DNA of 64,000 bases, taken from the NCBI RefSeq assembly GCF_001625215.2, contig NC_030383.2:57650949-57714948 (forward strand), read 5' to 3'. The translations under genes were made by a program, and so were the position numbers. The notes under the pieces were generated by a model. That model saw only the letters and a program-made list of their open reading frames with translations, was not told the origin of the DNA and searched no databases. Every line of letters starts with the position of its first letter. Within the stretch, counting starts at the first letter, position 1. Source of the stretch: Daucus carota subsp. sativus (taxonomy: Eukaryota > Streptophyta > Magnoliopsida > Apiales > Apiaceae). This document shows, in pieces, positions 1 through 64,000 of this stretch.

Positions 1-924
1 TTATTACAGATTAATCATGAAACTTGGGGTCTAGTATCAATTGATTGCACCACGAAAGATGTGATCTCCTATGTATCCTTAATCCCGCGAATTCCATATG
101 TTGGTACATTGTCTCTCGTTGGTTCTTGCAATGGCTTGGTTTGTTTTGTTGTCCGGATAGAGAATCAGCATGAGGACGATGTTTTGTTATTATGGAATCC
201 TTTTACTGAGCAAAGTAGATTCATCCCCATGCCTGATTTCGACGACTACTTGCATGAGCAGACTATGGAATTTTATTTTGTGCCCGAAACAAATGATTAT
301 GTAGTATTAAGTATTGGATTTTTTAAATATTATAAGCCGGACCAGATAAATGTTGCGGTGTACAGGATGAGAAGGAAGGCTTGGGAAATTGCTGATCAGA
401 TTCAACTTGGCCACAGATTTAATTGTTATGAAGTTCTCAATGATTACAGGGACCGGGAACGAGGGACTTCTGTGTTCTTGAACGGATGTTTCCACTGGAT
501 GTTCTCATCGATTGCAGAGTCCAGTGAGATTGTTTCTTTTAATGTAAGAGATGGGGTATTGAGGCGGATCTGGTGTATTGATATTGATAATGATTGGATT
601 GATCCGTGTACTATTGGGATCATAGACGAATCACTGGCCTTGTTATGTCGGAATTGCTACAATGATGATCTTGAAATATATGTCATGAGTGATTACGAGG
701 TTAATGATTCTTGGGTTTTGAAGTATAAACGCGGCCCTGACGATGTCTTGCTAAATAGCTTTAGGGAAAATAGTGGGATGACATATGATAGTCGGCATTC
801 TATGTATTTTTGTAACATGAAAGACCTGAAGAAGAAGATAATGAAAGTGATATCACCAGAAGGTTCTTGTTTATCAGGTTTTTCAAGCTTTTCATTACCC
901 CGCGTCCTCCAGTTAGCTAGGTGA
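1..924 (+). CDS. F-box-associated domain protein, C-terminal part
   Basis: The frame is open from the first base, so the 5' end, including any F-box, lies outside the window. The 307 visible codons end in TGA at 922-924. The text resembles the F-box-associated (FBA) region: an SCNGLVCF start, then LWNPFTEQSRFIPMP, a FLNGCFHWM segment, a section on reported values (SFNVRDGVLRRIW), a SWVLKYK-like strand and a closing strand near MKVISPEG. In this family the N-terminal F-box binds SKP1 of an SCF ubiquitin ligase and the FBA region is the presumed substrate-binding part. The substrate cannot be told from sequence. No internal stop or frameshift is visible. An in-frame GTG at 61 is not a start. 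Family assignment is fairly sure; function of this member is unknown. Confidence 0.8.
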   Translation, partial: LLQINHETWGLVSIDCTTKDVISYVSLIPRIPYVGTLSLVGSCNGLVCFVVRIENQHEDDVLLLWNPFTEQSRFIPMPDFDDYLHEQTMEFYFVPETNDYVVLSIGFFKYYKPDQINVAVYRMRRKAWEIADQIQLGHRFNCYEVLNDYRDRERGTSVFLNGCFHWMFSSIAESSEIVSFNVRDGVLRRIWCIDIDNDWIDPCTIGIIDESLALLCRNCYNDDLEIYVMSDYEVNDSWVLKYKRGPDDVLLNSFRENSGMTYDSRHSMYFCNMKDLKKKIMKVISPEGSCLSGFSSFSLPRVLQLAR

Positions 925-2149
925 TTGTTGAAATATAGCATAAGATCTATTGGGTTCTTCCTCTGACACCTTATGATATTCGGGTAAATGGGATTTCAAT
1001 TGAAAAGAGTGTTGAAATATAGCATAAGATCCATTTGGATGGACTGGTTCTCAATAATATATAATTAGTATGTTTGTGCGTTTTTTTTTCCTTTGCATTT
1101 ATGCTAGATCGAGTGATCTCTCTGTTTCTAGTTCTATATATGCTGCAACTAATTAGTTACAACCATCGACACAAGATTAACCATCGGATATAGGCAAACA
1201 AATGCGACTCATGATAAACAAGCAAAGGACTGATCTGACAGCAGGGTAACTAGAGAAAACCTTAGACATGGTGATAATACTCATTTATGTGCTTGTAGTT
1301 TAAACATGAGTAATTAGCACTTATATCCTCAACTTTGGGCGTATTTTTGATTTGGTCTTAAACTATATTTCTTTACATGTTGCACCTTTATCTTTTGAAC
1401 TTGCTTCATTTTGTACTTTTTTGACTAAATTTCGTTCAAATTGACTGTTATTTTTAGTATGGAAAAAGGTACAATATGAAAGATTTATTTAAGTTTAGAT
1501 CATGATAATATAAATCTTGAATGTTTTACCTTAACTGAGCTAACGATAATAGTTAGTTTGGACATAATTTGGGTAAAAGGGTGTTAAAGAAAATGAGTTT
1601 AAAATATGAAGGTGTAATATGACAAAAACATAATTTGAGACCAAATCAAAAAAAAGGTCCAAATACAAGGGGTAAACTGCCAATTACTCTTTAAACATCA
1701 CAAATTTGTATTTTGCTCCAATAACGATGGGGGATTCAAACTCTTAAACTAGTTCTGATGAGAAAAAATGATCCTAAAGGACAAATTTTTATCTTCAAGA
1801 AAAAGTTACATAGCTCGCAATTAAGTTGGTCGGGTTAGCTCTAAAATGGCATTCAACTAAGCTTTAGGGTTCTGAAAACATTTATACAAATTGATGGGGA
1901 AATTTTTTAGAAAATTTACAAAGGAAAAGGAAGGGTGAGGTTGTAGTTGATAAGCAGCTTCATAATTATGCAGTACCAATCTTGAGAATATATGTGAAAT
2001 AAACACTACTTCCAAACCTCCTCGACAAAGCAGCAGCCCACATCATGCAAGGTGTAGTGTGCAGAGTGCACTCGAAAAGTTAAGTTTCACTTCAATATAG
2101 AAGGCATTTGATACCCTACTCGTCAGACCTTATGGATAAGTCAGCAGTG
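925..2149. other. Intergenic, F-box gene to NDR kinase 3' end
   Basis: Two gene 3' ends converge here. Apart from the MITE at 1308-1689 it is AT-rich sequence without a supportable gene. About 2000-2149 is probably the 3' UTR of the minus-strand kinase gene. Confidence 0.5.
1308..1689. mobile_element. Mutator-like MITE with perfect 9-bp TSD
   Basis: The 382-bp element starts GAGTAATTAGCA and ends with the inverted form (TGCCAATTACTC). It is flanked by the identical 9-mer TTTAAACAT at 1299-1307 and 1690-1698, the duplication length of Mutator-like elements. The inner parts are also related in inverted orientation (a TTTGATTTGGTCT-like block near 1350 and its complement near 1640). It has no coding capacity. 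Related GAGTAA-ended pieces occur at 56.3 and 61.8 kb. Confidence 0.85.
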
Positions 2150-6207
<4,058 letters not shown>

Positions 6208-7250
6208 TTCTTTTTCCCCACTAGAAATCTGCTTCAACAACTAACAATCATTTCCAAACAGAGAGCCTTTAAGTTGTTCCTTCTGATCCAGGATGGTCTA
6301 GCATATGATTCTGCAATATTCAATTACTACATATTCACTTCCCATATAATGTCAACAGTTCATTATGCACACACAATTTTTTATTTTTTTTTGACGGGCA
6401 CCTTAAGAAATAAACCCCTGGTGCGGATCGACCACCCTACTGGACCTAACACCAGGTAAATCGAGTGCATAAGCACTCATAGGTGGCCCCAAGAAATGTA
6501 TGCCGCTCACGGAGATCGAACCACTAAGCACAAATTTTTCAAACCACCTAACATATATTTGAAAATCATATATAGTAACAAGTTTCCAGCCCCAGCTCAT
6601 CACAGCTTCAAATTCTCACCCTCCTCATCCCTCTCCCGTATACTTAAAATTCTTATGCATTCAGAAATATATATTATATAATTATATTCAATAAATATGA
6701 ACAAACCCTAGCTATGATCAGAACAATATTTATAACCAACCAAGCAACCAAACATATCCACCGCTTACGGTAGGAGTTTGCAGGAGTGTATGATGTGCGC
6801 AGACCAGACCCCGACTCGTAAGAATTATGATTTGTCCAATTCTTCAAGAAATCAAGGATCTTATACATCCAAAACAAGTTCTTTAGCTTCTTGGACAATT
6901 TAACATCGATCAAGAACACAAATTTAAACATGCAACAATTAAACAAAGAGCCAATATATACAAATAATGAATCATTCTAAGCATATCAAAGCTTGAATCT
7001 TACAGAATTTTCTTCAAACTGTTGAATGAAAACCGCACATATATTTACTGTCTCATCGATCCCCGCCAAGAAATTCAGAAAATAATAATAGCAATTTAAG
7101 TTTATATTTTAAATCGATTAAAGCAAATGAAAAAGATGAGCATGTAAAAAAGGGACGTAAAGATCGGATTACCGCGAAATTCGATCCGCGAATCTCTTTA
7201 AACGTCAATCATTTATAACGATGGCTATATACACTGGTCCTTCCTCTTGG
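6208..7250 (-). promoter_or_regulatory. 5' leader of the NDR kinase, probably with a leader intron
   Basis: No coding frame fits here. On the minus strand a donor-like GCG|GTAATCC at about 7172 and an acceptor-like TGTTAG at about 6241 could bound a 5' UTR intron of roughly 0.9 kb, common in this gene family. A SINE-like repeat lies inside it. The first exon would lie upstream of 7172, in the CG-containing stretch around 7170-7220. This is inference; no transcript supports it. Confidence 0.4.
6377..6560 (-). mobile_element. SINE-like retroposon in the NDR leader
   Basis: Read on the minus strand there is a tRNA-like head with TTAGGTGGTTTG resembling an A box and GGTTCGATC matching the Pol III B box, then a unique body, then an A-rich tail (plus-strand T run near 6377-6392). 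The order A box, B box, body, poly(A) is that of plant SINEs. No clear target duplication was found, so the ends are approximate. Confidence 0.5.
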
Positions 7251-7787
7251 CTGCGTGAGAAACATTTCTAAATTTTTTCAGTAGCATAATTAAAATTATT
7301 ATTTATAATAAAAAAATTTGAATTATTAGTAATTATATATATTTTTTAATAATTTTTAAATAATAATTATATATATGATCAAGTGTTGAAAAGTCAAACT
7401 TTGAATGAATTATATCTAAAGACAGAGCTAGTGATATATTTCATATATACAAAATTCATACAATATATCTTGAATTGGATTTGAATTTCATTCGAAACCC
7501 AGAGGCACTCGGATACTATTATAAAGCTGAGAATCTTAAATGACAGATCAAATCCTTTCATTCAAAATCCAAAATTCGAAATAAAATATATGTTCCCAAA
7601 CGCAATCTTAAAAATTTTGTCGATCAAATTTGAAATGCACCAGCACTTCTGATGAGGCATCAGAGCTCGCCGGGGCCTTTTGCATCAGCCCTGACAATAT
7701 GACGTGTCTGCTGGTACATGAAATATGTACCAGAATCTGGATAAAGTTAGTGCATTTTCGCCATTCAGTCTATAGTTATGATACAAT

Positions 7788-7982
7788 TGTTGAGTGGGTT
7801 CAACCCAAATCCCACATCGGAAAGATAAAGAAGATTTATCTTGAATATAAGCAGCCAAAGAACTCCATTAGTATGAGGCCTTTTGGGAGGAGCCTGAAAA
7901 CAAATCCGTGCGGGCTTGGCCACGGCCCAGAGCGGACAATATCATACTAATGCGGAGTTAACGGGTGTTGCGCGGCCCAACA
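7788..7982 (+). repeat. 5' LTR of the TRIM
   Basis: 195 bp with TG...CA ends. It retains about 57 bp (around 7878-7940) that are missing from the 3' copy. Confidence 0.9.
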
Positions 7983-7984
7983 AG

Positions 7985-8002
7985 TGGTATCCGAGCCAGG
8001 TT
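7985..8002 (+). other. Primer-binding site of the TRIM
   Basis: TGGTATCCGAGCCAGGTT begins two bases after the 5' LTR. It matches the complement of the initiator methionine tRNA 3' end with one mismatch. Confidence 0.85.
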
Positions 8003-8231
8003 AAGAAGTTGATCGTCGGACGGCGTGTCCCGCAAGATGAGGAACTGATGAGTAGCGGCAGTATAAGAGTCACCAGATTGGTGGTTCTTTACGATTGGAG
8101 GTCTTGGACGGCTTGTGTCGAAAATCTTTCTGACAAAGGTGGTCGGACGGCGTGTCCCGCAAGATGAGGAACTGATGAGTAGCGGCGGCATAAGAGTCAC
8201 CAGATTGGTGGTTCTTGGATTGAGGGGAGAT

Positions 8232-8369
8232 TGTTGAGTGGGTTCAACCCAAGTCCCACGTCGGAAAGATAAAGAAGATTTATCTCGAATATAAGCAGCC
8301 AAAGAACTCCATTAGTATGAGACCCAATATCATACTAATGCGGAGTTAACGGATGTTGCGCGGCCAACA
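8232..8369 (+). repeat. 3' LTR of the TRIM, internally deleted
   Basis: 138 bp. It matches the 5' LTR at both ends but lacks about 57 central bp and has several single-base differences (for example CACG for CACA in the TCCCACATCGG block). Confidence 0.9.
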
Positions 8370-8374
8370 ACAAT

Positions 8375-8800
8375 TACAAACATGACGTCTCAAGATGTTA
8401 TAATGGAATAATTGAGAAACATTCATAAGGAAATCTGAAGCAGGAGATTGCTGAATACAATTGTCTACACTGAGGCCTCTGGCTCTGCTTTATCATAAAA
8501 TAATTGGCTAAAGCAGAATCAAGCTCAATCTAATTTATATAGCCAGGGTTTACTTATTAATTATACATGATACTTTGCTTACAATCATAAACTAGGTGTT
8601 TAGACATCCTTAACAAACAAGCTAACCATCAACTTGAGCATAAGCATTGGTAAGATCTGGTTTAGATGCTAATCAATACACTAATCGATCTTTTTGGCCG
8701 GGCCTGCAACTCAGATTCCTCTATTCTAGACTTGTGATGAAGGTTATTCCTGGACTTAACAAATCAAAATTAATTAGCTTCATTAACTTTTAAGTCTTTA
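8375..8800. promoter_or_regulatory. Upstream region of DC1 gene A, duplicated at gene C
   Basis: Closely matches about 16465-17195 upstream of gene C, for example the block ACACTGAGGCCTCTGGCTCT in both. It is non-coding and contains no ORF of note. The similarity continues through the TATA box into exon 1. Confidence 0.7.
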
Positions 8801-8831
8801 CTCCCCGGAAGCTTGGTATCGCTATATATAG
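8801..8831 (+). promoter_or_regulatory. Core promoter of DC1 gene A
   Basis: CTCCCCGGAAGCTTGGTATC at 8801-8820 runs straight into the TATA box CTATATATA (8822-8830), about 150 bp before the ATG. The same arrangement precedes the five other DC1 genes. Confidence 0.7.
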
Positions 8832-8981
8832 TACGGTGAAAGATCTGGGATTACATACTAATCAAGCTTGTTTTACTCTGTTTCACCATTCTAATCTGCT
8901 TTAATCCTCTTCTTTTTTTTTTTTTTGCCCCATTTGAACTTGTTTCAGCCCATTTCTTCAGTAGTCACTTCACTATTAAAA

Positions 8982-9790
8982 ATGGTGACACTGAAACACG
9001 ATAGCCATGACCACGAACTTGATCTGACCGAGGTGGATGCATATATGGTAGGCAAAGGCAAGTGTGGTGTTTGCCGAATGCCTATTGCTGAAGCCTCTTC
9101 AATATACAAATGCCTTAAACAAGATTGTCCCAATGATTCATTATCAATATTTTTCTTTCTCCACAAAACCTGTGCAGAATTACCGAAACAAATCAAACAC
9201 GCCCACCACCCACAACACTCCCTTATTCTTGCCCGTGGATTTAATCATGAAGTTTGGCAGCTTTTAAAAGGGGCTTATCCACAACTCAGGGCTTGTAGGC
9301 TTTGTTTCCGCAATATAAATGAGCAAATGTGGGTTTACATGTGTGAGGTTTGTTGTCAAACGTATACCTCACCATTTAAACCTTATACAAGCAGAGTTTG
9401 GTATGAGTTTGGTTTGTGCATAAGCTGTGCTAAAATGGAACCAGTTCTTTATCATCAAGGACATCCAAATCACACTTTGACCTTACTGCGGAGGCCAATC
9501 TCAGTAATCTGCAGTGCATGTGGAATTTGGGAGACTAGTGAGGTATGTTATACATGCCTCCCGTGTCAATTTTGGATTCATAGCAGTTGTGCTGCTTCAC
9601 CGCCCACAATTAGGCTCCGAGTTCACCAAGACGACACTCTGCACCTCATTTATTCCATTCCTGACAAGTACCGAGGCTTCAGCAAGCATTGCCAAATCTG
9701 TAAAGACGAAGTTAGGACAGATAAGTGGGCTTATTTTTGTGAAGACTCTGGGTATTTCGTCCACATGAAATGTGCCACAACATTTTTAGC

Positions 9791-9835
<45 letters not shown>

Positions 9836-9855
9836 ATCTCTATCTCTCCCCCTCC

Positions 9856-9890
<35 letters not shown>

Positions 9891-11269
9891 CCCCTCCCTC
9901 CCTCCCTCCCTCCCTCCCTCCCTCTCTGTTTTGTCTAATATTTTAAGGATCTCTCTGTTATCTATGTGACTACAGTGTGCTCATTCCAATCAAAACTTAA
10001 CACATGTCATTTTGTAAAAGATTATGTACCCAGTTCTGCGCATAAATCATTTTTACTATTACAAGTGCTAATTTATTTTCTCAGCGGTTACCGGTTGTAT
10101 GAATTTCTTACAGGTCTGGAGAAGAAACGATTAAATTTGAGGAGGTGGAGGAGGACCATGCACAGACACATCCTAATCTTCTGCAATTTCCATTGTCCAG
10201 CACCGATTGTTTAATCACGAATCTCATAGGCAAGCCATTCAACCAAACCAACCTAACAACAGAACCTCTAATTAAGCATTGGAGTCATGACCACCCACTA
10301 ATTCTCAACAACGAAGTTAAATTCAAGGATGATGATAGTGATGATGATGATGATTATGATGAGAGGTACTTTTATAACGAGATTTTGCAATGCAATGCAT
10401 GCACTACATCAATCTCTAACGAACACAAATACTATGCTTGCATCCTCTGCAACTATTTCCTCCACACATTCTGCGCCAAATATTTGCCTCACGAGTTTCC
10501 TGCAGGAAAATGTGAGCAAGACCCTAATCACTCACTCAACCTCTCTTACTCGAGTTTCTTAGGCCCTATATCTGTCACCTACTGCCAATCTTGCCGTTAT
10601 GCAACCAACGGATTCCGCTATACCTGCAACACTTGTTCTGAAATTACTGATCTCCTCTGCTGCTTGTCACCCGAAAAAATCAAACACGATTTTCACAAAC
10701 ACGCCCTTGTCAAGCATCTGAATTCTGATGTATATGCCTTCAACATTGCATGCAGTTTATGTTCAGACGCCATATTATTCGGCTACTACTACAGATGCCA
10801 GACATGCAGCAATGTGCAGATCCACCAGCACTGCGCAATGTTATATTCAAAAACCATTAGGCACCGATTCGACTCCCACTCGATCACACTGATCTATCCT
10901 CCCATCTACTACAAGGGCCTTAAATACTGCGAGATTTGTGAGATGCAGGTGAACCCTGAAGCTTTTTTGTATTTGTGTCGCCAGTGCGACCAATGTTTTC
11001 ATCCCAAGTGTACTCGGCCATCGCAGATTGTGAAGCTACGAGGTAAAGTACTTGTTGGTGGAGTTCATGCACATGAATTGACATTAGTGGCAATAGACAA
11101 AGATGTGTACCCTCAGCGTATTCATAAAGCTCTCACCTGTAGTCAAGGACATGAGAGTGAACCTGTGGGCATGTTCTTACAATGTGCTCGTTGTAATTAT
11201 CTGTTGTGTAGAATTTGTTTAATAGCTCTTTGGAAGGCTATTCTCAAAGAGCTAGAAAATGAAGATTAA
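8982..11269 (+). CDS. DC1-domain zinc-finger protein A
   Basis: Exons 8982-9790 and 10114-11269; 654 residues. The start MVTLKHDSHDHEL is shared with C and E; a longer in-frame extension lacks an ATG. The DC1 pattern is visible throughout: His9/His11 then Cys28-x2-Cys31, and recurring CxxC / HxxC sets such as CYTCLPCQFWIHSSC, GYFVHMKC, CNACTTSI, YKGLKYCEICEMQVN and QCARCNYLLCRIC. There are about four modules per exon. The intron is phase 2 (exon 1 ends GC, donor GTACTC). An acidic stretch (DDDSDDDDDYDE) opens exon 2. DC1 proteins are plant-specific C1-like zinc proteins; a few have been linked to stress, light or defence responses, but biochemical function is mostly unknown. There is no signal peptide or membrane segment. 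The intron starts with a long CT repeat, and a TRIM lies upstream. Confidence 0.9.
9794..9936 (+). repeat. CT/CCCT microsatellite in the intron of gene A
   Basis: Alternating CT with CTAT and CCTCCCTC variants for about 140 bp, starting three bases inside the 5' splice site (GTA then CTCTCT). An ORF reading through it yields only Ser/Leu/Pro and is not coding. Confidence 0.95.
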
Positions 11270-12060
11270 GCATATGAAAAGGGCATTCAAGTTCTTGCTG
11301 ATCATACATTTTTGTATTGTCTTGAAATTATTGTGGTGTGATTACAATAAAGATCGATATATTTAGTTTATACCGGTTGTGAACTAAATTATACTTCCAC
11401 CGTCCCAAATTAACTGTCGTCCCAAATCAAGATCCATAATTTTTTTAGATCTTTAGCCATTTCCACTGGAAACCAAAAGCCAAACTTAAGCCAAACTACT
11501 CAAACTGAATCTCAGGCCATCAACTTTGAAACGCAGAACCCGAAACATAAATCAACACCAACCTGCGGAAACTGAATGACTCCTGAACAGATGTTAACGC
11601 AAATAAGAGAACTATACTAATGAAGGAAGATTTGGGACGGTGAAGCTGAGCAAAAACATGTCAGTCTCAATTAGTAAAGTGTGGGTTCTGGCATTGTAAA
11701 AGGGAGAGAGAATGAGGGAGAGAATGAACAGATTTTAAGATCTGGGATTTGATTTACCTATTTAGGGTTAAAACAAAGCAGGGCTGTGCGGCAGATCAGG
11801 GTCTTGGAGCATTTCTAGAGCATTCCCAACTTGTAAGTAGGAGAGAGAAATGAGGGAAAGGGTGAGAAAAAAAAGGAGAAAAGTGAATATTTTATTGTTC
11901 GAAAAAGTATGAAGAATGGTTCCACAATTCTTAAAAATGAAGAAACTGCTCTGCTGGAGTTTAAGGAACTGCTTTGCTGGAGTTGTGTTTTCTGTCATAT
12001 TCCTTATTATAATAGCTTAGGACGAAACACAACACGAAATTGTGGTTTGAAGTGATATTT
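11270..12060. other. Intergenic, gene A 3' flank
   Basis: A likely poly(A) signal AATAAA lies near 11347. A CCGTCCCAAATT-like Stowaway end occurs near 11400 and a GGGACGG near 11636, possibly an old MITE. No gene is supported. Confidence 0.4.
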
Positions 12061-12063
12061 TGG

Positions 12064-12246
12064 TTCTGTTCTAAAAGTCGGTGATTAATCACGATTAATC
12101 ACCGATTAATCCATGTTCCGTAGCTCGCCGAACTGATTAAATCTCCGATTAATCACCGATCAATCCGATTAATTCAATTAATCTCCGATTAATCCTTGTT
12201 CCGTGACTTCGCCGATTAAGTCCGATTCCCGCTTTCTACAACACTG
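12064..12246 (-). mobile_element. hAT-like MITE, copy 1
   Basis: 183 bp, reverse complement of the copy at 14351-14533. Terminal repeats are CAGTGTTGTA at one end and TTCTGTTCTAAAAG at the other; the middle is built of ATTAATC/GATTAATCG blocks. The flanks TATTTTGG (12056-12063) and AATTTTGG (12247-12254) agree at 7 of 8 positions. It lies inside an older repeat (ACACAACACGAAATTG on the left, GTTGTTAAATAGT on the right) related to sequence at 44.65 kb. Confidence 0.82.
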
Positions 12247-12254
12247 AATTTTGG

Positions 12255-13058
12255 ACATTTTTTAAGGAAGCAACAATAGAGGCTTTTTGTTGTTAAATAG
12301 TACTCCCATTGTCCCTCTCAATTGTTTACATTAAGAGACGAGTCTCGACACACATTTTAATGCTCTTATAAAATATAGTTTGATAAATTATGTTGAACTT
12401 TTCTTCTTTTGAACGAAGGTTTAATGTTTATTTTTCAAAAAAAAAAAAAAAGGTTCATTGTACCAAAAAGAATTTTTTAAAAAAAATAAGTAACAAAACT
12501 ATGTTTTATATGCGCTTTAATATGCCTGCCGAGCAATGCAAAAAAAAAGTGTAAAGAAATGAGAGAGACAAAGAGAGTAACATTTTGTGCCATTTTTCAA
12601 ATGAAAACCTTTTGAGACTAAACAGTGACATTTGGGCCAGTACCTATTAGTTACTCTCTGCTTTGTCTCTTTCCCCATTTTAATTTGCGGAAACATATGA
12701 TTGTCTTGTGATTTTTTGGTCTCAAGAAAATTTTGTAAGATTCAAGCTTTGATATATCTAAAACTCCATGTAGAATGGTTATAGTGGCCATGTCTTCAAT
12801 TGTTTACATGTTTAAAACGTGTTCTAAATATTGAGTTGTATAAATGTAACAAGCTTGCTTCAAGCCTTCAACTATCAAAGATTAGCACATGAGTTACTTA
12901 GATATGTCAAACCCTTCTCATTAGTCCTTAACATTGTACAAAAGATGATAATTAAATATGGTATCACAACAGGACTCTTCTTAGGAGGCGGTTGGACAGT
13001 AGATGAGAATGAGAATCGGAAATTTGAATGAGGGGTATGGAATGAAGGGTACCACAGA
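12255..13058. other. Intergenic, downstream of DC1 gene B
   Basis: AT-rich, with A runs near 12439 and 12478 and a possible Stowaway start (ACTCCCATTGTCCC near 12301) lacking a clear partner. No gene seen. Confidence 0.4.
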
Positions 13059-15591
13059 TCAATCTAAAAGATTTGCTTGTTGCAGGGCCAGAATGATCAA
13101 ATCTCTGAATGTTTCCAGAGGCATCAGAAGATCACCGGTAACAGGCACGGGGACACAAAATACACATAAGAAATAATTACAACGTGAACACCGAAAGTAT
13201 AATCCGCTAGCAATGTTGCCATGGCCATGTCCTTGACTGCAGGAGAAAAATTTATGAAAACGCTCGGGGTATCTATCGTTCTTTTGGTACACTAAAGTTA
13301 ATTTGTGGTGATGAAAATCTGGACGATCTTCCATAATGCCCGTCTTGATGTTATACGGAGGCATAATGCATTCGGGATGAAAACAATGATCACATCCAGT
13401 ACAGCGAAACAACCAAGTTTCTTGATTCACTTGTATCTCACATATCTCGCAATATTTTGTGCCCTTGAAATATATTGGAGGATACAACAAGGATATGGTG
13501 TGAGAGTCCCATCGGTGAGTCATGCTTCGTGGAATCACGAAAGCACAGCATTGGTGGATTTGGATGCCACTGCAAGTCTCACATCTGTAATCAAAGCCGC
13601 AGACTATGAATTCTAAGCACAAGTTGCATGTTTTTGCTGAGGCCTCGGAGTAATCACTGATTGAATTATAATGCTGAATTAAGGGGTGACTGTGATAATC
13701 ATGTTTGATCTTTTTGGGAGCCAAACAACAGAAAATATCACAATTTGTGTCGCAGATAAAGCAGGAGTAGATGAATCCATTGGTGATATTTCCACAGAGG
13801 CAGCAACGCGAAAGTTTAGAAATATAGTACGTGAGTGAAAGAGAGTGTTGCGGATTTACTAAACATTTTCCTGCTGGCAATGTCCGTGGTAAGTGATTGG
13901 CGCAGAAAATGTGGAGAAAGAAGTTGCAACCGAGGCAGGCGTAGTACTTATTTTGATTTGAGATGGGAAGAGTGCATCCGTTACATACTATCATGTCATG
14001 AATATGATCACTCTTATCTTTGCCCTTGCCCTTAAATTCTTCCAAAAGGATCAGTGGATGTTTCGTATGACTCCAGTGATTTATCACGAGATCATCCTCC
14101 TCCTCCTCCTCCTTATCATCTTCTTTTATCCGGTTGCTTGACTGGTGCTGTTGCTGTCCCATCAGAATCGCGATCAAGGAGTCGGTCATATGTAATGGAA
14201 AATGAGGAAGTTGGAGGTATGTTTCTGCAACACTCTCCTCCTCACATTTTGCTTCCAAATTTTCTTCTGATCTGAAATACTTGATCCAGTCAGAAAGTAA
14301 AGTGAATAGGAAAGACGCGGTAGTATAATGTATGTATACCAAGTGTCAAGCAGTGTTGTAAAAAGCGAAAATCTGACTTAATCGGTGAAGTCGCGGAATA
14401 AGGATTAATCGGAGATTAATTGAATTGTTCGGGGATTAATCGGATTGATCGGTGATTTATCAGATATTTAATCAGTTCGGTGAGTTATGGAACAGAGATT
14501 AATCGTGATTAATCACCGACTTTTAGAACAGAGGTGTCAAGTAACTAGTATTATTCAACACTCCCCTCGGTCCATGCGACTGAACAAGACAAATAACAAA
14601 CCAAACACATTATGTAGCCAGTTCATCTAAAACCTTAAGGTATTAGTCGTATTTAATGCATTTATGCCAATGTGAAATAGGAAGTATGAAACACATATGA
14701 ACTAAAAAATAGGGGAGCAGTTTTTATTTTTTTAAACAGAATTTGAGAAATATATATTTATGAAAAGCGGAAAGAAATTGACAAAAGAAGGAAGGATTCA
14801 TACGCTAATAATGCAGCAGCACATAATATGTGGACGAAGTACCCAGAATCTTCACAAAAATAGGACCAATTATCTTCCACAACTCTGCTTTTGCAGATGT
14901 GGCAATGTTGTATGAAGACGCGGTACATGTGAGGAATGGAATAGATGAGGTTTAGAGTGTCCTCCTGATGAAATCGGAGCTTAATGGTGGATGGTGAAGC
15001 AGCACAAGTACTGTGGATCCAAAATTGACATGGAAGGCAAGTATAACACATGTCTCTAAAAATGTAACCACAAGCATCACACCCTGAATTGATTGTCGTC
15101 GCCACTAAGGTTAATGTGTGCTGCTCATGTGCTTGATGATCAAGCATCGGCTCTGTTGTAGCACATTTTATGCACAAGCCATACCTGAATAAAGTAACAG
15201 ATTTAGCAGAAAATATGTCGACTGGATATGTATCACGACAAACCTCACAATAGTAGACCGACATTGTTTCAGTAATTTCACACCAACAGAGGTCACAAAT
15301 GTTGGCATCTGGAACAGGATAGTTTGGGAGAGTGTTATTGAAGTGACGGCCAAGGGTGAGCGGATGTTGTGGGTGGTTAAGGTGTGTGATTTGCGTCGGT
15401 AATTCTGCACACTTTTTGTGAAGGAAGAAATGGAGAGGGCCATCCTCTTCAAGGCAAGTGTAGATGGGATCAAAGCCTCCAGCAAGAGGCAAATCACACA
15501 TTCCACACTTACCTTTCCCTGCCATACTAATATCCACCTCCTCTATCAACTTCAATTCATGCTCATGGCTTTCGTGTTTCATCGTGTTCAT
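13059..15591 (-). CDS. DC1-domain zinc-finger protein B
   Basis: The only complete cluster member on the minus strand. Exons 15591-14804 and 14271-13059; 666 residues. The start MNTMKHESHEHEL matches D and F in style; Met4 is an alternative. Exon 1 carries about four DC1 modules (CGMCDLPLAGG, FFLHKKC, CDLCWCEI, CYTCLPCQFWIHSTC, HCHICKSRV, GYFVHILC). Exon 2 carries four more (CNGCTLPISNQNKYYACLGC, FIYSCFIC, CNLCLEFIVCGFDYRCETC, YCEICEIQVNQETWLFRC, CSRCNYFLCVFC), after an acidic DDKEEEEEDD stretch. The phase-2 intron donor is GC|GTATGA. A hAT-like MITE sits in the intron and a second copy lies downstream in the opposite orientation. The C-terminal tail after the last zinc motif (about 30 residues, hydrophobic then LLD) differs from A, C and E. 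Its molecular role is unknown. Confidence 0.9.
14351..14533 (+). mobile_element. hAT-like MITE, copy 2, in the intron of gene B
   Basis: 183 bp with ends CAGTGTTGTAAAAA and TTTTAGAACAGAG, flanked by the perfect 8-bp duplication GTGTCAAG (14343-14350 and 14534-14541). Same length as copy 1 and inverted relative to it. Confidence 0.92.
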
Positions 15592-15670
15592 CCTTTTGAG
15601 AGGATTGCACTGACTAACAAAGAAATGGATTGCAACAAGTTTGTTCTACATATCCTCTTTATTTTTCATT

Positions 15671-15710
15671 TTATATATATTACTAAGATACCTTGCTTGG
15701 GGGAGTAAAG
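15671..15710 (-). promoter_or_regulatory. Core promoter of DC1 gene B
   Basis: On the minus strand, CTTTACTCCCCCAAGCAAGG followed by TATC (15710-15687) precedes the TATA box ATATATATAA (about 15680-15671), roughly 80 bp upstream of the ATG. Confidence 0.7.
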
Positions 15711-15721
15711 ACTATAAGAGG

Positions 15722-15897
15722 GCGTTTGGAAATGTGCATTTCATTTGAAATGATGGATTTCAAATGACTGATAGATTTCAAATGACAAAAATTGAGTTGT
15801 CATTTTAAATTCTCGGGTTTATATTGATATTTGAATGTCAGGATTATTTGATCAAATCCAAAATTTTAAATGAAATCCAGGTTTCCAAACATGCCAT
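15722..15897. mobile_element. hAT-like MITE with GTTTGGAAA ends
   Basis: Begins GGCGTTTGGAAATG and ends CATTTC-like sequence followed by TTTCCAAACATGCC, with CATTTGAAAT repeats inside. Such ends are typical of short hAT-derived elements. No clean duplication was resolved, so the limits are approximate. Confidence 0.55.
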
Positions 15898-15899
15898 AA

Positions 15900-16440
15900 A
15901 TTTAATTGCTGGCTATGGCTAGGGAGCTCAGAATAATCATCGCAACAAGTCAAGGATAATGCGAGTATGTTTGCAAATCAATTAAAGAATTAAAGGCTTT
16001 AATTGATTATTAAAGTACTAGGTATCGAGCATACCTAAAACCTCAAGTTGCTAGGATACTGAAGCTCCTCTTCACTTGAAGCCCCACTTTGGATCGAAGA
16101 GTGGATACTCACGTCGATCTTTGGGCAACCTCAACCTGAGCTCTAATACTATGTAAATTAATTAGCGTATCTAAAATCCTAAGTGTTAGCAGTGTGGCTT
16201 AATAGCAGGACTAGATGTGTGAGCTTTAGCTGAGGTATGTGACCGTGTTGTAACTTCGTGATAAAGATATACGATTCAGTTAATACTCAGATTAGCTAGA
16301 GCGTGTAGCAAATCTGATCAGATCAAAGGAAAAGGTTTGAACTTGACGAGACTATCAGGCTGATGAACTAACTGCGCTGCTGTAGTGCATTTTATGTTGT
16401 TTTGTCTTCGACTTTTATGCTGTAATGCATTTTCACCATT
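15900..16440. other. Intergenic between genes B and C
   Basis: No ORF or recognisable repeat was identified. The part from about 16420 on starts to match the region upstream of gene A. Confidence 0.4.
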
Positions 16441-16441
16441 C

Positions 16442-16480
16442 AGTTTATAGTTATGATACAATTATAAACACAACGTCTTA
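16442..16480 (+). other. Empty site corresponding to the TRIM
   Basis: TATAGTTATGATACAATTATAAACA here matches the joined flanks of the TRIM upstream of gene A (TATAGTTATGATACAAT / ACAATTACAAACA) with a single ACAAT and no insertion. Confidence 0.88.
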
Positions 16481-16768
16481 AATGTATACAATTCAGGGGA
16501 CGGTGGGAGTATAACGGAAGAATTGAGATACATTCTTAAAGAAATGCTGAAGCAGGAGATTGCTGAATACGTTTGTCTACACTGAGGCCTCTGGCTCTGC
16601 TTTATTATAAAATAATCTGCTAAAGCAGAATCAAGCTCAATCTAATTTATATGACGAATATTTTTTATGTGTTGCAGGATTTTACTTATTAATTATACAT
16701 GATACTTTGCTTACAATCTTAAAGTAGGTGTTTAGACATCTTTAGCAAACAAGCTAACCATCAACTTG

Positions 16769-17035
16769 TTGAGGTGTTGATCCTCTTTTCCTTCTAACTC
16801 TACACGATCTAGCGTTTTGAAACCTAAACGCTATTTCATGTAACGCCACACCGTGTTATGTTTTGTAGTGTTTTTCAGACCTAAACACAACACGATCTAG
16901 CGTTTTCTATCAAAAATCAAAACACTGGATTATTCTGTCGTTAATAAATGATATTTTGGGTCATTTCTCATAACTCTATTATTTTGGACATTACTTATGG
17001 ATTTTGTGGCATCTGGGGCCTTTTCTCAACACTTG
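16769..17035. mobile_element. Insertion in the promoter of gene C, absent from gene A
   Basis: Relative to gene A (ATCAACTTG joined to AGCATAAGCATTGG), gene C has about 267 extra bp, beginning TTGAGGTGTTGA and ending TCTCAACACTTG, with ACTTG at both junctions (16764-16768 and 17031-17035). GTTGAG/CTCAAC forms a short inverted end. Inside is a repeated ACACGATCTAGCGTTTT segment. The family is not named. Confidence 0.7.
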
Positions 17036-17195
17036 TTCATAAGCATTGGTAAGATCTGGTTTAGATGCTAATCAATACACTAATCTATCTTTTTGGCCAG
17101 GCCCGCAACTCAGATTCCTCTATCCTAGACTTGTGATGAAGGTTATTCCTAGACTTAACAAATCAAAATTAGCTTGATTAACTTTAATGTCTTTA

Positions 17196-17226
17196 CTCCC
17201 TGGAAGCTTGGTATTGCTATATATAG
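17196..17226 (+). promoter_or_regulatory. Core promoter of DC1 gene C
   Basis: CTCCCTGGAAGCTTGGTATT followed by the TATA box CTATATATA (17218-17226), about 130 bp before the ATG. Nearly identical to gene A. Confidence 0.7.
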
Positions 17227-17355
17227 CACGGTAAAAGATCTGGGAGGACATATGAATCGTGCTTGTTTTAACCTGTTTCGCCTTTCTAATCTGTTTTAAA
17301 CCTTTTTTTTCCCATCTAAACTTGTTTTTTCTTCAGTAGTCACCTTACTCAAAAA

Positions 17356-19361
17356 ATGGTGACACTGAAACATGATAGCCATGAGCATGAACTCAATCTT
17401 ACAGAAGTTGATGCTTATATGGTAGGGAAAGGCAAGTGTGGTGTTTGCGAAATGCAGATTAATGAAGCCTCTTCGATATACAAATGCCTTAGAGAAGATT
17501 GTCCTAACAATTCGCTATCATTATTCTTCTTTCTCCACAAAAGCTGCGCGGAATTACCAAAACAAATCACGCACCCTCACCACCCACAGCACTCGCTTGT
17601 CCTTGGCCGTGAGTATAATCAAGAAATTGTGAAATTGACGAGAGGATCACTTCCACACCTCACAGCATGCAAGCTTTGCTCGCGTCAGATAGATGAACAA
17701 ATGTGGAACTATTTTTGTAAGGCTTGTTCTTATGAGTTTCTGCTTCCAACCAATGCATACCTACATATTTTTACGTTTTCTTTGTGCATAAGATGCGCTA
17801 TAATGGAGCCGGCTATTCATCATGAAGGACACAAGCATCACAGATTAACGTTACTAAGGAGGCAGCTCTCGTTAATCTGTGATGCTTGTGGAATAACAAA
17901 AGAAAATGACTTTTGTTATTCATGCCTCCCGTGTCAATTCTGGATCCACAGCAGTTGTGCTGCTTCACCAGCCACCATTAAGCTCCGGTTTCACCAGGAC
18001 GACACGCTCCACCTGATCTATTCTGTTCCTCACATGTACAGAAGCTTCACGAGACACTGCCAAATCTGTAAGAATGAAGTTTTGAAAGATAAGTGGGCTT
18101 ATTTCTGCGAAGACTCTGGATATTTCGTCCACATAACGTGTGCCAGAACATTGTTAGCGTACGCTCTCTAACTCCTTGTTTCAACTAAGTCTATGAATTC
18201 TAAGTCGGTTTCTCATTTCTGACTGCATGTGTAATTTTTTTCAGATATGGCGAAAATGAGATTAAACACGAGGCAGAGGAGGAAGAGGAGGATTATGCAC
18301 AACCACATCCTGATCTGCTGCAATTTCCATTGCCTAGCACCGACTCTTTAGTCGCGAATCTGCTGGCATACCACCAATTAAAAAATCCATCAACCATAAC
18401 CAATCCAATAGCAGAGGAGCCAGTAATTCAGCATTGGAGTCATGAACATCATCCATTGGTTCTCTCGGAAAAATCTACTTTCAAGGGTGATGCTGACAGT
18501 GATGATGATGAGAACGACGACATCTTAATTTGCAACGGATGCACTACTCCCATCTTAAATCAACACAAATACTATCAGTGCATCCGCTGCAACTACTTCC
18601 TCCATATTTCCTGCGCCAATCACTTGCCAATCAAGTTCCCCGCGGGAAAATGTCTAGCAGACCCTGACCACTCTCTCAACCTCGACAAATTAGAAATTAA
18701 ATTGGGACGTAATTTATCTATTGCCTTCTGCCACTCCTGCCATCTACCAACCAATGGATTCGGCTATCGTTGCAATAGCTGTTCCAAACTTACTGACATC
18801 ATCTGTTGCTTGTTACCAGACAAGATCAAACACGATAGCCACAAGCACGCCTTGGTCCAGCATTTTAATCATCCTTCATTCAAAATGTACCAAAACATTT
18901 GCACCGCATGCTTAGCACCCGTGCTGGATGGATTCGACTACAGATGTGAAACATGCATCGACGTCCAGATCCATCAGCATTGCGCGATGCTATATCCAAA
19001 ATCCATTACTCACCGCTTTGACTCGCACACAATCTCTCTGCTATATCCTCCAATATATTACAAGGGCATTAAATACTGCGAGATCTGTGAGCTTCAAGTC
19101 AATCCAGAAGCTTGGTTGTATTGGTGTCGCCACTGCGACCAATGTTTCCATCCTAATTGCATTCGGGCATGGCATAATATGAAGCTTGGCGACAAAATAT
19201 TTAATGGCGGAATTCACCGCCATAAGTTAACATTAGTGGCAATAGACAAAGATCGATACCCTCAGCGTATTCATAAATCTCTCGCGTGTAATCAAGGACA
19301 TGATAATGGCAGCAGTCTGGACGTCTACTTGGAGTGTGCTGGTTGTTTTTTTATTTTGTAG
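17356..19361 (+). CDS. DC1-domain zinc-finger protein C
   Basis: Exons 17356-18158 and 18245-19361; 639 residues. It is the closest relative of A over promoter and coding sequence. Exon 1 modules: CGVCEMQI with FFLHKSC; CKLCSRQI with CIRC; CDACGI with CYSCLPCQFWIHSSC; HCQICKNEV with GYFVHITC. Exon 2 modules: CNGCTTPI with CIRCNYFLHISC; CHSCHLPTNGFGYRCNSC; CTACLAPVLDGFDYRCETC with HQHC; YCEICELQVNPEAWLYWC with CFHPNC; then CAGC. The intron is only 86 bp (donor GC|GTACGC, acceptor TTTTTTCAG). The 3' end differs from A and E: two bases are missing just after CAGC, so translation stops at ...CFFIL and the last CxxC zinc pair is lost. The rest of the protein is intact. It may still be functional. 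Confidence 0.9.
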
Positions 19362-20180
19362 ATCTTGTAATAAAACCCAAGGTACGTCTGGTTCAAGGTT
19401 AACGAGCCCGGTTACCTCAACTCGGAATCCAATTAGCGAAAATCGGAACCCAGTTAGTGAGAATCGGAACCTCGACCCCATATCTTGGTATACCCCTTGG
19501 GATATTTCCCGATTCCAGTTTTAATCTACCATCTAAATGCCCCCTGGTTGTTTCTTACACCGAAAGAAGTTGTAGTAAATCTTAGTCAATTACACAGGTT
19601 CAGTACATCATTCTATCTTTACACATGGTGATAATTTATCTCTCACAATGAACCTTCATTCTTTTTAAACAATAAGCTTATAAATCAGTATCTGTTTAAC
19701 AGTAATTCTATTTCTCCCGACCGAAATTCTTGTGTTTCGTCATATATACAAGTTGAATATAATCAGTGAAGGGTATATTTTTAGTAATTGAATTTTAATG
19801 ACTATATCTGATTTTTTATGCGGATTCTTGATAATGTTACATGATAATGTTACAGAGTTAGTATAGTTTCTTTAAGATTTAAGGTTAATGCTTCAAAATT
19901 TATTTTGAGAATTCAAAAAATTTAAAATACAATCAACAATCGCACAAACTCCATCATCATCATTTTATGAAGTCCATCATCAGTATTTGAATACCTTGGA
20001 TTTTAAACAATCCCAATCAAATGTCATAATTTAAACAATCCCAATCAAATGTCATAATTTAAAATCCTGATCGAATATCACCTTTTTTTTGAATCTGAGT
20101 TGAATATCATCAGGTTTCATGAATAAAAAAATTATTTAAAATCTCAATTGAATATACCATTTTAGCATGTTATATTGTTA
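19362..20180. other. Intergenic between genes C and D, first part
   Basis: AT-rich, no gene. It includes a short tandem duplication at about 20005-20068 (two copies of AATCCCAATCAAATGTCATA plus a few bases). Confidence 0.45.
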
Positions 20181-20188
20181 GTTATAAG

Positions 20189-20445
20189 TGTTGGAGTTAC
20201 ATAACAAATGTAAATATTCGCTCTGATACCATGTTATGCTTGCACAGAGAAATCAAGAAATGTGGAAAAACTAACTGTATTCGTTGATTGAATAGAGTTC
20301 TGTACAAAGCTATATATAGACTAAGACTAGAGCTACGCCGGAAGTTTGTTACAAAGTTATGCTATGCTATGCTGAGCTGTAAAGTTACAGCTGTAAAATA
20401 ACAAGAATAAATAAATATATTTACATTTGTTATGTAACTCCAACA
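20189..20445 (-). mobile_element. LTR retroelement remnant with inverted U3 ends
   Basis: 257 bp flanked by the 5-bp duplication ATAAG (20184-20188 and 20446-20450). On the minus strand 20445-20232 is a complete-looking LTR of 214 bp (TGTTGGAGTT... to ...GCATAACA) with a TATA-like TCTATATATAG. It is followed directly by TGGTATCAGAGC (20231-20220), a perfect initiator-Met tRNA primer site. Then comes a second copy of only the first about 29 LTR bases, in reverse orientation (20219-20189). Both outer ends therefore begin TGTTGGAGTTACATAACAAA. No interior or second full LTR exists. Confidence 0.85.
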
Positions 20446-20450
20446 ATAAG

Positions 20451-21620
20451 ATATATTATATTTGTATATATTATTATCATATTTTACGCATATGCAATAA
20501 TAATACTTCTTTTATAACTTTATACAAAATTATAGATAAAATTTTAAGTTTGATGATTAGCAAAAAATATAACTATAAGCTATTATTAAACTGATATAAT
20601 AAATGAAAAGAATTGTTATATTATATTGTATAATAGATTATGTGCTAAAAACAATTGTGATATGTGACCAACAATTTATTCAAGATAAAATAATTTTTAT
20701 TGAATAATATTTGTGTACGATAATTAATAAATTGAATTTGTCTAATAAAAGAAAATTAAATTCTAAAATTTTTTCATTCAGACTAAAAAAATTAACAAAT
20801 AACAATTTTTGTTTATCATTCATATTATTCATTCATTCAGAATTTTAATCGTTTAGAAAAACTATTCAAATTTAACAAATGACTCAGTGTCGCTTGACTA
20901 ATTTTAAAATAATGACTTATCTACTTATATAATTTATATTATAAAATATTCATGATTTATTAAAAGTATAATAATAAAACTAAATATGATAGGTTAGTTA
21001 TTTGAGTGATGGAATCAATTTTTACTTCAAAATTTATATATAAAAAAATATTCAAAAAATACATCCTATCAATTTTTGAATTTTTGATATTATTGATAAT
21101 TTACATCATTTGCTAATACATGAATAAGTTCTGGGTGAACATTCTCCTTATGGTACCATCAGCTAATGAACTAGAGTGTCCAGCTATGGAGTGAGCTACT
21201 TTGTTTGCTGATCGCCTCACAAATTTTAAGGTTACATCACTTAATCTTAAATCCCCAAGTATGAGAAGTTATTCTGCAAAGTCAGGATTCTATATGCCTT
21301 GTTTACAACTTGACTGAGCTTCTATCAGAGTTCCTGTATGATCTCTGGCCACCATAGCGTAAGTGTAAGAATTGGATTCATCAAAAATTCTTAGTATCAA
21401 TAAAAAGCGGTAACAAGAGTTCTTCAAAACATGTTAGTATCAATAAAATAGTCCAAGTCGTACCAACCTTGAACCAGACAAGCTACCCAGTATTCTTTAC
21501 TTGTGACTATGCGTATTCTCAACTTGTAAAGATAACACACCGTAAAATTTTTATTTTCTTAATTAATTTACTCCTAATATTCTTGTTACTTTGTTTTCTT
21601 CTTGTAATGTCACCTTTATT
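20451..21620. other. Intergenic between genes C and D, second part
   Basis: Very AT-rich up to about 21120, then ordinary spacer. No gene, RNA or clear element was seen. Confidence 0.45.
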
Positions 21621-21626
21621 CCTACT

Positions 21627-21663
21627 ACTCCGCAAGCATAGTATCCTAGTACACATATATATA
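21627..21663 (+). promoter_or_regulatory. Core promoter of DC1 gene D
   Basis: ACTCCGCAAGCATAGTATCC followed by a TATA box CATATATATA (about 21654-21663), roughly 130 bp before the ATG. It is the most diverged copy of the shared block. Confidence 0.6.
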
Positions 21664-21793
21664 ATTGATGAAACACATAGGCACTATCATATTCTTATTC
21701 TTTTTAAAAATTAAACACACTCGCACATCCATTCCAATTTTCGACCTCCTTCGTAGAGCGGGGGAGATACCATCTGACCAGAAGATCATCGGA

Positions 21794-24213
21794 ATGGCAA
21801 CAATCAAGCATGACAGGCATGAGCATGAGCTAAACTTGATAAAAGGCGTCGATGTCAACATGGCTGGAAAAGGTGCATGTGGGGTGTGCGAAATGCCTCT
21901 TATTGGAGCCTCCGATCAAATATACACTTGCCTCGAAAAAAATTGCCATATCAATTTTTTCTTCCTGCACAAAAAATGTGTAGAATTACCCACCCGAATC
22001 ACCCACCTTAACCACCCTCAACACCCCCTCACCCTCGGCCACCACCTGATCACTCAAGAACTGCTGAGCTACGTGTCGCCAGATGCCCCCTTATGCGACA
22101 TTTGTCTCCGCGGAATTGATGAGGCCATGTCTGTCTACTACTGCGAGGTCTGCAGTGAAGTGGTCAGTGTGTCATCTACTAAATCTTTGTCTTTATTCGC
22201 GTACCTCTTGTGCATAAGCTGCGCGACAGTAGAGTCTGTTCTTGATCATCCAGGACACGAGGCACACATTTTAACCTTGGTGCCCAGGTTGATATATTCG
22301 AGGTGTGATGCTTGTGGTCTGCAACAATATGACATGTGTTACACATGTCTCGAATGTCAATTCTGGATCCATGTGAGTTGTGCTGTTTCTCCACCTACCA
22401 TCAAGCTCCGATTTCACGAGGATGATACTCTGCATCTCGTCTATTCTGTTCCTCCCATGTACCGCAGCTTCCTCAAGCGTTGCAGCATCTGCAAGAACCC
22501 TGTTTTGGAAGAATATTGGGCTTATTTTTGCGAAGATTCAGGGTATTTCGTCCACATTCGTTGTGCAACTAGATTGTTAGCGTAAGGATGCTCCCTCCTT
22601 CACTGTTTTGAATACAATTAACAAATTTTAGCTGATACTCCCTCCGTCCCAACCATTTTTTTACACTTTCCTTTCTGAGATGTCTCGTCCAATTCTTCAC
22701 ATCTCAAACCTACTAAATATAGTAGCTTCTATAATATAAATCAACTACTCCCACTAATTTTATCCACTATACTTACTTTATACATTAAATATTATCAGAC
22801 AGTCACACCACTATCCTCCTTTTCTTACTTTTTTACTCTTACTTTACTTATTTTCTTAACCTCCGTGCCTAAAAGAAATGTAAGCATTTAGTCCGGACGG
22901 AGGGAGTATAGTTTTTTAGTGTAAAAACATGTCATTACATGCATACATGCATCTTTATGGTTTTGTTTCCTTTTCTGACTTGTTCAATGTTTCAGATCAG
23001 GTAATTTTTCTGAAATTAAACGAGACGAAGAGAATGATGGAGAAACATACCCTGATCTGCTTCATTTTCCATTGCCTACAAAGGATTCTTTAACCGCGAT
23101 TCTGATGACAAAGTACCAGAACCTAATTAAAGAAGAAGGTGATGATGACCATACTGGTGTCGATGGCAGTGAGGACGATGAGGAGGAGACTTTACTGATA
23201 GATCACTGGAGTCATCTGCAGCATCCACTGATTCTCTTGGAAGAAATTAAGGATGCTCATAATGATAGTGATCATATCCACGACATGTTAGTCTGCAACG
23301 GATGTACTCTGCCCATCTCAAATCAAATAAATTACTACGGATGCCTCGGCTGCAACTTTTTTCTCCACATTTCTTGTGCTAAACACTTGCCACTGCAATT
23401 GCCACCCGGAAGATGTGTAAATGACCCACAACACTCTCTGCAGCTCTATTTCTATCTAAAACATCTGAATGCTACACTTGCCTAGGATTAACCAATGGAT
23501 TCATATATGCCTGCAACATCTGTTCCACCACTTATGATATCTTTTGTTGCTTATCACCCAAGAAGATCAAACATGATTGTCACAGCCACCCCCTGGTTCA
23601 GCAATATTACGCGATAAATCCAAGTATTCTTCGCAGTAGCTTATATGAATCATGCAATGCATGTTCACAATTCATAATTTGTGGTTTCAGATACAAATGT
23701 GAGACTTGCAGTGGCATCCAGATTCACCAACATTGCGCCCTATCATTTCCCAAAACCATGTCTCATCGATGGGACCCTCACATCATGTCCTTGATATATC
23801 CTCCAATATATTACAAGGGCATAAAGTACTGTGAGATCTGCGAGATGGAAGTAAACAGAGAAGGCTGGTTGTATCGGTGTAACAAATGCGATCACTGTTT
23901 TCATCCTACCTGCATTGTACCACCTCATAACATGAAGACTGGCATTACCCTAGATCATGATTCTCATCTCCACAAGTTAACTTTACTGATGATAGACACT
24001 CATAGATACCCGGCACGAATCAATAATCTTCTCCAGTCGTGCAGTCGAGGACATGTCAGTAATCAAAAATTTAACTATCAATGTTTGGGGTGTAATTATA
24101 TTTTATGTTGGAATTGTGTCGATGGATATAGCAAAGAAGATATTAACAAGCCTTATAGATGGCTTCTAGATTATATTTATGAGCTCCCGAGTACAGAAGG
24201 TCGTTCGGCTTGA
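21794..24213 (+). pseudogene. DC1-domain gene D, single-base frameshift in exon 2
   Basis: Exon 1 is 21794-22581 (788 nt, exactly the length of gene B exon 1) and intact: MATIKHDRHEHEL, CGVCEMPL, FFLHKKC, CDICLRGI, CYTCLECQFWIHVSC, GYFVHIRC. The donor is GC|GTAAGG. Exon 2 starts at 22996 and reads CNGCTLPISNQINYYGCLGC before stopping at 23483-23485 (TAG). Immediately before, near 23469, the frame shifts: from 23470 the sequence continues in another frame as CYTCLGLTNGFIYACNIC, then CCLSPKKIKHD, CNACSQF, CETCSGIQIHQHC, YCEICEMEVNREGWLYRC and CLGCNYILCWNC, to TGA at 24211-24213 with no other break. One missing base explains it. As written the product would be 425 residues, losing about three modules. 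Recent loss, or an assembly error, are both possible. Confidence 0.88.
22638..22906. mobile_element. Stowaway MITE in the intron of gene D
   Basis: 269 bp starting CTCCCTCCGTCCCAACC and ending GTCCGGACGGAGGGAG, flanked by TA on both sides. Typical Tc1/mariner-derived ends. Confidence 0.9.
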
Positions 24214-24592
24214 AGAGTGGAGCATGAACACCTAATTTGTGCCTTGGCATCGTACCTTGTGGTGAAGGCTTTAATATGCATATGTATTTATGTATTAAAA
24301 TTTGATAGTCAGATGATTGCTCGTTACAGATAAATTGTTGTTTGTTCACCTGAATATATATATGAACTTTACGTCCAGAACACATATGTATGTTAGTAAC
24401 ATACATCCGGCAGAAAAAAATGCTAGATGAGAAAATCTTAGAATGAGATAATTTTCCACCGGATGATACTGCTCCACCTCCTGTATGCACATATAAAATT
24501 TAGAGCTAAACTGTACGACGCTTTTTTTACGTTGATAGTATTCCCTGACATTCATTTCCTTGTACAATTGTCCGGAACAAATTGTTTAAGAA
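24214..24592. other. Gene D 3' flank
   Basis: No gene. Ordinary spacer leading into the hAT-like element at 24593. Confidence 0.4.
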
Positions 24593-25043
24593 TAGGGTTA
24601 TAATTCGAGCCGGGCCGAGTTCAATTCGAGTCAAGTTTAATCGAGTCGAGCCGAGCTGGCTCGTTTAACTAATCGAGCCTAAATCTCTGCCCGAACTCGA
24701 CTCGTTTAATTGCATGAGTCGAGTCGAGCCGGCTTGTTTAGCTAAACAAGCCGGTTTTAACGAGTCGAGCGAGCCAACTCGTATAATTCTAAACGAGCCG
24801 GTTTTAACGAGTCGAGCGAGCCAACTCATATAATTTTACACACTTAATCCAGTCTAAAACTTTACCCAAACTCGGCTCGTTTATTTTCACGAGTCGAGTC
24901 GAGCCAACTCGTGTAACTAAACGAGCCGGAACCTTTGCCCGAATTTGGCTCGTTAAAAGAGTCAAGTCGAGTCGAGCTGAGCCCGGTTAAACGAGTTCGA
25001 GCCGGGCGAGCTCGCTAGCAGCCCGACTCAAATTACAGCTCTA
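24593..25043. mobile_element. hAT-like non-autonomous element, CGAGCC-rich
   Basis: 451 bp packed with CGAGTCGAGCC / GGCTCGTTTA blocks in both orientations. Terminal inverted repeats TAGGGTTATAATTCGAG and CTCAAATTACAGCTCTA. The flanks TTTAAGAA (24585-24592) and TTTAAAAG (25044-25051) agree at 6 of 8 positions. Same family as 29821-30562. Confidence 0.8.
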
Positions 25044-25051
25044 TTTAAAAG

Positions 25052-25740
25052 CATTGATAAGGCCTCATTTCGATGCTAACTAAAATAGTAATTTTCATTC
25101 TGCAACTCTTGGTCACTTATTCTTAAGAGTAAATTTCAGCGAGTGGCCGCAATTTTTCAAATGTTACAAATAATCAACCAAAATTTAAAATTAGCAAATT
25201 CGTGGCTTACCTCCGCTTTTTAAAATAATGACGCCCGTCAAATAGACAGCTCTATCATAGCCGGGGATAAATTAGAATTTTAACCAAAAAATAACTGTCA
25301 TGAGCAGTGCACTAACATTAACCTTCTCACACCCGGATCTTGCGGCAAAAAACGCGAGTGCCCACCACTGAAATCAAACAAAACCCTCACTCTCACACTG
25401 ACACTATCACATTTGCTATACCCAGAAACCCACATTTGCTATACCCAGATATTATTGTATTCTAAGTCACGACATCTATCACAGGCTTTTTATCAAACAG
25501 TTGATGTGCATAGCTTAAGACCCGTACTTTACTTGAAGAATATAGACCATAATATAAACATTAGGGTGATTTTCCTAAAATACCTTGAGGTAAACTCCGG
25601 TCGTAGATTTGCTATTTTTAAATTTTGACCCATTTTTTACAACATTCGGAAAACTCCAGCTACCTCCTGAAATTTACTCTATTCCTAACTTGTGTCGGAA
25701 GTTATTCTTGACTTGTGACGGAGAAAATTAAATTTACCTT
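25052..25740. other. Intergenic between genes D and E
   Basis: From about 25127 there is a one-sided match (AAGAGTAAATTTCAGCGAGTGG) to the GAGTAA-type MITEs, without a recognisable right end. No gene. Confidence 0.4.
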
Positions 25741-25747
25741 TTTTTTG

Positions 25748-25780
25748 CCCCAGAAGCAAGGTATCACTGCATGTATTTAG
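25748..25780 (+). promoter_or_regulatory. Core promoter of DC1 gene E
   Basis: CCCCAGAAGCAAGGTATC (25748-25765) followed by a weaker TATA-like TATTTAG (25774-25780), about 100 bp before the ATG. Confidence 0.6.
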
Positions 25781-25875
25781 TGAAAGATTTGGGGAGATAT
25801 ACTAATCAAACTTGTTTTAACCCTTTTTTCCATTCAAACTTGTTTCAACTTTCAGCCCATTTTTCCGAAGGATCA

Positions 25876-28324
25876 ATGGTGACCCTGAAACATGATAGCC
25901 ATGACCACAAACTTGATCTAACAGAGGTGGATGATCATATGGTAGGCAAAGGCAAGTGTGGCATTTGCGAAATGCCTATTGCTGAAGCCTCTTCGATATA
26001 CAAATGCCTCGAAAAAGATTGTCCTAATAACTCATTGTCCATAGTCTACTTTCTACACAAAACCTGTGCAGAATTACCAAATCAAATCACACACCCTCAC
26101 CACCCACAACACTTGCTTGTTCTCAGCCGCGGATACAATCAACAATTTAGAAGAGTGACAAAAGGATCATATCCCCGCTCGACGGCTTGTAATCTTTGCC
26201 TGCAGGATATAAATGAGCAAATGTGGAATTACATGTGTGTGACTTGTCATTCTGCGGTCCAGTTTACAACTGATCGGTACTTGCACTTCTATAAGTTTGC
26301 TTTGTGCATAAGATGTGCTATTAGGGAGCCGTTTCTTCGTCATCAAGGACACCAGCATCACGCTTTAACCTTGTTGCGAAGACCAATCTCAATAGTCTGT
26401 GATGCTTGTGGAATTGGTGACAGTGACATCTGTTATACGTGCCTCCCGTGTCAATTCTGGATCCATAGCACTTGTGCTGCTGCACCGGCCACCATTAAGC
26501 TCCGGTTTCACCAGGACGACACTCTACGCCTCATCTATTCTATTCCTCACATGTACCAGGAGTTCAAGAAACATTGCAGCATCTGCAAGGGAAAAGTTGA
26601 GAAAGATCACTGGGCTTATTTCTGTGAAGACTCTGGATATTTCGTTCACATAAGATGTGCCACAACATTGCTAGCGTATGCTCTCCCGTCTCTATGTTAA
26701 TTCGACATATTTTTGAGTGCTAATTAATTTTATCTGATATACTGATGAGTAATTTTCAAGATGGTGGCTAAAACTTTCAATTTTTTACAAAATGTTGGCT
26801 TATTTTGCAAAATAACAAAACTGTGGCCGGACTTTTCCTCTGCTTTTAAAAAAATGGTTATCATCACTTCTTGTTAATGATACGCCGTTAAGGATTAAAA
26901 ATTAAAGAGTGTTTTCAAGATGGTGGCTAAAGTTTGTTGATAATCAGCAATATTTTGTGAAAATTTGAAAATTTTAGCCATCATCTTGAAATTTATTCTT
27001 TAATTTTTAATCTTTGATGGTGTATCATTAACAGGAGTTGGTCGCAGCCATTTTTTCAAAAAACAGAGAAAAAGCCGAGCCACAATCTTGTTATTTTAGA
27101 ACTTCGGCCAATAAAAATTTTGAAACTTTGGCAACCGCCCTGAAATTTGTCTTAATTTATTACAGGTCTGGAGAAAATGAGATTAAATACGAGGCAGAGG
27201 CGGAACCTGAGGGGCACGGACTCTTTCCTGATCTGCTGCAGTTTCCATTGCCTTGCACCGACTCTTTAGTTGCGAATCTGCTTGCAAATTACCAATCAGG
27301 CAAGCCATTCTTGGCAAAAAAAAATAAAAAATCAGGCAAGCCATTAACCAATACTGATCCAATGAAAGATAAGCCAGTAATCAAACATTGGAGCCATGGT
27401 CATCCATTAATTCTATTGGAAAATTTTGATTTTGAGGATTACGCTGACAGTGAAGATGAGACGGATTATAACAACATAGATGAGATGTTGATATGCAACG
27501 GATGCACTATTCCCATCTCAAACGAACACAAATACTATGGCTGCATCCGCTGCAATCATTTCCTCCATAGTTCTTGTGCCAATCACTTGCCACTGAAGTT
27601 CCAATGTTTTCAAAACCCGAAACACTCTCTCAAATTAAAAAAATCAGGAACTAAATCAGGACTCGTAACCATCCTGTGCCACCTTTGCCAGCGAAGAACC
27701 AATGGATTTCACTATCACTGTCACAGCTGTTCTAAAAACATCGATCTAATCTGTTGTTTATTACCCGACAAGATCAAACATGAGTGTCACAAGCACACTC
27801 TCGTTCAATGTTACACTTCTCCTTCATACGATCATGCAGCAAGCGATTTATGCAATGCGTGCTGGGAACCCATATTTTGTGGCCTCAACTATAAATGTGA
27901 GACCTGCAGTGATGTGCACATCCACCACCAATGCGCCATGTTTTATCCAAAAAGCATTAGGCACCGCTTCGACTCTCACTCAATCTCTCTGTCATATCCT
28001 CCCATTTTTTACAAGGGCATTAAATACTGCGAGATCTGTGAGCTGCAAGTCAATCCAGAAGCCTGGTTGTATCGGTGCTGCAAATGTGATCAATGTTTCC
28101 ATCCTCTCTGCATTCGGACATGGCATAATATGAAGCTAGGCGACACGGTTTCTCTTCGATCACTTCACCACCATGACTTAACATTAGTGATGATAGACAA
28201 AGAAATATATCCACAGCGTATTCACAAGAATCTCTGTTGTAGTCAAGGACATGATAACGACACTGTGGACATGTACTTGCAGTGTGCTGGTTGTAATTTA
28301 TTGTTTTGTAGATTTTGTAACTGA
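25876..28324 (+). CDS. DC1-domain zinc-finger protein E
   Basis: Exons 25876-26675 and 27166-28324; 652 residues. The start MVTLKHDSHDHKL groups it with A and C; the in-frame upstream extension is 5' UTR. Exon 1 modules: CGICEMPI / YFLHKTC; CNLCLQDI / CIRC; CDACGI / CYTCLPCQFWIHSTC; HCSICKGKV / GYFVHIRC. Exon 2 modules: CNGCTIPI / CIRCNHFLHSSC; CHLCQRRTNGFHYHCHSC; CNACWEPIFCGLNYKCETC; YCEICELQVNPEAWLYRC / CFHPLC; CAGCNLLFCRFC at the end. It keeps the terminal CxxC that C has lost. The acidic stretch after the intron is short (DYADSEDETDYNN). The intron (26676-27165) is almost filled by a foldback MITE. Two AATAAA signals follow the stop within 90 bp. Confidence 0.92.
26747..27153. mobile_element. 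Foldback MITE filling the intron of gene E
   Basis: Outer inverted ends GAGTAATTTTCAAGATGGTGGC and GCAACCGCCCTGAAATTTGT (imperfect complements) enclose a second, inner palindrome (26874-27033) whose arms start TAATGATACGCCGTTAAGGA and end TTGATGGTGTATCATTA. No sure target duplication, so the ends are approximate. GAGTAA ends place it with the Mutator-like MITEs here. Confidence 0.7.
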
Positions 28325-28985
28325 TTCTTGATTGTTACAAACAATCGAGAATCAATAAAATTCTGTTAGCAGCATTTTGCAACAAACTATGTATCAATAA
28401 AATTCTGTTATTTCGACAACTTGCCTACATCCCAGAGGCTGCTAATATTATTAGAATTTACAGAGTGCAGAAACAGATTCACCGGACTTTAAAGCGGTTT
28501 CCGACTTTAAACCTGAAAATGTCTGTATTAAGTTAGAAACCGACTTTAAGTCCTGACACAAAAAAAAGAAACCGACTTCAAGTCAAAAATAAGCGAGAAA
28601 CTGACTTAAAATCATAAGTTAGTTTGAGTTTTTTTTTGAGTTTTTTTAATTATAAAAGTTATGCATAAACCCAAAGTTACTCATAAATCATTAATAAGTC
28701 AAAATTACCCGAACAGACATTTTAAACTCTCAGTCATCATGTCACGTAATAAACCTGAGTCAAACGGGCTCTTACTCACTAACAATATCTCTAAGTGTTT
28801 TTCTGAATTGTTTACCAAACTACTCCCACCATCCCAAAAAAAATATCGTTTTTGACTTTTGATTAGTCACATTTTGACTTTTGATTAGTCAAATTGACCA
28901 TAATTTGATTGAAATTTATGTATATTATATAATGAAAAAAATTAAAATTATATCATTGGAAAGTACATCTAGTCTATTTTAAAAT
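28325..28985. other. Intergenic, gene E 3' flank
   Basis: Holds AATAAA signals near 28355 and 28397, then about four degenerate copies of AAACCGACTTTAAGTC (28490-28610), then a CCCACCATCCCAAAAAA Stowaway-like end (about 28825) and a duplicated TTGACTTTTGATTAGTCA. No gene. Confidence 0.45.
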
Positions 28986-29001
28986 ATAACTTTTGATTTC
29001 T

Positions 29002-29720
29002 TTTTTTTGAAGCAAAGGTGTTAATCTAATAACAAAAAGCCATACGGCATCTACACCAATGATCGAGTCGAACAAACAGTAATTTGCAATCGCCTGTTCT
29101 CATAAGGAGACAGTTAAACGATATTTTGAAGAAAATGTATATACAAATACAAGTACCCGCTTCATGCATCCTCGTTGATTTACTGGTACCCTCTTCATCA
29201 TGCCCTGACAGAGCTATCGTTTGAGCTATCGACCAAAACGATGATTCCATACAAACTTTCATCACCAAATCAAAAACCCCGCTTACAATTAAGAAGCGAA
29301 AAACAAAACTCTCACCGGGGAGAGAAAACAACCTTAGATCTGAAGCACAACCACAAAAACAAGAGAAATCAGACTGAAAATCCACCCGCTTGAAAACAGA
29401 GAAGAAAGACACCGAAATCTCCGATGGTTTTTAGATCTAAGAATTCTCCCGAGAATAGATCCGGAGCAAAACCACAAAAAAAGAGAAATCAGACTGAAAC
29501 TCACCCGCTTGGAAGAGAGACGGTGAAATCTCCGATGGTTTTAGATCTAAGTTTCCCGAGAAGATGTATTATTCAAAAAACTAAAAAGAAAAACAAAGCA
29601 ATCAAGTGATTCGGGGCTTTCCACCGGTGAAAACCGATGGAAGCCCCAGGCGGCTACGACAAGAGAGAGACTAGAGAGAATTAGGGTTAAGGTAGAGAGA
29701 ATTGCTTATTTGGTTTATTG
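29002..29720 (-). mobile_element. Poly(A) retroposon (non-LTR, non-autonomous), copy 1
   Basis: 719 bp between two copies of the 16-bp duplication TAACTTTTGATTTCTT (28986-29001 and 29721-29736). The A-tail lies at the low-coordinate end, so it reads on the minus strand. It shares with copy 2 the 3' text GTAGATGCCGTATGGCTTTT and the hairpin region GGCTTCCATCGGTTTTCACC. The internal ORF is not conserved enough to be called a gene. Part of the interior (29300-29540) is itself duplicated (CACAAAAA..AGAGAAATCAGACTGAAA twice). Confidence 0.85.
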
Positions 29721-29820
29721 TAACTTTTGATTTCTTAAAATAATAAATAAATGTTTTTTAGTATTTAGTCAAAAATTAGTCTTGACTTCTTGAAAATATT
29801 GGAAAGGACATGTGATTAGG

Positions 29821-30562
29821 TAGAGCTGTTCACGAACCGAGCCGAGCCGAGTTTTGACCGAACCGAGCCGAGCTTTAATTTTTTTTCTGACGAGCCGAGC
29901 CGAGCTTTTTAATCGAACAAAAATTGTGTTCAAGCTCGGCTCGTTAACTAACGAGCCGAACACGAGCTTGTTCGCGAACAAATACGAGCCGAGCCGAGTC
30001 GAGTCGAGTCGAGCCGAGCCAGAAAAAAAATAAGGACAAACCGCTAGTTGACTCTTAAAATAGCTAACCTAATAATTTCAATTTTTTTGAAACTTTGTTT
30101 ATATCACTAAAATGTATATATGTTAACATCCATACAGTTGGATCGGTAAAAAATATTTTTTAAAATATTGAAACACTAAATTAGGATTAAACACTAGTTA
30201 GCGGTACTAGTCAAACTTCTACTTGCCTGTTAAAAACCAAATAAAATTATTATTTCCTAAAATTTTGTTTACATCACTAAAATATATATATATATATATT
30301 ATGTTGAATTCTGAGTCCAATAACATATATAAATTATAAAAAAATCCCGAAAATATTACATTTTTTCGAGCTTTAACGAGCCGAACTCGAGCCGAACGAG
30401 CTCGAGCCGAACATACTAAAAGCTCGGCTCGAGCTCGTTTACTTAACGAACAATTTTTTGTGTTCGAGCTCGTTAACTTAACGAGCCGAGCCGAACGAGC
30501 TCTTAACGAGCCGAGCTCGAGCTTGTTCGCGAACAGCTCGGTTCGTTAAACAGCCCTAAAAA
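29821..30562. mobile_element. hAT-like non-autonomous element, second copy
   Basis: About 742 bp with ends TAGAGCTGTTCACGAACCGA and TCGGTTCGTTAAACAGCCCTA, and many CGAGCCGAGC / GCTCGGCTCG blocks. The middle (30030-30350) is AT-rich with (TA)n near 30277. The flanks TGATTAGG and AAATTAGG agree partly. Same family as 24593-25043. Confidence 0.75.
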
Positions 30563-30918
30563 AAATTAGGGACAGGGATTGAACTCTCACACTGTATCCT
30601 CCTAGCTGGTCTCTGGTCTGCAGACTGAACATGTACATGTCTCAGTTTTCATGTTGATCTTTGGTAAATGAAGACCAGCTCCTGAATGCTCCTGAGTTTG
30701 TGTCATTATTCAACACGAAGGCCCTGAGAGCATCTTATATCATATCTTTATTCTTCCAACAAAAAATCAGAAAGAAGAAGCAGACAAACTTCTAAGACAA
30801 ATTAAGAAAGAGAAGTAAACATTAAGTTGAAGCCTTTATGCTTTATTTGATGGACAAACATACTCAAAATATGTTCTTGACTTGCAGGAGAGCCTATTAC
30901 ATTGTCTCTACTTCCCAC
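30563..30918. other. Upstream spacer of gene F
   Basis: No gene or element recognised in this stretch. Confidence 0.4.
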
Positions 30919-30953
30919 CTCCCACGCAAGGTATCGCGGTTAGAATTATATAA
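30919..30953 (+). promoter_or_regulatory. Core promoter of DC1 gene F, left half
   Basis: CTCCCACGCAAGGTATC (30919-30935) is followed by TTATATA (30946-30952), where the TATA box is expected. A MITE starts at once after it. Confidence 0.65.
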
Positions 30954-31244
30954 GAGTAAAGTATATGTTAGTGGCCGAACTTTATCAATTTTTTCATTTT
31001 GGTGGCCGTAAATTCAAATTTGCAATACGGTGGTCAATGGTCATATATTGTCTTAATTCATCAAAAAGGTGGCTGAAGGCAACTTTTTTGAGGAAAAGAA
31101 GATTAATTTTTTCTCAGAAAAATGGCCCTTAGCCATTTCTTTGAAACATAAAAACAAAGTCTGGCCACCTATTTGTAAATTTGAAATTTCGGCCACAAAA
31201 GTAAAAAAACGGATAAAGTTTGGCCACCACTTTGTATTTTACTC
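30954..31244. mobile_element. GAGTAA-type MITE inserted at the TATA box of gene F
   Basis: About 291 bp with long inverted ends: GAGTAAAGTATATGTTAGTG... on the left, and on the right the complement of GAGTAAAATACAAAGTGGTG; both continue into GTGGCC-A-ACTTTATC. TTATATA occurs at both junctions. Its translation makes the false N-terminal extension MAEGNFFEEKK before gene F. Confidence 0.82.
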
Positions 31245-31255
31245 TTATATATACC
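31245..31255 (+). promoter_or_regulatory. TATA box now nearest gene F
   Basis: TTATATATACC at the right MITE junction, about 80 bp upstream of the ATG at 31333, a normal distance for the cluster. Confidence 0.6.
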
Positions 31256-31332
31256 GAAAGAATGGGGAGGATATGCAGCTCAAACTTGTTACAAACCAAT
31301 ATTTAGTTAGTCATTGCAGTCCTCTTAAAAGG

Positions 31333-33623
31333 ATGAACATGTTGAAACATTACAGCCATGAGCATGAACTGAAGTTGGTAGAGGTGGATGTTAGTATGGC
31401 AGGAAAATCAAGGTGTGGTGTGTGTGAAATGCTACTTGTTGGCGGCTCTGATCCCATCTACACTTGCCTTCAAAAGGATTGCTCCTCCCCTTTCTTCTTC
31501 CTTCACCGAAAGTGTACAGAATTACCAGCACAAATCACACACCTTAACCACCCTCATCACCCGCTTACCCTTGGCCGTCACTTGAATCAAGAAGTATTCT
31601 CAGTACTTCCAGGTGCCACCATCTGTGACCTTTGTGAGCGTGAGATTAATGAAGCAATGTCTGTCTATTATTGCGAGGTATGTACTTATCAAGGACAATT
31701 GATTATGTTAGCCAATAAATCTGTTACTTACTTTCGGTATACCTTGTGTATAAGATGTGCAATAGTAGAGCCAGTGCTTCATCATGAAATACACGAGCAG
31801 CACGTATTAACCTTAGTGGCAAGGTTAATGTATTCAAGTTGTGATGCTTGTGGTCACGTAGGTAAAGATATGTGCTATACATGCCTCCCATGTCAATTTT
31901 GGATCCATAGAACTTGTGCTCTTTCTCCCCCCACCATTAAGCTCCAATTTGACCAGGACGACACTCTGCATCTCATCTACTCTATTCCTCACATGTACCG
32001 CGCCTTTTCAAGACATTGCCGTGTCTGCAGAGATGAAGTTATGGCAGATAATTGGGCTTATTTTTGCGAAGATTCTGGGTATTTTGTGCACATCAATTGT
32101 GCCACTACATTATCAGCGTATGACCCTTCCCCTTACTGTTTTTTTTATGCTTCAACAACTGTTTACATTTAAAATTTCATGTTTTTACTGTTCTGTTTTG
32201 TAATTTGACGAGCACAATGTATTTCAGTTCTGGAGAAAAGTTTGAGATGAACTGTGAAGACAAGAATCATGGGGAATCATACCTTGAATTGCTGCATTTT
32301 CCATTGCCTAGCACCGACTCTTTAACTGCCATTCTGGTAGAAGAGTACCAATCTAGCAACCGAATAAAAGAACTAGAAGATAGTGATGATGACAGTGACT
32401 TTGATGGTGATGATGATGAAGAGGAGAAAGAGGTCGAGGAGGAGGAGGAGGAGGAGGAAGAGGAGGTCGAGGAGGAGGAGGAAGGGGAGGTCGAGGAGGA
32501 GGAGGAAGAGGAGGTCCAGGAGGATTCGTTAGTAATAAATCACTGGAGTCATCTGGACCATCCACTGATCCTCTTGGAAGAGTTGAAGGATATTCATAAT
32601 GATGAGAGTGATCGAATCCATGACATGTTAGTATGTAATGGATGCACTATGCCGATCTCAAATCAGAATAAGTACTATGGCTGCATCGGTTGCAACTTTT
32701 TCCTCCATCCGTTTTGTGCCAATCACTTACCACTGAAATTGGCACCAGGAAAATGTGCAAGACACCCACAACACTACCTTCGAATCTTATATCTTACAGG
32801 AACAAGCAGATGCATGAAATGCCAACTAGTAAGCAATGGATTCGTATATTGGTGCTCCATCTGTCTTGAATTTTTTGATCTGTTTTGCTGTTTGGCACCC
32901 GAGAAGATCAAACATAGTTACCACAATCACCCCCTGGTCCAGAATTTCATTTCAAGGAAAGACTTCTCACACAGCACAGGAGATACCTGCAACGCGTGCT
33001 TAAAAAATGTACTTTTTGGCTTCGTATACAGATGTCAGACTTGCAGCGAAATCCAGATCTGCCAAAGGTGTGCTCTCTCCACCCCAAAAACCATATGTCA
33101 CAGATGGGACTCTCACAAAATCTCCTTGATATATCCTCCAATTTATTACAAGGGTCTGAGATATTGCGAGACATGTGAGCTGGAGGTAAACCAAGAAGCC
33201 TGGATGTACCGCTGTGGTGAATGTGATCAATCTTTTCATCCTACATGCATCCTACCACTTTATAACATGAAGCTCGGCAGAATTATAGCTCTTCCAAATC
33301 TGCACCACCACAAGTTAACATTAGTAATGATAGACAAAATCAGATACCCTCAGAGGATTCATAAATCATTCTCCTGCAGCCAAGGACATTCAGACTTAAA
33401 CATGAAGTTACATCTTCATTGTGCACTCTGTAATTATTATATATGTATAAATTGTGCCTATGAACATATTAAGGTTGAAACTTTCATGCCTTACATATGC
33501 TATCTAGAATCTTATTTTACACTCCCACACCCAAAACAGAGAGACTCTTCTCCTCCAAGGGCTTCAACAAGCATGCTCGAAGAATTGTCAGACTTCATCA
33601 CTGGATCAAGTTCGGGATCTTAA
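31333..33623 (+). CDS. DC1-domain zinc-finger protein F, with Glu-rich tract
   Basis: Exons 31333-32117 and 32228-33623; 726 residues, the longest of the cluster. The start MNMLKHYSHEHEL groups it with B and D. Exon 1 modules: CGVCEMLLVGG / FFLHRKC; CDLCEREI / CIRC; CDACGH / CYTCLPCQFWIHRTC; HCRVCRDEV / GYFVHINC. In exon 2 an acidic region holds an almost pure Glu/Val tract (32418-32525, residues about 326-361). Four modules follow: CNGCTMPISNQNKYYGCIGC; CMKCQLVSNGFVYWCSIC; CNACLKNVLFGFVYRCQTC; YCETCELEVNQEAWMYRC / CALCNYYICINC. A tail of about 60 residues ends SDFITGSSSGS. The intron is short (110 bp, donor GC|GTATGA). The promoter carries a MITE at the TATA box. Coding sequence is intact. 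Function unknown beyond zinc-finger family membership. Confidence 0.92.
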
Positions 33624-33951
33624 ACCAGGGTTCAGCGGAGACCTTGGTATATCTAGCATTTGCAAGGTAAATTTCCATATGCTTGCAAAATATAAGCTTG
33701 TTTAGATGTATCAATTTTTTTAAGTTAAGGTCTCATGACAAGGATTTTAACATGTGTTTATGCTTATGCCTTGTAATATGCATTAGGGTGAAGTGATCAA
33801 TTAAACATCATTATCAAGTTGAGTCCTTTTGTACCATCGTTAACTCAGCCTCGTCATTTGTTGTGTTAGCATCAATCCCTTTTCCAGGCCGGTGATTTGC
33901 TAGTATTTGATTAGTTCAACAAAAATAAAGAAAGAAATTCTTTATTGATTA
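33624..33951. other. Spacer between gene F and the DC1 fragment
   Basis: Downstream flank of gene F. Nothing recognised. Confidence 0.4.
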
Positions 33952-34348
33952 TTAGTTCATATACAGCCTTTCTGGGACAACACTAGGGAGAAGCCTATGT
34001 GCACAACTTTCACATAGTTGATAATTACAACCTGCACATTCTAAATACAATACTTTGATGCCAGAACTACCATCAACAGTCCCCATATGTAGTCTATCAC
34101 ATTTAAGGTTAATTTGTGCCGGTGTAGATTATAGGTTGATGGATCTGTCCTCGTACCAAGCTTCACGTTATGAGGCCGGATGCACAAGGGGTGAAAACAT
34201 TTATCACATTTGCGGCAATGATACAACCAAGCTTCTTGATTGACTTCCAGCTCACATTTCTCACAGTATTTCAAGCCCTTGTAGTAGATAGGAGGATATG
34301 TCAAGGAAATGGAATGAGAATCCCATTTGTGAGTGATCGCTTTGGAAA
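33952..34348 (-). pseudogene. Fragment of a B/D/F-type DC1 gene
   Basis: On the minus strand the text begins in mid-module (KAITHKWDSHSISLTYPP) and reads YKGLKYCEKCELEVNQEAWL, CFHPLCIRPHNVKLG and HRHKLTLNVID. The expected RYPQRIHK...CSQGH block is missing, and the frame changes. In the new frame LYLECAGCNYQLCESCAHRL follows to TAA at 33952-33954. So one deletion of roughly 60 bp joined the two parts out of frame. Exon 1 and most of exon 2 are absent; sequence upstream of 34348 is AT-rich and unrelated. RWD/KWD and NQEAWL place it with B, D and F. Confidence 0.85.
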
Positions 34349-34800
34349 TTTAAAAAAATCTATAAATAAATTATAAAATTAGAATTAAAATTATAATAAA
34401 AAGTTCTATAAATGAATTATAAAATTATATTTTATAAAATATTTAAAATACATGTTTAAATAATAAAATTATTAAAAAAAATAAAAGCAAGAGTTTATTT
34501 TTGTAATTTACAAAAGAAATCATTACCGATTTCTAAAACAATACCAATTGTTTGGTTCACTTTTTTTATATTTTTATTCGTATTTAAGTAATAAAATATT
34601 AATGTTTAATACAAAATTATATAATAATAATTTTATTAATATTTTTAATTAATATAAATTAATTACTTACTTTTTTTATAAAAATTTTATAAGTTAATTT
34701 CGATACTCAACCAAAAATATGATATATGTCTCGAACTCATACCAACGAAACCGATTTCTTGTCCCAATCCCGTACCCTCGAACCAAACGAGTCCCCATCG
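34349..34800. other. AT-rich spacer before the STK19 gene
   Basis: Long AT-rich tract (34349-34680) with no gene. A TATA-like TATAAAAT at 34808-34815 is close to the STK19 ATG, so the true promoter may lie anywhere in this stretch. Confidence 0.4.
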
Positions 34801-34850
34801 ACGTGGGTATAAAATGATTCACAAAATCCAATTCAAATTCACATCCGAAA

Positions 34851-37800
34851 ATGGAGAAACCCTCCTCCACCTCCCCTTCTTCACCACGAAAACGACGTCG
34901 CATCGGTGAACAAAGCGACCCCTCAGCTCAATCAGATTCACTAGGTAACAAATCACACATGTAAAAAATCACACATTTATCTCATTTTAATTATTATTAT
35001 CAATTTTTTTATTCTTTTAATTTGGAAAGTGATGAAATTGTTTAATTTGTGTTGCTTCAGAGCTCAATTTTAGCTTCAGTGATACATTGGTTGCTCTGCA
35101 GATGATGCGCTCTCAGTTTCCCAGCAATCCCAAGGTTGTTTTTCTCGAAAAGTTTCGATTTTAAGGGTAAAGATTAGAGAAAGATGTGTTTAGTGTGTTG
35201 GAATTAGCTCAATTGTTTGTGTTACTGTTTCCAAAAGATGGTTTTTTTTACTAAATGAAATATGGGTTTTTTACTTGTAATTTGCTAAAGTTTCGATTTT
35301 TAGTACAGAAATTACGAGAAGATATGTGTTACTGTTTTTGAAATATGTTTTTTTTTTTGTGCTAAGAGAAAGATGTGTTTTATACTTGTAGTTTGCCGAA
35401 GTTTCGATTTTTAGTGCAGAAATTAGGAAAATATTTGTGTAGTCGTGTATGGGAATTAGCTTACTTGTTCGTGTTGCCGTTTCCGAAAGATTGGTCCTTT
35501 TGCTAAAGTTTCAATTTTTCGTAGAGGAATTACGGAAGATATGTGTAGTGTGTAGGAATTAGCTTTGATTGTTTGTGTTATGTTTCGAAAGATAGGTCCT
35601 TCCGTTGTAATTTGCTTAAGTTTTGATTTGTAGTGCAGAAATTAGGAAAAGATATGTGTAGTGTATTGGGATTAGCTCAATTATTTATGTTACTGTTTTT
35701 GCAAGATGGGTGTTTTAGTTGTAATTTGCTAAAGTTTTTATTTTCTGTACATGAATAATGGAAAATATGTGGAGTGTATAGGCTATGTTACTCGGACTCG
35801 GGTACGGAGTGTCGGACACGAGTCACACGACACATATCCGAGTGTCGGATTTGGGAACTATGAAAATTGGGGACACGGGGACACTGTCCTATTTTTGGAC
35901 ACGGTACGGGGACACATCGTAGTATACTAATAAACAAGTATGGTAAGCTAGACATCTTAACAAAAAGTAACAATAAAACTCATATTAGACATGATTTTGT
36001 AAGGGATTTTGCAAATTAGGCGTCTTTTGTACTTAAATCTTGTTCTTGCTTCTTTCTTTGTTCTCACATATTTCTTTTGAATTGTAAGTTCTACTCATAT
36101 TTGATTTTTAAATTGGTCAAAGTGTCCACATTTTAGCTAAAGGATCCGACCCGAAATAAGTGTCGTGTCCGTGTGTCCAAGTGTCCGACACGGGTACGGC
36201 AGCCTAAATAGAAGAGTCGGAGTAACATAGTGTATAGGGACTAGCTCAATTGTTAGTGTTGTGTTTGGAAAGATTGGTCCTTTAGTTGTAACTTGCAATT
36301 TTTTTTTTATTTTTTGACAGGAATAATGGAAAATATGTGTAGTGTAGAAAAATTAGCTTAATTGTTTGTGTTACTGTTTTTGAAATATTGGTCCTTAAGT
36401 TGTACAATGCTAAAGTTTCGATATTTTGGAGTAAAATTACAAAAATATATGTGTAGTGTATATGAATTAGCTCAATTGTTTTTGTGTTACTGTTTTCCAA
36501 AGATAAGTTCTTTACTTGTAAAATGCTAAAGTTGTCGAATTTAACTCCATTGTTGTTACATGGACTTAATTTTTCGAAAGATTGGCTCTGTTCTGTTTCG
36601 GTGGTCTTTTTATGTTTTAGTTACTGGGGTTACTGTTTCTGAAAGATCAGGGATTTAGTTTTCGATGTCGATTTCGGCCTATTAGGTTTTATTATATTGT
36701 AAATGATTTATTAATCATGATACTGTTTCTGAAAGATAAGACATTTTTTCTGGATGCTAAAGATTCTGATTATTAGTCATTAGCTGTTACGTAGGTTTTA
36801 TGTTGAGATCGGTGTGATGAATATTCTGTTGGTTTTTTTATGTAGATTTTGGTGAAGCCTTTTGTGTTGCAATCACAGTTATACAGCAGTGTAAAGGATA
36901 GGACTCAAGTAGATAGGGAATTAGAGGTTTGTTTTGACTTTTGACTTCTCTCTCTTTATTTTGATTTTATGTTTTATTATTTAAGTGAACTGCTAACTTT
37001 GAAGCTGTGTTATGCCAACAATACTTTGAAATTTGAATCATTATCTTACTATTGAGCCATCAGTATAGTATAATATACTCTGTTTGAAATTTAATATAGG
37101 GATAAATATCAAAGTCATCACTCATTTGGCTCAAATATATCAAATTAGTCACTCATTTTAAAATTGACTCTTAAATTGAGTCAATTTTGGAATGAGTGAC
37201 TAATTTGATATATTTGAACCAAACGAGTGATGACATTAATATTAATCCCATTTATTATTTGTGTTTGTCTGGTGTCATCCCTGTCTTCGGTCGCGCGTGT
37301 GTCTTTCTTAATGGAATATAAAACAAATTGTACTTTGTTTGATATATAATTCTTTCAGCAGTGCCTCTTTTGTGGTTTGGCACATATATGATTCATCTAT
37401 TATTCACGCACCAAGGAAATATCTGTAATTTTTCATGACTATAAGGTAATTATGACCCTACAAAAGCAAATTACTGGTATGCCAAACATATGCAGTTTAA
37501 ATTGTTCTCTGTTTGAAGAATAATCTTACCCCATAAACACAAATTTATCTGTGTTTTAGTTCACTTTTGAGTCTATTAAGAGTGAATTCCATTAGCCATA
37601 CCCTAAGAAGCTGAGTACTTGGGGTACCCAACATATCCTTGTATAGGATATTCACACACTTTTCTTTTAAAAAGTCGTACTTGCAATTGGTGGCAAGTAA
37701 CTATTTTACAAAAGAGAAGTATCAATTTCAGTTGGCAACAAGGAAGGTATTGATGTTTACATGCGCTCTTACTGGAATGAAAATTTTAACTTAAAATACG

Positions 37801-40188
37801 TGCTTAGATACTGGATCCCCCCCCCCCCAAAAAAAAAATAAAAAAAAAAAAATAAATAAATAACAAAAATCCAAGCAACTTTATATGAACCTTTCTTCTA
37901 TCATGTCTTGATTCATAGGAGCAACCCCTGATTTTTTTTGTAGTCATTGAGGAGGGAAAAAGTTATACGAATTTTTAAACTAAATACTGGACAAGATGAT
38001 CATGCCATAATGTTTCTGGATGACTATTTGGATGAGGTTAGTTTCTCCTGTTTTCTTAAAGATTCTTTACTTTTAAGTATTGTTTAGAGACTTAGAGTTA
38101 AAACTCACTAACCTCATACCACTATAGTTTATATATATATTGTTCTCCTTTATGATTTTTGTAGAATTTACCATGTTATGATAATGCTTTAGTCAGGATT
38201 GACATATTGCCTCTTGGTTATCTGGAAATACTAACCTAGTTTCTCGTGTCCAATACGTGATCATAGATCAAGTGTGTCGCGGAAAGGATGAAAGCAAAGA
38301 AGCAAGATGACCTGGCAATTTTTGAGTGGTTTAAGTTGCATGTTGTCCATTCCAAGCTGGATCCTAGTATTGAACATGAAGAGCTCGTAAGTAATTAGAA
38401 TTATTTAAGTTTTTTATTTTATAAATATTAGAAATAAACTAATATCATATTAAGAATCAACACAGAGCAGGGAACCGTTTTAAAAATAGTCTTTGACATT
38501 TTGTCTCAACTCATTCTGGATGGCATCCTCATCTTATTTCTATGCAATTCCTTCCTTTTTTTTAATATGTTGAATGTATCCTCATTTTGTGCTACTTATG
38601 GCTGCTTTGTAGTGTTCATTACTATCCCTAGGGGGAAAGGTGAAAGATGAACATCTGACCGTTTTAATTAATGCTGGTCTTCTTGTAAGTGCACTCGAAA
38701 TCTTGTTAGTATACTTGCTAATTCCAGGACACATAGATTGCAGTTCAACTCAATTTCTTTTGTCTCATTCTAGTAATGGTGTTTTTTCTTTTAGGCTCGC
38801 CAACTTGTCGATCCAAACATGTACTGGTTTACCATACCAAATATTGGTTCACTACTCAAGAGTCTCTCTCAGGTATTGATAATTTTAAACCAGCTCTAAA
38901 CCTACATTACTTGAGCATTCTTGTAACATTTTGCTTTATATATCTACTTTTATGTCATAGAAGTAAAGTTGATGTGTCATACTAAATTATATATCATAAT
39001 GGAGATTATAAGTCTTGTTTAGCATTGACATGACCTGGGACCATAGCATTGTGTGATCAGTACGGATAATATATATTCTTTGAAAGCACTGCTAAAGATT
39101 TTGCAAATCACAATCTCGGTACTCTCTCTTCAGCGACGTTGCTGGGTCTCTCTCTCTCCCCTCCTCTCTCTCTGTCCGTCTCTCTATTTGTGGGTTTATT
39201 AATGTTGATGATGTTGGGGGATATTCTTATTCAAACCACAAATTCATTACTCACTTTCACCAAAGCACTTCTTCTTCTTTTTCTTCTTCCTCCCACAAAA
39301 TGTCCGGATCTTCTTCTTCTCTTTCTTTATCACAGACCTTAACTGAAATAAATGATATTGTAATCGATCGCATAATGAAATTAGTCGATAGATATCCTGA
39401 AATGTTATCTTATGCAACTCTGTTTTTCGTTGCTAATTCTCTTCTCCAAAGAAGAGATATTTCTTCTCTTAAAACCCTTTTGGACGGTTTTATGCTGTAG
39501 ACCTAAACGAGGTTGCAGAAGCCACAAAAAAAATGGAGGACTGTGGGCCACTGAGACCACAAGCCACTGTACACTCCACTGTTTCTTCTTCGCTTAGGCT
39601 GAGTAAGAGAACACAAGGCATAATTTGCATAGAACACAATTGGATGCATATATGAATGATTTTACGGTTGTATTGATGCTGCAGAAGTATTAGTTAAACA
39701 AATGAAGTGATGATTTTACTGTTACTTTTTTCTTATTGTTCTCTCTAGGCAAAACATGTGAAAACTATTTACCTAGTGATAAGTTGTGAGGGAATTAAAC
39801 CCTTAGTCGGTAATTTTTTCAGACTTTGCTACTCTGGCTAGCAACCGCACAGCCAACTCTGCTGAAGACTTTTCTTTACTCCGCTAATTGGAACATGTCC
39901 AGTACTACTTTTTTGTAGAAAGATATTGGTTGTGTATATGCTTTATATATCCTCGAGTCTTTTTTGTATTAGTAGTTAATATATATCATTATACAGGGAA
40001 GACAAGAGCTTCTGTCCTTCCTTAAGCGTAGGAGATACAAGGAGATGATGATGGCTACTTTAGAGAAAAAGAGCCTACGATTTTCTCCGTTGGATATAAG
40101 GTTTCATCTTCGTGATCTTATTGGTTCTGGCTCCCTCAAAACTTCTCAGACACCCAGTGGTTTAGTTGTTCAGATAGCAAAGGATTGA
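34851..40188 (+). CDS. STK19: STK19-family winged-helix protein
   Basis: Eight exons: 34851-34944, 35061-35134, 36846-36926, 37944-38036, 38267-38386, 38613-38684, 38795-38872 and 39997-40188; 804 nt, 267 residues. All introns have GT-AG ends. The N-terminus MEKPSSTSPSSPRKRRRIGE carries a basic cluster that could be a nuclear signal. The family text is clear: FSDTLVALQMMRSQFP, SQLYSSVKDRTQVDRELE, LRREKVIRIFKLNTGQDDHA, a helical ERMKAKKQDDLAIFEWF section, LINAGLL, YWFTIPNIGSLLKSL, and the basic end GRQELLSFLKRRRYKEMM. STK19 was named a kinase, but no kinase motifs are visible here. The family is now described as winged-helix DNA-binding, and in animals as a factor in transcription-coupled nucleotide excision repair. 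A similar plant role is inference. Three of the introns hold repeats or insertions. Confidence 0.88.
35145..36560 (+). repeat. Degenerate tandem repeat in STK19 intron 2
   Basis: Roughly nine units of about 105-118 bp, each containing TTAGCTCAATTGTTTGTGTT, then GTTTCCGAAAGAT, then TTTGCTAAAGTTTCGATTTT. The last block recurs near 35288, 35394, 35500, 35612, 35728, 36290, 36408 and 36520. The array is interrupted by the MITE at 35783-36230; with that removed the spacing stays regular. Confidence 0.85.
35783..36230. mobile_element. hAT-like MITE in STK19 intron 2
   Basis: 448 bp with ends CTATGTTACTCGGACTC and GAGTCGGAGTAACATAG, and the perfect 8-bp duplication TGTATAGG (35775-35782 and 36231-36238). 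The interior is rich in GTGTCGGACACG / GTCCGACACGGG blocks. Confidence 0.93.
37099..37249. repeat. Near-perfect palindrome (MITE-like) in STK19 intron 3
   Basis: 151 bp: the left arm starts GGGATAAATATCAAAGTCAT and the right arm ends TGACATTAATATTAATCCC; the inner arms AATTAGTCACTCATT and AATGAGTGACTAATT are exact complements. It would fold into one long hairpin. Confidence 0.85.
39300..39500 (+). other. 66-codon ORF of unknown origin in STK19 intron 7
   Basis: ATG at 39300, stop TAG at 39498-39500; reads MSGSSSSLSLSQTLTEINDI, then an Ile/Leu-rich helical stretch ending TLLDGFML. It is preceded by a pyrimidine-rich leader (CTTCTTCTTCTTTTTCTTCT) like a gene 5' UTR. It looks more gene-like than the surrounding intron and may be a captured fragment of another gene. 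No family is recognised with confidence; the first half is faintly like the start of an F-box domain. It could also be chance. Confidence 0.3.
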
Positions 40189-43100
40189 AACTGAGGTAGC
40201 ATACAGGATCTGGTTTATGTTTATGATGCCTTATGGTTGTTCAAGTGAATATTATTTTTAGTATAAAATTTCATTGCTGGAATATATATAACTGTTAGAA
40301 AATTTTGTTAACACGGATGAAGCTCTGAATTTTTTTTATCTTGATTTTGGGTACACTAAGCTGAAAGGCGGAACAAGCATCTTTACACTTACAAATTAAA
40401 AAAGAAATCTCTCGAATTTTCTTGCATTTCACGAGTTATTACACTTTCCAGGTCTTCACCAAGGCACCTTGAGCCACCAGTGGGAACAGCCTTAATATAT
40501 GATCACTAAACTCTTTTCGGAAGAGAGAGGCGGGGATGTGTGCTTTGAATCTTTCACATAGTCTTGGGCCCTATAGAGTTGGCGGAAAATCAAAATTCCC
40601 AAGCTATGATGATTGTACTTTCATCGAATCAGTTGCATTTAGACGAATAAGCAGGTACTCCCAATTGATATGTGGCACTCCTAATATCTATAGGAGGATA
40701 TAGAAGTTCTGAGTGTGACACAAGACTCCCTATTTAGACTATTCTTTCTACAGGTGCAGCATTTTTTCACATTCTTTTTATAATGTTTTCTCCATAAACC
40801 TGTCAGAATAAGGTATTTAACAATTTTTTAATATCTCCTGTAATCTCTTTGATGGAAATGCTTTTTCACTTAACGGAGTTTAATTCTTTTAATCATATTA
40901 CAGATTTTATGTTCACCTAAGCAGTTGGCTTCCTGAATAGATTTTCTGCAACTTTTTACTATACATTTGTTGGGATATAGCTTATATCATTAGTATTAAG
41001 TGTTTTATATCAGTCAGTTTTCATGTGTATTTCGAAGTAGGAGGTGCAAATTAAAGAGGATAGATTTCTTAATTTTGATTTGATGTTTTGATATCAAGAA
41101 TACCTACAGATGAATGTTTCAAAAGCACTGAGGATAAAAATTTCTGTTTGTTTGGTTTTATGTATTGCTATATATTTGATATCGTGAAGTCCAAAGAGAC
41201 TAGTTATGTAGTCGAGACTTGAGAGCAGTTGAATTTTTATACTCTTATCAAGTAACACAATCTGGAACATAAGAGCCAAAATATTAGTAAAATGCTAAAA
41301 CAAATATAATTTCCATTCAATGTCTTGTGTTTCTGTCACAGTGATGTTCTGGTGTTGTGAGATAGTATGAACATAAGATACTTAAGTATTTATAGAACGG
41401 GTAAAAGAACAAATTTTCAAAATAAAAATCAGATAATAGGTCAATGTATATATGAGGTACTCATTTTTATTGTTCAGATAAGTCTTCCCAACTTCATTAA
41501 TGCCCAGTTAATCAGCCCGTGGCTCCTAGGGATATACAAATCTTATGAAGTAATACAATTGTTTTTTAATCCTGCATACAAATTTATATTTGCATGTATG
41601 GAGACGAAAGAATTGTTTAGGCCCCTTTGACGCAGTGGGCCTAATGTGCCTGACCTGCACTATTTAAGGACATTTCTTATTCAAAATGTGTTCTATTTTT
41701 TTTTTTTTGGGACAATCTGGTATCCACCTGTATTCTTGGAGTTCAATTCTAACATGAAAATATTGGGAACCAAAGTTTAAATACATTCTGTCCATATGAA
41801 TGATTTTTAGAGAACAGACTGTAAGGACAACATATGCCTAGTTGCAGCCTGTCTGATATTGTGTGCAACTGTGCGTCTGTTATTGCTCATGTATGCTTTG
41901 TATGGTCTACATGGGAGGCAGAGTTAATCGAATAAGAATTTTTAAGGGAATGATTAAATGAGAAAGAAAAAGAACTACTGTCCTGGGGTGTATGTTTTGG
42001 ATTTGAATTTGTGGTTGGGGTTTTCAGCTGAACATGTCATTGACAGCTAATAATAGTTCAGTGGATTATAGATAGAGGAGATCTATATTTATATGTATAG
42101 GAGTTGCAGACATATTTCTGGCAACTCTTAGATTCATTTAGAAGAGCAGATAAAGGATCGTTAAACAAGTATATATTTTACTGTACAAAATGCAAGTTGT
42201 ACGAGGGTAAAGCAAATTTGAAAAATGATTTGCATAATATGTATGAATTACCTTATTTAGTGGGATTTATTGGTTAATTATGTCTGGTTTGTTCATTTAT
42301 GAACAAATTAGTTCATTCATAAAATCACCAGCTCACACACTTGTACTACTTAGATCTAAGCTATAAATTTTATGTGAATCATTAATTTGTAGCAGATGAG
42401 TCTCTACAGCTCAACTACACGATATGCTGCAGTTGATTGTATAGAATCATCTGCAGTAGAAATTCGCAACCGTTGAGTCTATTCATTTTCCTCTAGCTAT
42501 ATTAATAATTAATTGTTTATGTTAATTCGTTCACAGAGGAAACCGTGTCCTTGCTAACATGTCTTTATTAAATCTTCAAATCTAAGAATGAGTAGTTTGT
42601 AGCTGATGCCCTCGTACAAGGAAGGTAATAATGTTACTTTAATCAATTAGTTTTATGGTACTTTTATATGCTTATTGTAATCGACATTCTATGGTTGACA
42701 TGTCCTGATATTATTTTTACTATTATGATTAGCTTCATGACAATGATTGTGTACAAATGATATCCCTCGCTTCAGTGTTGTCAACTTGTCATGGAAAAGA
42801 TTGATATACGTTAACTTTGTGGATATATATTAATCAATAGTTCAGAGATTTATATTGATTTATTGAGCATCGCTTCTATCATTTCTGGTTTAGTGGTCTA
42901 GAATTTAACAAAGAGTTTTCATATCTTAACCTAATTCAAATTCAAAATCAAGATAGCAGGGGATCACAGATCAACGGGTAGTATAATATAGTGTTTTAAA
43001 TGGAATTTTCACGTTGCTTGCTTCTGATTTCGCTGTGGTTGCCATTCCCCTTCTCTACCAATTACCTAGTTAATCGGTCCTCTTAAATGCTGAAGCAATG

Positions 43101-43779
43101 TTAATATTCAAGTGTCCAGCTCAGTTCAGTTCAGTTTTAAGCATGCTTGCTAGTCGCTACACTGATATTATTAACTTCAATTAATATATATACTGTTGGA
43201 AGTTTATGGGCCAGTCCCCACCTTCACCAAAACAGTTCTACAGTACTGCTTTTGTACCACTTTCTGCTTTAAGCTTTAGGAAATTCTTATGAATCTAGTG
43301 AAATTTGAAAGATGAAAGAGTAGCATATGCAAATTTGCAAAGTAATATTATCGTCAGTTTTCCTAGTGGTCCATCTGCCTCGTCATTGTGGTCCTTCTGC
43401 TATAAACTTGAGAATTGTACGATGACTTAAGGGCCATATGCTGTATTATTGTTGCAGACGTAAATTTTTATCTATATAGACAGATGGACATAGAGGGTAT
43501 TGGTAAAATGTGTGTGTGTCTGGGGGGGATGGTTGGTCTGGATAGCCCGCCCTTAGGACATATTACAGTTAAAGAGTACAGATTGATACCATAATGTAAG
43601 ACACACATATACATCGATATAGACACATCAAGAGAATTACCAGGAAAGGGACAAATCGAAGCAAGGCCCCCTCCCACTTCAATTGCTCGTTTATAGATTA
43701 ATTGACGATATACACTTGAAGAGTCTCGCAAAGAATATGATTGGGGGCAATGTAGTTCAATTTACACGCAAGCTGTTAT
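40189..43779. other. Intergenic, no gene seen
   Basis: Ordinary AT-rich spacer downstream of STK19. ORFs here are short and have no family features. No tRNA, rRNA or complete mobile element was recognised. Confidence 0.45.
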
Positions 43780-44470
43780 GCGTGGCCACATCTATGTTCA
43801 CTAATTATATACTAATCATGTTCCTCTTACTGTTCTGTTTGTGAATGTTGCGTCCGTGTTTCTGTATACTTTCTGCAATAATTGATCTTAATACTTTCAG
43901 GTCACAAATTAGCCAGGGCTGCTTTCAAGATTGTGTCACGGGGTTTGTTTAATTTGTTTTTTTATCACATTATTTAGTGCTTCTCTAATACACACAAGAA
44001 TCACATATTCTGTCTGTTGTATACTGTGATTAAGAACCTGTTAACATAGTACTGTAATCTTGTGAAACTGTGCTTACTTATAAATGAGCTTCTATTTGTG
44101 ATGTTTAACGCGTAGAAAAGTTTGTGTTAGTCATGCATGTAAAAGAAGATAAGAGAGACAAAGCTCTGGAATGTGATGGACTCGAGTCATCACTCATCAA
44201 GAACTTCCGCGGCAATGAAGAGCTTATGATTGAGGGGCAATGTATAGAGGTTAGGTTAACCATTGCTTTCTGGGTGCAAGTACATGGCCTAGTTAGTTAT
44301 CAGCATTACATGTAGTTGGGTTTTGTTAAAACTTTTGCGTCGAATGATTAAGGGTGAAATCTAACACACGTAAGGTTTCGAGCTGTATTTTCACCGTAAT
44401 AGTGTCATTGCAGATTGTCTTCTGGTGACTTGCTCGATCGTTTTCCTTGCAAGGGACCATATTCGTTTTG
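43780..44470 (+). repeat. Non-coding segment duplicated at 62.16-62.94 kb
   Basis: Shared collinear blocks with the other copy include ATGCGTGGCC / TTCACTAA, TTTCTGCAATAATTG, GTCACAAATTA..GGCTGC, GTGTTTAATTT/TATCACATTA, CATAGCTTTCTGGGTGCAA-like text, and GTATTTTCAC. There is no shared reading frame. The 63-codon ORF at 44124 is not kept in the other copy. Confidence 0.7.
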
Positions 44471-44493
44471 TTTTGTCCTTGCCAACCTTAAGA

Positions 44494-44765
44494 ATCTGAA
44501 AAAAGGTCTAAAAAGTCACTATTTTAAGTCAAATGGGCCTCAATGTCATTTTTTATAAAAATGTTATCAAGTATCACTTCAAAAGAAAAATCGACTTGAA
44601 TTTGCGTTTTCGGCTAAAAACACGACTTAAAGTTGCGTTTTTGTTAACACAACACAAAATTGTATTTTAAAGTGACAGTTGGGGTCATTTTTATTTTCTA
44701 GAAAATGACAATAAAGATCTTTTGCTGCTAAATAATGACATTTGAGCTCTAACACCCGAAGAATT
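44494..44765. repeat. Dispersed repeat related to 12.0 kb and 16.8 kb
   Basis: Contains AACACAACACAAAATTGTAT, TTTCTAGAAAATGACA and TTTGCTGCTAAATAATGACA, which resemble the sequence hosting the hAT MITE at 12.06 kb and the insertion upstream of gene C. Ends are not defined. Confidence 0.45.
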
Positions 44766-44769
44766 TCTA

Positions 44770-46440
44770 CTTCATGGATGTTCTCTGTTGGGCTCTTTTG
44801 ATTCAAACGAAACGAAATTGATCACGAAACATTAATTTTTTCACCTCACGGGTTCAAATTCCATATATTTTCAAAGTGTCCTTCCCGTTGAACCTGCTCT
44901 CATTGGCCATTAAGTGGCCACCTAGAGTTACAATTCCAACCATCTCATCGGCCACAATCTTCAATGAATCCGCCCCTCCTCTTTAGAGTCGAGGTTAAAT
45001 CTGCGTTTGTTTTCTTGTATCCTTGGCCTTGGTCAAGGAAAACAAAAGAGGTCTTGAGTATATGCTTGAATCGAGTATGGAATCTCAGCTCCGGGTATTA
45101 TAAATTGACCCCATGCATGCATCCTACCCACTAGCTCCCTCGTACTCTCCCTATCATAATTATGAACTTTTGTTCTAGTGCATTGCATTGCTCATTGGAT
45201 TCTATGTCAATATGGCTTTGCTGTATAAATAGATCAAGAAAAATATCGGTAAGATGATTAGTATAAAGGCTGTCTTACAAAATGTATGTATTATTTGTCG
45301 TGGTTTTTTTTTTTTTTTTAAATAATGTCGTGGTTTTTTTTAATCATGATATTCTTTTGGTAGAAGCGGAAGGGGACTTCGTAAGGGGGTTTTTGGTGTG
45401 AGCTTGAAAATCCAGTTTTTGGGTTTATATAAGTCCGATTCGGAATGAAAAGTCGAAATCATAAATTTTTTAGTTAATTATTTTTTTAAATTTGATTTTA
45501 TAGAAGTTTAAATGATCACTTTGAAATTTTTTTATAATAATTTATTATTATATTAATAATTCATTATATTAATAATTCATACCCGATAAGTTGCAAGCAT
45601 AAAAAATATTTACAAAAGCATAAGTTAAAATTTATATTTCAATTATAAATTAATTATGACTTACAAAATAATAAATACTTAAGATAACAGTTCCTAAATT
45701 TTGTGTCCGGAACTTTTCTCTTTTCTCCTAAATATACGGTGAGAAATATTAGATATTTCAACTTTGCTCTATTATTCCCTTCTCTCCAAATGATGAAATT
45801 CTGTTTCCGCTCCCTTCAAACATTTTTTGTTTTATTATATTCTCATCTCTCCTAAAAAAATGTATTTTCCTAATTATTTTGTTGGATTCAATCCGATCTT
45901 TTCTACAAAAATTTGGGAGCAACGCAAATAATCTCGGAAGATTGAATATCTATATTTTTGACGTCAAGCTTAATACAAGTAAAATGTTAAGTATCCAAAA
46001 TATTATTCTATTTTTTTTTTCAAATTCTTAGTTAGTAATTTATAATTAATTCTACTCACTTTAATAATAATGAAAATTTTGTATGCACATTAAATATTCA
46101 ATTAAAATCAGACATATTTCTATTACGTCGTCATTTGGAAAAATATATATTGAAACATAATTTGGGATACGCTACCAATAAGATTTTTAGTCTAATGTGC
46201 TGCAATTTTTCCGGATCAGTCACTCTTTCCTTTTAATTTATCGTATTATCTTTTTAGCTTTAAGGAGAGAAACGGTTAAGCTGACAAAATTTCTACGTAA
46301 ATGAATATTAGTAATATCATATTCAAACTCTTCCAAAAAGTTAAATTATTAACTATATATAGATCAATATAAAGCTATAGCCCTTTTCTGACGCAGATGG
46401 TTATCTCCGTATCAAATTAAGCATACTTGACAACTTTTTT
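44770..46440. other. Intergenic, no gene seen
   Basis: AT-rich spacer. About 45080-45150 is weakly alike to 63.42-63.47 kb, probably the far edge of the duplicated segment. Confidence 0.4.
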
Positions 46441-46464
46441 TCTTTGTTTCTAACTTGCATAGTT

Positions 46465-46971
46465 TTTTTTTTTTTTGATAAAAAGGAATCAATTCATTAA
46501 TTAAAAGCCATACGGCATCTACAAACACAATCGAAATTGGACAGACGCTGAAAAATATCGCTGTTGAATCCTTCCTTCTTGGAGAGGCAACTGAGCGATT
46601 TGAAGATGATTTGAATATACACATTTGTTTCCATCTGATTGGTTTTCACCTGAGTGTTCTGAACAATCGACCATAGATGTGATCCCATGATAACCTTCAA
46701 ATCTGAATCAAACCCATGAAAATCATGCCGATCTATAACCTCGGTCATGAAAAACATCAAAACACACCAAACACAAAACAAACCAACTCTCACAAGAAGG
46801 AGAGACTAACAAAACCCAAATAAATTGGGAACTTATTGAATGAGAAATAAGATTTCAAAACAAGAAAACAGGAAAAAAAAGGGAATCGGGGCTTTCCACC
46901 AGTGAAAACTGATGGAAGCCCCTTCAAAAATCTTTGACGGAGGCTAGGGAGGTTAGGGTTTTGAGAGAGAG
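46465..46971 (-). mobile_element. Poly(A) retroposon, copy 2
   Basis: 507 bp between two perfect copies of AACTTGCATAGTT (46452-46464 and 46972-46984). On the minus strand it starts with CTCTCTCTCAAAACCCTAAC, includes GGCTTCCATCAGTTTTCACT, and ends GTAGATGCCGTATGGC...ATCAAAAAA. The long tail-adjacent match with 29002-29720 makes them one family. It is short and has no intact reverse transcriptase. Confidence 0.9.
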
Positions 46972-46984
46972 AACTTGCATAGTT

Positions 46985-48187
46985 GATAACTCACGAAAAT
47001 GTGTATACATATATTGGCTAAATTAATTACTCTCTCCGTCCTAGTGATTCTTTACGTTCAACACGCATTTTGAGATTATTATAAAGTTTAGTTATATAAT
47101 TTGTTTTTTATTTTTTTTAAATAAAAATTTAAATATCAAACTTTTATTCAGAGAAAAAAATTAAAAAAATATATTATAAAATTATATTTTAAATGAGTGT
47201 GGAATATATACGTATTTAACTATGCCTACCAAATTACATGCAAAATTTCAACTTTCTATTTCTCATTTTTGTAGTTTTGCTATAAATAAATAATCATTTC
47301 TGTGGGCAGCTTTTGGTACTGGTCTTGCTCACCTGCTCTTTATGTATTTATCTGTCAATCTATCTATTAATATACATATACAATTTTATAAAAGCTTCCT
47401 TACACGGTTTGGGCTTTTTCTTATATATTGGTAAAAATGGTTTTAGCCAAACTATAAGGGTATAGTCCCTGTAAATATTGAAGGTGTTGCATAATTACTT
47501 TTATTGTTAACTGATGTTACAATCATTTGTTTATATTTAATTTTTTTAGATCTTTCATCCAATTTTTTGTTTTTCAAAAGTTACTAAATATAGTGAAATT
47601 TTATAATATAAAAATTAATTGTCACACTATTTTTCTCCGATTTTAATACAATAAATATCAATCTGATATCACTATCCACATTTCTCTTGCTTTTACACAA
47701 TTTATACATTTTTAAAAATTCTGTACCCAACTCAAATATAAATATTTGATTAGATGTTATACGGAGGGAATAATATTTTATATAAGTTGAATTGATCAAT
47801 AGGATATCCTAGCCATAAAATTAATTTAATTATATATCTCATGATATATCCTGTTAATTAAATATTGCAACAAAATATATTAAAAAGTATACTATGTTCG
47901 ATAATATTTGGGGTTTAACTATTGCATATACACACACGTTAATTTATAAATTGGGATTCTTATGTTTATAATTTAGTAAAATGCTGTAATCATTACTAGG
48001 AGTAATAATTTTCAAAAGGTTGAAATTTATGTTATTATTAAAGTTTCGTTTTGAATTAGTTAAAAGAGATTTAATATGAAAATATTTTAGCTTTAAGTTC
48101 AAACTTGGTCCTTTAACAGAACTAACTGCTATACACTTTTGTAAATATAAAATGTCACGTCACAATTATTGAAGCACAAAGTAATAA
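46985..48187. other. Intergenic, no gene seen
   Basis: Very AT-rich. A Stowaway-like start (CTCTCTCCGTCCTAGTGATTC, about 47032) and an ACGGAGGGAATA end (about 47760) may bound nested MITEs, but the inner sequence does not pair well. Confidence 0.4.
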
Positions 48188-48364
48188 CCCATTGATTTTT
48201 AATGTATAAAAAGGAGATAGTGGAGTAAAAGTAGTGTGAACAGGAAAGAAAAGTGAATAAGTGGTGGGACCCATTGACTATTTTGGGTAAGTTTTGAAAT
48301 GTAAAGAAATGGATGGGACATCCAGAAAAGGAAAGTGTAAAGAAATGGGAGGGACGGAGGGAGT
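48188..48364. mobile_element. Truncated Stowaway MITE, right part only
   Basis: Matches the right two thirds of the adjacent complete copy (ATTGATTTTTAATGTATAAA through GGGACGGAGGGAG) but has no left end. Confidence 0.75.
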
Positions 48365-48436
48365 AGTACTCCATACTTTACAACAATAGGCCTCACCGAG
48401 TCGGACACATCTCCTTATGGGATGCTTTATTATATA

Positions 48437-48718
48437 CTCCCTCCGTCCCTCCCATTTCTTATCAAATGGGTTGGGCACGGAGGTTAAGAAATATATATAA
48501 AGTAGTGAAAAATAGAAAGAAAAGTGGGTGAAGTGGCGGGACCTATTGATTTTTAATGTATAAAAAGAAGATAGTAGAGTAAAAAGTAGTGTGAAAAGGA
48601 AGAAAAAGTGAGGAAGTGGTGGGACTCATTGACTATTTTTGGTAAGTTTTTAAATGTAAAGAATTGGATGTGACATCCCAAAAAGGAAAGTGTAAAGAAA
48701 TGGTTGGGACGGAGGGAT
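48437..48718. mobile_element. Stowaway MITE, complete
   Basis: Starts CTCCCTCCGTCCCTCCCATT and ends GGTTGGGACGGAGGGAT, with TA on both sides. 73 bp separate it from the truncated sister copy in the same orientation. Confidence 0.85.
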
Positions 48719-48719
48719 T

Positions 48720-49360
48720 AGTATACTATTTGACATTTAAACTTTTGCAGTACATGATATATTTGAAAGAATATTTATATTAGATAATTGAAACATTTCA
48801 TCAATTACATATCTATAATAATTATCACATCATCAATTATCATATTAAAAATATATTTTATTATAATAATTTCAAATGATAATAACATGTTATATTTAAA
48901 GTATATATGTAATCAATATAATCAATACCATTGAAGTAATATGTGTCAGAAGTTGAGAAAACTTTATGTAACGTCTTGCATAGTCGATCATTATAACCAA
49001 TTTCATTAAAGATCATTGGAGATGTTCTTAGGGGCCGTTTGGGTGAGTTTAAAATAAGTTTTTCTTGATTAAAGTAAAAAAATAAAATAGAAGTCAGAAG
49101 TGAGTTAAGACTTATAAGTGATTAAAGTGTTTGCAAAAGAAAAGCTTTGACAGAGAAGCATTTGTAACTTCTAAAAAGTGCGATTTTTCTTTTATTAGTT
49201 AGGGTAAGATCCTTAAGGATATGATCCATGCATAAAAGATTTAATTTAACTCCGAGTATTACAAGTATATTCAAATCTTTCTTCCTTGATTTTAGTAGTT
49301 GATTTAAATTAAATATATTTTGTTAGTTTGTATAATAATATCAAGATCATTTGAATTCAA
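48720..49360. other. Spacer with one end of a GTTTGG-type MITE
   Basis: AT-rich. At about 49030 GGGGCCGTTTGGGTGAGTTT resembles the ends of the MITEs at 60.5 and 63.1 kb, but no partner end was found. Confidence 0.4.
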
Positions 49361-49363
49361 AAT

Positions 49364-49426
<63 letters not shown>
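49364..49426. repeat. (TA)n microsatellite
   Basis: About 30 TA units directly before a TIR element. Confidence 0.95.
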
Positions 49427-49431
<5 letters not shown>

Positions 49432-49849
49432 ACACTCCATAGCATACCCTCTTATATGGAGTTACGTAGCACACCATTATAAATATATACATAATATATA
49501 TTTTATTATATTTTTTATGAAATATAATTGCAAATTTTGATTATTAAACCGAAAATGAAGTTATACAATTTTTTTATTCCAAAGATCATCTAAAATTATG
49601 CAATATCTCAACATGGTTCTATAACAGAATAATAATCATCCAGAATTATTCTGTTGTAGAATCAGTTTCGAAAATATACTTTTTTTAATCAAATTTCAAG
49701 TGTTAAATTATTTAAAATAGATTTATTTTATAGTATTTTATATTAGAATCACGTTTTATATGTATTCTATAACAGAATTTATAATAAAATTGATGATTTA
49801 TAGTGGCGCGCTATGTAACTCCATATAAGGAGTCCCTCTCTTGAATGTT

Positions 49850-49851
<2 letters not shown>
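49427..49851. mobile_element. TIR element between two (TA)n tracts, first
   Basis: Left CTTATATGGAGTTACGTAGC and right GCTATGTAACTCCATATAAGGAG are inverted copies. The interior is AT-rich and non-coding. Insertion into TA repeats recalls Micron-type MITEs; the family assignment is inference. Confidence 0.7.

Positions 49852-49854
<3 letters not shown>

Positions 49855-49911
<57 letters not shown>
49855..49911. repeat. (TA)n microsatellite
   Basis: About 28 TA units separating the two TIR elements. Confidence 0.95.
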
Positions 49912-49913
<2 letters not shown>

Positions 49914-50857
49914 CTCATGATCAAATAGAAACCACTCTTAAAATAAAAACTAAAAACCACTATTTACACTCTTGTAATTACTAAATACACTCAACCAAAA
50001 CAAATCTAAAACCAATAAAACACACCCCTCCCAGGCCACCCAAATCTGCCCCGATCAAATCTTATCCACGCAAAAAACATTGACTCACCTCACCGCCATC
50101 ATCTGCAGTACCAGCTTTGTCTCTCCCTCTCCCCGTCATCACTATCCCCCCTCTCTCTCTCTCTCTCTCTCCACCATCACCAACTCTGTCTTCTCTCCGC
50201 CATCACCACCTTCGTCCTTCCCCTTCTCTCTCCCTGATCATTTTTTCGATGATCTCTCTCCCTTAATCTCGTGAACGACTAGATTCTATCATATATTTTA
50301 GTGTTAAAGTGTTGATATACTCGTTGATATATTTACAAAAACTGATGATTTATGCGTACAATTTAGTGATATACGCTTCAGAAATTAGTGATATTCTCTT
50401 TAGAATTTAGTGATGTGTGTTGTAAAACTTAGTGAAAACTCCCAAAAATTGGGGAAATCTGCAGATATGTTTTTGTATTTGATTCTGGTGGTGGTGGCAG
50501 TGGTGGAGATGGTGGAGGTGGCGGTGGATATGAAGGTGAGGACGACGGAGGTGGAGGTGACGGAACTGGAGGTGGTGGAGGAAGAGAAGATGAAGAAGGA
50601 GAAGGTGGAGGTGGGTTGAATTTGTTGGTTATAGATACGGTGGAGGCGGACATGGAGAGGCGGCGGACATGGAGGGGCAGTGGACATGGATGGGGTGGCG
50701 GCATGAAGTTACAGGAAGTGAAGGTGGAGGCAGGTTGGGTTGGAGGAGAAAGTGGGGTTGCAGGAGAATTTAGTGATATTCTCCATAGAGTTTAGTGATA
50801 ATCCAGTTGGGTTTTTAGTTTTTAGGATAAGGAGGTTTCTAGTGGAGTATGACTCTA
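49912..50857. mobile_element. TIR element between (TA)n tracts, second
   Basis: Inverted ends: TAGAAACCACTCTTAAAATA..AAAACTAAAAACC on the left, and GTTTTTAGTTTTTAGGATAAG..GGTTTCTAGTGG on the right, followed by TATATATATATG. The interior has a CT/CCTCTC-rich part, several degenerate AGTGATAT-C blocks and a GGTGGAGG-rich stretch (50480-50760). Pro/Ser-rich or Gly-rich ORFs there are repeat translations. Confidence 0.7.
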
Positions 50858-51131
50858 TATATATATATGTGTGTGTGTGTGTTTTGTGCAGTGTCAATAA
50901 AAGAAAACACAACACACACGTACAACTCAGATTTTTATCAATTTTTTTATTCTTTTGAAGCTCATTTGATATTATTATACACATATTTATAAATTTTTAG
51001 TTTTAAATCTTTTCATGCGTTTGTGTTATTCACAATGCAAGAATTAATTAACTGTTGACTTGTTAGATATTCGGCTAAGAAATAAGAAAATAAAATTTCT
51101 AGGATCTACTAGTTTAAAAGAAAAAATTGTA

Positions 51132-51405
51132 CTCCCTCCGTCCCATTTTAACTGCTTTTTTAGAATTTGATTGTTGTCCCAAAATATGTGACTTTCTCTT
51201 GTTTTCATACACTATTTGGTAGGTGAATTTCAATTTTGCCCCTCATTAAATGGAGCTTATATTTTCAATGCAATACAAATGGTATTTTAGTTTGACTTTT
51301 ATTAGGGGTAGCTAGGTAAAAGTATTCAAATAAACATCACAATAAATGTAAAAATTGGTTTGTGTGCATCTCTCTAAAAAAGCAGTTAAAATGAGACAGA
51401 GAGAG
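51132..51405. mobile_element. Stowaway MITE
   Basis: Starts CTCCCTCCGTCCCATTTTAA and ends TTAAAATGAGACAGAGAGAG, with TA on both sides. 274 bp. Confidence 0.85.
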
Positions 51406-51407
51406 TA

Positions 51408-54400
51408 CTAGACAAAATAGATTTCAAAAATAGGGATCTCACATGAACACACAGTATCTGACACAGACTATTTTAATAACTGCTAAGATGTTAAAATATA
51501 TAATCAAATTCACTCCTTCTGGATAGGCGCCCGATTTTAACAATTAAAATATTAATATTAAGTTAATATTATATTTGATGCTATTTATAATAATTATTTT
51601 TTTTTTGAAACCAATAATTATTATATATATAATTCTAGATTAAATTAACCAACAAAAAAAATACACGTCAAAAATTAATAAAATTACATCAGGAATTGCG
51701 ATTAATAAGAAGACATAGCAAAGACTACTTCTATTCATTTTCTTTGCTTTTAAAATTACCAGCTACAAGCCTACAAATATAATTAGCACCAAGCCGTCAC
51801 TCCATCTCCAACTTCAAACCATACTTAACATGATAGATATAATTAAACGCACCTAGGCAATTCTACATTTCCCTGGCTAGAAGTAAACCCTAACCCTATA
51901 ATTACAACAATCATTGAATCTACCTTTCGTGTCTAGGAATTTAGGGAAGATAGTATCAATCTTTTTCAAAAAAGAATAATTGTTATCGACACATCTCCTG
52001 CGAATTCACTGCCATGGCACTTACTTTTGTGTGTAACTTATTTTATTTTCACAGATTCTTCTCCGGAGACGGTCGGTTTTATCCATGACGGTCGGTTTTA
52101 GGTGGTCGGTTTTGACCATGTAGTGTCCTTTGCTAGAACAAATCAGTAGTTATTAAAATATTATACTTATTATTAAATAAATTAATATAGATATATATTA
52201 AATAAATATAAAAAATTGGGGAAAATAAAAATCAGAATCTTTTAAGATTATATTATAATTAAGATACTTAAACAGTTGCGCGCATACACGTACAGTAGGT
52301 TTACATAAAAATAGTAATTATTCATGAAATGTATAGTTTATGATTGTCGTTGAGATTCATTGGTATTAAATGGAAGCACTATCACTGAGTAATTACCTAA
52401 TTAATGCATTGATGATCATTAAATTGTTAGGATGTTTAAATATTTATAGATAGAATATTAGAAGTGACAATGTTGTGTTCATGCACCATTCCCTTAATTC
52501 TTTGTTAATTGTTGTCTAGCTAAAAATATTATAAGTAGTTATAGTTTTATAATTAATTAGGATTTCTCGTGATTAACAAAACGTGATTATTCTTAATTGG
52601 TTTATACATGCCGCTGTTTTGCTTCCTTGATTCAGTGTTGTTGACACTCCCCTGACAGGCCGCTCCATCAGTGTATAATATACAGCTACATTATAATTTA
52701 TTATGATTATTATAATTATATATATACTCCTATATATTATGATTATTATATAATATTATATGAGTGTACTCTTATTATGCAAGATTTTATATTTTATTCC
52801 TCTTTCATTCCGGACTTCAAATATTAAATACAGTCATAAATATACAATGAAAAAGATTTTTCTGCCCATTACATTGATCGTCAAAAATTTATATAGCCGG
52901 TCAAAGTTAATTCCCAGCTCAAATTGCCTCGTCCAATATCAGCGAAATTAATTAAGGTTCGACCATTTATTTATTTTCGACTTGCTTGATTTCGACAGTC
53001 GTGGAATGGTAGAAAATATGATCGAAAAAGGACTTTTTCAACCGGTTTTTGACAGTGGAAAATAACATTTTTTTTAATGGAAAGAAAACAGAATACTGGC
53101 TAAGATATAATTATGACCGAAAATGAAACTTTCACCTTTTCTTTAATTTAATCAGGATTTTATTAGAAATTAGTGTATTTGAGCCGGTCACCATATTTAC
53201 GGAATTTTAGTCAAAATTAGTTTCTAGACTTCAATGTGTCGAATAATTCAAATACTTCTATAGCAAGAATTCAAAAAATTTTGAATCGCTAATTCATGTA
53301 TTTATATTTGATATATGATATGAAAAATATTATTTTTCTGAAGATAAAAGTACACAAACCAACCCGAAATATTATGACTACTTATGTTGGTCATGGAGGT
53401 AAAAACACGATATATAATAAAGTGCACAAAATATATAATTTACTACAGAAATAACAGAAATTCTAAACAATTAATGTAAATATGAAATTATTACTCTAGA
53501 AACAAATTCATTGGCAAACCACCGATAGCAATTAGCACAATCTACGTGTAGCCCCCTCCCTAGTTTATCCACAACGTTGTACATCTTTCAATCAGCATTA
53601 CCCAATTAATCATCCTCTCAAATACCTATCAATATTTATAAATGTCATGTATACAAAACAATATTAATATTGCCGATCGAAATCACTATCACGAGTTCCC
53701 CATTTGGCTTAATCTTACAGATTCCAAACACTTCACCATACTTTTCATTGGCCATTCATAGAGTCACATGAGAGAATTTCATGAAAATAATTAATGTAAT
53801 ACATGATTAATGCTCTTCATTAGCTAGGATAAGGCAGACCATTTCTTCAACAAATTGCCAAATCAGCACGTAACCCTACACGTGGCCCGAGATCTTAAGC
53901 TAATTACCTCACTAATCTCTGATTTACACCAACAAGCTGTGAACAATTGAGGTCCCATTTCAACAATCTTTCTTGCTAAGTATGTATAAGTGGGCCCCAC
54001 TACGTCAAAATCTACTACACACAATTCTAATTATTTTTTTAGATGATTGCACGTTGTGACAGACATGGATTTGTCTTATTTTAATTATTGTTGTCTTGCA
54101 GCCAACAAATAATAATAATGGTTTAACTTATAAATTACTAAAACTCAAGAATCATAATTATTGCATGATTCGTTGAGACCTTAATCGACCTGTGTAGATT
54201 ACACACGCTCGCTTTTATCCTAATTAGATAAAATTTGCACTGTTTTATATTATTACTGTTTAATTAATATTTATAAGGACTCTATGTTAGAATACAATAT
54301 TTATATTTACATATACGAAGTTTACAAGCATTGGTAGGGCATAATAGTGTTCAATTTCGACCCTACAGTTGAAAATTCGAATACCGAATTATTCTTATAT

Positions 54401-55230
54401 ATGTGATGAAGATTGAATAGATGGGACCTGTATGATTAATTATTTCAATCTATACCGTGCTGTATTTTGCGAAGTATATCACTAATATTTTGTCAAAAAA
54501 AAGTATAACACTTATATCAAAGATTTCCTTTTCCCATCTTTCTAATTCTCTCAAATACGACTATTCATATATTATCACCGACAAAATAATATTGGGTTTA
54601 ATTACTTTTGATCATAATCCTAATATATAAGAATTTTATTGTTTTATAGGAAAATAAAAATTATTCCAAAAATAAGTTGGAGTTCAAATTGTTAAAATCT
54701 TCGGTTTACTCTTAGTTCTATGTATGGGGTTCTCCATTCAAAAATTATATTCTTGGACCATTTCTGAATTGTGGATGATTTCTTCGTCTTATCGTGAAAT
54801 CTTAAATAATCTAAATTTGATATCCCGAACTCAAGTTATGATCCAATCATTTATGTATATATAAGTTACATAATAAATTTGAATTTTCTCATAAGTTAAG
54901 TCCAAATTACGTCCCAAATTAATGCTCAATTTCTTCCGAATCTAACATTTTTATGCTATTTACAATAAAACATTATACTCTAATTAAAATATCAAGTTAA
55001 TTACAGAAATTAAAAGTAATCCTAATTTACAAATAAAATAAATAATCTAACACTTAATATCTATAGGAAAAAAATATATGGAGACCACTATTTTATTGTG
55101 ACCTCGAAGACCATATATGTATCCCAAGCAGATATGTTTTGTATACTAATATATTTTATAATATTCTGTTTGTACCTAGATATATGTGATCTACCGTTAA
55201 AAAGTGGTCTTCAAAGAATTCAACTATCTA
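51408..55230. other. AT-rich intergenic region, no gene seen
   Basis: Long spacer. Small points only: three copies of GACGGTCGGTTTTA-like text near 52065-52115, and a G-box-like CACGTGGCC near 53880. No gene, RNA or complete element supported. Confidence 0.45.
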
Positions 55231-55235
55231 TATAT

Positions 55236-55280
55236 ATAGACACCCACCCACGCGCGGGCGCGCGCGCACGCGCGCGCGCG

Positions 55281-55346
<66 letters not shown>
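55236..55346. repeat. Compound (CG)n-(CA)n-(TA)n microsatellite
   Basis: CACCCACG, then about 30 bp of CG/GC alternation, then about 11 CA, then about 22 TA units. The whole tract alternates purine and pyrimidine. Confidence 0.95.
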
Positions 55347-55348
<2 letters not shown>

Positions 55349-55349
55349 G

Positions 55350-56743
55350 TTTTCGTAGATAACTACAGTTGCATTTGACATATGTACGTAACATGATCAT
55401 TAAGTTTTGGATAGTCCTAATAGACGATTATAAGAATGTACCCATACATGTAATTATAATATAGATTATAGACAAATAAATATATCTAACTATCAAGTAT
55501 CACACAATCAAGTAAATAAATGAAAATGTAAAGATTTAATCATAATATTTTATTACAAATTAAGTCAACAATAGCTTTCAGAATATACAAGAAGTTTAGA
55601 CGTATTAGTCTCACAACACCATATTATCACATAGTGAATACATATACCAACGGTACATATATGCTCAACTGACCACTAAGCTTGCCAGTTAACTAATAAC
55701 CGAGAAACATAAACTTCATCATAACTAGTCATGTGAGTTAATAGCTCTCAAATTTAGTATTAAAATAGATCATAAACTGTTGTTACTTAACCCTAAGCAT
55801 CATTCTAGTTAAATAAGAAATTTAGTTCAATTTTTTTTTATTACAATACTCTTTCTCTATATATATTTCTTAAATGTTCAGTTTAGGATCTAGACACTTC
55901 TCGAAAATTGAGTTACAAATAACATAAGACTTTGACAATTCAGTTAAGATCGAGACGCTAATGAGATTAAGTGAATTATAATTAACATAAATCTCACTAA
56001 TTAAATTGTTCATGCATATATATTAAGTGGTTTATTTGATTGTGCAATGACATAAACATCTAAATATTGTATGTAATAATAATCATATAGCTAGCGAGTG
56101 ATGGAATAACAATCTCAAATAGTTAAAAATTCAGATAATTAAACAAAAATTCGCTTAGACTTTATTGTATTACTCAAGAATTAATGTGTTAAATCAAATT
56201 TAATTTTATTTTCTTATCATACTTTTGACTTTACGGCTTTTGGATTCATCCCTGCTTCACGCACTAAGCTCGGAAGCGATTAGTCAAATAATAAGCGGAA
56301 TCAAAATTTATTATATAGAGTAATTTACACTTTGCACCCTATAAGTTTAAGCGTTTTTTCTAATTTGGTCTCAAACAAAATTTCTTGTCAATATGCACTC
56401 TAATGTTTAAAAAACGTTTCAATATGTACGCCATTGACCATATTTCATCAAGTTCATTGTTAAAGTTAACGAATGCAGGGGTAAAATAATAATTTTACAC
56501 TTCCTTCTACTGATTCTTTCTGTACAAAATTACTTTTATTATTTTCCAAAATTGAACATTCTGACATTATACAATATATTAGTCTAGTATAAAAATAAAT
56601 GGTGGATTATTTAAAAAGCAGAAAGATATATTGATCAACCCTTTTTCCTCAATTAGCCTATATAAATTTTGTCGGTTCAATTTTACTAGAACCCCCCAAA
56701 ATATGCATAATCTACGTACAGAAGAAGTAATTGTTAAAAATTT
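55350..56743. other. Spacer upstream of the NAC foldback element
   Basis: AT-rich. At about 56320-56500 there is a one-ended piece of a GAGTAA-type MITE (GAGTAATTTACACTTTGCAC). No gene. Confidence 0.4.
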
Positions 56744-57414
56744 GAGTTAATTACAGTTTGTAACCTCTAGGATTGCTCCAAACGCACTTAAGATCCTGAA
56801 CTATCAAACGTGACATAATGCACCCTGAACTTTACATTCCCATGCAAGTTGTAACCCATAGTCACTATTCCGTCCAAATATGCCGTTAACTTTAACTGTT
56901 TGAGAGGTAACAGTGTGTATATTAGTTTCTAACAGCTACTTTACCCCCTGTGACTCCTCAAAGTTTATGTATTATATTTTAAAATTATTTCTAAACACAC
57001 ACAACGATGTAAAAACTATTAAAATAATTTTTAAATATGTATTTATTTTAAAATTTTAAAATAAGTTACATCGTTTATGTAAAAATAATAATAAATTTTC
57101 AGATTCTAAATCTAGATACATATTTTAAACTTATTTTAAATTTTTTTACATCGTTGTGTGTGTTCAGAAATAATTTCAAAATATAATACATAATTTTTGA
57201 GGGGTCACAAGAGGTAAAGTAGCTGTTAGAAACTAATATACACACTGTTACCTCTCAAACAGTTAAAATTAACGGCATATTTGGACGGAATAGTGACTAT
57301 GGGTTACAACTTGCACAAGAATGTAAAGTTCAGGGTGCATTATGTAACGTTTGATAGTTCAGGATCTTAAGTGCGTTTGGAGCAATCCTAGGGGTTACAA
57401 ACTGTAATTAACTC
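56744..57414. mobile_element. Foldback element just upstream of the NAC gene
   Basis: 671 bp made of two nearly identical inverted arms of about 300 bp. Left end GAGTTAATTACAGTTTGTAA, right end TTACAAACTGTAATTAACTC; paired inner blocks include GTTTGAGAGGTAACAGTGTG and ACACTGTTACCTCTCAAAC. A short AT-rich centre separates them. The flanks TAAAAATTT (56735-56743) and TAAAAATTA (57415-57423) agree at 8 of 9 positions, the Mutator-like length. Confidence 0.88.
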
Positions 57415-57466
57415 TAAAAATTATTCATCAACCTCATTTTCTCCCATTCCTAGCTGGCTCTCTCCT

Positions 57467-57480
57467 GTGTATATATACCC
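57467..57480 (+). promoter_or_regulatory. TATA box of the NAC gene
   Basis: GTGTATATATACC about 65 bp before the ATG, and only about 50 bp after the foldback element ends. A second TATA-like TACATATATACA follows at about 57502. Confidence 0.55.
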
Positions 57481-57538
57481 TCACCCATTCTTTGTCTTCC
57501 TATACATATATACACACACATGTACATGTTATAATAAC

Positions 57539-59995
57539 ATGGGTTTAAGGGACATTGGAGCTGCACTTCCTCCGGGATTTAGGTTTTATCCGAGTGATGA
57601 AGAATTAGTGTGCCATTATCTTCACAAAAAGATTGCACATGAGGATGTTTCCAAAGGTACTCTAGTGGATATTGACCTTCACACATGTGAGCCATGGCAG
57701 CTTCCTGGTAAGCTCTACTTTTGGTTTAGCTTTCTTTTCAGTTCCATAGCATTTTTAATTTTAATTCCTTTGTGATTTTTTTCCTTGTTGGTGTATGTTG
57801 AGTGGAATTCTCTCTCATATTATTGTGTGTACGTTTGGTTTGAGAGGTGTGGGGATCATTTTGCATATGCTTGTGTAGTACTTGTAAACAGAAATTTGAT
57901 CAGAAGATAAGTAGCTAGGTAGCTAGCTAGTCTTTGAATTTATGTGTCATTTCTTGTCGTTTCGAATCGGAATCAGGGTAACATGGTCCTCTATCTGATA
58001 AGGCCATGTTGTTGTGTTGGTACTGGTTATTTGTTGGTGATCTATTGTCTATATGTGATTAAGAGTAGATTAATTTGATTTGAGCGAGTACAAATAAAAT
58101 TGTTTACTGTTTTTTTGATATGTAGTTTTATACTGGTTCTAATGTCTGTATTAATTATCTGATTAGTGTTCTTGAACATGTATACATACGATCTATAATT
58201 GTGTGAGGGAGCGAGAGAGGGAGAGAGAGGGAGAGAGTGAGAGAGAGGGGAGGGGGAGAGAGAGAGAGGGGGAGAGGGAGGGAAAGAGGGGGAGAGAGAG
58301 AGAGAGGGAGGGAGGGGGAGAGAGAGAGGGAGGGAGGGAGAGAGAGAGAGAGTGTTCCATCGTGAAACAATAATTTGAAACTGTTGCAGTTATATATATG
58401 GTCCACAATTCTTTTATGTAAAAAAAGATGATATGATCCATCGACTTAACTATACATAACAATTATTCCAGTACATTAAAAAGTAGATTTCATCAATCAA
58501 ATCTTCCATCTGAGCTTTCTCTCAAATCAAACCTGACCTCTAGCAAGAAAAAAAAAGTAACATAACGAGTAATTAGAATCGCTATCAGTCTAATATATAT
58601 ACCCCCACAAGTGTACACATGTTTGCTGTTTCATTATCACTATACATATTTCTAGAGTTTACTAAACTCAGATTTTTACAGTTCGTCGTCTCGCCAAACA
58701 TCCTAAACAGCATTCCTCTTCTAACATGTAATTTTTTGTGATGATTTTGAAGAGGTGGCGAAGCTGAATTCAACAGAGTGGTACTTCTTCAGCTTCAGGG
58801 ATCGGAAGTATGCTACCGGATATCGAACAAATAGAGCCACCACATCAGGATACTGGAAGGCCACCGGAAAAGATCGTGCAGTGGTGGATCCAGGGACTAA
58901 TTGTGTTGTTGGAATGAGAAAGACTCTGGTGTTCTACAAAAATAGAGCTCCTAATGGGATTAAAACCGGCTGGATCATGCATGAATTCCGCCTTGAAAAT
59001 CCGCTCATCCCTCCTAAGGTAAACCTCATCTGCCTTCTATTAGGCACTGACAAAAGCCCCTTCTGCCAACATATATCCGAAAATTTCTGTAAAACCCTCA
59101 AAAAAACACAAAATCCAGTTCTTCTCTTTCTTTAATTCCTGTTGTATAGTAGAGCTCACATCAGATATCCTTTTTCGACATGCATGTTTTTTCCTAAATG
59201 CTTCTGATAACAGATCATAGAAGCCCAACTGCATCCCCACCGACACAGCTAGCTCATGCATAAGATAAATACTACTCCCTCCGTTTTGAAATATAGGTCG
59301 TTTGATTTTTGGCACACACTTGTAAGTTTTTTGACCGCATAGCTAAAATCATTATTTTTAAAATTTTCTTTTTTTGAACTACAATATTAAGCATATATTT
59401 TTATTCAAAAAAAAGAAAATTCTAAAATTAATAATTTTAACCATGCGTTAGAAGACTTAGAAGTGTGTGCCAAAAAGTCAAACTATTTGTGTTTCAAAAC
59501 AGAGGGAGTAACTAGTTTTGAATAAAATACTGATGATTTCGATGTGTATTTTTGCAGGAGGACTGGGTGTTATGTAGAGTTTTTTACAAATCAAAGACAG
59601 AAAGCAACATTGAACTCAGCCAACAAAATGTATATGATGCTGAGGCAAGAGCTGGTGGTGACACATCTCCTAATGCTGCACAAATTATGCTTCCATCTTG
59701 TAATATTTATCATAACCAAACTTTCAGTTCCGAAAGCCCTGCACCTCATGATCACCAAAACCCTAGCAATCACCACACCATTTCACCATTAAACCCTAAT
59801 CTCCTTCTTCTATCTCATCATCAATTTCACACTGATCATCTTAATGAAATGATCATGATCAACTCCAAGTGTGAAATTATAGATAATTACGGATTTTTAA
59901 TGGATACAAGCTTTGAAGATATGCATCCGGGAGATGGAACTTCAAATATGGAGATGAAATTTGAAGATAATCACAGCAGCATTTTCCTCCAATAA
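57539..59995 (+). CDS. NAC-domain transcription factor
   Basis: Exons 57539-57707, 58753-59018 and 59558-59995; 873 nt, 290 residues. The start is [20 protein letters not shown]; in-frame sequence upstream lacks an ATG in a better place. All five NAC subdomains are present: A ([19 protein letters not shown]), B ([15 protein letters not shown]), C ([20 protein letters not shown] and [11 protein letters not shown]), D ([29 protein letters not shown]) and E ([13 protein letters not shown], about residues 145-160). The C-terminal 130 residues are Asn/His/Ser-rich, with hydrophobic [12 protein letters not shown] and an acidic end, as expected of an activation region. Intron positions are those usual for NAC genes (B/C and D/E). 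No miR164 site was seen in exon 3, so it is probably not in the CUC/NAC1 miR164 group. It should bind DNA as a dimer in the nucleus. The exact orthologue is not claimed. Confidence 0.94.
58205..58352. repeat. GA-rich microsatellite in NAC intron 1
   Basis: GAGAGAGGGA and GGGAGGGAG variants for about 150 bp. ORFs on the other strand read only Ser/Leu/Pro. Confidence 0.95.
59275..59508. mobile_element. Stowaway-like MITE in NAC intron 2
   Basis: Ends CTCCCTCCGTTTTGAAATAT and TTTCAAAACAGAGGGAG with TA on both sides; 234 bp. Confidence 0.88.
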
Positions 59996-62155
59996 AACAT
60001 TCTGGTTATGTTATCGCGAGACAAGGCCGAGATGTTTAATAAGCAGAAGATGTACACACACCATATACAAATATATATGTAGTAGTACTATTCAAATTAA
60101 TTGTATATCTATAGCTATATAGTTCACCATAGCTGGTACTAGAGATATCTTAAAGGCTTGTAAGATTGTATATATAATTATTTGGATAATTTACATTTCA
60201 ATACTTCCATCTTCTATTCCAGTTAATCAGCAATTACAAACAGTAAATGTAAGAACCTTTTGTTTTTGTTATCCCTGGAATGTTTTTGATAATTATCTAA
60301 TGATGCGCAGATATGAAGAATTGTGTGGTTTTTTCTTAAGAACCATCTCGACAAGAAATATTACTAATTGAAATTCAATTAAAATTTCTGCTAGCAGCTC
60401 ATTTGGAGCCAAACGTACACCCTGATCATGTGATCTGCTCTGCTAGCAGCTGATTAGAATCAAAAACAAGTCTTTCTCTTACTACGGATCAGAGACGTAT
60501 ATAGCACTAGTATTAAAATTATATAGCGCCATTTGGCGTAACTTAAAAGAAATGCTTATTCTTTATAAATGAGTAGTTAATTATAAGTGAGTGTTTGGAT
60601 AATTTTTTTGATATATAATAATAAATTATTATAGATTAACTTTTAAAGTGGTCTTTTACATATTTGTAAAATCAAAATTTAAAATTAAAATAAGTCATTA
60701 AAAAGAGTTTTCAACTTTTTGATTCTGACTTATTAATCAGAAATTGACTTATAAATTAGTTACACTAACAGTACCAATAAACTGTTTCTGACTTATAACT
60801 CTAGAAGCTGAACTAAGAATCCCACCCAAACATCCCCATATATAGTCTTCTCATCTCGTATCAGTGAAACTTGATATCCTTGATGTCGGCCACTGATTAG
60901 TTTCCCTTTTCTTCTTGGAGTCTAAGTGTATACGTATACCCATAACCCATCTATAGCAGCCTCCATGGGAGCTTGTGAGACTGTATACCTTTGCTCCTTT
61001 TTGATTTAATATTGCCTGATTAGGGGGTGAATGTCGCGGCCTCTGTTGTACAGCTAAATGAGTAGTACTATATTAATTTTCCATCACTCACCAAACTGTT
61101 GTCTAAAAAGTACCGTTGTCTGATTGCGTTTTTCTTGTAGTGACGTTCTAATATTCAAAGCTGCGAAGGCCCTGAAAATTATGCATCACTCTTAATTTCC
61201 TGGCCTTTCTTTTTTGATCTTAATTAAGAATAACTTGAGAAGCTGAACTTGAATCGAAGCGTCTTGCACAGTTTATAAGCAACTTTTTGTTTAATTAAAT
61301 CATCAATTATAACTAATCTGCATGCAGTTGATTCGAAAGAAAGAAATATGCAACTGTGAGTTCCATTCACGTCGAAAGAGGATTTTTCTGTCCGGCCTCG
61401 CTTACGTGTTTATGCGATAAAGATCTCTAAATCTCTAAATGCTTTGTTTAGTAGATCATGTTGTCTTACAAGAAACCAAAATTGGCACTTTAATTATAAA
61501 ATGTAAAGTAGTTTGATATGCTAATTAGATTTGATGCAGACTAGTTATTATTCCACTGACTAGCTAGCCTCCTGACAACAATTTGGCACAGATGATATAT
61601 ATACATATACAAAGTGTGCGTCTGTGGGGGCTTATATATGTTACTTAACTAAATTATTAGTTAATTAACTTCAACCGAAGCGAGGGATATGTTGACAGAG
61701 TAATGCTACGTACTCCCAATCGCATGACTGATTTTAATTGAGTGACTTATGTGCATACAGAAATTTCATTATTATTATATTCATGTGCTCACTGGATGAA
61801 TATTTTAGGAGTAATTAGCACTGTTCATATCTTAATTTTGCCTGCATTTTCGATTTAGTTTCAAACAATATTTCTTACGCATTACACCTCTATATTTTGA
61901 ACGGTTGGTTATGGTTGGAGTGATCTCGGGACCAACAGTGCTAGGGTCGTATTCTACATTAGTATATTGAGAGAATATATAGTTAGAAAAGCGACAAGCC
62001 GAAGGAATATATTGGGCACCATGACCCTTTCGCATTATTGTCTTCTCATATACTATACATTAGTACTACTGATACAGAGACACATATATTAGTTGACGAA
62101 AGAAGCTGATAAGGGCAATTCAGCTTCCATATACACGCTATATACATACCTGTTT
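59996..62155. other. NAC 3' flank and spacer
   Basis: No gene. A likely hAT-like MITE with GTTTGG-type ends spans about 60531-60836 (GCCATTTGGCGTAACTTAAA to CCACCCAAACATCCCC; flanks TTATATAG and ATATATAG). A one-ended GAGTAATTAGCAC piece lies at 61810-61920. Confidence 0.5.
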
Positions 62156-62159
62156 ATAT

Positions 62160-62940
62160 GAGATGCGTGGCCGCATTTGTGTTCACTAAATATAATTAAT
62201 CATGGCTATCTGATTGTTTCTGCAATAATTGCGTTTCTTTTGGATCACAAATTACGGCTGCATTCGAGCTAGACTGTCATGTCACGGACTGTGTTTAATT
62301 TTTTTGTATTCTACAGTATCACATTAGTTATTCCTCTAATTCACAGACCCGGTCTATATCGTGTGTCGTCTATTAGGCATGATATAACCAGGTTCTGTGA
62401 ATTGAGAGACAGTTTTAGTGTAAGAACACGTACATATATGTATGAAACAATCAAATTTGCGCATGTGTTTTTAGCGTGCTATATATCTAGCTATCTAGGT
62501 TCAATGATCGAACTGAAAAACAGTTTTAGTATGAGAACACGTTTACGAAATCATTTGTATTTTTTGTCTTGGCATGCAAAAATGTTGTAATCTGTATATA
62601 CTGTACATAATTATTTGTAGACATATCACATATGCCACACGAAGAAATAGAGAGATTGAGGGGGCTATGATTCTATGAACATAGGTTAGGTTAGCCATAG
62701 CTTTCTGGGTGCAAAGACTCACAAATGGTTGGGTTTCTGGAGATCGATCCTTAGTGTCCTTGTTACTCATCAATAATGAATGAATGGTGAAACCTAACAC
62801 ATACACGTAAGCTTGAGTTGTATTTTCACTCACCTTGTGTTATCGTCAAGTGTTGTTCTTAATTGCGACTACCCTTGTATTTCTCTTGTAAGGACCACAT
62901 ACATATTTGTTTTATTGTACGGAACCAAATCCTAGTGAAT
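62160..62940 (+). repeat. Non-coding segment duplicated from or to 43.78-44.47 kb
   Basis: Collinear blocks with the other copy as listed there, including GGTTAGCCATAGCTTTCTGG against GGTTAACCATTGCTTTCTGG and GTGAAACCTAACACA against GTGAAATCTAACACA. No conserved reading frame. An ORF at 62279 is not conserved. Confidence 0.7.
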
Positions 62941-63135
62941 TTCTAGTTCATAGCTAGGTACATATCATAACTCTTAGCCTCGTTTACCTAACCAAACTGA
63001 TTCGCTTGCGAAACATTATTAACCAAGTCCATTAATATAAAATCTTGAAATAAAAAGACATGAGTTTAAGTCGACAGGGTTATCAAATTTTTAATGTTTC
63101 AACTTGAAAGAGTGTATATATAGCGTAGATATTGG

Positions 63136-63369
63136 GCGTTTGGCTGGGTTTAAAAGCCGGCTTATCCACTATAAGTAAGGAACAACTTATTTTTTGGGTA
63201 AAAAACCTAGAAGTAATTATAAGAAGTTGAGAATGCTAGCTTTTGTTTCACGGCTTTTACTTATTTTCCAAACAACTTAATAACTTATAAGTCTTAATTT
63301 AATTCTAACTTCTATTTCTTTATTTTAACCAAGAAGTCCATTCTTTTAAACTCACCTAAACAGCCCGAT
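63136..63369. mobile_element. hAT-like MITE with GTTTGG ends
   Basis: Starts GGGCGTTTGGCTGGGTTTAA and ends TTTAAACTCACCTAAACAGCCC, with inverted inner text on AGTTATAAG. No target duplication was resolved. Confidence 0.65.
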
Positions 63370-64000
63370 CATCCTTCGTAAATTCAGTCTCGGTAAAGGG
63401 TTAGTCAGTGTATGCATATTCTGAGCAGTGGAGAATCTCACGCTTGAATTGACCCCCTGCATGAGTCCTATACTTGTTTGGCTTCTTCTTCCTCTGTCCT
63501 AATAATACTAAATGCTGCAATGTCTGTTGTCTTCCATGGTTACACTACCTTACGTCCTTACCTCTGTATATTCCTCTGTTTACCTGGAAAAAAAGAAGCA
63601 AAAAGTAACAGCTCAAATCTCTTGGTCAAAGTAGAAAATATTGTCTGTCGACATGTAACTGGATTAATGTCGAGTAAAAGTTTAATCAGGCGAGCTAGTT
63701 TGACAGGCACTTGCATTTGTCTAGCTTAATCTAAGTGCAACATTTTCAAAAATGGATCAACTAGAGGATCTTAATTAAAGCTTAAAACCCGCTTTACACG
63801 TTTATGATTGACATATATATAGATTTGTTGGAAAATATGATTCTTAGTACCATATTGACAACTCATATTTTGAACATTTATGATTAAGGGATGGGTAAGA
63901 GATGATGATTCAAAGAACTCCGTTAATATATTTTCACCGGAATTGGACTAAAAAATTATGACTTACGTTAATCTATATTCTGTTTCATATTATTTATGAA
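63370..64000. other. Window end, no gene supported
   Basis: An 83-codon ORF at 63478 starts from a non-ATG codon and has no family features. Ordinary spacer. Confidence 0.4.

Follow-up and report, generated by a model that had tools for sequence, protein, structure and literature searches.

The window analysed here is a stretch of 64,000 bases of the carrot (Daucus carota subsp. sativus) genome (C3:57,650,949–57,714,948), within which six complete two-exon DC1 genes, A to F, span positions 8982–33623. They are arranged in the order A(+) B(−) C(+) D(+) E(+) F(+), with B the only one on the minus strand, and each has a GT–AG phase-2 intron of 86 to 532 bases that separates an exon 1 of ~262–270 codons from an exon 2 of ~372–465 codons. 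Genes A, C and E form one lineage (ACE; type X) and genes B, D and F a second (BDF; type Y).

In the ACE lineage, gene A has an exon 1 with DC1 domains at 8982–9790 (Pfam C1_2, E=2.6e-25) and an exon 2 at 10114–11269 (C1_2, E=4.4e-18), both on the plus strand. Gene C (exon 1, 17356–18158; exon 2, 18245–19361; plus strand) is placed in the family by its alignment with A and E; its exon 2 ends earlier than theirs, in a frame that is without the last Cys pair. Gene E (25876–26675 and 27166–28324; plus strand) is likewise placed by alignment of its exon 1. In the BDF lineage, gene B is transcribed leftwards, with exon 1 at 14804–15591 (C1_2, E=5.3e-25) and exon 2 at 13059–14271 (E=1.3e-17), and gene F rightwards, with exon 1 at 31333–32117 (E=5.6e-27) and an exon 2 that contains an acidic, Glu-rich stretch at 32228–33623 (E=1.9e-22). 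Gene D (plus strand) has an exon 1 at 21794–22581, with a C1_2 match at C3:57673201, and an exon 2 at 22996–24213 that is frameshifted, its overlapping open frames lying at 22979–23485 and 23425–24213; the frameshift is present in this assembly and is possibly an assembly error. A broken seventh DC1 copy, G, follows F on the minus strand (33967–34343) and covers the 3′ portion of exon 2, read in two frames. Genes A and C also share a tract upstream of their start codons (A, 8399–8974; C, 16510–17349; both plus strand), which in C is interrupted by ~260 extra bases.

As in other plant DC1 genes (CHP/CHR, PF03107), C1_2 domains recur in A, B and F, in exon 1 as well as in exon 2, and all six exon pieces scanned (both exons of these three genes) match the C1_2 profile at 64.2–94.3 bits, relative to a curated cut-off of 26 bits. 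When ligand columns are counted as those with Cys or His in at least four of the six genes, 32 of 37 are invariant in exon 1 and 37 of 45 in exon 2. These positions fit the zinc-module pattern, and zinc binding itself is predicted. By analogy with the family, the products of A–F are probably proteins with repeated Cys/His zinc modules, of a kind that in other plants is linked to responses in stress and development. A tomato report places 10 of 11 chromosome-1 DC1 genes in clusters and describes the tomato genes as mostly intronless (PMC10707348), and an Ipomoea report likewise gives mostly intronless DC1 genes, 13 having one intron (PMC13033517). Relative to the majority described in the two reports, genes A–F differ in having one phase-2 intron between two multi-domain exons. 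Within the stretches of the carrot genome that were fetched, an exon 2 match lies just downstream of 28 of 34 exon 1 matches (two genes being counted twice).

The two lineages are strongly supported. Exon 1 and exon 2 (the latter in two pieces around the D frameshift) were aligned and all 105 unrooted trees were scored for 11 partitions comprising the exons, their pieces and halves, third positions, proteins and the joined data. The division into ACE and BDF, which the earlier note had drawn, has RELL support of 0.997–1.001 in all 11 partitions and is kept in each exon 1 half, in both exon 2 pieces and in the third-position sets. The best tree lacking it falls short by 77.6 log units for exon 1, by 85.6 for exon 2 and by 171.4 for the joined data, and no tree of this kind exceeds an AU value of 0.0101 (reached with exon 1 third positions) in any of the 11 partitions. 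Separate trees for exon 1 and exon 2, set beforehand as the test of the grouping, recover the same two lineages, and neighbours are never grouped.

The same division is seen in rooted trees. With 30 (exon 1) or 21 (exon 2) further DC1 rows of the carrot genome serving as outgroups, two duplicates and rows with in-frame stops having been dropped, A–F form a clade at 100/100 in both exons; support for ACE is 100/97 in exon 1 and 97/95 in exon 2, and for BDF 87/73 and 99/97 respectively, with a warning from the tree program that long branches meet in the 30-row exon 1 tree. Nearer outgroups (T, P–S and U) were found in a genome search with B exon 1 and, together with seven (exon 1) or six (exon 2) distant rows, give support of 100/98 and 90/99 for ACE and of 96/95 and 97/98 for BDF. 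These nearer relatives, or sisters, are the sister group of ACE plus BDF in the exon 1 tree, and in the exon 2 tree ACE, BDF and the sisters meet in a fork without a resolved order. Adding the fragments G and V to the exon 2 tree breaks up ACE, as E moves into the open fork, and leaves BDF at 97/98; we read this as resolution lost through two short fragments, yet it counts against full stability of the grouping. The trees show that types X and Y come from one ancestral gene and parted before the copies within each type were made.

The sisters are in the same genome (P–S, chr3 62.49–62.52 Mb; U, chr3 39.74 Mb; T, chr9 0.80 Mb) and have the two-exon layout of A–F, but unlike A–F they constitute one lineage and show no alternation. 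P, R, T and U give near-full-length matches with 47–49% identity to B exon 1. Among the matches listed in the search with that exon, drawn from a genome of 441,086,747 bases in 11 contigs, the six genes have 57–100% identity and other near-full-length matches at most 49%; values of 55% and 64% belong to partial matches in the sister cluster.

Several short motifs follow the division with varying fidelity. The protein starts that the earlier note had quoted, and its LQFPL and HFPL motifs, read as claimed in the genes, but NPEAW, given there for exon 2 of all the ACE genes, is NPEAF in A. The further contrasts of RFD with RWD and of NPE with N(Q/R)E are present as a split among the six genes, but are not clean lineage markers when compared with the nearest outgroup genes. 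Trp occupies the RFD/RWD site in B, D, F, G (as KWD) and seven sister rows (six by search pattern and Q by eye), so RFD is the derived state of ACE. NPE is found in A, C, E and six of the seven sister rows, NQE in B, F, T and G, and NRE in D; QFPL is found in A, C and E and also in the sisters P, R and U by pattern and in Q and T by eye. Fixed differences between ACE and BDF occupy 14 of 281 columns in exon 1 and 9 of 583 in exon 2, and comparison with four sister genes places derived states on both sides.

In the joined alignment, the proportion of synonymous differences averages 0.502 within lineages (range 0.443–0.557) and 0.612 across them (0.587–0.660), the five neighbour pairs being included in the latter; the corresponding NG86 dS values are 0.67–1.02 and 1.14–1.59. 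The ranges overlap in exon 1 alone (0.379–0.572 within and 0.496–0.663 across) and slightly so in exon 2 alone (0.442–0.575 and 0.563–0.684). Because synonymous differences are lower within than across the lineages, X and Y parted first and the copies of each type came later. Array ages of this kind are, we assume, of the order of tens of millions of years. The dN/dS ratio is 0.24–0.39 in all 15 pairs of the joined alignment, which indicates that the genes are constrained, each singly rather than as a pair.

The seventh copy G falls outside ACE, with ultrafast bootstrap values of 99 for DNA and 86 for protein, and 96 with the sisters added. It joins BDF at 84/47 in the larger outgroup tree, its top protein identities in its region are to T (61/84), P (60/83) and then C (57/81), it has a slightly longer loop in common with the sister genes, and part of it matches E at 78% by nucleotide BLAST. 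G may thus belong to the BDF side, lie near the sisters or represent a third lineage. Since the copy beside F is not of the ACE type, the alternation stops at F. A tblastn search of the masked window with the six genes, taken to the best 40 matches, revealed only G below an E value of 0.16, and the 7 kb preceding the window contain no match at an E value of 1e-5.

The strict alternation of the two lineages along A B C D E F, as the earlier note had it, is borne out by the trees in both exons. In itself it is weak evidence for how the array arose, as 2 of the 20 possible arrangements of three X and three Y genes (10%, by counting) alternate by chance. Tandem arrays can grow by duplication of multi-gene blocks, which repeats the order of two paralogous types. 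Enumeration of histories from one X and one Y gives a probability of alternation, given three of each, of 0 with single-gene copying and of 0.42–0.45 with blocks of two or more genes, under an arbitrary weighting in which every admissible block is equally likely; block copying is thereby favoured over single-gene copying, and mildly so over chance. We consider it probable that this is an old tandem DC1 array that grew through the copying of blocks of two neighbouring genes. An X–Y pair would have been duplicated as a block in two events, each an unequal crossing-over of like sequences, with a later inversion of B. Once the order XYXY was present, crossing-over between X and X or between Y and Y would add or remove a whole X plus Y unit, and since such exchanges between like genes move whole units, alternation would be self-sustaining without selection on pairing. 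This is an unremarkable tandem array whose genes stand in a regular order, and a striking regular pattern of genes can arise from ordinary block duplication.

Copying of adjacent two-gene blocks permits, by our reasoning, three orders of branching within the lineages: {AC,BD}, {BD,CE} and {CE,DF}. None is rejected by the joined data (AU 0.232, 0.379 and 0.352 respectively). Exon 1 DNA prefers {AE,BF}, an order given by no history of adjacent two-gene blocks, and rejects {AC,BD} (AU 0.0096), whereas exon 2 prefers {AC,BD} (AU 0.783). The order of B, D and F in exon 1 also shifts, to {BD} with proteins and to {DF} with third positions and the 3′ half. The finding of the same lineages with different inner orders in the two exons fits near-simultaneous copying, some conversion, or noise. 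Likelihoods of star relative to resolved trees were set aside for exon 2 and the joined data, where all six resolutions beat the star, suggesting that the star was poorly optimised. The A–B, C–D and E–F spacers show no homology to one another at an E value of 0.01, and little would be expected to survive such divergence. Short upstream matches occur between like genes (among A, C and E, and between B and F) and also between some unlike ones (A/B, B/C, D/E and E/F), and the longest downstream match, between A and B, is the A–B spacer aligned with its own reverse complement (12295–12585). The proposal of the earlier note that a two-gene unit was copied twice, with B inverted, holds up in part: the alternating clades agree with it and no history that it allows is rejected jointly, but it is unproven, the exons differing on the order of copying and the spacers being silent. 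The array has the repeating order of block-duplication arrays in general, but differs from them in that neither unit boundaries nor a branching order is recovered.

The upstream tract of A and C provides evidence of a different kind. Between approximately −580 and −181 the two genes agree at 369 of 398 aligned positions (93%, gaps excluded), and over the final 180 bases ahead of the start at 135 of 159; third positions of exon 1 agree at 172 of 267. The upstream sequence being closer than the coding sequence, the tract was copied or exchanged after the coding regions had parted, and across gene B. Strong constraint over 400 promoter bases is a less likely alternative. A genome search with positions 8400–8860 finds two places, A itself and C (in two pieces, at 91% and 85%), and these matches, from a search that passes over very common words, do not support a repeat-element origin of the tract. 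Within the C tract, the extra bases have a match of 75–81% in locus L008 on chr9, among 28 loci compared. Crossing-over at the A/C tract would duplicate or delete exactly one A plus B unit, which is the mechanism that we propose for the array. On a small scale, the tract also offers a testable example of like paralogues exchanging sequence past an intervening gene.

Exchange of this sort within each type might have blurred the order of copying and the ages read from the tree, a reading compatible with block copying to which we give a minor share of the probability. The greater similarity of the A/C upstream tract than of the A/C exons agrees with it, as do the different inner orders favoured by the two exons. 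Coding sequences that differ at 44–56% of synonymous sites argue against recent homogenisation, however, and the ACE/BDF division is intact in the exon 1 halves, the exon 2 pieces and the third positions.

It is somewhat less probable that the order is a product of chance, built up through a mixture of inversions, short moves and duplications of single genes. Such a history would draw on the fraction of orders that alternate anyway, on the inversion of B, which indicates that the array has undergone rearrangement, and on the failure of G to continue the pattern. Single-gene tandem duplication alone never alternates, however, so single-gene moves would be required, and none of five other, partly sampled DC1 clusters alternates in the rows sampled: those at chr2 57.8, chr3 54.9, chr4 20.8 and chr6 36.96 Mb form one clade each, and the chr3 60.6 Mb rows share their single clade with a chr7 gene. 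We retain the copying of two-gene blocks as the preferred account of the order.

The earlier note also suggested that the two types are kept as partners, and this is unsupported, as alternation follows mechanically from block duplication and D is broken in this assembly. That X and Y neighbours were kept through selection because their proteins work together, as heteromers or in balanced dose, seems improbable from the sequences. Both lineages are old, to judge from the within-lineage dS, the members of both among the matches listed all lie in this one array, and the low dN/dS holds in every pair. Against this, block copying by itself yields equal numbers and alternation, not all of the copies are intact (the frameshift in D exon 2 of this assembly), P–S, the closest sister cluster on chr3, is of one type only, and constraint per gene differs from constraint per pair. 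Because both X and Y are found only in this array, among the matches listed, their co-retention is a single case. Still more improbable is the fuller version, in which X and Y would be obligate partners, the pairs long kept by selection and the promoter exchange between A and C matching their expression. Were the pairs found conserved elsewhere in the Apiaceae, pair retention of tandem paralogues could be tested in this array. Among the papers listed in a literature search there is no account of a carrot DC1 cluster or of alternating tandem lineages.

In the wider family, at least 150 C1_2 profile matches were scored in the carrot genome. A search of one viral collection with the exon 1 alignment gave 9 pattern matches, and a search of one microbial collection with the exon 2 alignment (five genes, without D) gave 97, with no relative among either set by tblastn. 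The only PDB sequence that matches the exon 1 profile at an E value of 0.01 is 1v5n, 'PDI-like Hypothetical Protein At1g60420' (E=1.9e-5).

Genes A and C, both members of the A, C and E lineage of the six-gene DC1 cluster, share an upstream tract (window 8399–8974 for A and 16510–17349 for C) that is present at two locations in the genome. Between about −580 and −181 the two copies agree at 369 of the 398 positions that align, whereas in exon 1 172 of 267 third positions are identical.

A broken seventh DC1 copy, G, follows gene F as an exon-2 fragment on the minus strand (33967–34343). It falls outside the lineage of A, C and E, and has a slightly longer loop in common with the sister DC1 genes of chromosomes 3 and 9. 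The sister cluster in the same genome (chromosome 3, 62488833–62517115; loci L037–L040) contains a single type of DC1 gene, with some pieces partial or broken. Exon 1 of Q is in two pieces, and in-frame stops occur within the matched sequence of R exon 1, of S and of the short fragment V; P also has a stop, but at a position that looks like its end. A close copy, U (chromosome 3, 39736024–39738320; L042), lies ~23 Mb from the cluster.

Several repeats are located in the window. The A–B spacer holds an inverted copy of a piece of the B intron (12065–12246 and 14351–14532; 81%), and a stretch of the D intron (22636–22910) has an inverted match at 48277–48720 (71–83%). Self-inverted repeats are present in the E intron (26809–27097), upstream of F (30947–31251), and at 1298–1696, 49369–49911 and 56741–57417 (90% for the last); these are possibly small inverted-repeat transposons. 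Dense local direct repeats lie directly beyond the cluster (35149–36542). Three open frames at 57392–59995 (+) resemble, by motif, pieces of a putative NAC transcription factor gene.
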